Source: Beroe forskalii (Eukaryota > Ctenophora > Nuda > Beroida > Beroidae). Taken from it: DNA of 64,000 nucleotides. The DNA is taken from positions 248,001-312,000 of the forward strand of contig WFMF01000152.1 in the NCBI GenBank assembly GCA_011033025.1, given 5' to 3'. The notes beneath the pieces are model-generated. The model made no database searches, was not told the DNA's origin, and saw nothing but the letters and a program-made list of their open reading frames with translations. Shown here one piece after another: positions 1 through 64,000 of the stretch; positions within the stretch are counted from its first letter, which is position 1; each line of letters begins with the position of its first letter. A program made the translations under genes and the position numbers.

Positions 1-290
1 GACGTTGCCCCGTCTATTTCTTCTGACTGGATGGCTACCGGGCGAGGTTGCAAAGTGACGTCCAAATGTGGAACGTTGCGCCGCGCGCGAGGGTAGGGTA
101 ACATCCTACGATAATTGAATTTATCCAGACATCTGCACAGAAAAATAACACACATGTCTTGTCAGACGTTGTCTGACCAGTGACCATTATTTCAGTGAAA
201 TAATATTCCGTCTTCGGTTGTCAGACATTGTCTGGCGCCTTCGGCGGGCGGGCGCGTCCGCCGAAATAATGGTCTGACAAGATGCAGCTG
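1..290. repeat. GC-rich dispersed repeat, left window edge
   Basis: This segment has CG-rich runs and paired TGTCAGAC/GTCTGACA motifs around TTATTTC. Related motifs (GTCTGAC near CCATTATTT) recur at 467-493 and, reversed, at 18650-18695, so it belongs to a dispersed family. A GAGGGTAGGGTA...ATCCTAC end near 89-111 also resembles the right end of a small insertion at 31951-32063. No coding region is supported. Confidence 0.5.
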
Positions 291-300
291 CGAAGCGACT

Positions 301-682
301 GCGTCAGTAGGTGACTGCCATGCTCCAGTAAGAGACAGAGCGGCGCGTTCCTAAGCCCGCATAGGTGTGTGTACGCGCCGCGCGCTTCCCTACGGGGGAA
401 GCGCGCCGCGCGATCCACACAGGGATATACGTGTTTAGCAAAGCGGCGCGGTGCGCGACGCGCACTTGTCTGACGTCGTCAGACCCATTATTTAAAATGC
501 GAGTCGTGGCGCGCGCGCGAGGGGGTCTGGCAACGCCTTGCCAGACGTTGCCTGCCGACTCTGCGAGTCGGGGCGCGCGCGCTTCGCGCGCGCGAGGGGG
601 CCAGGCAACGCCTGGCAAGCAACGCCTGACAAACGCGCACCGCTCTTTCTCATACTGGAGCATGGCAGTCACCTACTGACGC
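301..682. mobile_element. Foldback / TIR element, about 380 bp
   Basis: The 5' arm (301-348, starting GCGTCAGTAGGTGACTGCC) is matched by the reverse complement of 638-682, with only a few mismatches over about 45 bp. This symmetry explains why short ORFs on both strands end in almost the same residues (SYWSMAVTY). The interior is CG-rich. I see no transposase and no clear target duplication, so the superfamily is unknown; it is probably a non-autonomous DNA element. Confidence 0.6.
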
Positions 683-1346
683 TTCGAAGGTTGCCCTAAC
701 CAGCGCCCTGTTCTGCGCGCGCGGCGCGCCGCCGTTCCTCCTCAGGCCTTCCTAAGCCCGCATAGGTGTGCGTACGCTGAGGAAGCGCGCCGCGCAACGC
801 AGACAGGGATATACGTGTTTAGCAACCTCAGGCCGCGCGCGCGTAAGTACCTGGTTAGGTGAACTTGGAAGGGTCTATCATCGATTTAAAAAAGTAAAAC
901 ACGTATACCCCTTGTGCGCGTTGTGCGGCGCGCTTCCTTGCTCGAACAATATCATGGCCCTTCCCCTAACCAGGGGTTGTCCCAAGATGTGTGCAGACCG
1001 CTTGATATTCCCATCTTTGATAATTTTGTTTTACTTGTACGATCTCTATGTTTATAAAAATGGCATGAAATTTAAATACCTTGTTTTCTTCAACTGCTGG
1101 TTCATTTGTAATGCTCAGGATGATGCTCAGAACGATGCAATCTTTTGAAAACTGTTTTTATGTCAGAATCTTGTTTTTTGTATTCCCAAATATTTTGTAT
1201 TGTATTTTATATTGTATATTGCACTTTTTCAAACCTTTGCCCTCTATTGAAATGTACTATTTGAATTTCCTAAGCCTGTATAGGTATGTGTACAGGTGCA
1301 GCACTTTGCAATGCAAGCAGGTGTATATGTGTTTAGCAATATTTGA
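350..1346. repeat. Three copies of a GC-rich dispersed repeat
   Basis: Similar blocks occur at 350-440, 749-825 and 1269-1346. Each starts with a form of CCTAAGCCCGCATAGGTGTG and ends with ATATACGTGTTTAGCAA. Two further copies flank 39846-40092. The segment CCAGCGCCCTGTTCTGCGCG (697-716) also recurs near 39915. The third copy is AT-shifted, as expected if methylated CpGs have decayed. ORFs across this block are products of GC richness and are not annotated. Confidence 0.55.
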
Positions 1347-1870
1347 CTCTCCTTGGAGATTTTTAATGTATGAAATTTAAAACTCCTACAAGCACCATAA
1401 TGCTTTGTATGGAGATTTGGTGTAACAATAAATTTAGTTTAATTTGAGCACCCTAGTTAGGATTTTCATAGCCAAGTTAGTGTAGCAGTTTTTTAATTTT
1501 ATTTCTTACAATAAGGAGCAGGTTATACTGTAAGTAGATTTATTAATCACTTAATTAGTTAGGGTACATCCTAATGATGAAATATGATGAAGGAATGCTG
1601 TGCCAAATCAAGTAACCTTCTGGCAAATCTTCATCTAATCTTATCGAGGAGTTTGAAATGTCACTATATTTGATTTGAATTTAATTTCTAATAGTATGGG
1701 ATTGTTCACATATTAAGTAATCACTTAGGGGGGATTTCAGAATGATTATGTTACAGAGAAAGAAATTTTAGAGAAAGAAATTTTATTTTTATCAACATTA
1801 CAATACATTTAAAATACAAAACAAAATAATTCCTTTCCTTTTCCCATAATTTCCCAATTTAACAATTAAA
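1347..1870. other. AT-rich intergenic, nothing recognised
   Basis: AT-rich sequence with a short tandem duplication of AGAGAAAGAAATTTTA near 1757-1785. No gene, RNA or mobile element could be recognised. Confidence 0.4.
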
Positions 1871-1877
1871 CTTAATT

Positions 1878-2070
1878 CAGTTGCCCCAGCCCGTCGGGGC
1901 GCCGCGCACTATATGGCGCGCGCCCGGGCAATGATACCCTCCCGCGGCGCGCGACACTGTGCAAGGTACCTTCAGTGCGACAGTGCAACGCATCCCAGGG
2001 AAAGCACCTAGAGCCCAGGCACTGCACGCGGCACATGCCGCGGCGCCACAACGGGCCAGACACAACTGGG
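1878..2070. repeat. GC-rich island in AT-rich DNA
   Basis: A 190-bp segment rich in CGCGCG and GGCGCC sits abruptly within AT-rich DNA. It resembles the GC-rich dispersed repeats at the window start and at 39.9 kb more than a promoter island, because no gene follows it. The overlapping reverse-strand ORFs (60-70 residues) have no recognisable motif. Confidence 0.35.
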
Positions 2071-2089
2071 TAACACTACTCACAAGTCA

Positions 2090-3149
2090 AATCGAAAATT
2101 TTAACATTGTTACATAAGTATTTAAGTACTATATACTATAAATATCTAGTAGCCAACAACAAAATTTCATAATACAATATCTCATTCTCTTGTTTTCTAG
2201 GAAATTTCAAAAACTTTATCAATTGCAATGATACTGCGATACAGATATACTGCTAAGCTTAGCTACTTTTTTTTCAATTTTATTCAATTCAATTCAATTC
2301 AGCTACAGCTAATTACAGCTATAGCTTTTTATTAAAGACGCATGCGAAGCTCGGCGCGCATGCGATGATATAGGATATCCTGACCTTATTTATATTTTTT
2401 ATATGTTCTGTTTTTTAAATTATTATATCACTATACTATGTTCATAATATGCCTATTGATTATCTAATCTGAACCTTGATTGTTCTAAGATTAAGAGAAA
2501 TTTATGGTCAATTATTGGTATAATGTGCTACAAAATATAAATTTTATTGTTTTATTAATTTTATTGTTTTATTATTATTTTTGTTTATCGCGATAACTAT
2601 TGTTATGATAATTGCAATTGATTATAAAGATTATAGTCTTCAAATATTCATAATAATTATTAAATTTGAGACAGCCCATATCTCTAAATCTCGAATATAA
2701 ATTTAGATTCTAATGTTGTAAATATAATATTATAATATTAACAGTTTCGCAAAATGTAAATATATTTTAATTTTAATAACTTAGCTGTGTTTGTTTAGTT
2801 AAAATGATCTAGATTAGTTAAAATAATTTAGATTTTACGTCAATTAGTTATATGAGGAAGTCATCTATAATTTTAATTATAATGCATGCATCAAATTATT
2901 CAAAAAATGCGTTGCAAACACGCATTTTTATGCATCAGTCATAATTCAAACTCAAATACGCATTACATTTTTCATTAAAGTTTCAATTATCACTTGACTA
3001 CAAAGATGACTGTATTTGTTCTACAAAGAAGAAGCAATTTTCAAGATTAATTTTTAGATACAAAGGCCTGGACTGACTCGCTTTAAGATATGCAATGTCT
3101 GCAGATCTGATGCGTCAAATACAACTACTGTAAACTTGATTGCAAGGGG
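2090..3149. other. AT-rich spacer, nothing recognised
   Basis: Strongly AT-rich sequence with T/A runs. A small GC-rich hairpin (GCATGCG...CGCATGC) lies near 2341-2366. No coding potential or repeat family was identified. Confidence 0.4.
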
Positions 3150-4178
3150 GGGTTAAAATTTCCACCAAGTAATCCCAACCCAAGATCTGACTCTTTCAAC
3201 TCGTTCAATCAGTAAGATTGACATGAATTTGTTCAAAGGGATATTTTGAATTCTAAACTTAATGAATCTGACTCATCTTCAAATGACCCCAATGAAGCAG
3301 TATCCTTGTATAATGATGAGTTAGGGCATCTTTTGAACAAACATGCACCACTTATAACCATTAAATACAATCCTGAGCAGATTAAGTGGCTTAATGCTGA
3401 GTGCATCAATGCTCGTAAGAAAAGAAGGAAGGCTGAGCGCATTGATAAGAGGGAAAAATCGACTGAGTCAAGAGTAGCATGGGTGGAGGCTAGCAAACAT
3501 GCTAAAGAAGTCATTAGGAAAACGAGAGACAAGTATCATAATGATCAGCTGGCTGCATGTAATCAAAGTCAAAATAAGAGAAAAACTTATTCAATTGTCA
3601 ATAACCTGCTAGACAGAAATATATCCAAAGACTGCTATCCAATACATAAGTCGAATGAAGCAGTAGCATCTGAAATGAAAGATTTCTTTCATAATAAAGT
3701 AGAGAAAATCTATAAGAACATAGACAGTCATATCACGGAACATGAATTCATTCAGTAAAATCTGAATTTACAGGTTCATTGTAGGTAATTTTGACCCAAT
3801 ATCTGACTGAGCTGACTGAAATATGAATGCCTCAATACGAAACACTGCGAACTAGACCCATTCCAAGCAGCATTTTTGTCGAATGCATTTCAGAACTGAA
3901 GACTGTGGTTCTGTCCATTGTCAACAATTCTCTAGAAAATGGCATATTTCTGACTTACTGAAATGCTCTGGTGACCTTCAGTCAAAGATCTAAAGGGATA
4001 TCAATGACTATAAGAATTACAGACCTGTCAGTAATCTTCCATACTTATCAAAGATTATAGAGAAATCTGTACAGAAACAATTAGAGCAACATCTAAAAAG
4101 AAATAATCTCCATGCTGATTTTCAAAGTGCATACCGACAAGACCACAGCTGTGAAACAGCTACTGTTGCAGTGTACAA

Positions 4179-4741
4179 CCCAGTGGAATAATATGGGGAA
4201 TTTAGGAATTAGATTCCCAGTCAAATTTCCAAATAAGAAATCGAAAAAAAAGCTTAAATTCGAACGAAATAAGCTTTTCTGGACACATTCTGTAATTGAT
4301 GAACTCAAAATCGTGAAATTCATAGAGCTGAATACCATAATCGACCTTTCCCGGTGCCTAATCCGAATCCAGCAGCTGCAATCCCACCGCATTCCCAAAC
4401 CAGCCATCACATTCCCAAACCAGCCACCGCATTTCCAAACCAGCCACCGCATTCCTAAACCAGCCGCGGTATTTCCTTGTGTTTGACTTTGGTCAAACTT
4501 TTTTAGTGAAAACTATCTAAATAGCCATCATAAACATTTTAAAATAATTACCATATTCAATGAAAAACATTGTTGCACGTTTCTATTGTTTCTCTAGCCA
4601 GCAATTGAACTTATTTTTTAAAATTTCGGTCATTTTAGTGAAAACATGTCAAAACCAGCTAGTCTTTACCCAAAGCTGAAAAAGCCTCTTTTTACTCTTA
4701 GTTACAGATTCCCAGCCACCTTTTAAAATTATTCCACTGGG
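4179..4741. mobile_element. hAT-like non-autonomous element (MITE)
   Basis: The element begins CCCAGTGGAATAAT and ends with its reverse complement ATTATTCCACTGGG. It is flanked by a perfect 8-bp direct repeat GTGTACAA (4171-4178 and 4742-4749). It sits inside the LINE reverse transcriptase, and the LINE reading frame continues across the site if one GTGTACAA plus the element is ignored. An 8-bp duplication is typical of hAT elements (P elements also make 8 bp). At 563 bp it has no transposase. The interior carries a short minisatellite at 4383-4470. Confidence 0.85.
4383..4470. repeat. 18-bp minisatellite inside the MITE
   Basis: About four to five tandem copies of a unit like CATTCCCAAACCAGCCAC. 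Copies differ at a few positions. It lies wholly within the hAT-like element and does not extend into the LINE. Confidence 0.75.
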
Positions 4742-6085
4742 GTGTACAATGATCTCTTATGCATCACTGATACCAAAAGGAAAGTGGTCCTGTTATTGCT
4801 TGATCTGTCTGCAGCTTTTGATACCATCAATCATGACAATCTTCTAAAAAAGCTTTTTCATATGTATGGAATTACAGGAGTGGTCCTACAATGGTTCAAG
4901 TCCTATCTCAACCAAAGATCATTTACTGTTACTATCAACCAGTCAAAATCAGATAAATGTTTTCTCATTATTGGAGTCCCACAAGGGTCTATCCTGGGAC
5001 CAATATTGTTCATTCTCTACACCAAGGAACTTCAATATATTGCGAAAAGACATGGATTTTTAATTCACCTTTATGCAGATGACACCCAGCTGTATATCAG
5101 ATTTGACCCATTATTTAAAGATTTTTCTGAACTAGAAGCACGAATCATAAATTGCCTTGAAGACATAAAATCTTGGATGATGTCTAACCATCTGCAACTC
5201 AACACAGACAAGACTGAGGCACTTATTGTTAGAGCCAAAAACTACTATGATTCCCAAATGATTGAATCAATTGTTATAAGTCCAGATGCTGATGTATCAA
5301 ATGGTGTAGTGAAGCCCTCTTCAGTTGTCAAAAAGCCTTGGGGTACTATTTGATGATTATTTAACGCTAGAAAACCAAATCAATGCAATGATTCAATCAT
5401 GTTATATTAACCTTCGTAACTTAAGAGCAATAGGGTCAAAATTGAGTTTCAGTCTAAAGAAACAGCTTATTCATTGCTTTGTTTTCTCAAACTGGACTAC
5501 TGCAATGCACTCTTGTTTGGACTGCCTAATTGTCTTATTTCTCGGCTTCAGAAGGTTCAGAATGCATCTGTGAGGTTCCTGTTTGGTAAGAAAATTGGCA
5601 AATGGGAACATGTCACACCATTTCTGAAAGAGGCACACTTTCTGCCAGTAAAGTATCGCATCGAATTTAAGATTGCCTTACTAGCATACAAGTGTATAAA
5701 CAACTTTGCTCCAAAATATCTCAAAGAGCTACTCCATGTAAAAAGCCAGCCTCAAAGTTTATCATTAAGGAATGACTGTGACTATTTTCTGCTTGATGTT
5801 CCTAAGGTACCTCAACTCAATAGAACAGAAAGAGCTTTCAGTTATGCTGCACCAATTGTCTGGAATAAACTGCCATATTTGCTCAGAACATGTGACAATC
5901 TAAATGTTTTTAAGAAAAAACTAAAGACACATTATTTTGATATTGCCTTTGAATCCCTTTAATAAGTATTAGAAGTATTTGACTATAACTTTTACGAGTC
6001 GCTTTAGATGGCTGGATTTTGTTTTAAAGCATAGCGTCTTTAACTTAGGATCTCTAATAGCTTTAAAGCGATGCATAAATGTAGA

Positions 6086-6106
6086 TTATTTATTTATTTA
6101 TTTATT
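6086..6106. repeat. (ATTT)n junction between two LINE 3' ends
   Basis: A short TTTATTTATTTATTTATTTA run joins the 3' end of the forward LINE to the 3' end of the reverse LINE. Simple-sequence 3' tails are usual for CR1/L2 elements, and the two tails appear to abut or share this run. Confidence 0.6.
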
Positions 6107-8095
6107 TAAATAAGAAAGTTTTCAAGCAGCTTTTAAAAGACTGTATATCATCACATGATCTTATGTTGATTGGCAATTTGTTCCATAGTATAGCTGCAAC
6201 ATATTTGAAGGCCCTACAACCCATTCTTGACTTGGGGATGCATGTCTGAAGTGTTGGAGCCCTGCTCCCGCTGATATTGTTGTAGTTCACCAAGGAAGAC
6301 AAATACTCGGGTGCTATGCCGTTCAGTGCCTTGAAAACAGTCAGAAGGATCTTGAATTCAATTCTGTCGGCCACTTTCAACCAGTGTAGCTCCTGAAGAT
6401 GTTCGGTTTTGGGATCCCTCCTTTTCAATCCTGCAACTACTGCACAAGCTCTGTTTTGGATGTTTTGAAGAAGCCTCGAATTCCTAGAGTGGCAGCCATA
6501 ATAAAGTGAATTACAGTAGTCAATTGATGATATAACAAGTGCTTGTACCAGTTGTTGTAACTGGACTGGCGTCAAGAAAGACCTCATCTTTGATATATTC
6601 CTCAGTTTATTGCAACATTGTATCTTTAGTTTATCAATTTGAGGAAGGAATGTCAGCCCTGATAAGTAGAAGCCTAGAAGCCTAGATTCTTGGCAGTGGA
6701 TACACATCTAATACAGATTTCTGGGGTGATAAAGAGGCCTTGCAATTCAAGTTTGGAAAGTGTGCTTGAGTTTCCGAAGACTATTATCTCTGTTTTCCCA
6801 GGATTTAATTGAAGAAAGTGACTGTTCATCCAGTGACAGATTGTTTTGAAACAGTAGGGCAAATCTATCGTCATGGTCTGATATTCTTTTGCTGGATGAA
6901 AGGGCTTAAAAATCTGATGATCATCTGCAAAGCCATGGACATTGAAAGAACAGGAATGGACAGTGTTATAAATTGACCTGATGTATATGTCAAACAATAT
7001 GGGACCTAGAACTGACCCCTGTGGAACACCGAATTTAATAATTATCTCGACTGATTCTGAGTCTCCTATTTTCACCTTTTGACAGCGCCCTGAAAGGTAA
7101 CTTCTGAACCACTCTAGAGCCACACCTGTGATTCCAATTTCCTTACATAGAATATGTAACAGTTTGTTATGGTCCACTGTATCGAAAGCTGCAGATAAAT
7201 CCAGAAGCATTACAACAGTTGCCTTGTTTTCATCGGATGCAATGAGGAGATCATTGACAATGCGGATTAACAACGTTTCTGTGCTGAATTTCTTTTTGTA
7301 AGCTGACTGATGATCTATGTGCAGGTTGTTTTTAGTCAGATGAACATTCAGTCGCTTCAGCACAACTTTTTCAATGATTTTGCCAACAAATGCAAGGTTG
7401 GAAGCAGGCCTGTAGTTTTTTAGGTTGTTTGGATCAAGAGAAGTTCCTTTTATCAGGGGTGAGAGATTAGCTACTTTGAGACCATTCATAGAGCCACTGG
7501 TCAGTGAAGCATTGACTAAATTGCACAATATTGGGACAAGGAGATCTTTGTTTTCTTTCATGAGACTTGCTGGCAAGGGATCAAGGTTGCATGACTTGAT
7601 GTCTGTGCCTTTAAGGATTTCTCTTATTTCTTCTTCCGTTGTCAATCCAAATTCATTTAGTTCAGACACAAAAGGTGAGGATGGATTGTGAGATTTTTAA
7701 GATTGGGGTTGGAATGATTTCCTAATCTTTTCAATCTTGTTGGTAAAGAACTCATTGAAATCATTTACAGTTTGCTGAAGATTATCATTAGATGGAAGAA
7801 CTAGACATTTTTCATTGTCAAGGAAAGTGTCAACAAACTGGTACAAGCTTTTCTGTGAATAATTGTACTTTATGAAGTGTTTCTTGAAGAACTCCTTCTT
7901 TTTCTTCTCTGCCATATCATTGCAATATTTTCTGAGGTATTCAAAATAGAATCTGTCATCTTCAGATTGAGTCTTTTTCCAATTCTTTTCGGCTTTTCTT
8001 CTTCGAGATCTGGCAGCTTTGTAGGCAGAGTCAAACCATTTCGAGTCTAGTTCATCTCTTATCCATTTGCTGTATTCAGGAGCATGACTATCTAA
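6100..8095 (-). mobile_element. CR1/L2-type LINE, 5'-truncated, nearly intact RT
   Basis: Read on the reverse strand, this runs from the basic linker (ARSRRRKAEKNWKK, about 7950-8010) through the RT domain (LLDLSAAFDTVDHNKLL, GVPQGSVLGPILF, and HGFADDHQIF near 6918-6940) to a C-terminus ending SFKSCLKTFLFK at 6102. There is one in-frame stop after FQPQS (near 7697) and one frameshift near 6690; otherwise the frame is open over about 1.9 kb, so this copy is younger than its neighbour. The 5' truncation at about 8095 lies about 90 bp upstream of the first visible RCC2 exon, so the element lies in the RCC2 intron or 5' region. It differs from the forward LINE in sequence and has FADD rather than YADD, so the two are different subfamilies. 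Confidence 0.88.
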
Positions 8096-8184
8096 TATTA
8101 TTATTATTGTAATTAGTTAGTAATAATTAGCTAGTAATAATGTCAGTATAATAGCCATTCTCTCTGTACTGCACCCCATTTCAG

Positions 8185-11100
8185 ACAATGGGGCGTATGC
8201 TATGGGTGACAACACGATGGGTCAGCTGGGTATTGGTTCCAACAAGGGCCCCATGGCCCAAGTAACGACCCCTAAGAAGGTGTTGCTGGAGGAGAAGATC
8301 CAGTCGGTGGCGTGTGGGCTGGATTTTACCCTGTTCCTGACCAGCAGTGGGCACGTGTACAGTGCAGGCAGCAGTGAGAGTGGGCAGCTGGGTATCAATG
8401 ACAACGGGGAGTACATTGACGGCAGGAAGGTGGGTTAAGAGCGGGGTGACTTCGAACATTTGAAAAGCTGTGAAACAAACTGTGTGTGTGTCGTGTGTTG
8501 GTTGCTAATGCTAGGGTTTTGTTTCATCGTTATTAACGTTGTCAAATTACTATCATAGTTGGCACCTTCCTAGTTATGCTTTAAGACCGCAGGAGAAGAG
8601 ATGATTGACCTGTCCACGGTATTTTTCAGCTGTTCTTCTCGCCTCACGTGCACCCTGAACGAGTCCACTCCTTCTTCTCAAAGGACCCCCGTAGCAAGGA
8701 AGTTGTCAGGGTCAAGAATGTCACAATCAGGAGTTTATCTGCTGGGTCACACCATTGCGTGAGTCACTGAGCTATAAGTGTGCAAATTAAATGTCTCATT
8801 GTGCAAATTAGTGTAGAACAATAGGTATCAAATCGTCATAGCACAGTGCTTTGACGAACTGGTGTCTGTCTGTCATAGCTTAGTGTTATGACGAACAGGT
8901 GTCAGTGAGTCATAACACAATGCTGTGACGAACATCTGTCAGTTCGTCATAACACGATGCTGTGACGAACTGGTGTCAGTTCGTCATAACACATTCTTGT
9001 GACGAATTAGTGTCAGTTCGTCATAACACAGTGCTGTGACGAACTGGTGTCAGCTCGTCGTAACACAGTGCTGTGACGAACAGGTGTCAGTTCGTCATAA
9101 CGAAGTGCTTTGACGAACATGACGTGTCAGTTCGTCATAACATTGTGCTGTGACGAACTGGTTTCAGTTCGTCATAACACAGTGCTGTGACGAACTGGTG
9201 TCAGTTCGTCATCACACAGCGCTGTGACGAACCGGTGTCAGTTCGTCATAACATATTTTGTGACGAACTGGTGTCAGTTCGTCATAACACAGTGTTGTGA
9301 TGAACTGGTGTCAGTTCGTCATAACACAGTGTTGTGACGAACAGGTGTCAGTTCGTCATAACACAGTGCTGTGACGAACAGATGTCAGTTCGTCATAAAG
9401 CAGTGCTGTGACGAACTGGTGTCAGTTCGTCATAGATCAGTGTTTTGACGAACTGGTGTCAGTTCGTCATCACACAGCGCTGTGACGAACCGGTGTCAGT
9501 TCGTCATAACATATTTTGTGACGAACTGGTGTCAGTTCGTCATAACACAGTGTTGTGATGAACTGGTGTCAGTTCGTCATAACACAGTGTTGTGACGAAC
9601 AGGTGTCAGTTCGTCATAACACAGTGCTGTGACGAACAGATGTCAGTTCGTCATAAAGCAGTGCTGTGACGAACTGGTGTCAGTTCGTCATCACACAGCG
9701 CTGTGACGAACCGGTGTCAGTTCGTCATAACATATTTTTGTGACGAACTGGTGTCAGTTCGTCATTACACATTTCATGGAAGAAGTAGTGTCAGTTAATC
9801 ATAACACAGTCTTGTGACGAACTGGTGTCAGTTCGTCATAACACAGTGCTGTGACGAACTGGTGTCAGTTCGTCATAACACAGTGCTGTGATGAACTGGT
9901 GTCGGTTCGTCATAACACAGTGTTGTGACGAACTGGTGTCAGTCCGTCATAGCACAGTGTTGTGACGAACTGGTGTCAGTTCGTCATAACACAGTGCTGT
10001 GACGAACTGGTGTCGGTTCGTCATAACACAGTGTTGTGACGAACTGGTGTCAGTCCGTAATAACACAGTGCTTGGAAGAACTGGTGTCAGTTCTTCATGG
10101 CGTGTTATGACGAACTTTCCCATATGACGAACTTTAAAGTAAGAAACTGCAATTTCTTCGTCATCATCACACTGCATTCAGAGCCCTTAATCGCGACCAT
10201 GACTATAGATTTTAATAGATTTTGGCAGTGCGTAAAATACCATTAATTAAAGATAAGTAAACTGCAATTTCTTAATTAGCTCTTGGTAACATAAATTTCA
10301 GTCTTACAAATAATTCACCTATTAAAGTAATGTTCGCAGAATTGTCATGGAATCGTCAACACATGGGGGTTCTCTTCATTTTTGTCATGGATTTCCCAGT
10401 AATCCGTGAATTAAAAGTATCCTCTTTGTCTCCTTTCAAGCATCATGTCTTTTAATATCACATCCTAAGTTTTAGGACGTAGTATCACAGAGGGAAGTGG
10501 GTAATAGATCATGCCGAGTCGCCTGCTTGATTGGATGAAACCTACCGGTCATTTGCAGAAAATTTGGAGCTTTTTGGTTTCAGTAAGCAGGCTGATAAAT
10601 GATTTGGCAAATAATCCAGATGTAGAATCATTTTTGATCTACTGTACTTATGCATCTAAACATTCAATGTTTGTAACGCGCGAGCTCAGATTTGTAGACT
10701 TTGCCATCGGAAAAGCAAATCGAACTCGATCCTAGCTTTGTTTTTTGTTCGCGCCATGCCGCGCGTGCTATTTTGATTGCCCTAAATGGTGTGACATCAG
10801 TTGACCTGCAGTTAAACTGACATCATGTAGACAAAATCAACACTGTGACATCATAGAGGCAATTTCAGTCAAACCGATGATCTGTCGAAGTGATGTCAGT
10901 ACAAAACGTTCATAATGCAGTTCCCGCATCGACGACACTGATTATTGTTTTTTGGGCAAGGGACCCTAAATTGCTCCATCATAATGACCTCATTTCAGAT
11001 GGCGGTGTCAACAAGTGATGAATTATTCACTTGGGGTTTTAATGGGCACGGTCGTCTGGGCCACAAGACAACTGAGGACGAGCTAGTCCCGCTTCGAGTA

Positions 11101-12336
11101 AACTTCTTTGTTCCTGGGAGCAGGAACGGAGGGGTGAAGGTCGCAAAGTGCTCGTTCGAGGGGTGTTTTGCGATCAATGAACTGGGCAACCTCTTCTGCT
11201 GGGGACAGAACCAGATCAGCAAGCTGGAGTGCCCCTACCCCATACCTGTTGAGGATCTGTACGGGTGGGCTATCAATGATATCAGTCCTGGGTTAGTTTG
11301 AGTAATGATAAGTAATGTTGTAATGTTCTGATTTATATTTCCTGTTGATGATGTAGATGAATTGACCTTAGCCAAATGTTATAAGCTTATTTCCGGGAAC
11401 TAATAGTAACAGAACAGCTTTGCAGTTTCGCCAAGATGCTTGTTAATCGATTGATCAAATACTTGAATATCATCATTTCAGTCGGAATCACCACGTCATT
11501 AGTGCTGAAACGTCCACCATTGCAATGGGGAAGCAAACCCAGGGAGAACTGGTGAGTAATGTTACACCCCTCGCGTGACCTTATGACATTGCACCGGGCA
11601 ACCCAACTATAATAATTGTGACGGATGACACGGTCCTAACCAGCGTGCCATGATAAAGTTACATCGGAGAACCGCTATAAAGTCCAAGAGATTGCGTGTT
11701 CCATGGATCATAGACCCATGTGGTATACATAGTTGGATAAGATATATCTTATTTGATGTATTTCAGGGTTTTGGTCCCACAAGGAAGAGTAGCAGTGCCC
11801 CAGACAAGATGTCGAGTGTCGAGGGACTCAAGGTTATACAGGCGAGTATTTTTCGAAACTTATGGGCTTTTGGGGCTAAATATATTCTCACATACACGTT
11901 AGGTATCGTTTAGATTTAGAATTAAAAGCCTAGGCATGGATTACAATCCGTTCGGTGTCCCAAATATTCCACTGTCGCCCGGAATATTCTTCTTGGAAAA
12001 TGGAAGTAGATGATTTGGTCCCATTTTTGTGTCACCGTGGATATCAATATTCGTCTTGGAGTCGGGATGGGTGACTGGGTGATATTACATTATCATTATC
12101 ATTATGATTATGAATTTTGAGGCCTTCTAGGGTACTTTTTATACGAGTTAATCCCATGTAGACATGTAGAAACTGAGGTTGGATCATCTTGAGGGTATAG
12201 GCTATCATTGACTTGGTGTCTTGACTTGACAATCTTGCAGGTCGCAGTTGGTACGAATCATACAGTCTTGTTAGCTTTGGACGATACCGAGGAAGCCAAG
12301 AAAATCCTGGAGGAGTTGGACACAAACGAGGACTAA
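8185..12336 (+). CDS. RCC2: RCC2 (TD-60) orthologue, 3' exons
   Basis: RCC2 is an RCC1-family beta-propeller of animal cells that associates with chromosomes and the mitotic spindle and has been linked to small GTPase control. Six exons encode 301 residues: 8185-8429, 8630-8758, 10999-11291, 11482-11551, 11767-11841 and 12241-12336 (TAA). Phases agree throughout. RCC1-type blades are seen as AMGDNTMGQLGIG, SAGSSESGQLGI, TWGFNGHGRLGH and QTQGELGFGP, with GTNHTVLLALDD near the end. The GELGFGP...KSSS segment, the YP..V.DLYGW segment in exon 3 and the charged tail after the last blade fit RCC2 better than RCC1. All introns are GT-AG except the fifth, which is GC-AG. The third exon follows a 2.2-kb intron filled by a 37-bp satellite. 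Vertebrate RCC2 is about 520 residues, so the N-terminal tail and first blades lie upstream. The exact 5' boundary of this gene piece is the splice acceptor at 8184. Confidence 0.86.
8430..8629 (+). other. RCC2 intron (first visible)
   Basis: Donor GTGGGT follows AAG and the acceptor is TTTTTCAG. It is phase 0 and 200 bp long. Nothing else is recognised in it. Confidence 0.8.
8828..10130. repeat. 37-bp palindromic satellite in RCC2 intron
   Basis: About 35 tandem copies of a 37-bp unit containing TTCGTCA, then TAACACAGTGCTG, then TGACGAA. TTCGTCA and TGACGAA are exact reverse complements, and CACAG/CTGTG adds an inner palindrome, so every unit can fold into a hairpin. A set of variants (CATCACACAGCGC, CATATTTTGTG) recurs about 259 bp apart and again about 220 bp later, showing higher-order repeats of 7 and 6 units. 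The array fills most of the 2240-bp intron between exons 8630-8758 and 10999-11291. Stray ORFs within it are products of the repeat. Confidence 0.93.
11842..12240 (+). other. GC-AG intron of RCC2
   Basis: The coding frame reads LKVIQ at 11827-11841 and resumes VAVGTNHTVLLA at 12241, which is one continuous RCC1-type blade. The 5' splice site is CAG followed by GCGAGT, and the acceptor is CTTGCAG. GC-AG introns are a known minority class with otherwise strong donor consensus, as here. No alternative GT donor nearby keeps the blade intact. Confidence 0.82.
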
Positions 12337-12838
12337 ACACTCAGACAATCCTTCCCTAACGAACCTACCTATCCTCTGGTGTCAAAACGTTCCTAAACCT
12401 TGCTCGCATAATACGGACATGGACACGTTTTCACTTGTGCTCCTGTTGTTCATGAATTGCTCTACTGTGGCATATTAGTTTACCCTAACACGCTATCACC
12501 TAGGGCCAATCAGCCTGCAGTATTATACGAATTCCGTGTGCTGAGTGGCCAAGCTTCACTGCGATATGGGTAAACTGTTTGTCAGAAAATCAATTGATGG
12601 GCACATCATCCGATGCTGAATGCTCCTGGAATCTTCCAAGCCGCAGAGACTGAACGCCCTGAACTATTCAGAAACACAATACCAATCTCGAAATGGTAGT
12701 CATTTCGTACTTCTAAACTACAATTCAGCAGATATACTAATGTTTTTAACTCATGTTTAATTTGTAGATATAGTGGTATCACAACTAGATTCCCTTACAA
12801 CTATGAATTTTCAGTAATTCTAACTAACAAAGGGCTAT

Positions 12839-12844
12839 AATAAA
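12839..12844 (+). promoter_or_regulatory. Candidate polyadenylation signal for RCC2
   Basis: AATAAA lies about 500 nt after the RCC2 stop at 12336. It is the first canonical hexamer noticed downstream. No transcript evidence is available. Confidence 0.4.
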
Positions 12845-13190
12845 AAGAGAGTGACGTCATGACGATACCGGTTTGTAGTCCAACTTCAACGGGTACCAAT
12901 CGTCATAATCCATCAATTTACGTTCGCTGGAACCAAATACCCTAAAAGGTTTAAATCTTCTCGTTTTAAATTCTTTAATGATCTATTATAATTATGCATT
13001 ATTTGTTATCATACTTTCTAATCCCCTTTTTCTATAAATTACTATTTACATTTGAAATGAAACCGTTGACCAGACAGTTTTTAAATCAAGGGGTCGTTTG
13101 AAGTAGCTGTGGTATCTTTACCTTTTATGGCGCGGTATATTAGTTGATACGCCGTGCTTGGGTACTTTTTGCGTCCAGGCCCGTAGACAG
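12845..13190. other. Intergenic, nothing recognised
   Basis: Moderately AT-rich sequence between the RCC2 3' end and the first FB20 element. No gene or repeat was recognised. Confidence 0.4.
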
Positions 13191-13233
13191 AGGGGGGGGG
13201 GGCTAGGGGGCTGCAGCCCCCCTCGGCCGAAGG
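13175..13233. repeat. G-rich palindromic transposon end flanking FB20-1
   Basis: A G-run is followed by the palindrome GGGGGCTGCAGCCCCC and CTCGGCCGAAGG directly at the left edge of FB20-1. Sequence just beyond the right edge (CTCTCGAAG) shares CGAAG with it. FB20-1 may therefore have inserted into an older transposon copy. The two flanks match poorly, so a target duplication cannot be claimed here. Confidence 0.35.
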
Positions 13234-13589
13234 CAGAGAACCTTATAACGTTTTAGGGCACTCAGGGCACAGGGCACTACGTCAGGGCACCAGGGCACTA
13301 CGTCAGGGCACTGATCCTTGAAGTAGTGCCCTGAACAGGGCACAGGGCACTACGTCAGGGCACCAGGGCACTACGTCAGGGCACTGGGCCACTACGTCTA
13401 TGTTATGTGATATTGTTATTCTATTGTTTTGAAGGGTTTTATTGTTATTGTAAGGATACTATTATGATTTTATTGTGATTTTGGAGTAAAGTGCAATCTG
13501 TAATCGTGTACAAATCTGTATTAGCCAATTTTGAGGGTACTTGTAGGCGTGCAATAATAAGTATTAGTGCACTCCTCACATTGGCTAAT

Positions 13590-13772
13590 ACACTAAGAGC
13601 ATGGCAAATGGTCATGACGCTAATAAAATTATTGCACTCGGCTTCGCCTCGTGCAATAATTTGGTATTGTCGCACTCGGCCTGCTCCTCGTGCGATGCAA
13701 TACAAATTATTGCACTCGGCTACGCCTCGTGCAATAATTTATATTAGCGCATTCCCAGCCATGCTCTAAGCG
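13590..13772. mobile_element. Palindromic insertion nested in FB20-1
   Basis: The block from CTAAGAGCATGG to CCATGCTCTAAG is an imperfect inverted repeat. It contains two hairpins of the form TTATTGCAC, a CTCGGCTTCGCCTC-like loop, and GTGCAATAA (near 13627-13660 and 13707-13740). FB20-2 and FB20-3 lack this block at the equivalent place, which shows it is a separate insertion. Confidence 0.65.
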
Positions 13773-15116
13773 TATAATAGTGCATTCAATACATACATTC
13801 AATACATACCTGCACTTAAGACTTCAGTGTTATTTTCATAACCTTATTCGTGGTGTGTCCCATTGTTATTTTAAGGCTCTGAAGAAGGACACCAGGGCAC
13901 TACGACAGGGCACTGGGCCACTACGTTATGTCTACGTTATCTGATATTGTTCTGAATGGTCTTATTATTGTTGTAAGTATACTATTCTGATTCAACTGTT
14001 ATTCCAAGGATCTTATTGTTATTCTTGGGTTCCTATTGTTATTCTAAGAGTCATTCAACGTTGGGGCACTGGGCACTATGTCGGGGCACTGCCTCACTGG
14101 GGCACTATGTCTACGTCATGTGATATTGGTATTCTATTGTTTTGCACGGTTAAGGCCATGGTTCTGTTTATCATTTTAAGGATCCTATTGTTATTCTATG
14201 GATCCCATTGTTATTCTAAGATTCGAAGGGTCCTATTGTTATACTTAGGGTTCTGCTGCTACTGTTTGGGTCTCATTGTTATTATTAGTGCTCTATTGTT
14301 ATTCCAAGGGTCCTATTGTTATTCTAAGGCTCTAATTGTTATTTCAAGGGCCCTATTGTTATTTTAAGGGTCCTATTGTTACTTCAAGGGTCATATTGTT
14401 ATTTCAAGGGTCCTATTGTTATTTGAAAGGTCCTTTTGTTATTCTAAGCGTCCTATTGTTATTTTAAGGGTCTCATTGTTATTTTAAGGGCCCTATTCTC
14501 ATACTAAGGGTCCTATTGTTATTCTAAGCCTCTTATTGTTATTTCAAGGGTCCTATTGTTATTTTAAGGGTACTATTGTTATTTCAAGGGTCTTATTGTT
14601 ATTTGAAGGGTCCTTTTGTTATTCTAAGAGTCATTCAACGTTGGGGCACTGGGCACTACGTCGGGGCACTGGCTCACTGGGGCACTATGTCTACGTCATG
14701 TGATATTGGTATTCTATTGTTTTGCACGGTTAATGCCATGGTTATGTTTATCATTTTAAGGATCCTATTGTTATTCTATGGATCCCATTGTTATTCTATG
14801 GCCTCTATTGTTATTCTAAGATTCGAAGGGTCCTATTGTTATACTTAGGGTTCTGCTGCTACTGTTAGGGTCTCATTGTTTTTATTAGTGCCCTATTGTT
14901 ATTCCAAGGGTCCTATTGTTATTCTAAGGCCCTTATTGTTATTTCAAGGGTCCTATTGTTATTTTAAGGGTCATATTGTTATTTCAAGGGTCTTATTGCT
15001 ATTTGAAGAGTCTTTTTGTTATTCTAACGGCCCTTTTGTTATTCTAAGCGTCCTATTGTTATTTTAAGGGTCTTATTGTTATTTCAAGGTCCCTTTTCTC
15101 ATACTAAGGATCCTAT

Positions 15117-15425
15117 GGGGCCATCCATAAAGGACGTCCGCAATGAGGGGGGAGGGGGAGTCTGGCCAATGCGGACGTTTGCGGACGTAGGGGGGAGGGG
15201 AGTGTTGGGCTCAATGCGGACGTCCGCAATTCATGGAAATTTTGGGCGATTTGACGGCTATTTCACTAGAAAATCATAGAATTTCAGGGCAAAAATGACG
15301 ACCCAAAATTTTCAAGAAAAATGCGGACGTCCGGGGGAGGAGGGTTTCTGGATTGCGGACGTTTGCGGACAAGGGGAGGGGGTCTCGTGGCCGAAATTTT
15401 GCGGACGTCCTTTATGGATGGCCCC
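15117..15425. mobile_element. Harbinger-like MITE, copy 1, nested in FB20-1
   Basis: Termini GGGGCCATCCATAAAGGACG and its reverse complement bound a 309-bp element flanked by TAT on both sides (15114-15116 and 15426-15428). It interrupts a 20-bp repeat unit of FB20-1, so it is younger than that arm. Internal GCGGACGT motifs recur several times. It is too short for a transposase. Confidence 0.85.
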
Positions 15426-16528
15426 TATTGTTATTCCAAGGGTCTTATTGTTATTTCAAGGGTCCTTTTGTTATTCTAAGTGCCTTATTATTATTCTAAA
15501 GGTCCTATTCTTATACTAGAATCCTATTGTTAATCTATGGTTTCTTTTGTTTTTTAAGGCCTCTTGTTATTATAAGATTCTAAGGGTCCTATTGTTATAC
15601 TTTAAGGGTTCTGCTGCTACAGGTAGGGTCCCATTTTTATTATTAGTGCCCTATTGTTATTCTCAGGGTCCTATTCTCTCACTAAGGATCCTATTGTTAT
15701 TATAAGTGTCCTATTGTTATTTTAAGGGTCCTATTGTTCTATTGTTATTTTAGGGGTCTTATTGTTATTTGAAGGGTCCTTTTGTTATTCTAACGGTCCT
15801 TTTGTTATTCTAAGTGTCTTACTATTATTCTAAAGGTCCTATTCTTTACTAAGGGTCCTTTTTGTTAATCAATGGTTCCTATTGTTATTTTAAGGCCCTT
15901 GTTATTATAAGATTCTAAGGGTCCTATTGTTATACTTAGGGTTCTTATTGCTACAGGTCCCATTTTTTTATTAGTGTCTTATTGTTATTCTAAGGGTCCT
16001 ATTCTGACACTAAGGATCCTATTGTTATTATAAGTGTCCTATTGTTATTTTAAGGGTCCTATTGTTATTTTAGGGGTCTTATTGTTATTTGAAGGGTCCT
16101 TTTGTTATTCTGACGGTCCTTTTGTTATTCTAAGTGTCTTATTATTATTCTAAAGGTCCTATTCTTTATTAGAATCAATGGTTCCTATTGTTATTTTAAG
16201 GCCCCTTGTTATTATAAGATTCTAAGGGTCCTATTGTTATACTTAGGGTTCTGCTGCTTCTGTTATTATTGTGCCCTATTCTTATTCTAAGGGTCATTTT
16301 CTCATAATAAGGATCCTATTGTTATTCCAAGGGTCCTTTAGTTATTATAATTGTCTTATGATTATTTAAGGGTCCTATCCTCATACTAAGGATCCTTTTG
16401 ATATTCCAAGGTTCCTATTGTTATTCTAAGGGCACTGGGACACTACGTCATGTGATTGTGATATTGGTACTCTACTGTTTTTCAAGGGTTCTATTGTTAT
16501 TCTTGGGGTCGCATCGTTATTCTAAGAG

Positions 16529-16558
16529 TCATTCTACGTCCGGGCACCCGGGCAATAC
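16529..16558. other. FB20 central spacer, orientation A
   Basis: A 30-bp non-repeat spacer containing GTCCGGGCACCCGGGC, bounded by CTAAGAG on the left and CTCTTAG on the right. It is identical to the reverse complement of the spacer in FB20-3 (43553-43582) and missing from FB20-2. Confidence 0.85.
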
Positions 16559-18382
16559 CTCTTAGAATAACAATAGAGGCCTAACAATAACAATAGGTTC
16601 CTTTAAGTGTTAAAATAGGACCCTTAGAATAATAATGAGACAATTAGATAACAAAAGGACCCTTAAAATAATGTAATAAGACCCTTATTAATACAACAAC
16701 ACGACCCATTGGAATAGCAATAGGATCCTCAGTATGAGAATAGGACCCTTAAAATAACAATAGGGTCCTTAAAATAACAAAACGACCGTTAGAATAAGAA
16801 AAGGACCCTTGAAATAACAATAAGAGCCTTAGAATAACAATAGGACCCTTGAAATAATAATAGGATCCTTAGTGTGAGAATAGGACCCTTAAAATGGGAC
16901 CCTCACAGTATAGCAGCAGAACCCTAAGTAGAACAATAGGACCCTTAGAATCTTATAATAACAAGAGGCGGGAGGCCTTAAAATAAAAATAGGAACCATA
17001 GATTAACAATAGGATTCTAATATAAGAATAGGACCTTTAGAATAATAATAATAAGGCACTTAGAATAACAAAAGGACCCTTAAAATAACAATAAGACCCT
17101 TAAAATAACAATAGGACCCTTGGAATAACAATAGGATCCTTAGTATGAGAATAGGGCCCTTAAAATAACAATAAGACCCTTAAAATAACAATAGGACGCT
17201 AAGAATAACAAAAAGACCGTTAGACCGTTACTAACTATAAAGACTTGGTGAACAGACTTCAGCAATTCTGTACTGTAGTTTGTAGATAAAAATAACAAAA
17301 GGACCCTTCAAATGACAATAGAACCCTTAAAAATAACAATAAGAGGCTTAGAATAACAATAGGACCCTTGGAATAACAATAGGATCCTTAGTATGAGAAT
17401 AGGGCCCTTAAAATAACAATAAAACCCTTCAAATAACATTAGGACGCTTAGAATAACAAAAGGACCGTTAGAATAACAAAAGGACCCTTCAATTAACAAT
17501 AAGACCCTTGAAATAACAATAAGAGCCTTAGAATAACAATAGGACCCTTGGAATAACAATAGGATCCTTAGTATGAGAATAGGACCCTTAGAATAACAAT
17601 GGGATCCATAGAATAACAATGGGATCCATAGAATAACAATAGGATCCTTAAAATGATAAACAGAACCATGGCCTTAACCGTGCAAAACAATAGAATACCA
17701 ATATCACATGATGTAGACATAGTGCCCCAGTGAGCCAGTGCCCCGACGTAGTGCCCAGTGCCCCAACGTTGAATGACTCTTAGAATAACAATAGGAACCC
17801 AAGAATAACAATAAGATCCTTGGAATAACAGTTGAATCAGAACAGTATACTTACAACAATAATAAGACCATTCAGAACAATATCATATAACGTAGACATA
17901 ACGTAGTGGCCCAGTGCCCTGTCGTAGTGCCCTGGTGTCCTTCTTCAGAGCCTTAGAATAACAATGGGACACACCACGAATAAGGTTATGAAAATAACAC
18001 TGAAGTCTTAAGTATGTATTGAATGTATGTATTGAATATACGATTACAGATTTGTACACGATTCGATTACAGATTAGTGCACGATTACAGATCGCACTTT
18101 ACTCCTATTCCTAAATCACAATAAAATCATAATAGTTATAGTATCCTTACAATAACAATACAACCCTTCAAAACAATAGAATAACAATATCACATAACAT
18201 ATACGTAGTGGCCCAGTGCCCTGACGTAGTGCCCTGGTGCCCTGACGTAGTGCCCTGTGCCCTGTTCAGGGCACTACTTCAAGGATCAGTGCCCTGACGT
18301 AGTGCCCTGGTGCCCTGACGTAGTGCCCTGGTGCCCTGACGTAGTGCCCTGTGCCCTGAGTGCCCTAAAACGTTATAAGGTC

Positions 18383-18590
18383 CTCTCGAAGAAAATGTAC
18401 CATTTCAAAAAATAGTTAGAATGAAACTTTTTTGACTGATATACTTTGCCTTGGTTAAATAGTGCAGTTTAATCTTATTCTGACTGTTATAGCTCGTTTA
18501 TATTTGAGTATATACTTTTTCGATGCTCTAATTTTGACAAATATCTTCCTGTTCATTTCCTGAACATTTCTTTATTGTAAAAATCCCTTA
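18383..18590. other. Flank of FB20-1, nothing recognised
   Basis: AT-rich sequence following the right end of FB20-1. No feature is recognised. Confidence 0.35.
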
Positions 18591-18594
18591 AATT

Positions 18595-18770
18595 TTTCGG
18601 GGGCTCCGCTCCCTAACCCCCTGGTAGGGGCTCGCCCCTGGACTCCGCTTGTCAGGCGTAAATAATGGGTCTGACGATGTCAGACAAGACTCCGCTGGGG
18701 GCTGCGCCCCCAGACCCCTGCCGCAGCTTGTTCGCTTCGCTCGCGGCGCAAGGGCCCCTCCCGGAAAAAA
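18595..18770. repeat. GC-rich dispersed repeat
   Basis: Short self-complementary GC-rich blocks (GGGGGCTGCGCCCCCAG and GGTAGGGGCTCGCCCC) alternate with a TCTGACGATGTCAGA palindrome next to TAAATAATGGG. The palindrome and its neighbour match, in reverse, the family seen at 467-493. The 76-78-residue ORFs on both strands have no recognisable motif. Confidence 0.5.
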
Positions 18771-19160
18771 TCATGGCTACGGGCCTGTTTGCGGCGTATG
18801 ATAGCGCGCAGATGTTCTTAACTATTTTTGGATGGAAAATACATTTGTGCACCACAAAAAAGAACCCAAGCGCGTCGCAATACGCCATGCATTAAAAGTT
18901 CGAGACACCACTGTAATATTTATGCGCCGTATTTATCAAAATATTCAATTGGCGATTAAATGATCACTTGATCGAATCGATCTCTTGAAGAAATTCTTCT
19001 CACCGGAATTAAAAGTTTTATATTTAATACATTTCAAATCAATTATAAACTGCAATTAATTGTATGATTTAGATTTTAATCCTGTATGACCAATTCCACC
19101 TGTTTACTCGGAACCAATTTATCAATTATTCATTATGAAGTTATCGTTTTATTTCTGTTA

Positions 19161-19457
19161 GGAGCCATCCATAAAGGACGTCCGCAAAATTTCGGTCATT
19201 TTAGACCCCTCCCTCCCCCTTTGTCCGCATTTCAGAAACCCCTCCCTCCCCCCAGGACGTCCGCATTTTTCATGAAAATCTTTTGAGTAATAATTTCTGG
19301 GCCCAAAATTTTACGATTTTCTGGTGAAATGACCGTCAAATCGGCCAAAATTTCCATAATTTGCGGACGTCCGCATTTGGCCAAACACCCCCCTCCCCCC
19401 TATGTCCGCATTGGCCAGACTCCCCCCTCATTGCGGACGTCCTTTATGGATGGCCCC
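19161..19457. mobile_element. Harbinger-like MITE, copy 2
   Basis: 297 bp with termini GGAGCCATCCATAAAGGACG and CGTCCTTTATGGATGGCCCC, flanked by TTA at 19158-19160 and 19458-19460. Orientation is opposite to copy 1 as judged from the internal GCGGACGTCCGCA blocks. Confidence 0.88.
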
Positions 19458-19460
19458 TTA

Positions 19461-22400
19461 TCTGTTTGTAAACTATTTTTAAAACAGCAAAAATTCAGGG
19501 AATTGAATTTAAAACCGATGTCGAAAAACTCAACTTTAACCCAAGATTAACCTCATAATCGAACATTATCAAAGCCCCCCCCCCCCTCCTCATGAGGAGA
19601 ATCTTGCGTAATCATGATTAACCCCGCCCTCCCCCCCCTCTACTTGAGCAGAAAATTGACTATGTAAAACTAAATACTCGATTACTCGAATATTGATAAT
19701 TGATAATGATTGTTTCAACTTTGAAAGTTTTGAAAAATGTTGCTATTGAGTCGAGTTTCCAAAGTTTGCCAAAAAATACCAAGGATTTGTGGCAAAAATT
19801 TCAATAATTGTGATGATAATTGTATATTTTGATTTAATGTAATTTACCATCAAAACCCGTACCCCCTTCCCCTCCCCGTAGTCAAACGTAAGCATTTGAA
19901 AACAACCCCTCCCCCTTGATGTTTACGTGATACTGATATGTGAACGATCCCTAAGAAGAAACTGTCGATTATTGTTATAAATGGTAAGATGTTTGGAACA
20001 ATTTTGGGAAGAAATGCATTTTGAGACGAAATGCATTTCTTCTGTATGATTATTGATTATATGGATAATTTTAAATGTGAGAGACTGACGTTAGTGGGGT
20101 CCTTTTCAATTCAAATTATTCTATTTATTATTATTCCTAGGCAGATGTTCAATGATCATGACGATGAAAGAATGAGAACCATGAGTCAGCGTTGGAGGAG
20201 AAATTTGTGATTGTCTGACAAGGAGAAATTGTGTTTTATCTTGCTTCTCTCATCTACTGAAAACTTCGTCTACGTACTGATCGTAGGGTAAGTTTATTAT
20301 TAAGGCCCGCATATAAAAGTGGCTCGCAGGTGGAGCGGTTGACAAATTGAAAGCACCAATTATGTTTGTCCACTTTCGATATAAATTCAATCGATATAAC
20401 AGCAGAATCGTGCTCTTTTATCTATATCAATCCATTCATCAATCGAGCGATCTGTACACATAATCATTATAAGCGGGTTGAATCTTGTTTATTATGAATT
20501 TTTGATTGATTGATTTTTGATTGAATTTGGAGCCCTTGTGGGAGATTGCCTTTAGTACACCGTACGGGCGGAAATTATATCATGGAATCTCTAATATAAT
20601 TTCGCAACCTCTGTACTATTTTGTATGTAGTAACGTCTTTTGTCCTTTTGTAGACACATTTTCGAAGTTTCGAGCTAGAAGCCTTACAAGGCGTAGGTTA
20701 CAAAACCTCTTTTCATATTATACCAAAGTTAATGAGTCGTTTTTCATTTTAATTGAATAATGTTTTATTGTCTTAGTTTTCCTTGTTCAACTGAGTAACA
20801 TTTATGCCACTGATAAGGCATAGTTTTATGTTAAACCATAGGAAATTCACTCAAAAACTTTCAACATTTCAAACCCTTCGAGCAAACCCGGAAATCAAAA
20901 AAAAATGGGAAGTTCATTTCGAAATCAAATGAACAAAGCTGGAATCAAGGAATTGCATAATATTATAAGATTTAAGCAACATTTTGCCGAATTTGAGGAC
21001 AGCACTCTCAACCACGCGCGACAGTTTATACAATTGTATAACTTAGACAGAATGTATACTTCTTTACATTATGTTTCTCTGAACGAAGATTGTAGGTACC
21101 TATCTATACTTGTTCAACAGGGGGACATTTTCTGAAAAAGTTTAGATGGGGTTGTCTTAATCTTTATTAGACCTTGTTCAGTTGTTAACAAATTGTTTAC
21201 AAATTGTATACTGGAACATTGTATAGAGAATGCAACTCACCAGTGGTACACGCTTCAAGCAGGACGATGTTATTCCGTAGAGCAACTGTTCTGTGAACTA
21301 GAGCCTGTAGAGTGTGCCTAGCCATGCGATTCCCAATGTATCATTATTTATTGCTAGCAGGGGGTGATGGTTAGACTGGGAATATTTTAATATTTCAGAT
21401 AGAATTATTGATAAACTGATAAAGGTCAAAGGACTATGATCGATGAATGGAATAAACAATCGGTCAACTATCGGTCATCATAGTTAGTAAAAGTAACACT
21501 GAATGTGAATTGGCGTTCAAATTATCAGGAATTTAACCTCAAATTCATGATCAATCTTATATCCAGAAGATACAATGGAAACCTTCACAAAATTAAGATG
21601 TATCCCCAGCAAATGGAGATATTTATAACTCGATTATATCCTAAGCATGTCAAATTGGTCCCGTTCCAGATATCGCTTCTTGGCGTCAACCAGACCAGGG
21701 AATTAATAGGGTTAAATGTTAATTATAATGGTTGGCTGCTGGCATTCGCACAATCAATATAACAGTCCAATAACCATGAGTTTAATAAGAGTTTTATCAA
21801 ATAGAACACTAGACAGACGGATTCACGGTATTTTTGCTAAATTTAGCCGGTTGACTGCAGGACTGACCATTTTTTGGAGATTCTTCAAGTAGCATCCCTT
21901 CCAAGAAAACGGCCCACTCTTAAACCGGTGAAATAAAGACCTATAAGGTAAGAACTAACAGACAGAGCGTCAGAGCAGCTAAGAAACAAACACCACACTG
22001 ATACGAGACGCGTGGCAATGAAACTGAATACTGTGACGGCGGCCCTTGTCTACACACACCCAATATAAACACCTGTCGTGTTCCGGCATCAGGTTCAGCC
22101 AGCAGTCAGCACTGATAAGTGTTGCAATTTTCTAAATTAAAGGACCATGTTACAATCGGCGATATACCATTGAATTAGCGTACTCAAGGGTGATAAGAAG
22201 AGGTCAAATTAATTTCCTCTAAAAGCTTCCAAAGAATCACGCTCTGAATACTTATTTTTACCTCTATAATTTTCAACTGAACAGGTCCAAATTTTCAATT
22301 GATCAATCAGCCCACGGGATGACTGAAAACTCTTGGTCTATGTCATGAAGATATTACAGGTATGCTTATACGTCGCCGATAAACCAGACAGCTTCAATAT

Positions 22401-25400
22401 TTCAAATTAGTCCAGACCATGTGGTATCAGTCAGAAAAAGGACACAGTTGATACTGATTTAATTAGTTATTGTACTCAAATAATTACAATTCGCCATTCG
22501 AGAATTATAGTGTCGAATTCAATTTATCTGCAATTCATAAAGGTGTTTAATTTTACAGTTATCAATTGAATAGCTTTATGAAACGTTTAACTATGAAACT
22601 TTATGTCTCCCGAATCTTGTGCAATAAGCATTGGAAAACTCGAGATTTTGTAATGTCACAATACCTCTGATACTGAACGATTTCATTATACTGCACGATA
22701 ATATCACAACATGCAAGCAAACCAAATAAGAGAGTAGGGACAGCCTAAAATACTTTGCGCAGGATAGATTCTCGAAAATTCGGAAACTTAGGTTAAATAG
22801 GCAATTAATTTACTGCAGACTAACTTTAAGACTTTACGATTACATAACATAATGCAGCATTATGTCAAAACTGGAAACACTTCGCTGAAAATCAGAATGA
22901 TGCAGTTGCTTGGCAAGCAGAGTTACACTTTACAACAAGCAGACATCATTTCTCCGCCTCAACATCCACCCAAGATTCGAGCAGAAAGAAAGAATCGTGT
23001 CGCGAATATTTGAAGTTTTCCTGGCTCATAATTCATTAAATTATGGATCATGATGATTTTCAATAATTTAACGTAAATTTCCAGCGATAAAACTAGCATT
23101 TGAGAATTTGAAGCTCGTCCTTGGTATCTTAATTCTTTAATCGTGAGACATTTGTCATATTTGAGTGAATAATCGGTACTCAAGATATAGTCTTCTCCTA
23201 TAAATTATAGAATTTTCCCACAGAATAAAAACTACCGATGGAATAAAAGTACACCAATCAAATAAGTAAACATAATACAGTAATTAATTACGACGGACCT
23301 ACGTATGATATCGTATTGAGTATAACAGCAAATCATAACAAGCTATATAGTGAGCTACCCATATAGCGTATCGCGTCAGAACAGCGCACTGCATGCATAA
23401 AGCCGTGCTTTTAAACACGCTAAACCTCAACGAGCGATAATTATTAAATTAAAGCGGTAACATCACGATTTTGCGAACTTGTTTTTCCACGAGATCCATG
23501 GATTAGCATATTCAATCAATATGCTACATAGACATAAATAGGTCCGTACGAATATAGTATTTAGTCAATATTAACGTCAGTTACATGAGGCAAAATGGTC
23601 AGCTGATGATGTCAAACCATCGATTATTCACGCGCGATTCTGAAATATGTGAAAGCTTTTCACATCACGATTAATATCAATTAAAAACGTGGCAATATGT
23701 TAAATTTTTCGATCAATATTCAACGTTCAGTACATATTATTTTGACTCAAATGTTAAATTTTGGAAAAACTATTAGGAAAAACTTATGATCTAATGAATG
23801 AATCAACAGCAGTCAAAGATCACAAGGGAACGGTCACTGGTGAGGCGAACACTACGTTTTCACGTCAGTTAAGCGTTAGTTTACTAATAGTAATACGGTG
23901 AAAAATGAAGTCGAGCCCGAGAACTGAAAATGATGGATTTTGGAACAGTCTTCTTTTAGACCTGACTCCAAAACGTGTTTACATCAAAACAGAGCCAAAA
24001 TATTCCAGCAATTCAACGTTCATGAAACACCAACTTCATCAACTTTGAACCGAGCCGAGAGTACATAGCTCAACATGCATCACTGAATTGCTTTCAAGTC
24101 AAAAAACATATAATATTTGCATTCCTAATATAATGGACCGTATATGAATATGATATATCTTGTAATATGTAATTTATGAGATTAAAACATGTTATCCTAA
24201 TTCTGAGAGTGCATGTTGATCTGAGCTGTCCTATCACGGATTGCTACAGTATATAGATACCATGAGGTCTGTTGTTGAAGTAGTAGGTACTGATACATAT
24301 AAACATATGTCAGCCCAGTGGGAGAGGTTTTTGGCGGTGTTCCAGCCATCTGAAAAACACGAACAGTCCCTCCAATGAGATTCAATAAAGCATGATAATA
24401 ATATATACTGATAATCCAGTAATAACTTGCTGAGTTGCTGGAGAGACTAGAGAGAGCTCATGTTTTGCTCTGGCTGTATGACATGTTTGTCATAATAATA
24501 TATCTTGAGGGGGGTCTAAGGTGAAAATTGATATGAAAAAGCAAACTGATATGCAGACATGCGACCACCAAACGGACTATTTAACCCTTCCCCCAAATTA
24601 CCACCAACACAATCATGTGGTTTTGGTCCATCTAAGCGTTTGAGTCATGGTTAATAATAAATAGTGTCTATCATCTGAATTTAATGCATCAATCGTGTCA
24701 ATTAACAATTCGGCCTGCGGCCTGCGCACTGATAAATCATAAATGCATACAATCCGGACGATAAACCCTTTATTTCAATGAATTTTTGATCTATGATTAT
24801 TTTACCAACAGAGAAAGTATCAAATATAATGCTCTGAGTTTGGTACCTACCTACCTCAATTCCGCAAATATCGATAGAGACACCGAGAAAAGAGAAGGCA
24901 ACTCTAGAGACACGGATTGCGAAATGCGTGAAACGCGACACTTGACCCTCCGAAGCAGGGATCAGTTGATTCATTTGCCCAAGTTCGAAACTATAGCCCG
25001 CTCTACGTCATCATCTCATAACTATAAGTAGGGATAGTGACGTCACTTTGAAACGTGTGCAGGACAAACAGTCTCGTTTCATTAGTCAACTCAACCACCC
25101 TCAAACTAGATTAAACCGAGGATTCTAAGAATCTGTTGCATACGTCATCGAGTATGACGTTAACTTTGCACAGGATGGTTTATGTTAGTAACATAGTTGT
25201 GAGTGGTTCAGATAGAGCATCACGATTTAACAGCAACTAGCAAGCAATAAAATGATAAAGGCTCAAGCTCAGGAAATGGTTCTTTGGATGCATCTATAAC
25301 GGAACAACAAATTAAAAATGAATTTTAACTTTCCAAGGCTCAAAATTCTAAAATCGTTCAGCGAGTTTTGGAAACAAATATTAACAGTATTGTTAGATTT

Positions 25401-28400
25401 AAACTATCTGTCGATCTCTCGATACTTTACGACTTATATAACATGGATCGTGCTTTCGTGGGGGTCTAAAAATAATCACGAATGTCCCATGACCATTGAC
25501 TAGATGATGTAATCTGATAAGAAAACCATCGAACAATACGATCCTGTGACCTTGTCATAAATTCCAGACTCATTTCGAACAATGGAGAATCGGTGAAACG
25601 TCCCAGGAGAATCAGATTCAACAAAGATCATACACGTTACGCAGACGTCGGACAGTAGAAAAACTGCGTTTTATTATGTAAAGTACAACCCCAAGAAACG
25701 GTGCGTGTATATTATATCGCATAGCATATAATAATATCTCATAGAATGATAATTATAGATTATCTCACACGTGAGGCTGTGGTTTGTAGTTTTATAGATA
25801 TATCAGCTGCTGATCGAGCAGCTTCCAGAAAACAGTCTAGAGAGCGATGCATGTGCAAGAGCTCACGTATTATATATTGTAAATATAGATTTTATTCTCG
25901 ATTAAATAGAATCAGGTGGTTTAAACCATCCACTAACTGCTTTGAGATGAGATAATGATGTCATATATTAATCGTTTATTATTGAACCTATTTTGTGTTG
26001 AGATTACACTCATGACTTTATCCGGACAAAAGATCACGAAATGAATATGCCATGAGATAAATCACTACAGAATACGAAGTTATGATTATGAATAATATTA
26101 GAATATTATGTATTCAGTAATAAGTAAATGATTATGTATTAAATGTAAATTTATTCATTCATAAGTAAATGAATTTGCATGAATAAATCAAGATAAATAG
26201 AGATGAACTATAATAAGAGATGAATAATGTAAATAAAAATCAACTATTGAATAAATTAATTCATGAGTAAATATGATATAATTAATAAGAATACTAAAAG
26301 ATAAATAAGAGAGATAATACAAATTTACGATCTTCTCTCATTCCCTACATTATATCCCCAAACAAAACCACGCTCGGAATCAAGGAGAGGACGATTGGAG
26401 GGCAGTAATTGTAGTCTCCAGCACATAGGGACAGCCCAGAGGACGTCATTATCATGATTAAAACTGTTCAGTTGATAGCATCATCCCACCTATATACCGT
26501 GATGCAGCCCGTGTATTATACCCTGTTAGACGTATCCAAATTGGCTGGAGTAACTGATAACTGATGCCTGACATGGTACAAGGTAGCACAGTGGCAGAGG
26601 ATAGGGCAGCCCATTAATAATAATATGCCCATATTGAGCTGAGGGATGTATTGTTAGATCGTCTGGTCACCATAGAGCCACGATATTAGGATACTAGCTT
26701 ATTTGGCATCTGAAGTAAGCACATGTTATATCAAAGGGAAGCGTTTACTGTCGGTATACAGGAAGGGTGAGAGGCCTGACTCTTCTCCCATTCTCCCTTC
26801 TTCTCAAGCTACAACAGCAAGAAAACGCTACGGCAAGTTGCATGTAGGTCCCTTCCAACGAAAAGGCATATTATGATTGAAGGTAAATATCTTATTGACG
26901 GGTGTCTTCTTATTCTCCCTATTTTTGGCGACTGGAATCTAAATTTAACATTGGTCCAGGTTTTTAGTTGTCGCCCGTGGAAACCAAATTCATTCAAAAT
27001 ACCTTCGTTTCAAGTTACTTTTTGATGTAATCGCCGTTTCTAACATCTGTAATTCATCTGTCTTAGGAGAGAGTGGATGAAAACGAGTCCTGTTTTTCCC
27101 AAAAGTGGCATGAAACAAAATAAAAAACTCTATACGTGATGCTTTACTTTTATGCAATCGAATTTTAGCACAGAAGATGATTTAGAATTAGAAGTTCGAA
27201 TTCTAACTGGAGATCAATACCCTAGAGTGTTTCCCTCGTCCTTCGCAATCAGACAAACGTCCGGAGTAGAATTAACATCTAGTTTCACGACAGAAGACAT
27301 CAGTGATTTTATTTGAAGAGTAACTGAATACTTACCGTTACATAAGAGTACACCTGATACCACAATTAACCGTTCTATATATGGCATTTCTAGGGGATTT
27401 ATATAGAAGGAGAATTAAAGACGAATTTGAAACTATTTTGGCTGTATGCCAAGGGTGGCATGCCTGATTTTAAATCATTGCTAGGTATTATTAACTGTAT
27501 TATATATCCTCTGAAATATCAATTTGAAATCACCGTGGAGGCATCGAGGTTACAAGGTTATTCGTTAAGAAATTCTAGAATGGCGTCCTTGTTATGGCGT
27601 TATATTAGTTAAAGGCAAATGGATTTATGTTAATATTAAATAAATTTGATAACGATAAATCACGAACCAATTGAGAACAGATCTTGTAGTTCTAGTATGA
27701 TGTATCAATATTGAGCTTTATCATAAATGGCATGGCACAGTTTTCAAATCGTCTCAAACATTAATTAAATAAGCACCGGTCACTATAAAGTAAATTTTGT
27801 TACATTTTTACAAATTTTCGGTATTTATAAAGTAATAAAAGCTGACCTATAACTCTATAACAACAAAGTGGTGAACAGTAGTGAAAAAACTCGCCAATTA
27901 TTGTTCTGGTTGAAAAGTAATGTGCCGCACTGTTCAGAATTTTCAAAATCAATTCGCTTTGCATGCACATGACTGATACGAATGTTTAACTACCGCTATC
28001 AAATAGTCGACCGATATTATACTAGTCGTATAATATAAGCAAAGTTTTATATTATTCTCAAGTTGATGCTGTGGGTAACTTAGATAGCTCAAACTATAAT
28101 TAGTAATGGCACTCTGAGTTTCCGTTATCCAGAAATGGAATGCAGTCATACCTACTGAATTGTTCTATATTAAAAAAACATATTTTATTAGAAAAAATTG
28201 AAAATCAAAAGTTTCGAAAAATTTACGGAATCAGGAATGAATAGTCATACAGATGAAATTCTGCATTCCACGGGGAAGCTTATATTTATAAAAAAAATAA
28301 TGCAAAGCACAAAAACTCAGGATTCATGTCGTACAGTGAAGCAAAAAAACGCGTCCTGTTGAAAATTAAATTCGACAACTTTTTGCATGATAAGAAAGAA

Positions 28401-29302
28401 ACGGCCACTGGTTTCCTCATGGAGCATATGTCCATTCCTGAACACCTGACACTTGCATTGTGGTTTACAGAGCGAGTCAAATTTCTTTTAAAACTTTTAA
28501 CCATGCACTGACATTTAACAGCACACTTATTAATTAATAATTAGTTTTACAATGCAGTATAATATGCTCAACACAGCTTGATAATTCACCATTGCCGAAA
28601 TATAAACCAGCCCAGCAGTATCACTGTTTAAAACGGTTTTGGCAGTTAACAACAGTTCATCAAAGATTAATGAAACTCATTACGAAATTCCTAGCTGAGA
28701 AACTTTATTTTCTATATAAGTTGACTCATGAAACCCGAAACTTTCAGAAATAATCATGTTTCATGGTAGCAGCGTTTCTCAGAAAAAATATTCAAAATAT
28801 CAAGCACTCTAAAAATTAGTGAGTTTCATAAGTTGACAACACAAGACTGGTCTAAAAACGAAAAGATCTAGTCGGGAAACTTCTAACAAGCAAGTACACG
28901 CGATTTCATGCAAAGGTACCAGAGAGTTAAACTGTCTTTCTGTTATTATTTCCATTGTAACCATAGGCAACTGATGTTTCGTGGGAAGGTTTTTGTTGAT
29001 GTTGTGGTTAAGAGTTTCATTATTCAAGGCCAAGCAGTTAATTAAAGCTATGAAAGTGGAGCAAATTTGAAATTAAATATGAGTATCACAAGACTGTAAA
29101 GCAAAATTTGAACTTATGAATAACATTCATGAATTTATTGTTGCCATTACCATTTTGAAAAAAGGTAAACAGAAAATCAAACTCATACAAGAAAGAATCC
29201 CACATGAATTTTATTTTCTTTTGACTATCGTTCAAAATATTACCATGTAGGTATGACATGTGAATTCACAAATTAGATGATACATACTCATGATGTATGT
29301 TA
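19461..29302. other. 9.8 kb AT-rich region, no recognised gene
   Basis: ORFs here reach at most 90 residues and none shows a family motif. Notable content: C-rich tracts between 19573 and 19930; a TATAAA at 22064 with a TCAGCC initiator-like site about 30 bp downstream; a purine-biased AT-rich stretch at 26080-26330 with many AATAAATGAAT-like words. Short exons with weak homology could have been missed. No tRNA or rRNA was recognised. Confidence 0.4.
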
Positions 29303-29582
29303 GGGGCCATTCATAAAGGACGTCCGCAATGAGGGGGGGGGGGATTCTGGCCAATGCGGACGTTTGCAGGCATAGGGGGGAGGGTGTGTTTGGCCAAATG
29401 CGGACATCTGCAAATTATGGAAATTTTTGCCGATTTGACGGTCATTTCACTAGAAAATTGTGAAATTTCGGACCCAAAAATGATGACCCAAAAGATTTTC
29501 ATGAAAAATGCAGACGTCCTGGGGGGAGGGAGGGGTTTGTGAGATGGCCAAAAATTTTCGGATGTCCTTTATGGATGGCCCC
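29303..29582. mobile_element. Harbinger-like MITE, copy 3
   Basis: 280 bp beginning GGGGCCATTCATAAAGGACG and ending CCTTTATGGATGGCCCC, flanked by TTA at 29300-29302 and 29583-29585. It carries the same G-rich inner blocks as copy 1. Two of three copies share the TTA duplication, which fits the 3-bp TWA preference of PIF/Harbinger elements. Confidence 0.88.
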
Positions 29583-29585
29583 TTA

Positions 29586-30286
29586 AACAGAATTCATACT
29601 TCACAGAATAGCAGAAACCATATCCATCATCACAATCAAGTTTCAGAGAAATATTTTAATGACAGTGAATTTTTGATTAACTTTACAATACAATGTTATT
29701 CATCACAACAACTTTCCATGGCATAGGTGCTTAAGTAAATTGAAATCAATATAAAACTTCAAAAGTGACCGGAAAAATTTGGGAGCAAAAAGGTATGAAA
29801 AACAACACTGCTTTAAAAAATTTTTGTTCACAGTACCTAACTGGTAGCAATAATGAAACAAAGTAAGTAAATGAGTGAAACCATCAAACTCACTCTTGTG
29901 TGCCAAGTAATTCTCAAAAATAACATGAAATGAAATGAATGCTTGATTCCCAGCACCCAGATCTTAATTTAAGCTCTGAAGTAGGTACTCAGCATAATGT
30001 AGGTACCTTTTTGTCAAAAATCAAAGCTAAGCTCAAAAATCCCAACAAAATAAGAAACTTTCAGTCAAAGAATGGCCAAAAAGGTCAAGATCTTAGCATA
30101 GACATAAAATCAACTGATTGCAATCTACATGCAAAGACACTGGCCAAGGGGTTAGGAGCACTGGTTACCCCAAAAACTCAAAAAATCACATGTAGCCATG
30201 CAGTCACAAACATGTGGTACCTGAAAAGCTTCAGTCAGATTGGGTTATGAAGATAATATACCTGGCATGAATGGAATTGTATGATA
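29586..30286. other. Intergenic, one unassigned short ORF
   Basis: A forward ORF of 103 codons (29939-30250) has a lysine-rich composition (KIKAKLKNPNKIRNFQSK) and no family motif. It may be chance. Nothing else is recognised before FB20-2. Confidence 0.25.
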
Positions 30287-33200
30287 CAGAGAACCTTATA
30301 ACGTTTTAGGGCACTCAGGGCACAGGGCACTACGTCAGGGCACCAGGGCACTACGTCAGGGCACTGATCCTTGAAGTAGTGCCCTGAACAGGGCACAGGG
30401 CACTACGTCAGGGCACCAGGGCACTACGTCAGGGCACTGGGCCACTACGTCTATGTTATGTGATATTGTTATTCTATTGTTTTGAAGGGTTTTATTGTTA
30501 TTGTAAGGATACTATTCTGGTTTTATTGTGATTTAGGAGTAAAGTGCAATCTGTAATCGTGTACTAATCTGTAGTCGTGTATTCGATACATACTAGATAC
30601 CTACACTTAAGAATTCAGTGTTATTTTCATAGCCTTATTCGTGGTGTGTCCTATTGTTATTTTAAGGCTCTGAAGAAGGACACCAGGGCACTACGACAGG
30701 GCACTGGGCCACTACGTTATGTCTACGTTATCTGATATTGTTCTGAATGGTCTTATTATTGTTGTAAGTATACTATTCTGATTCAACTGTTATTCCAAGG
30801 ATCTTATTGTTATTCTTGGGTCCCTATTGTTATTCTAAGAGTCATTCGACGTTGGGGCACTGGGCACTACGTCGTGGCACTGGCATGGCTCAATGGGGCA
30901 CTATGTCTACGTCATGTGATATTGGTATTCTATTGTTTTGCACGGTTAAGGCCATGGTTCTGTTTATCATTTTAAGGATCCTATAGTTATTCTATGGATC
31001 CCATTGTTATTCTATGGCCTCTATTGTTATTCTAAGATTCGAAGGGTCCTATTGTTATACTTAGAGTTCTGCTGCTACTGTTAGGGTCTCATTGTTATTA
31101 TTAGTGCCCTATTGTTATTCTAAGGGTCCTATTCTCCTACTAAGGATCCTATTGTTATTCCAAGGGTCCCATTGTTATTCTAAGGCTCTTATTGTTATTT
31201 CAAGGGTCCTATTGTTATTTTAAGGGTCCTATTGTTATTTTAAGGGTCCTATTGTTATTTCAAGGGTCTTATTGTTATTTGGAGGGTCCTTTTGTTATTC
31301 TAACGTCCCTTTTGTTATTCTAAGCGTCCTATTGTTATTTTAAGGGTATACTTGTTATTTTTAGGGTCCTATTGCTATTCTAAGGGTTCTATTGTGATAC
31401 TCAGGATCCTATTGTTATTCCAAGGGTCCTATTGTTATTTTAAGGGTCTTATTGTTATTTCAAGGGTCCTATTGTTATTTTAAGGGTCCTTTTGTTATTC
31501 TAGGGTCCCTTTTGCTATTCTTAGCGTCCTATTGTTATTTTAAGGGTCTACTTGTTATTTTTAGGGTCCTTTTGTTATTCTAAGGGCCCTATTGTGATAC
31601 TCAGGATCCTATTGTTAATCAAAGCGTCCTATTGTTATTTTAAGGGTCTTATTGTTATTTCAAGGGTCCTTTTGTTATTCTAAGTGCCTTATTATTATTC
31701 TAAAGGTCCTATTCTTATACTAGAATCCTATTGTTAATCTATGGTTCCTATTGTTATTTTAAGGCCTCTTGTTATTATAAGATTCTAAGGGTCCTATTGT
31801 TATACTTAGGGTTCTGCTGCTACAGTTAGGGTCCCATTTTTATTATTAGTGCCCTATTGTTATTCTAAGGGTCCTATTCTCACACTAAGGATCCTATTGT
31901 TATTTGAAGGGTCCTATTGTTATTTTAAGGGTCTTATTGATATTTGAAGGGTAGATGGATTTCACCCATCCCTAGCGCGCAACACTCGGAAATTTGGAGG
32001 GTCGTGTTGCAGACTAGCAACGGAAAAAAATGGCGCGCAGTGGAGGGTAGGGTAGAATCCTACTATTTTAAGGGTCCTATTGTTATTTTAAGGGTCTTAT
32101 TGATATTTGAAGGGTCCTTTCGTTATTCTAACGGTCCTTTTGTTATTTTAAGTGTCTTACTATTATTCTAAAGGTCCTATTCTTTATTAGAATCCTTTTG
32201 TTAATCAATGGTTCCTATTGTTATTTTAAGGCACCTTTTATTTAAAGGGTCCTATTGTTATACTTAGGGTTCTGCTGCTACTGTTATTATTGTGCCCTAT
32301 TGTTATTCTAAGAGTCTAAGGGTCGTTTTCTCATAATAAGGATCCTATTGTTATTCCAAGGGTCCTATTGTTATTTTATGGGTCTTATTGTAATTTTAAG
32401 GGCCCTATTCTCATACTAAGGATCCTATTGTTATTCCAAGGGTCCTATTGTTATATCAAGAATCTTATTGTTATTTTAAGGGTCCTTTTGTTATTCTAAC
32501 GGTCCTTTTGTTATAATTGTCTCATTACTATCTAAGGGTCCTATCCTCACACTAAGGATCCTTTTGTTATTCCAAGGATCCTATTGTTATTCTAAGGGCA
32601 CTGGGGCACTATGTGATTGTGATATTGGTACTCTATTGTTTTTCAAGGGCTCTATTGTTATTCCTGGGGTCGCATCGTTATTCTTATTAGAATAACAATA
32701 GAGGCCTAGCAATAACAATAGGTTCATATAGAAAAGGACCCTTATAATTCGAGACAATAAGATAACAAAAGGACCCCTTAAAATAACAATAAGACCCTTA
32801 ATACAACAATACGACCCATTGGAATAACAATAGGATCCTCAGTATGAGAATAGGAACCTTAGAATAACAATAGGTTCCTTTAACAAAACCGTTAGAATAA
32901 CAAAAAAGACCCTTGAAATAACAATAAGAGAATAACAATAAGAAAATAACAATAGGATCCTTAGTGTGAGAATAGGACCCTTAGAATAACAACAATAATA
33001 AAAATGGGACCCTAACAAGTATAACAGCAGAACCCTAAGTATAACAATAGGACCCCTTTATTATAACAAGAGGCCTTAAAATAAAATAGGAACCATAGAT
33101 TAACAATAGGATTCTAGTATAAGAATAGAACTTCAAGAATAATAAGGCACTAGAATAACAAAAGACCCTTAAAATAACAATAAGACCCCTTAAAATAACA

Positions 33201-34400
33201 ATAGACCTAATTAGATTTGAAAGGGCCCTTTTGAATCTAATAAGAGCCTTAATATAATTAAATTTATCTAATAGCTCTATTAGATAAATTAATTATTATT
33301 ACTATTTTAGATCTTATTGTTCTAAGGGCCCTGTGATAACAGGACCCCTTGGAATAACAATAGGATCCTTAGTATGAGAATAATAGAATAACAATAAGAC
33401 CCTAAAAATAGCAATAAGACCCTTAGAATAACAATAGGACCCTTAAAATAACAATAAGAGCCTAAGAATAACAATAGGACCCTTGGAATAACAATATGAT
33501 CCTGAGTATCACAATAGGACCCTTACAACAACAATAAGATCCTTAAAATAACAATAGGATCCTTGGAATAACAATAGGATCCTTAGTATGAGAATAGGGC
33601 CCTTAGAATAACAATAAGACGCTTAAAATAGCAATAGGACCCTTAGAAAATAACAAAAAAGGACCGTTAGAATAACAAAAAGGACCCTTCAAATAACAAT
33701 AAGACCCTTAAAATAACAATAGGACCCTTAAAATAACAAGTAGACCCTTAAAATAACAATAGGACGCTAAGAATAACAAAAGGGACGTTAGAATAACAAA
33801 AGGACCCTTCAAATAACAATAAGACCCTTAAAATAACAATAGGACCCTTGAAATAACAATAGGACCCTTGAAATAACAATATTCAGAATAACAATAGGAC
33901 TCTTGATATAACAATAGGATCCTTAGTATGAGAATAGGACCCTTAGAATAACAATAGGGCACTAATAATAACAATGAGACCCTAACAATAACAGCAGAAC
34001 CCTAAGTACAACAATAGGACCCTTCGAATCTTAGAATAACAATAGAGGCCATAGAATAACAATGGGATCCATAGAATAAGTCAATAACTATAGATCCTTA
34101 AAATGATAAACAGAACCATGGCCTTAACCGTGCAAAACAATAGAATACCAATATCACATGACGTAGACATAGTGCCCCATTGAGCCATGCCAGTGCCACG
34201 ACGTAGTGCCCAGTGCCCCAACGTCGAATGACTCTTAGAATAACAATAGGGACCCAAGAATAACAATAAGATCCTTGGAATCAGAATAGTATACTTACAA
34301 CAATAATAAGACCATTCAGAACAATATCAGATAACGTAGACATAACGTAGTGGCCCAGTGCCCTGTCGTAGTGCCCTGGTGTCCTTCTTCAGAGCCTTAA
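30287..34400. mobile_element. FB20-2: giant foldback, right end missing
   Basis: The left end CAGAGAACCTTATAACG, 21-bp GGGCAC subterminal repeats and 20-bp arm repeats match FB20-1. Arms meet near 32680-32695 without the 30-bp spacer (GTTATTCTTATTAGAATAAC), so the centre has been deleted. The right arm stops at CAGAGCCTTAA near 34400, and the terminal block of about 300 bp with GGGCAC repeats is absent, so the copy is truncated. A 113-bp insertion lies at 31951-32063. Confidence 0.87.
31951..32063. mobile_element. Small MITE-like insertion in FB20-2
   Basis: The block starts GTAGATGGATTTCACCC and ends GGGTAGAATCCTAC, with CCCTA..GCGCGC and its near reverse complement inside each end. It breaks the 20-bp array. 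Its right end resembles the sequence at 89-111 near the window start, which suggests a dispersed family. Confidence 0.5.
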
Positions 34401-35147
34401 CAGTATTCAGCCAATATGTGGATAGGTTTATCCAAATTCAACTTTGACGGCTCATAACTCGACTATTATAAGTAACAGTAGCATGGCCTTTTCAGTATCC
34501 TCCGTTCTACCTTTCTTGAGTGCGTTGAAACAAAAGCTAAAACTCTACCACATAAAGTTAATTAATTACGCCTAATTTAAATTAACTACCCGCAAAAAAG
34601 GGCTTAAAACTGAAGGTGGACGTTTTTATCCACCGCCACAAGTCTGATATGTGATATCCTCTAATTGCGCATTATAATTACCGGCATAAACTTGCGGTAT
34701 TCAGCAATTCTTTCAAATTCAATCACGTTCCGTAAGATCAAAGAGCGCGAAGCATTGAATCAGTGATATAAATAGATTAGCCCCACGGAGTTATGAGCAA
34801 ATACAAACGCATACACGGAATTGAAAATTACATCGCACACAAGTTTTGTACAATTGAATTTCGTCACTTTCACAACTGAAGTGACAAGTTGATGACGTTA
34901 AACTGCCTTGTATATAATTAGTATCACGAGTGTCTGATCTCCCAAAGGTTTTGGATGTTTAGATAGGGATAAAGTTGCAACCTGCTTACTTGGAACACCA
35001 CATTATTGCTTGGATTCACAATAGTGCCGTCATGCCAACCGCCTATCCTAAGCACCTACGTATAAAGTGTGTTCATCACGTTACACAAGGGAGGAGTTCG
35101 AAGATTCTCTAATGCTTTTCAACAGGAAATTGCTACATAGAGATAAA
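34401..35147. other. Intergenic, nothing recognised
   Basis: AT-rich sequence after the truncated FB20-2. No gene or repeat recognised. Confidence 0.35.
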
Positions 35148-35149
35148 TA

Positions 35150-35970
35150 CACTCAGTTTTTTTTATAAGAAACTTATTGAAATCCTAGGCTACAAGTTTC
35201 TTATTTTTTCACGATTTTGAGCCTAAAAGTTTCTTAATCGGTTTCTTAATTCTACATACCGACATACCGTACGAAAAATGTCTACGAAATTTCCAACATA
35301 GGAACCTACTGTGTAGACTGTAGTTGAGGATTAGAATCGAACCTTCTGATATTTTCAGTTAAATTATACACTTTTAAGCATGTACAATAATGTTCAGGGA
35401 TCTTCATCAAATGTTCTTCCAAAAAAGTTTGAAATTTTGAAATTTAGATAATTTCTAAATCCTATAATGCTTGGAACTTTTGGAAATAGATATGGAACTG
35501 TAATAGTGTCCTGTCGCAACAACAATTTCTAAATTTCTGTTTTGTGCTTTAGTATCTGGCATGTTACTTTAAACCGAAAAATCATGAAAGATTCATTTTC
35601 TAAATTTCTATTCTATATTATGATCAATTATCACATATCCAGTGTAATACTGTAATAGAAGTTCAATAGAAGTACTAGATTAGTTTCGGAATGTTCACAA
35701 TCAAAAAATGGGGGTCTGGGGGCACCCCACAAATAGACACGTATCATGTTAAAAATTTCAGTTGCAATAGGATTTTTATACACAAATTTCAAAATTCTAG
35801 GCTAGAAGTTTCTTAATTTCTTAATTGTAAATCAGTGAAGTTTCTTAATTTTTCCGAAATTCTAGGCTAAGTTTCTTAAATTTTCGGAAATCCTAGGCTA
35901 AGTTTCTTAAATTTTCGGAAATCCTAGGCTAAGTTTCTTATAGACAGTTTCTTATAAAAAAAACTGAGTG
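35150..35970. mobile_element. Tc1/mariner-like TIR element, non-autonomous
   Basis: Termini CACTCAGTTTTTTTTATAAG and the reverse complement are flanked by TA on each side (35148-35149 and 35971-35972), the target duplication of Tc1/mariner elements. The 821-bp interior has no transposase. AGTTTCTTA and CCTAGGCTA motifs repeat near both ends, so the inverted repeats extend as degraded sub-repeats beyond the terminal 26 bp. Confidence 0.82.
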
Positions 35971-36204
35971 TAAACGCAATTTTTCATACTGTGGGGAGTG
36001 AGCTTATAGGTACCTACCTACTGTGTACCTATATAAGTAGGAAAAAGGATGCCAATTGAAAATGGGATATTGTATTTGGGTTAATGCCAATTCAATCATG
36101 AGCCAAAATCAGTTCAATGACCGAATTATTTGATAATTTTTGTGGAATCGAAACATCTGCGCGTCAAATTTATACTTTTATAGAACTATATCTCTATATT
36201 ACCC

Positions 36205-37070
36205 TATATTACCGTGATCTGGAAAAAGGAAGTAGGTACCTGTGTCCTGTACCTACCAACATTTTCAGCTCGTTGAGCTCTACAAGATGGGCTAGGTCAT
36301 TTGCGTGGGAAAAGTGAAAAATTTTTAAAGGAAGTAGGTAACTACTAATCTGGAATCTAAGGAAGTATCTTACGTACCTAGATAATGGCATAATGCGGCA
36401 ATGATTTGGTGCAGTTACTTCCTTTTTAGTGCAGTTAGGTAGGTACTTCCTTTCCTGAACAATGAACATATTACGGCCGGCTCTTGTGGATAAAAAGGAA
36501 GTAGGTAACTGACAATTTTACAGGCCGTCTGAATTATGATCATTCATCGCTCAGTACCTAGGTATATCATATGAATTTCCTAATGTTTATCCGAAAATAT
36601 CCCATCGAAAAATGTGAAACACAAAAGTGCGCTATTTTCAAAATGAATGCTAGTAGGTGCCTCCTTTTTCCAGATAACGACAGTAGGTTTCAAATTTTTT
36701 GATGAGATAGTTTCGGATATAATTTAGTCATCAGAGCATCCAAGGTAATGGGTGAATTGCAAATGATTTGAAAATATTCTCGGCTAAACCTACACTTACT
36801 TCTTTTACAGTAATGATAATAGTATTCTGATAATCTAATCAGTAATCAGTTACTTCCTTTTTATTCGCAACAGCCCACCATAATATTATGTTCAGGAAAG
36901 GAAGCAACTGCACCAAATCATTGCCGCTTTTTCATGGTTTATCGGGAAAAGGAAGTAGGTATCTACGTAAGATACTTCCTTCTTCCAGATAACAAAATCG
37001 CATAATGCCTGAAATGTTCTCACAAATTTGCAGTTACTTCCTTATTTCAGATCACGGCTATAGGTATACA
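36205..37070. mobile_element. Foldback element, about 860 bp
   Basis: The left half (CCGTGATCTGGAAAAAGGAA near 36210) is repeated in reverse complement near 37040-37065. The symmetry continues inside: GGAAGTATCTTACGTA, GCGGCAATGATTTGGTGCAG and CTTCCTTTCCTGAACA all occur on both sides in opposite orientation. ACTTCCT/AGGAAGT is scattered through it. There is no coding region. Confidence 0.75.
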
Positions 37071-37119
37071 AAAGGCGTTTTTCTTTTTCTCATACTTTCT
37101 ATATGAACGTCATTATGCA

Positions 37120-37720
37120 ACTGTTATAGGCACGAGTGTACCTACATTGTACAACAGTAATGACAGTGGGTTATGCGACAGTACTGCAACAATACTAGGT
37201 ACATATTTGCGGCAGTGTCATTATGATTTAAATGCAACAGTTCTAATAAATATCATGCGACAGTGCTACGACAATTACATTATTTAGAAGTGTCATTATG
37301 TGACAGTAATATGACATATACCTACGGCAGAAAATCATGCGAAAGTACTGCGACAGTTATAGGTATCATGAAAAAGTGTCCTCAAATGCGACAGTTATGA
37401 CAGTACATCATGCGACAGTACTACGACAGTTACATATTTATGAGAATTGAGGCGGTGTCACTATACCTACAAAAATTATATGAAAGACGACAGTACCTAC
37501 ATCATTCGACAGTACTGCAACAGTACTACATATTTGCGAGGTGGTGTCATTATGTAACAGTAATTATAATTTGACAGACGGCAGTACATCTTACGAGTCC
37601 AGTTCTACGACAGTTCTATTATAGAGAAGTGTCATTATGCGACAGTTATGCGACAGACATGACAGAAAATCATGCGACAGTTATGCGACAGTTTCATATT
37701 TGCGAAGCAGTGTCATTATA
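37120..37720. repeat. Degenerate CGACAGT-rich tandem repeat
   Basis: Irregular tandem units contain TGCGACAGT, ACATATTTGCG and GTGTCATTATG, with GTGTCATTAT recurring roughly every 75-100 bp (37206, 37302, 37454, 37555, 37631, 37709). Copies have diverged. No coding potential. Confidence 0.65.
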
Positions 37721-37829
37721 AGGCTCCCCCCCCGATGGTATAATGCATCTCTAGCTTGGCAGTATTTTTGATAGTGGATGCAAGACTGCAATCAAAATGC
37801 CTGTTACTGTCACAAGGATACATTTAGAC

Positions 37830-38335
37830 TAATGCAAGCCTTCATAGGAAAGGCAAGATTTTCATTGCAATATTTGCAAGATTCGAATGATCTTATGCAA
37901 GCTTTTAGTGGTCTCTGATATCCCAATGCAAGAATTCATGAAAGGCAAGATTTTCATTGCAATATTTGCAAGATTCGAAATAGATCTTATGCAAGCTTTT
38001 AGTGGTCTCTGATATTCCACTGCAAGAATTCATAGGAAAGGCAAGATTTTCATTGCAATATTTGCAAGATTCAGTTGGTCCCATGCAAGCTTTGAGTGGT
38101 CTCCGATATTCGCAAGCCTTCATAGGAAAGGCAGATTTTCATTGCAATATTTGCAAGATTCTAAAAGGATCTTATGCAAGCTTTTTAGTGTCTCTGATAT
38201 TTCACTGCAAGCTTTCATTGGAAAGGCAAGATTTTCATTGCAATATTTGCAAGATTCGAATGATCTTATGTTTTTAGAGGTCTCTGATATTCTACTGCAA
38301 GCCTTCATAGGAAAGCATGATTTTCATTGTATGAT
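37830..38335. repeat. 93-bp satellite, about 5.5 copies
   Basis: The core GGCAAGATTTTCATTGCAAT repeats at about 37853, 37943, 38040, 38131, 38225 and 38318 (intervals close to 93 bp), followed by ATTTGCAAGATTC and AGTGGTCTCTGATAT. TTGCAA-based palindromes are frequent. ORFs on both strands simply read the array. Confidence 0.88.
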
Positions 38336-38339
38336 ACAC

Positions 38340-38700
38340 CTAGCAACTAGGTAGCTACATATACGGCCCACACACGTTAATCTATGATACATTATATAGT
38401 GACTTTGATACGGTTTATATAGGACTGTGTGTGCAATGTTATTCTACAAATGATACACTGTACACCCAGCCTTTTACCGCAGCGCTAAATATCTCGATGA
38501 AGAGTTTCTCAACAGGTTCAATAGAATCACAAAACAGTTTACAAGCAACGTAAATTCAACAATACGGTGTATAGTGTACTTTGCATGAAAATAAAAAAAT
38601 TCCAAATAATGTTTACTGTGTGTTTTATCGAATAATGGGACTACCTACTTCATTAAACCTCTGAAAATTGACAGGTCACTATAGTCGTTACAACCCCAAA
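38340..38700. other. Intergenic, nothing recognised
   Basis: AT-rich sequence between the satellite and the low-quality gap flank. No feature recognised. Confidence 0.35.
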
Positions 38701-39230
38701 TCTCAACGAGGTTTTAAGGTGGTGATTTAAAAAAACTTTTAAAAGGTTTTTCCAAGCTACCAGGAAAAAAAACTGGGATAAATTTTTGTTCATAAAGGTA
38801 GGTCGCTTTTTAAAAGGGTGATAAAAAATTTAAAAACCCAACTTTGGAAGAGTTGTTTGGCAATCTTTCTTAAAGGCCATCTTGATGGGAGGATCTTTTT
38901 TTAATTTTTAAATTATCACTAAGAGCCCCGGGGTGAAAAAAGAAAAAGGGTTGGTTTGGGGAGAGAGTGTTGGGGCTTAGAGGGTCTTTCCTGGGGGCAA
39001 AGTGGAGGTCTTTCGGATGTGGTTTCCCTTGGGACGTGAAAAGTCTTAGATGAGGGGTCGTTGGGGGGAGAGGTGTTGGGGGCGGGAGGTTTAGGGGGAA
39101 AAACCGGGGTCGTTCAGACTGCAAACCCCGTGAAGGGGCTTGGGGGTGAAAAGGGTTTCGGGTGGGGGGCGGCTGGGAACTGCAAAAGGGCTTCGGTGGA
39201 AGGGGGTCTTTGGGGCGTGATGGTCCAAAA
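38700..39230. other. Probable low-quality sequence beside gap
   Basis: Composition changes to stretched homopolymers (runs of A, T and especially G: GGGGGTGAAAAGGG style) right up to the N run. This is typical of a poor contig end. ORFs across it, including one that continues through the Ns, should not be trusted. Confidence 0.6.
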
Positions 39231-39330
39231 NNNNNNNNNNNNNNNNNNNNNNNNNNNNNNNNNNNNNNNNNNNNNNNNNNNNNNNNNNNNNNNNNNNNNN
39301 NNNNNNNNNNNNNNNNNNNNNNNNNNNNNN
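39231..39330. other. Scaffold gap, 100 N
   Basis: Exactly 100 N, the conventional size for a gap of unknown length. Sequence on the two sides should not be assumed adjacent. Confidence 0.99.
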
Positions 39331-39428
39331 ACAACAGAATTGAATATGAGGAAACCATGAACACTCTCAACATTGACACTACTAAGAGCTATTCATATGG
39401 TTACTCCACAGACAGCAGTGATGATTGA
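39331..39428 (+). CDS. C-terminal fragment of unidentified protein
   Basis: Immediately after the gap an open frame reads NRIEYEETMNTLNIDTTK and then a Ser/Tyr-rich acidic end SYGYSTDSSDD before TGA. The composition looks like a genuine disordered C-terminus, and AATAAA follows at 39579, about 150 nt after the stop, as expected for a 3' UTR. Only 31 residues are visible and no family can be assigned. It could also be chance coding sequence. The rest would lie in the gap or on an upstream contig. Confidence 0.4.
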
Positions 39429-39845
39429 GGTGACCAGTTAAATATGCCTACTAATCTGCAGAAGTTGTACCTTTGTTTGTGTTGAGATTTGGAGTGCATA
39501 TTTGTATCGTGCTCAGTTTATAACAGGGGAAATCAGGCCTCAAAAGTTAACTACAACATACTAAAGAGTAAAAAGTAAAATAAAATAAAATAAAATAAAC
39601 AATTATGTAAAGATGCAGACGCCGACTCTAATGGTACTAATACAATGATATTGGAATTATTTTTATTTCTAGTTTTATTCACTTCCATTGCATTTTTCAA
39701 TGTCATTGTAGTATTGTATGCATTAAATGTTTGTTTCATTTTCAATAACATCAAAGCTCATCAATTCATTTTACCAAATTTGCTAACTCTGAATGGCGCA
39801 CAAATGAGGCTCGAAGTCAATATTCGTGTAACTTTCTTTTGTTAA
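39429..39845. other. Possible 3' UTR and spacer
   Basis: Contains (AAAAT)n with AATAAA at 39579. No further gene seen; overlapping 66-67-residue ORFs on both strands lack motifs. Confidence 0.35.
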
Positions 39846-40100
39846 GGGTGTGAACGCGCTGCAAGCCTACACACGCCACGCAAGCCACACAAGGATAAAC
39901 GTGTTTAACTTCCCCAACCAGCGCCCTGTTCTGCGCGCGCGCCGCAGTTCCTCCTCAGAACAGCCGTAGGCCGCGCGAGCCGCGCGCGTAAGCACGTGGT
40001 TACACAGTGCAAACAGGGATATACGTGTTTATAGCTTCTTAAAGCCGCATAGCTATAGGTGTGTGTACGCGCGCGGCGCTTTCCTACGGGACACTATAGG
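39846..40100. repeat. GC-rich dispersed repeat, two copies
   Basis: Two blocks (39846-39912, and 40008-40092 partly inverted) carry the GATATACGTGTTTA and GCATAGGTGTGTGTACGCG motifs found at 350-1346. Between them is AACCAGCGCCCTGTTCTGCG, as at 696-715. This confirms a dispersed family. Confidence 0.6.
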
Positions 40101-40299
40101 CCAGTTTCGCGATGCGCGGCACTAGGGAGATTTTACATCGCGCGTCAATTTAGAAAGTGTACCCTGTTTAGGGCTATCTAATAGATTGTCATATTCTCTT
40201 CAACAGTTTTTCTAATTCAGTTAAGTCTGAAGATTATCACAGTGTGTTTCATTTTCCCGAATCCCGAAATTTAGCATGATTTCTAGGCCACCAAACTTG

Positions 40300-40690
40300 G
40301 GCAATTTGCCATGCCTATAACTTTTTTCTACTCGAGTCTACCACGGACAGACTTATATCCCCTTACACGTTGAACCCTTGCTGACAAGATCCAATCAACC
40401 TCATAGCGCGGAGAAGCGCGGAACATGGTCAAATCGGCCTTCAAAGATTGGTAGGTTATCGAAAAATGGCACGCGCTATTGCCCGAATACGTGCAATGAC
40501 GCGTGTCATCTTAACAACGCATCCATCTTTGACGGCCGATTTGACCATGTTCCGCGCTTCTCAGCGGAATAAGAACGTTTGGATGTTGTTGGCAAGAGTC
40601 TAAAAAGGAAGAGGGTGAAAGTCTGATAAGAGTAGGATTCGGTGGTAAAAAGTTACAGACACGACAAGTCCCGTAAAATAAGCTCAAATG
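40300..40690. mobile_element. Foldback element with 40-bp near-perfect inner arms
   Basis: The core inverted repeat pairs about 40402-40445 (GAGAAGCGCGGAACATGGTC...) with about 40525-40573. Weaker symmetry extends outward (CTTATATCCCCTTACACG against the complement of the GAGGGTGAAAGTCTG side). The 64-residue ORF across it starts and ends in the two arms and is an artefact. No transposase is present. Confidence 0.65.
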
Positions 40691-41253
40691 TTCGCTATAA
40701 CGCAGCTAAGATAACCACGAGAAAAGAGAGTATATGTACATATTTCAAAGCACAAAGGATAATCCCCATTTGGAAACCATAAACAGAACAAAACTTAAAA
40801 CACATGAAAGCCAACTTTAGATTACTGCAAAATATGGTTATTTTACTCCGAATAATACTCTTATCATTCCATTGAAAATTGAAGGGAGCATTCAGCCTAC
40901 TGAAGTACTTAAATATGCTCATTAAGTTGATATCCCGAAAAGCTGATTAAATATGAAGATGGACAGAATCACATTCATGAGCTTCAAACTCAAAACAATT
41001 ATTCACTGTGACTATTTTATCTGTACAGTGTACCTATTTCATGTTTGATAGTGATACCCTTTCGAAGACTGAAGAGTTGCTTTAGTTTCGCACTGATCAC
41101 TGCATGAGTACTGCACCTGGTTCATCATCACAGTCCTGAGGCACGACTAGGGTTCCCTGAAGAAGATCTCAGTAGTCATGGGTTAATTTGAGAAGTTCAA
41201 GGAACCAATTTATCCCCATCTCCCTACCTGAGATAAACGTTTTTTAAGATCAA
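40691..41253. other. Intergenic, nothing recognised
   Basis: No gene, RNA or repeat recognised between the foldback at 40.3 kb and FB20-3. Confidence 0.35.
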
Positions 41254-41581
41254 TCGAGGAACAGAGAACCTTATAACGTTTTAGGGCACTCAGGGCACAG
41301 GGCACTACGTCAGGGCACCAGGGCACTACGTCAGGGCACCAGGGCACTACGTCAGGGCACTGATCAGGGCACCCTAGTGCCTACGTCAGGGCACCAGGGC
41401 ACTACGTCAGGGCACTGGGCCACTACGTCTATGTTATGTGATATTGTTATTCTATTGTTTTGAAGGGTTTATTGTTATTGTAAGGATACTATTATGATTT
41501 TATTGTGATTTAGGAGCAATCTGAAATCGTGTACTAATCTGTAATCGTGTATTCAATACATACTAGATACCTACACTTAAG

Positions 41582-41845
41582 CCAGTATTTTATTTTTAAA
41601 AATTATTTTGTTTATTTTGTGTCCTGAATATTTTAAGGCTATCATAAAACAGTAGGTGATGTGTTTCATTCCACAATGCGCCCTGTGACCACTAATTAAT
41701 AGATTTTGTAACGGAAAGTATCATAGATTATACATAACCGCAAGCACCAGGCATAGGCTCGTCTTTCAATATATCCTAAGTTGATTATTGAATTAATTGC
41801 ATCATTCTGGGCTCCACAAAATGTATGTCGACAACAAAAAATATA
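41582..41845. other. Foreign block in FB20-3 left arm
   Basis: FB20-2 reads directly from TACACTTAAG to the ATTCGTGGTGTGTCC segment with only a short stretch between. In FB20-3 about 260 bp of unrelated AT-rich sequence lies there. No terminal repeats or duplication were seen, so the mechanism is unclear. Confidence 0.55.
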
Positions 41846-43552
41846 TTCGTGGTGTGTCCTATTGTTATTTTAAGGCTCTGAAGAAGGACACCAGGGCACT
41901 ACGACAGGGCACTGGGCCACTACGTTATGTCTACGTTATCTGATATTGTTCTGAATGGTCTTATTATTGTTGTAAGTATACTATTCTGATTCAACTGTTA
42001 TTCCAAGGATCTTATTGTTATTCTTGGGTTCCTATTGTTATTCTAAGAGTCATTCAACGTTGGGGCACTGGGCACTTCGTCGGGGCACTGGCTCACTGGG
42101 GCACTATGTCTACGTCATGTGATATTGGTATTCTATTGTTTTGCACGGTTAAGGCCATGGTTCTGTTTATCATTTTAAGGATCCTATTGTTATTCTATTG
42201 TTATTCTATGGATCCCATTGTTATTCTATGGCCTCTATTGTTATTCTAAGATTCGAAGGGTCCTATTGTTATACTGTTATTGCTGTTACTGTTAGGGTCT
42301 CATTGTTATTATTAGTGCCCTATTGTTATTCTAAGGGTCCTATTCTCATACTAAGGATCCTATTGTTATTCCAAGGGTCCTATTGTTATTCTAAGGCTCT
42401 TATTGTTATTTCAAGGGTCCTATTGTTATTTTAAGGGTCCTATTGTTATTTCAAGGGTCTTATTGTTATTTGAAGGGTCCTTTTGTTATTCTAACGGTCC
42501 TTTTGTTATTCTAAGCGTCCTATTGTTATTTTAAGGGTCTTATTGTTATTTTAAGGGCCCTATTCTCATACTAAGGATCCTATTGTTATTCCAAGGGTCC
42601 TATTGTTATTCTAAGGCTCTTATTGTTATTTAAAGGGTCCTATTATTGTTATTCTAAGGGTCCTATTGTTATTTTAAGGGTCTATTGTTATTTTAAGGGT
42701 CCTATTGTTATTTTAAGGGTCTTATTGTTATTTTAAGGGTCCTTTGTTATTCTAACGTCCCTTTTGTTATTCTTAGCGTCCTATTGTTATTTTAAGGGTC
42801 TACTTGTTATTTTAAGGGTCCTATTGTTATTTTAAGGGTCTTATTGTTATTTGAAGGGTCCTCTTGTTATTCTAACGGTCCTTTTGTTATTCTAAGGGTC
42901 CTATTGTTATTTTAAGGGTTTTATTGTTATTCTAAGGGCCCTATTCTCATACTAAGGATCCTATTGTTTTTCCAAGAGTCCTATTGTTATTTTAGGATCC
43001 TACTGTTTAAATTCCAAGGGTCCTATTGTTATTTTAAGGGTCCTCTTGTTATTCTAAGTGCCTTATTATTATTATTCTAAAGTTCCTATTCTTATACTAG
43101 AATCCTATTATTAATCTATGGTTCCTTGTTATTATAAGATTCTAAGGGTCCTATTGTTATACTTAGGGTTCTGCTGCTATACTGTGAGGGTCCCATTTTT
43201 ATTATTAGTGCCCTATTGTTATTCTAAGGGTCCTATCCTCACACTAAGGATTCTATTGTTATTTCAAGGGTCCTATTGTTATTCTAAGGCTCTTATTGTT
43301 ATTTCAAGGGTCCTTTTCTTATTCTAACGGTCGTTTTGTTATTTTAAGGACCTTATTGTTATTCTAAGGGTCCTATTCTCATACTGAGGATCCTATTGTT
43401 ATTCCAATGGGTCGTGTTGTTATATGAAGGGTCTTATTGTTATTTTAAGGGTCCTTTTGTTATCTAATTGTCTCATTATTATTCTAAGGGTCCTATTCTA
43501 ACACTTAAAGGAACCTATTGTTATTGTTAGGCCTCTATTGTTATTCTAAGAG

Positions 43553-43582
43553 GTATTGCCCGGGTGCCCGGACGTAGAATGA
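43553..43582. other. FB20 central spacer, orientation B
   Basis: The 30-bp spacer, containing GCCCGGGTGCCCGGAC, is the exact reverse complement of the spacer in FB20-1. The flanking asymmetric words (GCGACCCC side and AGGCCTCT side) are also swapped, although the outermost ends of the elements keep the same left/right form. Confidence 0.85.
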
Positions 43583-46274
43583 CTCTTAGAATAACGATGC
43601 GACCCCAAGAATAACAATAGAACCCTTGAAAAACAGTAGAGTACCAATATCACAATCACATGACGTAGTGTCCCAGTGCCCTTAGAATAACAATAGGAAC
43701 CTTGGAATATCAAAAGGATCCTTAGTATGAGGATAGGACCCTTAAATAATCATAAGACAATTATAATAACTAAAGGACCCTTGGAATAACAATAAGACCC
43801 TTGAAATAACAATAAGAGCCTTAGAATAACAATAGGACCCTTGAAATAACAATAGGATCCTTAGTGTCAGAATAGGACCCTTAGAATAACAATAGGGCAC
43901 TAATAATAAAAATAGGACCCTAACTGTAGCAGCAGAACCCTAAGTATTATAACAATAGGACCCTTAAATTCCTATAATAACAAGAGGCCTTAAAATAACA
44001 ATAGGAACCATAGATTAACAATAGGATTCTAGTATAAGAATAGGACCTTTAGAATAATAATAAGGCACTTAGAATAACAAAAGGACCCTTGAAATAACAA
44101 TAAGAGCCTTAGAATAACAATAGGACCCTTGGAATAACAATAGGATCCTTAGTATGAGAATAAGGCCCTTAAAATAACAATAAGACCCTTAAAATAACAA
44201 TAGGACCCTTAAAATAACAAAAGGACCGTTAGAATAACAAAATGACCCTTCAAATAACAATTAGACCCTTGAAATAACAAGTAGACCCTTAAAATAACAA
44301 TAGGACGCTAAAAATAACAAAAGGGACGTTAGAATAACAAAATGACCCTTCAAATAACAATAAGACCGTTAAAATAACAATAGGACCCTTCGAATAACGA
44401 TAGGACCCTCAAAATAACAATAAGAGCCTTAAAATAACAATGGGACCCTTGGAATAACAATAGTATCCTTAGTATGGGAATAGGGCCCTTAAAATAACAA
44501 TAAGGCCCTTAAAATAACATAATGACCCTTAGAATTACAAAAGGACCGTTAGAATAACAAAAGGACCCTTCAAATAACAATAAGACCCTTGAAATAACAA
44601 TAGGACCCTTAAAATAACAATAGGACCCTTAAAACAATAACAATAGGACCTAGGAATAACAAAGGAATAAACCTTAAATAACAATAGGACCCTTAAAATA
44701 ACAATAAGGCCCTTAAAATAACAATAGGACCCTTAAAATAACAATAGGGCCCTTAAAATAACAATAGGGCCCTTAAAATAACAATAGGACCCTTCGAATA
44801 ACAATAGGACCCTTAAAATAACAATAAGAGCCTTAGAATAACAATAGGACCCTTGGAATAACAATAGGATCCTTAGTATGAGAATAGGGCCCTTAAAATA
44901 ACAATAAGACCCTTAAAATAACAATAGGACGCTTAGAATAACAAAAGGACCCTTAGAATAACAAAAGAACCCTTCAAATAACAATAAGACCCTTGAAATA
45001 ACAATAGGACCCTTCGAATAACAATAGGACCCTCAAAATAACAATAAGAGCCTTAAAATAACAATGGGACCCGTCGAATAACAATAGGACCCTTGGAATA
45101 CCAATAGGACCCTTAAAATAACAATAAGACCCTTAAAATAACAATAGGACCCTTAAAATAACAATAGGACCCTTAAATAACAATAAGAGCCTTAGAATAA
45201 CAATAGGACCCTTCGAATAACAATAGGACCCTTAAAATAACAATAAGAGCCTTAGAATAACAATAGGACCCTTGGAATAACAATAGTATCCTTAGTATGG
45301 GAATAGGGCCCTTAAAAAGTTAAAATAACAATAAGGCCCTTAAAATAACATAATGACCCTTAGAATTACAAAAGGACCGTTAGAATAACAAAAGGACCCT
45401 TCAAATAACAATAAGACCCTTCAAATAACAATAGGACCCTTAAAATAACAATAGGACCCTTAAAATAACAATAGGACGCTTAGAATAACAAAAGGGACGT
45501 TAGAATAACAAAAGGACCCTTCAAATAACAATAAGACCCTTAAAATAACAATAGGACCCTTAAAATAACAATAGGGCCCTTAAAATAACAATAAGAGCCT
45601 TAGAATAACAATAAGACCCTTGGAATAACAATAGGACCCTTAAAATAACAATAAGAGCCTTAGAATAACAATAGGACCCTTGGAATAACAATAGGATCCT
45701 TAGTATGAGAATAGGGCCCTTAAAATAACAATAAGACCCTTAAAATAACAATAGGACCCTTAGAAACAATAACAAGGACCCTTAGAATAACAAAAGAACC
45801 CTTCAAATAACAATAAGACCCTTGAAATAACAATAGGACCCTTAAAATAACAATAGGACCCTTGAAATAACAATAAGAGCCTTAGAATAACAATAGGACC
45901 CTTGGAATAACAATAGGATTCTTAGTATGAGAATAGGACCCTTAGAATAACAATAGGGCACTAATAATAACAATGAGACCCTAACAGTAACAGCAATAAC
46001 AGTAAACAATAGGACCCTTCGAATCTTAGAATAACAATAGAGGCCATAGAATAACAATGGGATCCATAGAATAACAATAGGATCCATAGAATAACAATAG
46101 GATCCTTAAAATGATAAACAGAACCATGGCCTTAACCGTGCAAAACAATAGAATACCAATATCACATGACGTAGACATAGTGCCCCAGTGAGCCAGTGCC
46201 CCGACGAAGTGCCCAGTGCCCCAACGTTGAATGACTCTTAGAATAACAATATGAACCCAAGAATAACAATAAGA

Positions 46275-47212
46275 TTTAGACCTAGCAGGACACCTTATGA
46301 ATTATTTATATTAGTCTTCACATTTGTGAATTGACTGAAGTATTTTGAAGCTTTTTTGAAGAGGCAGCAATCAGCATAAGAAAGTAGATTCCATCAAAAC
46401 GTTCATTTCCATAAACTTTTGCAAAATCAATGGTACAAACATATCGAAAAGATACAATCACGAAGTGAATATTAAAGACTCACACATTCTCACATTCTCA
46501 TGAATCCATTCACATTTGAATGGTAATTGTACGAGTATAACATGATTGGTAATGTGTAAATCATCAGCAACAGACCAATACATCGGAATGTGAACACTGA
46601 AGGACCGACCAAAAAAAGTGTACAATATCAAAATTGAGAACGAAAGAACTAGGTACCACTCATGGTGTAGGTACATCGACATTTGCAATTGCAATTACTC
46701 TCAAAAATGTATAGCAGCCACATTCCATTCTATACCTGTGTTACGAGCAGACGTCACGTGACATACTTGTCTAGCATATAACGGTGTGCAAATGTACACA
46801 GTAATTACAATGTGTTGTGTTGATTGGTATTTGGTGTTCGTTTTTGTTCATTTGCTAAATTCATTAAACGGGTCAGGTAAAACAGGGTAAATAAAGGTAA
46901 ATAAACACTAAATAGGGTAAATAAACAGGGTAAATAAAAAGGGTAAATAAACAGGGTAAACAAACAGGGTAAATAAACAGTGTAAGCATGTTTAATTAAC
47001 TTTTGTAACATTCGGTAATTCAGCGTGTCAGAATCCGAATATAAATCTAGAGATGGACTTTCGAAATCTACTGATGGAGTTTTGAAATCTACTGATGGAG
47101 TTTCTAGAGAGAGACTTTCGCGCGTGTTTATATAACTCCATCTCTGGTTTCGTAACTCCATCAGTGATGGTTATACGTATACAGCACGCGCGAAAACAAC
47201 ACGGCCGTGTAT
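46275..47212. other. Foreign block in FB20-3 right arm
   Basis: About 940 bp unrelated to FB20 replaces a segment that is about 70 bp in FB20-2. It includes a GGGTAAATAAACA minisatellite (46865-46985) and two GAAATCTACTGATGGAGTTT units (47046-47105), with a CGCGCG-containing inverted repeat near 47115-47200. The 118-codon reverse ORF reads these repeats and is not considered a gene. Confidence 0.5.
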
Positions 47213-47717
47213 ATAACGTAGTGGCCCAGTGCCCTGTCGTAGTGCCCTGGTGTCCTTCTTCAGAGCCTTAAAATAACAATAGGACACACCACGAATAAGG
47301 TTATGAAAATAACACTGAAGTCTTAAGTGTAGGTATCTAGTATGTACTGAAAAACAATAGAATAACAATATCACATAACATAGACGTAGTGGCCCAGTGC
47401 CCTGACGTAGTGCCCTGGTGCCCTGACGTAGTGCCCTGTGCCCTGTTCAGGGCACTAATTCAAGGATCAGTGCCCTGACGTAGTGCCCTGGTGCCCTGAC
47501 GTAGTGCCCTGGTGCCCTGACGTAGTGCCCTGTGCCCTGAGTGCCCTAAAACGTTATAAGGTCTCGAGGAATCCGAAACAGTACAATACGCGCGCCGAGA
47601 AATGCGGCGCGCGAAGAGTTTATAATTGCTCGCGGAAAATGCTTTTCTTGATTGAAAGCTCATTTGGGAAGACCCTTTTGAAAATTTATTGCCAAATTGT
47701 GACAAAGATGCCACAAA

Positions 47718-47770
47718 AGTGATTGGAAAGTGATTGGAATGTGATTGGAAAGTGATTGGAATATAATTTG
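47718..47770. repeat. Short GTGATTGGAA tandem repeat
   Basis: Four to five copies of GTGATTGGAA-type units lie just outside the right end of FB20-3. Confidence 0.7.
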
Positions 47771-49319
47771 GATAGCAATTGATGGGTTTTAGTTGTGCGC
47801 TATTTGTTCAGCGCCTTTAAAACTTGAAATTCAACGCGAATGCGATGGAACAATACTAGCTAAGGGGCGAAGGGGAGAAGTGTAGGTTGTAAGGAGTGAT
47901 TACATTAACCTCAAAAGACACTCACATGATCATTAGCAATTCCATTTATAGGAGTGGAAGAGGTTCTTGGAAGAAGCCGTTCTTGGAAGAATCGCTGCCG
48001 TTACTAACACAGTGCATTCTGATAAGATTGGGAATTAGACAATACAAACACAGTGCATTCTGATAAGAGGGGGAATTAGACGATACAAACACAGTACATT
48101 CTGATGAGAGGGGGAATAAGACGATACAAACACAATGCATTCTGATGAGAGGGGGAATAAGACGATACAAACACAATGCATTATGGTGATAGGGGGAATT
48201 AGACGATGCAAACACAGTGCATTCTGATGTGAGAGGGAATAAGACGATACAAACACAGGGCATTCTGATGAGAGGGGGAATAAGAGGATACCAACACAGT
48301 ACATTCTCATGAGAGGGGGAATAAGACGATACAAACACAGTGCATTCTGATGAGAGTGGAATAAGACGATACAAACACAGTGCATTCTGATGTAAGGGGG
48401 AATAAGACGATACAAACACAGTACATTCTGATGAGAAGGGGAATTTGACGATCCAAACACAGTACATTCTGATATGAGGGGGAATTTGACGATACAAACA
48501 CAGTACATTCTGATGAGAGGGGGAATTAGACGATACAAACACAGTACATTCTGATAAGAGGGGAATTAGACGATTACATTCTGATGAGGGGGAATTATAC
48601 GATACAAACACAGTGCATTCTGATGAGAGGGGGAATTAGACGATAAAACACAGTACATTCTGATGAGTGCATTCTGAGGGGGAATTAGACGATACAAACA
48701 CAGTACATTCTGATGAGAGGGGAATTTGACGATGTGCATTGTGATGAGAGGGGGAATTAGACGATACAAACACAGTGCATTGTGATGAGAGGGGGAATTA
48801 GACGATACAAACACAGTGCATTCTGATGTGAGGGGAATGGGCTAACCTTCTGATGAGAGGGTGGGCATTGGAGTCGGGAGAAAGCCACTGAACTCAAGGG
48901 TGAAAGTTCCAAATTTGATATATGTTCAGGGAGGCGTTGATTGTCTTTTAGCAGAGGTGTGGAGTTTAATATGAATGGACTAGGTAGAATCAGATTACAG
49001 AGCGGACTAGCAACCTGAAGATGAGTTTTCAAGTTAGTTAAGAAGATAAGGAGAGCTGGTGAACTCTATTGCTTTGTGATTTAAGTAAAAATTGTTCCTA
49101 TGTGATTCCTATCTAGATGTGATTCTTCTAAGCTTCTATAGACATAAACAGTACCTTTGTTCAGCGAAGTAGCTCCGTGAATAGAGGAGTATAGGTATCC
49201 CAGGCTCAGGGTCCTGCACACTTTCCAAGCATGAAGGAGTCAGTCACAGAGTGCACCCTGGGATGAAGGAGTACATCCCAGGATCGAGGAATCTCTTGCA
49301 GGAAAATAGAGTCTTCCCT

Positions 49320-49430
49320 AAGGGGGGGAGTGTCACTGTCCCAATTGTCCCTGTCCCAATTTACTTTTTTTTGAGTTTGGGACTGGTTTTTGGGACAATT
49401 GGGACAACTGGGACAATTGGGACAAACAAA
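49320..49430. other. Possible polypurine tract / LTR start
   Basis: CTAAGGGGGGGAG is followed at once by TGTCACTG, the arrangement expected at the polypurine tract and 3' LTR border of a Ty3/gypsy-like element. Downstream is a short hairpin built of GGGACAATT and AATTGTCCC repeats (49335-49425). No gag, pol or second LTR was recognised, so this is at most a remnant inside the FB41 centre. Confidence 0.3.
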
Positions 49431-50628
49431 AAGTTGAAAAAATCAGTCATTACTCATTTTTCACATTGATATAAGTTTTTCTATCATTGACATGAATGCC
49501 ATATTCATACTACTATACTAAATGCATATTTTGGTTATGTTTGTTTGCAGTGGTTAAAAGTTCCCACGTCCCTAACCAAAAAACACAACTTTTTGAGCTC
49601 CAGTTGTCTCTGTTGGAACCTTCACACTCGAACTCAGTGGCACTTCACAAGACATTCTCCCGACTCCCAAGCCCACCCTCTCATCAGAAGGTTAAAACCT
49701 TCTTTTTTGTATTGCCTGATTCCCCCTCCCACTAGAATGCACTGTTTTTGTATCGTCTTATTCCTCCTCACATCAGAATGCACTGTGTTTGTATCGTATA
49801 ATTATCCCTCCCACCAGAATGCACTGTGTTTGTATCGTCTAATTCCCCCTCTCATCAGAATGCACTGTGTTTGTACCGTCAAATCCCCCCACTTATCAAA
49901 ATGCACTCTGTTTATATCGTCTTATTCCCCCTCACATCAGAATGAACTGTGTTTGTATCGTCTTATTCCCCCTCTCATCAGAATACACTGTGTTTGTATC
50001 GTCTAATTCCCCCCTCATCAGAAGGCACTGTGTTTGTACCGTCAAATCCCCCCACTCATCAGAATGGACTGTGTTTGTATCGTCTAATTCCCCCTCACAT
50101 CAGAATGAACTGTGTTTGTATCGTCTTATTCCCCCTCTCATCAGAATATACCGTGTTAGTATTGTCTTATTCCCCCTCTCATCAGAATACACTGTGTTTG
50201 TATCGTCTAATTCCCCCTCCCTCATCAGAAGGCACTGTGTTTGTACCATCACATTCCCTTCTCGTCAGAATGCACTGTGTTTGTATCGTCTAATTCCCCA
50301 TCACATCAGAATGAACTGTGTTTGTAGCGTCTGATTGAAAACCCTCCGTGGAGGGGTGCCGCTTTTATGGGCAGGGAATAAATAAATTAAACCAGTAAAA
50401 ATAATATCAAAAGTCCCTCAACAGGGCACTGCACACCAATTAAGAGATAAAAAGTGATTAAAACTCTGCTAAAACAATCGATAGATTCTAAATGCTCGTG
50501 AGGACTACCAAGTCCTGTGTACTAACATGTAGAAACTAGTAAATCATCAAGATTCACGCTCAATCACACAAAAAATCATAATATCACAGTGACTGTCTCC
50601 TCCTGAATATCACATCAATCATAAGTGA

Positions 50629-51541
50629 CTATGTAGCACTCCTTGGAACACTACACACTTTACCGTTCCTGATAAAGTGTCTTTTCTCCTTGTCCTCCTC
50701 CGACAACCGCTTTACCTCCTTCACCAGCACCCTGGCCTAACTGGACATTTGGCCTAACGCCTTAAACTCAAGAAATACTCAAAAAATTTTGAATTTATCT
50801 CTCTCCCCTGACCCTAACCAGTGTTAGGCCAGATGTCCAGTTAGGCCAAATGACCGAATACCGTAGCTGGTCTGCAACAGTTGATGATGCCGTGGTGACT
50901 TTAACAGGTCTCGTGACTCCGCCTGGCTTTTTCTGTCCAACACGGCAGACTTCAATTCGAGGCTTCTCTCCCATCGACTGGAACATCTCATCGACCTTGG
51001 CGGCCAGCTCCTCATCCTTCTCTTCCTCGAGGCCGAAAATCATGACGTTCTTGGCGCGGTCCTCTCCTTGAACAACGTCCTGCACCACCTTCTTCAACAC
51101 AGTCTGGTTGACAGCACTCTCCTTCACACTGCCTTGAACTGCTGCACTGTAGGATTTAATCTCCTCCTTCACTGTGCTAGACACTGACGTCTCAACAGCA
51201 GACCTGATACTGTCCATCTGCTGGTCTTTCACTGACAATAGTTCTGACTGAAGCTTAATGATAGTCTTCTGGGCATCGATCAGCTCCGCTCCAACACTGT
51301 GAGACGTGTTCTTGTAGTCCGTCATGTGCCGCACAAGACTGCTCATTAAACGCACGGATTCACACAACAGCACTGCGGTTTCGTCCTGCCTCGCATTCAG
51401 CACAACAGCCGTTGTCAGTTGTCCTGTACTGGTAATCCCAAGTCCGTTGAAGGCTTTATCGAGGAATGAAACACAATTATTCTTTACCAATTTCTGCATT
51501 TCTTGGTGCTGGGCATCTTTTGTACTTGTACACATAGCCAC
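50629..51541 (-). pseudogene. LINE ORF1-like protein, interrupted by MITE
   Basis: The ORF starts at ATG 51541 (MAMCTSTKDAQ). Residues 85-135 look helical and charged, consistent with a coiled coil. SYSAAVQGS (130-138) is followed by NVMIFGLEEEKDEEL (165-179) and EKPRIEVCRVG...RPVKVT (192-216), the pattern of RRM-like ORF1 proteins of CR1-related LINEs, which bind RNA. After ADQL (about 50870) the frame enters a 120-bp inverted-repeat insertion. Beyond it the family-like end continues in a readable frame (VLVKEVKRLSEEDKEKRHF, then RNGKVCS) to TAG at 50629. The intact ancestor would have been about 265 residues. It is inactive as it stands. Confidence 0.78.
50734..50853. mobile_element. Small MITE inside the ORF1-like frame
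   Basis: GGCCTAACTGGACATTTGGC at 50734 and its reverse complement ending near 50850 bound an insertion of about 120 bp. Removing it reconnects two parts of the ORF1-like protein. No target duplication was clear. Confidence 0.7.
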
Positions 51542-51854
51542 ACAGTAGCGGTGTAAGTCTTGCTATATCAAACGTGCTGATAAGCGTACTGATAAGAGAG
51601 CACTAATAAGCAACGAATGAAAAAGTGATATACTGCAAAAATACTGCGTCTGATTCCCCCTCCCATCAGAATGCACTGTGTTTGTATCGTTATAATCCAC
51701 TAAAGTTATAAAGTTATAAAGTTATAACCCACTAATCTTCCACTTGTTTTGAATTCTATGTCCTTCCTCCCTTTCAGCTCTAAACTGTGATGCTCGGAAT
51801 TTCCGGAGTTCCGGGTGGCCCAGCCTTGCAGTTGCAGGCCATTACACACTTTTT

Positions 51855-52198
51855 CGAGCTAGGGGGGGCCGAGGCCCCCCCTAGATTTTTTCTAGGGGGG
51901 GCCTTTTGAAAACTACAGGGGGCCAAAATTTACATATACAAATTTTCATTTTTCATAGCCATAATTTTCACTATTTTGCATAAAAAAGTACTAAAATCAT
52001 GTTTTATTCATTGATTTTACCCTGACAAAGGGTAAATTTCAGGAAAATTTCCGTCTTGATGAACTAAATTTTCACCTCCTTTCTATGGTCAAATTTTTGA
52101 GAAAATCTTAGGTAGGGCCAAGGCCCCCCCTAAGATTTTTCTAGAGGGGGCCTTTTGAAAACTAGGGGGGGGGGGGCCTGGCCCCCCTTAGGGGGGGC
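51855..52198. repeat. G-rich transposon fragment with duplicated ends
   Basis: AGGCCCCCCCTA and CTAGGGGGGGCC palindromes and the word GGGGGCCTTTTGAAAACTA occur at both ends (51885-51920 and 52140-52165) as direct copies about 255 bp apart. It is probably a degenerate MITE or a tandem pair. No coding content. Confidence 0.5.
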
Positions 52199-52545
52199 CG
52201 TGTAGTCCCATGTGCAGTTGTAAGCTGTGAGAGGAACGGTGGGCCGAAACCTCTCCGTTCTCTCTTGCCACCTGCTGATGTAGACATTCTCATCGCAGGT
52301 GACGAGGGAGGACCTTACATCTGTAGGGTAACAGGAGATGATTCGCAGTTTAGTTTCTTCCTCCTCCTGTTCCTTGAAATACAAAATCGGTTTGCAGTAC
52401 TTTGATATGTTTGTAATATACCCATACACCTTTATAGATAAGACCTTGGACTGAACTCGGTCTCGGTCTTGGCTTCGGCTAATAACCTGAATTAGGTCCT
52501 TTGCTGAGTTAGGTATGACCATGCAGCCAAACGAAAAGAGGTTTT
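52199..52545 (-). CDS. Unassigned exon-like ORF
   Basis: The reverse frame reads NLFSFGCMVIPNSAKDLIQV, then ends ...FRPTVPLTAYNCTWDY where it runs into the G-rich repeat. A good acceptor (CTCTCCTTTAG) precedes it on the reverse strand, so this may be an internal exon with two leading bases of a split codon. Composition looks like a globular protein (mixed hydrophobic and charged), not a repeat artefact. I do not recognise the family. A possible donor (AAAG then GTGTAT) lies near 52432. It may equally be a remnant exon cut off by the repeat. Confidence 0.35.
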
Positions 52546-52559
52546 CTAAAGGAGAGTTT

Positions 52560-55429
52560 TACTAAGTTTCGAATTTGGCAAATAGAAATAGCTATTAGTA
52601 TTTACTATTCGACAGTTATCTTTAATAACTTGCCCCTAGGCCCCCTACCCAGTCTTATTTCCATTCCCAAATCATTTGTTCCTCCCATTTCCACCTCCTT
52701 GTTTCCTTCTCCCACAATTTCTATCACAATTGCTACAAGGAATGAAAGACAATTTGCATCAAGAAACTAAGAAAGGTTGGACCTGAATGTTACAGTACTG
52801 ATTACTATCAAATAATTAAATTATATATCACCCCTTAGTAAGTTTAAGTATGGCTTACTATGACCTAATAAAGTTATAATAATAGTAAGGAGTCCTATAA
52901 TCTAACTGTTTAAATTTATGTCAAATAAAATCAAGATCAAGTCTCAAGCGTTAACTAATGTCAGTAACTCGTATATCAAGTGAAATTTGGAACTTCGAAG
53001 CATCAAGCATGAGTCGATAGTTTGTGGCCAAAGTAATTCAGGACACCTTACTACCCACTATATAAGTATATAGTATATAACATCCATGCCGATAAATACA
53101 GTCAATATAAGCTGTAACTATTCGATCAGTAAACTCTACACTTATGCAGAAGGTACTATACAGATCAGATGATTCCCCGATTTAAAAGTTCAATGTTCAT
53201 AATAATATAGTAATATAATGTCCAGCATGAAGTCTATAAACCTATAAAGAAAATAAAACAACCAGAAAGTGAGGTTCCTTCTCAGGTGATAAGGGAAGCT
53301 TCTTTCTCAGCCGATTCCAGACTCACCTCCAAACTCATTCCCAAAGCCCCACGTTTATGGATTCGTTTCACTCCTCTGTAATGAATTAGGTGTTAGAATC
53401 TGCTACCGAGAGGATTATATTATCCTTTTAAGATTATTTCTGATTTCGGTTAATCAGGCGTTTCTAGCCAACCGAAATTGTAAGTGTAACTGTGACCAGA
53501 TTTATTGAGAAATGGCAGCCAGTCGTTTGCAAAATCAAAATATCGTTCTAGATCTTGCGGGCCTCAACACTTCAATAACGAATCCCAGCAATTACATCCT
53601 CTATAATTATAATGAATTTTGATACCAATCTCATACCGTGAAGGATATTACCTGGGGGATCAGGTACTAAAATACTAAGTACATGACGTCAACACAGGGT
53701 GTGGGTCCCGGCCAAGTGTGGAATACAATTTCAAAGTAATCATGTACTAAGTAGGGTGGACGGGTGGTCCTTGAAATTTTGGTATCTTAGTACTTTAGTA
53801 ATAACAGTTAGTATAGTGTACCTCACCTAAAGCTTCTTACATTCCTTTATTTTTTTCCACTTTATTTTGACTTGCACTTCTTCTTTTGGCACTTGCGCTG
53901 ATAAGTTTGGTTGAGTGGTTAGGATAGGGCTATACGTTTGTATTCAATAGCAACAAGAATTGCGCCTGCCGGCGCATTTCTTGTGCCCGTTGTTCCCGTA
54001 TGCAGGCGCTTAATTTCCTGTTCCCCGGGGCTGGTATAAAAACAAGCTGTCATTTAGCAATACCAAAGTACCAACATCGTTGAATCAATTTTTATTCAAA
54101 AATATTTCATTCATAAGCGAGCGCTTAAATTTCATCATGAAACAATAAAGTTCGTATGTGATCACAAATCGCACGTGCATTTTATTGCGCTCGCAACACC
54201 TGCCATGTTCTGTTTGCGCTCAAAACCTGCCATGTTCTGTTTGCGTGCGTACCCATTCATTATAGGTTGTTTCCTTTTGAGTTTTGTGTGACATCTCGAG
54301 CTCACATCAAGCGTTGCGCATTATCAAGTGCTTCCATTGATGACAATAATTATATCATACGAAATCGCATTATTTTCTGTCCTTGCAATTTTCTGCAGTT
54401 TGAGTTTATGTTGCTCAGCTATCACAGTCAGAGCTCACTTTAAAATAAAAACTTAATCGAGGATTTCTCATGGTGACTATTGAAGTATTGATATTCAACC
54501 AAATTCAATGTACTTCCTGGGCGTCGAAATTTATGATTTTAAAGTTTTAAGATCAACTGTGCCAACTTGAAGATAAAGAGAAGGATTACTAACCAAGGTT
54601 GAAGATTCAGATATCGTAAATTCATCGGATACCGGGACAAAATTTCATTTCTTACTTTCCTCAGCACAATTGCTAAGGTCAATCATCATTGATCGAACTC
54701 AAATTGCTCATTTTCAATTTACTCCTGCTTAAAGACTTAAAGAGAAATGTTAATTTGATTGAAACCCAATCAAAATTTGATGGAGATTTCCAAGACAATC
54801 GATGGACATTCATGCACCTCTTGTCATTGACAAGTTTGATGAAATTGAAGAATGATAAAGTTATTGAAAAAGAATCAATTTCCAAGTTTCAACATTAGGA
54901 TGGACAGAGCATTGAACCGGAATACCTATAAGCTAGCGTCTACAGTGCACACTGTACAGGATGCCACAACACCAAGCTACACTGAAGCGAGTGATATTAT
55001 AAAGGAGCAGATGGATGCTTGAAAATGGAGCATACGGCGACGACATACGACGACGACATACGGCCAAATTTGGTCGCGTGCAGCACCACCACCTATTTCA
55101 GATTTAACAGTACGCGTAAAGGTAGTATACACACAACCCCCACAAAACACGATCTCTGCTAACCTTTTCTTAATGCCTTTTTGTAAAACAAAAACGCAAT
55201 TGGGAACAGGAAAAAATGCATAATAAAGTAATAAGGAAGGTAGCTTTATAATTATATTTCGAGCCATGTCGGGTATGTGCAGACTTACAGAATTTAAACA
55301 GTAGATTTTAATCGTCATTTCAAAAGGTTCTGAGAGGTTCTGATAATTCAGGACGAATAAATTAGCCCTGATTACGAATTAGTAAAGTTGCAGCGTCATG
55401 CGTAAATCAGGTGGTTCAGCGTGGTGGTC
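52560..55429. other. 2.9 kb spacer, nothing recognised
   Basis: Mixed AT-rich sequence. ORFs reach 113 codons (54977-55318, reverse) but have no family motif. A tandem run CATACGACGACGACATACGG lies near 55030-55060. Short 3' exons of the pentraxin-like gene could lie here, but none was identified. Confidence 0.35.
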
Positions 55430-56233
55430 TTAACTAACCAGGGTGGTAACCTCTTCAATTTGATCATCAGTTGTCTCTTTTAGGGTGGTCACTTGGTCCC
55501 TCAGATCCTCAATCTCTTCATTTAGCACCATCACGTGCTCACAGTGTGCGATTGTCGGCAAGTATTCTGTTACAGATCCGGTTCGGGCCTGCTTCAGTAT
55601 ATCACCCCAGGATAGCACTTTTGAGTCCTCCTGGCTATCTCTTTCCTGAAAACACATACCTGCCCTATATTTCTCCTGAACCTCCTCCCTTGATAGTGTC
55701 TTGGAGTACACGTTGAGGTCCGTTACCTCACCCCCGTAGTAGCAGCCCGCATTTCCTGATCCCGCGTTTCCTACTGTCACTGTGTAGGTGGTATCGTAGC
55801 TTATAGTGACAGGTGCTGACTTTGTGGCTACTTCCTCTCCATTCACATAGTATTTGGCCACTTGTGAGGCTGCACTGAACGTCAGACAGACGTGGTGCCA
55901 ATCCGCTAACACTGCTGTCATACTGCTGGGTGTTGATTGAGGGAAATATGTAGAAGATGCAACACTATTGGAAAAACCCTTCCCAGACAGCAGGAAGTTG
56001 CCACCCCAATAAGCAAAAACTACGGGATAACTTGATGCACCAGGGTTCTTCAGCCAAGCACATACCGAGGCCTTATGGGTTATTTGAGACATTGCCTCTC
56101 CTGGTACAAAAGTGATATATGAGTCACTTTTGTCTGCGAACTTGAGGGCTTGCATTCTGTCCACTAAAGAGTCTCCGCTTCCAATTGTGCCCAATACCAG
56201 GAGACATACAATCGTGGTCAACATGGTGTTCAT
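55430..56233 (-). CDS. Secreted pentraxin/LamG-like protein
   Basis: The 267-residue product starts MNTMLTTIVCLLVLGTIGSG, a typical signal peptide with likely cleavage near residue 20. Residues 28-195 form a pentraxin/LamG-3 type beta-sandwich: C58 (SVCAWLKNP) and C115 (DWHHVCLTF) are the conserved disulfide pair, followed by KYYVNGEEVA and GEVTDLNVYSKTLSREEV. VLSWGDI (206-212) also fits pentraxin ends. Residues 235-265 (EEIEDLRDQVTTLKETTDDQ) suggest a coiled coil for oligomerisation. Such proteins are secreted or surface-bound lectin-like molecules. The stop (GTTAGTTAA) overlaps a splice-donor-like GTTAGT, so the frame may continue in another exon. An inverted-repeat element lies just upstream of the start. 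Confidence 0.83.
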   Translation of the reverse strand: MNTMLTTIVCLLVLGTIGSGDSLVDRMQALKFADKSDSYITFVPGEAMSQITHKASVCAWLKNPGASSYPVVFAYWGGNFLLSGKGFSNSVASSTYFPQSTPSSMTAVLADWHHVCLTFSAASQVAKYYVNGEEVATKSAPVTISYDTTYTVTVGNAGSGNAGCYYGGEVTDLNVYSKTLSREEVQEKYRAGMCFQERDSQEDSKVLSWGDILKQARTGSVTEYLPTIAHCEHVMVLNEEIEDLRDQVTTLKETTDDQIEEVTTLVS

Positions 56234-56273
56234 GTTCTAAGTCTGTGAGAGTAGGAAACTAGGAAACTTGGAT

Positions 56274-57055
56274 CATGACTAATTATCTGGAATTATTTCA
56301 ATGTATTTTCCTGGACAAATCGAGATCATGTTAGAGCTCAGTCTAGGTGGTTATTCTGGACCTATAAAAGTCTGCTGTTTCAGAATAACATCATGGGAAA
56401 ATTTGAAAACACTGTTTTTCCATGCTATTTTGGAGATAATTATTGCCATTGAAATTTTGTGCGAGATTTTTTGGTACCTTCCCAAACTACCTTATTGTAG
56501 GAAATTAAGCATTCAAAAATCAAGCACCAATGCCTCGAAAAGGGCTTAATTTCATGGTGCTTAATAATGACATGCTGGCTTAATTTTTGTATACCTTAAT
56601 TTTCAAATAATTTTCGGATTTTTTACTTTCAAAAAATGTTCGATAGTTTGCTATCAGAACTCCAATCTGTAACTTTAGATAACAGACGCACATTAAATTA
56701 TTGCGGGTCATTTGAATAAATTATGAAAAAAATTGAATTAAGCCTACATGTAATTAGGCCTAAATGTAATCAAGCCTACATGTAATTAAGCACCAGATGT
56801 CTCAAAAGGGCCTAATTTCATGGTGCTTAATGACATGTAGGCTTAAATTTCTGAGTGCTTAATTTCCTACAATAAGGTAATCGACCGGTTGCATGGCAAA
56901 ACAGGGTTTTGAAATTTAAATTTTCCCATGATGTTATTCTGAATCAGCAGAATTTATTGGTCCAGAATAACCACATCTGAGCTCTAACATGGTCTCGATT
57001 TGCCCAGAAAAATACATTGAAAGATTGAAATAATTCCAGATAATTAGTCATCACC
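56274..57055. mobile_element. Foldback element upstream of pentraxin-like gene
   Basis: ATGACTAATTATCTGGAATT at the left edge is repeated in reverse complement at the right edge, and pairing continues for over 100 bp (TTAGAGCTCAG, AATAACATCATGGGAAAATT). The interior also pairs: TAATTTCATGGTGCTTAAT and TTCCTACAATAAGGTA occur on both sides. It starts about 40 bp upstream of the pentraxin-like ATG, so the promoter or 5' UTR must lie in or beyond it. No transposase. Confidence 0.8.
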
Positions 57056-57389
57056 CGTCAAGGGGCTAGGGGTGTGTTCGAGGTAGAACGCAATGTTCTT
57101 GGACATATAAACTTATAAAGCAAAACTCTTTATTGGAAAGATGGGAAAGATATTAATAAGCCTCAGAAGTGAAAATAATAACCCTCGGATTGGGAAATAG
57201 GAATATATATTTTTCATACTGTATGGGGTAAAACCTACTGGTAGCTGGCTTTTTCCTCTATCGAGAACAACAAAAAATACCGAAAATCTTCCTGAGACTC
57301 CCCTCCCCCGGCTTCTTAGAGTGAAAAGCACACGCATGAGGGGTTATTCATAATAATGAGTCTGAGACTTAAAGATATACTCATGATCC

Positions 57390-57562
57390 GATACTCAAGT
57401 CGGGTAAGTCAAAATATCCGTATTCATAAACGCAATCCAGGATCACCGGCTCAGACTCTCAGACTCATGGCTTGGATTTCTGGATTATCAGTGAGTCCCG
57501 GATCACTGGATCAAAATTATGGATCATTGGCTCATTTCTTTGGATGACCCGACTTGAGTAAA
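57390..57562. mobile_element. Short inverted-repeat element
   Basis: TACTCAAGTCGGGT near 57393 pairs with ACCCGACTTGAGTA ending near 57560. The interior has recurring GGATCA, GGATTAT and CTCAGACTC words. It is MITE-sized with no coding content. Confidence 0.5.
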
Positions 57563-58684
57563 GGATTATTGGATTATGAGTCTCGGCTTAACGTTAATCA
57601 AGCCTCGGCTTAACGTTAATTAAGTCTCGGCTTACTGCAATTTGAGTCTTGACCCACTGGATTACACGTTTTGGCTTCTTTTTAAGTCTGGGACTCAATT
57701 TTCGGATTATTTGGTGGTACGGCTCAGTGTCGGCCCACTAAAAGTATCAATAAACTAATAAGCCTGTTGGATAACTGCATGATCGAAACAGGTAAATTGA
57801 CGGGTTAATCAACGTAATTTCGTAAAATGTGACATCATCATCGTGTCGAAGTCAATCCAACATATAAATTCAAAAACAAGGTGATCAAATTTGAAAGTTG
57901 AGGTCTAAATAGCATGGATGGAGCAAACATAGATCACTTCAACGATTAGGTTTCACAATGCACGGGATTGCTGGACTCAAATGTCCATGAAAGTTTGATA
58001 CTGTATCGAAAACAAAAACAATTCACGCCACTATCAATACAAGTATTTGATAAAAAACTGACGAAAGAGCTCAAATCACATATTATGAAAACTGCCATTT
58101 ACGAAAACACAGTTACACGGAAATGTAACCGTAATAGGTAGTACAAATGTTGACCATAAGTAATAGTATGGCGCAACAAGTCTACGGTAATATGCCTCTA
58201 TGCATTATCTTAATTCTTAAATTAGAACTTCCGAAAGATAAACACGATTACAAAAGTAATGAAACACATGAAAATAGAATCCTAATTCCAAAAATGGAGC
58301 AATACGCCTTATTCATGGCGCCACAAGTCTGTGCTCTTTCGCGTTACTTGTATTTCGATCGCTAAATCAGAAATAGACCATGAAACAAAATAAACATGAT
58401 TACACGGATGGAGTAATCAACTGCGTCTGAGTGGCACCACTAATACACGATAGTGCTCCTTATCTCTATTTTACCTTGTGTTACCGTGATTGAAACGAAC
58501 GTGATAGAAAGTGCTAAAGTGGAAACGGAGATAAACTACGGTTGTTTCAGTTATATCCTTCTCTGCTATTGGTTCAGTGCAGTCCGTGACGCGCGCACGT
58601 GACCTACAGTGACCATTTGTTGAGGCGCACAAGTCTAAGATCGAATATAAGAGTATAGTAGTCTCACGACAGGTTTAGACCGAT
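57563..58684. other. Intergenic, nothing recognised
   Basis: Starts with three TCTCGGCTTAACGTTAAT-like units (57580-57640), then non-repetitive sequence without recognisable genes. Confidence 0.35.
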
Positions 58685-58688
58685 TTAA

Positions 58689-59098
58689 GGGGGGGGTTCA
58701 CTATAACATTTTGGAAAACACGAATTTAAGTTTGAACCTCATATCTTTAAAAATGTGGCCAAAATGGCCATCTTAAGGCCCAAAATAGGCCAACTGCCAC
58801 TTTGGCGCGCGCGCTTCGCATGGGCATAACTTGGCCATTTTCATCCGATTTTGATAAACAAATACACTAAAATGATCAGCTCGTCGAGACGAATCGAATG
58901 CAATCAAAAGCTAAGCTCTAATCTCCATCAGGAAAAATTTCGATTTTTGGACGCCATTTTTGCTCCGAGGCCTCACATGGGCAATGTTGGACCTATGGAC
59001 TCAAGTCCACCGTCAAAATGTTGGTACACGCCCTGGCCATCCTGGCCAACTCATATCTCAAATTCGTGTTTTCCAAAATGTGAACCCCCGGCCCCCCC
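58689..59098. mobile_element. piggyBac-like MITE with TTAA duplication
   Basis: TTAA flanks both sides (58685-58688 and 59099-59102). The ends are G-run then GGTTCAC and the complement GTGAACC then C-run; ACATTTTGGAAAACACGAAT is shared inward. TTAA duplication with G/C-run ends is the piggyBac signature. It is 410 bp long with no transposase; the 83-codon ORF inside is not a gene. Confidence 0.75.
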
Positions 59099-59102
59099 TT
59101 AA

Positions 59103-59630
59103 AGGGTAGTACTATATGCGTAGAGTTGTGTTACCACACGCACTTTATATCATGCGTTTGTTATGACACACTTTAATTTAATACCAATACAATTTAAATA
59201 CACATCTACGCGACCTTTGCTTTTGCGTTACAAAAATGTGCATATCTCCGAGGTTTTTTTGAGCAAACTTGATGAAACTTTCAGGATATTTAGAGCTCGA
59301 TGAAAGCAACATCTCAGTGAAGTTTAGATTCATTTTTGAGCTCCAGAAGCGGAGTTATGACCGAAAAGCCAGTTATTAAGCGACAACTTTAAAACAAAAA
59401 AACCGGTTCATTTGTCATATCTCAATTTCTGAAGGTCAAAAATGTTAGCTACTCTAGGATTATATTGGTCATAGGTTGCCCGTAATATCCTGAAAATTTG
59501 ATCAAAATTGCTCAAAAAACGGCTGAGTTATGCGCTTTTTTGTTATGTGTAAACAAGCATTTTGCTTATTACCATATAAGGTAATGTGTGCTTGTTATGT
59601 ACAGGGCGTGTCTTGTGTACACCGTTCGAC
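59103..59630. other. Intergenic, nothing recognised
   Basis: No feature recognised between the piggyBac-like MITE and the triple-hairpin element. Confidence 0.35.
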
Positions 59631-59634
59631 TACT

Positions 59635-59825
59635 ATAGTACTTTAGAGGCTCAAACTCACCGCAGAAATATGATTTAGAGCACTCGGCTCAGCTTCGCTT
59701 CGCCTCGCACTCTAAATCATTTAAATGTCTCCAGCTGCGCTGTCGACATTTAAATATTATATAGAGCCCTGCTCTCGCAGGGCTCTATATTGTCTGCGTG
59801 TTCGTCTTACGCCTCTAAAGTACAT
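59635..59825. mobile_element. Triple-hairpin (cloverleaf-like) element
   Basis: Outer arms AGTACTTTAGAGGC and GCCTCTAAAGTAC enclose three consecutive hairpins: ATGATTTAGAG...CTCTAAATCAT, ATTTAAATGTC...GACATTTAAAT, and ATATAGAGCCCTGC...GCAGGGCTCTATAT. Each has a short loop. The CTCGGCT..GCTTCGCCTCG loop resembles those in the insertion at 13590-13772. No coding potential. Confidence 0.8.
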
Positions 59826-59949
59826 ATAAAGTGATTGTCGCTTGAAATGTATAACAACGTCAATATTTCTTAATCTATAACGAAACAAAATAGAAAGATC
59901 ATTTCCGTGTAAGAGTGTAACGCCGTAACGGACGCACATTTATTGCTAA

Positions 59950-60055
59950 TATGAGCGAATATCGAATATCAGCGAATATCGAAATATTCGATCCGACCGA
60001 ATATCGAATATTCGAATATCGAACCCAAGTTTCGAATACTTTCGAATATTTTCGG
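59950..60055. repeat. CGAATAT low-complexity repeat
   Basis: Many overlapping CGAATAT and ATATTCG words, strongly self-complementary. No other feature. Confidence 0.75.
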
Positions 60056-60059
60056 TAAC

Positions 60060-60960
60060 CCTAGTCATGTGAACGAGAGCACAACTCCGGAAGCTCGTTT
60101 TCTCCTTGTACTTTAGGATTTAAAGACCCAGCTGAAAGTGCCGTGATTTGGAGCGCTTTCCTCACAACACACATATGGGTAACATATGTGTGCAGACCGC
60201 TCGATTGAAAGAGGGTTCGATGGAGCCGCACATTGTTATCTCCCTCATGAAAAGTTGCCCGTACGTTGGGTGCCCGTGTAATTGAGCTGCGCTTGAAATT
60301 TAATATTTTATAGGCTTGTCCAAAAATAATAAGAAAATAACTTTTTTTAATAGTGGTTGCCAGATAAATAATTTTATTCTATGTTCTAAAATGGCCACTA
60401 TAACCAACCCATTTTTACTTTAAAGGGGTTGGCAACTATAAAATTGAGTAACAGGAACATGAAAATAATTATGTTTTTATCAATTCTCACCAAGCACGTT
60501 ACACAATGGAGAAAATCTCACCTCTCTATCTTAATTATTTCGCGAGTAATTGAGGTTTAAAGATTTTAGCGCAATGACATCACAGTGGCAGCAACATGTT
60601 ATTGCGCTGCGTTACATTACTGGTAAAACGGCTGTATCGTGTTTTAGGTGCTAAATCCTTTACGATTAAACCAGATTTTTTATTTATATTTATTTGATTC
60701 CTTGAAGTTTGGATCATCTCCGTTTGTCATAGTTTTCTCAGTCTTCAGTCATAACCCATACGTTATCTACCTTATCGGACATAATTATCACGGACTTTAG
60801 GTTCACGCCTTCACGGACCTAAAACTTCTCGGAAATTAATATTCACGCTCGATCCAGCCACTTCAAATTTCAAGAAAACTTCGAAATTATCGGCTCGATT
60901 TTGCCCATTTTCTTCCACGATTTGAATACTTGAACTGTAGATTTTCAATATTTTTCGTTA
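60060..60960. other. Intergenic, nothing recognised
   Basis: AT-rich sequence with no recognisable gene, RNA or repeat family. Confidence 0.35.
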
Positions 60961-60999
60961 ATTAATATGTTATTCTAACTTGGATTTACTAGAATTCAC

Positions 61000-61330
61000 A
61001 TATTTCTTAATTTCTACAAATCATCCATGTGAACTCACGTGCTGAAATATAGCAAACAGATCTAATTTCACATGCATCAGTCGTATTTGAACTCATTTCA
61101 ACGTCACCAAGTCGAAAATCCCGTGTAAATATCAATTTCTTCAAGTCCCTAATTTCTACAAAACGGCCGTGTGCTCACGTGCTGAAATTTAGCAACCAGA
61201 TCTAATTTCACGTGCAGTAGACGTATTTAAACTCATTTCAACGTAATCAAGTCGAAAATCCCATGTAAATATCAATTTCTTCAAAATCCTAATTTCTACA
61301 AAACGTCCGCGTGAACTCGTGCTTCACTAT
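61000..61330. repeat. 130-bp tandem repeat
   Basis: About 2.5 copies of a unit beginning CCTAATTTCTACAAAACG and including AGATCTAATTTCACGTGCA and CAACGT..TCAAGTCGAAAAT. A diverged copy reappears near 62460-62600. Confidence 0.75.
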
Positions 61331-64000
61331 TCCATCGTATATTTCCATCCCTAGTCACTGCAAGACATGGAGAAACCATTATCAGTTCACTATCGTATCA
61401 CAGAATAGGACTACAGTACAATTTTTCGTCATAAACGCAATTTCAACCATTTTGCATCTCAATTTTTAGAGGCTTCACATGACGACTTTTTTCGACCGAT
61501 CACCTTGAAACTATTTTTATAGCTAAATCTCGAGGTCTAAAAGCAAAATATCGACGTAAAACATTATCCGATAAAAACTCTCTGAGTTAGAGATGTTCAA
61601 AGTAGTGCAAAATAGCGTTTTATCGCAAAATACGTTATTTTAGTGGTTTACGCGATTTTGATGACGTCATCACAGCACCAAAATAGGCTCAAACCAATTT
61701 CCCATATAACCTATTAAGCAATTCCGCCTTAGTAGAACATACTTTTGACCGGTCTCATCTCAAGATACTTGGTACATCCACTCGTTTCAGTTTTTTGACC
61801 TATAATTTGGAAATCGATTTTCACCGTACCTTGAAAATCGCGTATATCTCGATGAAAAATCGAGATAGGCCGATGATCCGTATGATTTTTCTGAAAGCTC
61901 TTTAAATTTCAACTAACGATTTTTCAACATTTTTGAGCCTCTCCATTCCTTCTTGGTGAAAATGCACAAAAGATGACCTAAAAAGAAATAAAATTTCGCT
62001 AAGTTGATGACGTCATAGTGACGTGAAAATGACGTCGCCAGAACTCTTATAGCCTATAACATTTTCCCATCTTAGATCAACAAAACCTGACCTCGATCAT
62101 GGCTCTACCATTTCCCCGTTCTTGAGATCTCATCGTTTCAAATTTGCTCCCAGTATCATGATACATATTATATAGTACACCATTAAAACCGTTGGACGGT
62201 TGAACGGCAACCCCCTGCTGGTTTGGATGCATCAGCCCATTTTGTCTCTTTCGGGTTCCCGTTGCAATGCTCAAGCCCGCGGGGGTTGCTAGATAACTAT
62301 CCAGTTCAATCTTAGTTTTTATGTTGCCCGAAAACGCGTTTTGGACCTACGCGTAACTTGCCTCCACGTCCAGCCACACACGCAGGGCTCTAACTTGTAC
62401 CCAAAATTAACCAGGTTTGAGTCCCCAAACTGATTAATTTAACTTTGATTCTACAATTGATATATTTCTTAATTTCTATAAAATCGTCTGCGTGAACACA
62501 CATTGTAAATAACAACCAGATAATATGCGTTATGAGTCATTATTTGAACTCTTTCCAAATTAAGAAAATCCGTGTGGAGAATCATTTCTTTCAAATCCCT
62601 AGGCTTTACAATCGTCAGTAACAATATAAACTTGATCTAATTTCGTGCATTTTAAACTCAACAGTCTCTAATAATATCTGTTTTGCTTCAAAATCCCTAA
62701 TTTCACCACAACGTGAACTTTCCGCGTGGCACTGGTCTGTTTTTACTCTATTCACTTTGCGAGGAACTGGAGAAACTACGTCAGTTCACTTGTGTATGCG
62801 GAATAAGACCTGAAATTTTTGCACATGAACAAATCAATTTGCAGTTCATTTTGGGAAGTCTCCCACGACGACAGTGATCTTCGACCATTCATACAAACTC
62901 GTTTGCCAGCTAAAATCTCCGAGACAGCCCGGCATAACCAAAGGTAAAATAATCCCGATAAAGCTCTTTGGTTAGAGATGTTCCAAAGCTAGCGCAAAAT
63001 AGTTCTACAGCCGTTGTTACCCCAAGTGTTTGCCGTTTGATGACGTAAACTTTTGATAAACCAACTTTCCATATAGCTAGCTTCGATTCGCCTTGGTACA
63101 ACCTTTTGAGTCTTTAAATAAGATAGAGATGTAGTTCTTGACATCTCATTCGTTTTTAAATCGATTTTCTGAAAATTGAGATATTACAACAATCCATATG
63201 ATTTTCTGAAGCTCTTTAATTTTAAAATTGTTCAGAAAAATCCAAAGGAGACTCCTAATACTTTCCTTCTTACGGTGAAAATGCCACTCTGAAACTGACT
63301 GTTACTTAACTTCAAAAGCTTGGTACAATCGTTGATCATAATGACGTCGCCAATGATGAACTCTCATAGCTACAATCCCACTGCAATCATGTCTGAATGA
63401 ATTAACAAACGCTCGATCGTGAAAACCTTTCCCGTTGAGATTCTCATCTGAAGGTCATCATTATGTTATTATATGTGGGCCGCCAAATATACTGACCGGT
63501 CTTTTTTTTGGTTCAGCCCAGGGATTAAAACTTTAGGTTACTGGTGGGTATTTCTTATGACACCACAGTTGACAAATATAACAGCTTCAGGTCTATCAGT
63601 CAGTTATAATGGTTCAAATTTTGATCGGATCTACGACATCAAGTGGCAGTGAAGAAACTCTTTGAAGGTTGGGAATGGCACAAAATAACATTCTGCAATG
63701 GTTTTACGCAGTTTTTAGATAATGCACCCAATGAACTCAGGCAACTTTCCCATGACATTTGAGTTTGTCCTCTCATTTAGTGATTTCTGTCTTGAAATCA
63801 TGAAAAATGAGATAACCCCAATGATCCATATAGATTTTCTGGCTCTTTAAAATTTCTGAAAATCAAATTTCCGAAAAATCGAACCTGGCTTATCTACACT
63901 TCTTTCTACCCAAGGTAATGCGCTCTGAAAATGGCTTCATGCACTGCTTCAAAAATAAATAAAATTCAACTAAGTTGATGTTGACATGACGTGAAAAATG
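61330..64000. repeat. Long-period degenerate repeat, period about 1.4 kb
   Basis: Blocks at 61355-62040 recur in order near 62760-63370 and partly near 63640-64000: GGAGAAAC..TCAGTTCACT, GAGTTAGAGATGTTC, ATCGATTTTC, GATCCGTATGATTTTTCTGA and TAAGTTGATGACGTC. Later copies differ mainly by small insertions and deletions. The array runs off the window end. Short ORFs here are not supported. Confidence 0.65.

What the first reader, a model, noticed from the sequence alone, without database searches (positions are those of the whole stretch)
13234..47563. FB20: giant foldback family built from a 20-bp minisatellite
Three copies (13234-18382, 30287-34400, 41262-47563) share ends CAGAGAACCTTATAACG / CGTTATAAGGTC, 21-bp GGGCAC subterminal repeats and two opposed arms of CCTATTGTTATTCTAAGGGT repeats. 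Together they make up about 15.5 kb of this window. Foldback elements are known (Drosophila FB, Galileo), but I do not recall one with kilobase arms of a 20-bp unit. They are almost entirely palindromic, so they could form hairpin DNA or long double-stranded RNA. The 20-bp unit is close to two helical turns.
Basis: partly seen in the sequence, partly recalled or inferred. Interest (0 to 1): 0.85.

Follow-up and report, generated by a model that had tools for sequence, protein, structure and literature searches.

The report
Jumping DNA with long repetitive hairpin arms
This is a family of a few dozen non-coding jumping DNA elements in an unidentified genome, each built from two kilobase-long mirrored arms of a 20-letter repeat; it is real and cleanly inserted, but it belongs to a known kind (foldback transposons).

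Summary
Two copies (13234-18387 and 41262-47563) are full foldback elements; the third (30287-34400) lacks its right end. Together they fill about 15.5 kb.

The family is not confined to the window. I count 35 loci on 27 contigs of the 216-Mb genome with FB20 ends or subterminal sequence. Of 8 elements held with an A-type and a B-type end, 7 have a perfect 8-bp target-site duplication, and one has a paralogous empty site. These are inserted DNA transposons, not plain satellites.

New details: elements join two different 6-bp caps (CAGAGA and GAGAGG); the ~137-bp core lies in both orientations relative to the caps, with at least two flips on a tree; 7 of the 35 loci sit on one 386-kb contig. 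No transposase was seen in the 23 stretches examined, and no autonomous partner was found.

The nearest published design is Tm1 of root-knot nematodes (Mutator/Phantom): asymmetric terminal motifs, tandem-repeat inverted repeats, 8-10-bp duplications. New member of a known kind, with long arms.

The parts
13234..18387 (+). Copy 1 (W1), cap A left, cap B right, 5154 bp; flanking 8-mers do not match (GCCGAAGG / GAAGAAAA)
13234..13239 (+). cap A (CAGAGA) of copy 1
18382..18387 (-). cap B (GAGAGG read inward) of copy 1
13262..13398 (+). 21-bp GGGCAC subterminal repeats, left end of copy 1
18203..18359 (-). 21-bp GGGCAC subterminal repeats, right end of copy 1
13997..16432 (+). forward arm of 20-bp units, copy 1 (several arrays)
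16426..16562 (+). central core (137 bp) of copy 1, '+' relative to cap A
16561..17830 (-). reverse arm of 20-bp units, copy 1 (two arrays)
13562..13779 (.). self-inverted repeat nested in copy 1; also found at L041 8709-8924 (97%)
30287..34400 (+). Copy 2 (W2), cap A left, right end missing (truncated)
32592..32684 (+). partial central core of copy 2, '+' relative to cap A
41254..41261 (.). left target-site duplication TCGAGGAA of copy 3
41262..47563 (+). Copy 3 (W3), cap A left, B-type right end that lost its last 5 bp, 6302 bp
41996..43550 (+). forward arm of 20-bp units, copy 3
43549..43685 (-). central core of copy 3, inverted relative to cap A although 100% identical to copy 1's core
43679..46112 (-). 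reverse arm of 20-bp units, copy 3
46285..47215 (.). unrelated dispersed repeat lying in the right arm of copy 3; 46290-46900 matches 39 other places at 91-95% (40 of 210 candidates scored)
47564..47571 (.). right target-site duplication TCGAGGAA of copy 3

Best explanation
FB20 is a family of non-autonomous cut-and-paste DNA transposons of foldback architecture. SHOWN in the full elements held: cap A - TIR core (ACCTTATAACGTTTTAGGGCAC) - GGGCAC subterminal repeats - an arm of roughly 50-120 units of a 20-bp repeat - a ~137-bp core - the mirrored arm - subterminal repeats - TIR core - cap B, with 8-bp duplications of varied target sequence on the outside. In 23 stretches examined, no frame of 130 aa or more lies inside an element except frames read through the repeats. 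INFERRED: a transposase supplied in trans by an unidentified autonomous element recognises the caps, TIR core and probably the GGGCAC repeats, because a second family in the same genome shares the core and the GGGCAC repeats but not the 20-bp unit; it usually works on one A end and one B end, and makes cuts staggered by 8 bp. INFERRED: the 20-bp arms are an expansion that travels with the element and changes length by deletion, duplication and slippage; recombination between the opposed arms has flipped the core relative to the caps at least twice. Clustering on one contig suggests short-range re-insertion, or retention in a repeat-rich region. The superfamily is most likely Mutator (Phantom-like), by architecture only; I put that at about 0.5.
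For: 43 FB20-type ends among 77 pattern matches, the reversed-pattern control giving 4 (my sorting). 35 loci on 27 contigs (my count). 8-bp flanks identical in 7 of 8 elements held with an A-type and a B-type end (W3, L042, L043, L049, L051, L054, L057; not W1). Paralogous empty site about 290 bp from L049's element, target present once as CACTGtAG, 145 of 172 columns identical across the junction. Of 8 held elements with two intact caps, 7 are A/B and one is B/B (L070); L070 has no matching flanks (by eye). 22 arms of 11 elements give the same unit consensus, 1487 units, letter-shuffle controls 0-1; units were picked by likeness to that consensus, so the agreement is partly built in. Core orientation relative to cap A: 6 '+' and 6 '-' of 12, five of them judged from a single cap; the tree's supported branches force at least 2 changes, one of them between W1 and W3, whose cores are identical. 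7 of 35 loci on C195 (0.06 expected, P 4e-13) and 3 on C474 (P 3e-6). A second family shares the core and GGGCAC repeats, with no 20-bp unit in the 13 stretches held of it, 211-1371 bp each.
Against: No autonomous copy or transposase was linked: none of the 46 MULE or 23 hAT matches lies within 20 kb of an FB20 end, comparing coordinates by eye. W1 has mismatched flanks, W2 no right end, and L050 has lost one cap. Nine of the 20 stretches fetched (L039, L040, L041, L045-L048, L052, L056) show only a short terminal piece or one arm, though some run towards contig ends. Orientation of the core is clustered on the tree, not random. The clustering of loci could be retention in poor chromatin rather than local transposition. 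The two flips could be exchange of the ends by gene conversion rather than inversion of the core.
Confidence: 0.87

Rival explanations
1. A dispersed minisatellite or satellite that has been inverted in places; the 'ends' are just conserved edges.
For: Arrays of the unit dominate the sequence. C347 has 9 exact unit matches on one strand and no FB20 end in the list. The 41-bp minisatellite next door shows that the genome carries dispersed minisatellites.
Against: Perfect 8-bp duplications in 7 of 8 elements, an empty site, shared terminal sequence at 35 loci and A/B cap pairing in 7 of 8 are signs of transposition.
Confidence: 0.05
2. Assembly artefact: collapsed or mirrored contigs make false inverted arms.
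For: Inverted repeats of this length are hard to assemble; the short copy L070 holds a run of N; C770 and C914 carry the same flank at 95%, which suggests duplicated haplotypes.
Against: The arms of one element differ (73-88% alike over their best stretch) and mostly have different lengths; a mirrored artefact would give near-identical arms. Outer flanks differ on the two sides and share 8 bp.
Confidence: 0.03
3. A hAT rather than a Mutator partner mobilises FB20 (8-bp duplications; cap A reads CAGAG, like hAT ends, the latter recalled).
For: 8-bp duplications in 7 elements. hAT dimerisation matches at C614 and C913 lie 4.7 and 10.7 kb from ends of the related GAGACA family.
Against: The C614 stretch 452350-456050 shows other repeats and no match to the related family's held sequence (the first ~1.1 kb inside that end was not fetched). 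The two hAT matches lie in different orientations relative to those ends. 0 of 7 duplications fit nTnnnnAn by eye (motif recalled). Cap B is GAGAGG.
Confidence: 0.2
4. A P-superfamily partner, as for Galileo.
For: Galileo is foldback-like with internally repeated TIRs (PMC3573991 passages).
Against: PF21787 gave no match in this genome, but its control rang nowhere, so absence is not shown. Galileo duplications are 7 bp in the passage read.
Confidence: 0.1

Closest known systems
Tm1 of Meloidogyne (Mutator/Phantom, foldback-like; PMC3169594, passages read)
   Same: Asymmetric short terminal motifs outside the inverted repeat, usually one kind at each end; composite TIRs whose largest part is a short tandem repeat of varying copy number; 8-10-bp duplications with no target consensus; non-coding members; an exceptional element with the same motif at both ends and no duplication, as L070 here.
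Drosophila FB (Foldback; PMC7642927, passages read)
   Same: End sequence, spacer, then mirrored arrays of short repeats round a middle region; unequal arms; the authors call repeat-mediated inversion within elements conceivable.
   Different: Blocks of five 27-31-bp repeats; 9-bp duplications; 467-479-bp end sequences. (10- and 20-bp repeats in FB are recalled, from no call.)
Galileo (P superfamily; PMC3573991 and PMC3688188, passages read)
   Same: Long TIRs with internal tandem repeats; the longest TIRs are in copies without the transposase frame; internal repeats hold further binding sites for the transposase's THAP domain, a model for what GGGCAC may do here.
   Different: ~210-bp internal repeats, TIR up to about 1.26 kb in D. 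mojavensis, 7-bp duplications.
Tetris of Drosophila virilis (PMC4079207, passages read)
   Same: Non-autonomous foldback; tandem repeats inside TIRs; 8-9-bp duplications in its three complete copies; no partner found; high density in beta-heterochromatin.
   Different: ~220-bp units; TIR up to 1,735 bp; its repeats also form satellite-like arrays.

Membership tests
Foldback transposon (structural class) | long inverted repeats, internally repetitive, making up most of the element | tested here: met
Foldback transposon (structural class) | target-site duplications at dispersed insertion sites | tested here: met
   7 of 8; empty site
Mutator/Phantom (Tm1-like) | 8-10-bp duplications without target consensus | tested here: met
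   8 bp in 7 of 8; the length also fits hAT
Mutator/Phantom (Tm1-like) | asymmetric terminal motifs outside the TIR | tested here: met
   CAGAGA / GAGAGG in 7 of 8 held elements with two intact caps; L070 is B/B
Mutator/Phantom (Tm1-like) | MULE (plus FLYWCH) transposase inside, or shared ends with a coding element | tested here: inconclusive
   46 MULE matches exist, none within 20 kb of an FB20 end; FLYWCH not searched
Drosophila FB | 27-31-bp repeat blocks and 9-bp duplications | tested here: not met
   20-bp unit, 8-bp duplication
Galileo / P superfamily | P-type transposase in the family | tested here: inconclusive
   PF21787 no match, control silent
hAT | 8-bp duplications of form nTnnnnAn (recalled) | tested here: not met
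   length met; motif 0 of 7 by eye
hAT | hAT transposase in an element with the same ends | tested here: inconclusive
   23 hAT matches, none within 20 kb of an FB20 end; C614 stretch shows no link
KDZ (Zisupton and kin) | KDZ transposase in the genome | tested here: inconclusive
   PF18758 no match, control silent

The most novel reading that the evidence does not exclude
The opposed arms act as standing recombination substrates: they invert the core inside individual elements (W1 and W3 carry identical cores in opposite orientation), and between neighbouring copies of the C195 cluster they could invert or delete host DNA. If so, FB20 would be a self-rearranging element whose cluster is a hotspot of structural polymorphism, and the long imperfect hairpin could also feed small-RNA silencing.
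Probability: 0.25. Interest if true: 0.55.

Novelty: new member of a known kind. Interest (0 to 1): 0.36.

Why it matters
It extends the foldback class to longer arms built from a short unit than the passages read report, with clean evidence of transposition. The two end types make orientation readable, so flips of the core can be counted and placed on a tree; the FB passage read calls such inversion only conceivable. The shared GGGCAC ends of a second family help to separate what a transposase probably reads from what is passenger expansion.

Tried and rejected
An equal 6:6 split of core orientation first looked like free, continual flipping. The tree rejected that reading: orientation is clustered (2 changes needed; 15 and 11 of 500 shuffles as low for the two labels), so one old flip between two subfamilies and one recent flip in W3 suffice.

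The 931-bp insert in copy 3 was considered as a remnant of the autonomous element; it is an abundant separate repeat. The related GAGACA family was considered as the partner: L076 and L077, the two stretches tested, have no stop-to-stop frame over 120 aa, and its far end was not found. The hAT link at C614 failed. KDZ (PF18758) and P (PF21787) gave no match with silent controls, so nothing is concluded. The 41-bp inverted pair beside copy 3 was considered as a second foldback family: 278 + 387 matches genome-wide, but in the cut listing an opposed pair within a few kb is seen only here. Fresh inverted duplication in each copy was rejected: the partner arm is the best match for 3 of 20 arms (W3_A, W3_B, L050_A). 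No Rfam family reached its gathering score in the window. The organism was not identified.

Rows dropped or weak: the core at L042 1202-1333 has no readable cap and was left out of the orientation count; W2, L044, L050, L053 and L055 were oriented from one cap; L044's right border was set by homology, W2 is truncated and L050 lacks a cap; one search's printout was cut in the middle.

Not in print: searches of the held library; I saw titles and starts of abstracts, and passages of five papers. None of what I saw describes this unit. Repbase and Dfam were not available, so this is weak.
Full report
THE OBSERVATION. The window is G000:C195:248001-312000 of a 216-Mb genome in 1134 contigs. The end CAGAGAACCTTATAACG occurs three times in the window and the opposite end CGTTATAAGGTC twice. 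Copy 1 is 13234-18387 and copy 3 is 41262-47563; copy 2 (30287-34400) has lost its right end. Tandem repeat analysis shows opposed 20-bp arrays and 21-bp GGGCAC subterminal repeats. Unit counts are 84/50, 74/55 and 67/117 (forward/reverse) against 0 in one letter-shuffled copy of each. Across 11 elements, 22 arms and 1487 units, each arm has the consensus CCTATTGTTATTCTAAGGGT. Units were chosen by likeness to that sequence (at least 14 of 20), so the agreement is partly built in and only differences between columns mean much: positions 5, 6, 8, 10 and 11 are kept at 0.96-0.98, positions 13, 19 and 2 at 0.57-0.70.

GENOME-WIDE COPIES. A 22-bp end pattern with up to 3 mismatches has 77 matches against 4 for the reversed control: by my sorting 43 of FB20 type, 33 of a related type (ACCTTGTCACG or close to it) and one between the two. 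Adding a 287-bp query (40 of 124 candidates were scored), I count 35 loci on 27 contigs. Seven lie on the 386-kb contig C195 and three on the 164-kb contig C474 (binomial P 4e-13 and 3e-6 for random spread). C770 and C914 share 95% over 409 columns, flank included, and may be two haplotypes of one insertion, so the number of independent insertions may be 34.

TRANSPOSITION. The two ends are not identical: one carries CAGAGA (A), the other GAGAGG (B). Of 8 held elements with two intact caps, 7 are A/B (W1, L042, L043, L049, L051, L054, L057) and 1 is B/B (L070), the latter without matching flanks. W3 has A and a B-type end shortened by 5 bp. Flanking 8-mers are identical in 7 of the 8 elements with an A-type and a B-type end: TCGAGGAA, TCGAATTT, GGATGTTA, CACTGAAG, GTATTTTA, GTGGTGTC and TGAAATTG. 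W1 fails; W2 has no right end to test; L050 has lost one cap. Next to L049's element a paralogous copy of the target stands without it; left and right flanks align through it with the 8-bp site once (CACTGtAG; 145 of 172 columns). Insertion with an 8-bp duplication is therefore shown.

ARMS AND CORE. Arms measured from end to core are 1.7-3.9 kb in 10 elements, nested inserts included. Partner arms align at 73-88% over their best stretch. The partner is the top match for 3 of 20 arms; for the other 17 the best match is an arm of another copy, so the arms look inherited from older copies rather than made afresh. The 137-bp core faces one way relative to cap A in 6 elements and the other way in 6, of 12 (five judged from one cap); C770 would make it 6:7. 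A tree of the core with 100-bp flanks needs at least two changes of orientation; the five '-' elements other than W3 form one side of a supported branch, and W3 sits with W1, whose core is identical but opposite. So the core has flipped relative to the caps at least twice, and there is no sign that it flips continually. Exchange of the ends by gene conversion would look the same.

CODING. In 23 stretches (20 fetched and the three window copies) the stop-free frames of 130 aa or more inside the elements read through the repeats; others lie outside or across an end. They were not all scanned against Pfam.

OTHER DNA IN THE COPIES. Copy 3 holds a 931-bp stretch (46285-47215) of an abundant repeat; its 611-bp query found itself and 39 other places at 91-95%, with 40 of 210 candidates scored. 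Copy 1 holds a self-inverted repeat at 13562-13779 that is also present at L041. Neither belongs to FB20.

A SISTER FAMILY. Ends of the form GAGACAACCTTGTCACGTTTTAGGGCAC were read first at 8 of about 33 matches of that type, then at three more. They share the TIR core and the GGGCAC repeats, but the 13 stretches held of this family have no 20-bp unit. The likely reading, an inference, is that the transposase reads the core and GGGCAC while the 20-bp arms are passengers. At least seven of these ends face an inner block CACTTTTTAGGGCAC 1.2-2.2 kb away (listing cut); sequence shared by copies runs on past that block, so the true far end is unknown.

PARTNER. MULE (46 matches) and hAT (23 matches) transposases exist in the genome. 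None lies within 20 kb of an FB20 end by coordinates. Two hAT matches lie 4.7 and 10.7 kb from sister-family ends, but in different orientations relative to them, and the part of the C614 stretch fetched shows no link. KDZ and P models gave nothing, with controls that rang nowhere. The partner is unknown.

COMPARISON. By architecture the closest is Tm1 (PMC3169594; passages read): asymmetric terminal motifs, tandem-repeat TIRs, 8-10-bp duplications, and even one element with the same motif at both ends and no duplication, as L070. Drosophila FB (PMC7642927), Galileo (PMC3573991, PMC3688188) and Tetris (PMC4079207) share the foldback form with other units and, in the passages read, TIRs of up to about 1.7 kb where a length is given. 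Membership in Mutator/Phantom is not shown, because the transposase test is inconclusive.

VERDICT. Real, transposed, apparently non-autonomous foldback family; a new member of a known kind, notable for arm length, paired caps and the flips of the core. Hairpin RNA, small RNA and ongoing mobility are untested.

Noticed in passing
window 47996-50336: A 41-bp minisatellite in two opposed arrays (48002-48835 and 49706-50336) round a ~870-bp middle; genome-wide the unit has 665 matches (up to 1 mismatch), and in the cut listing this is the only opposed pair within a few kb.
   Followed up: partly
window 8833-10098: A 37-bp tandem array of about 34 copies.
   Followed up: no
window 3222-8116: Broken LINE-type reverse transcriptase ORFs on both strands (RVT_1 in the two scanned).
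   Followed up: partly
window 55430-56236 (-) and 10942-11301 (+): Likely host gene exons: a Laminin_G_3/pentaxin-like protein, and an RCC1-repeat exon.
   Followed up: partly
L059-L066, L076, L077: Sister element family with GAGACA caps, same TIR core and GGGCAC repeats but no 20-bp unit; far end unknown; interior of four copies is 65-69% like the repeat nested in copy 3.
   Followed up: partly
L067 and L074 (C770, C914): The same FB20 insertion flank on two contigs at 95%, suggesting uncollapsed haplotypes or a duplication.
   Followed up: partly
L058 1-2950: Long array of a short repeat readable in several frames, on the same fetched stretch as an FB20 copy.
   Followed up: no
G000:C347:540872-541773: Nine exact 20-bp units on one strand with no FB20 end in the lists: possible free array or truncated arm.
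   Followed up: no
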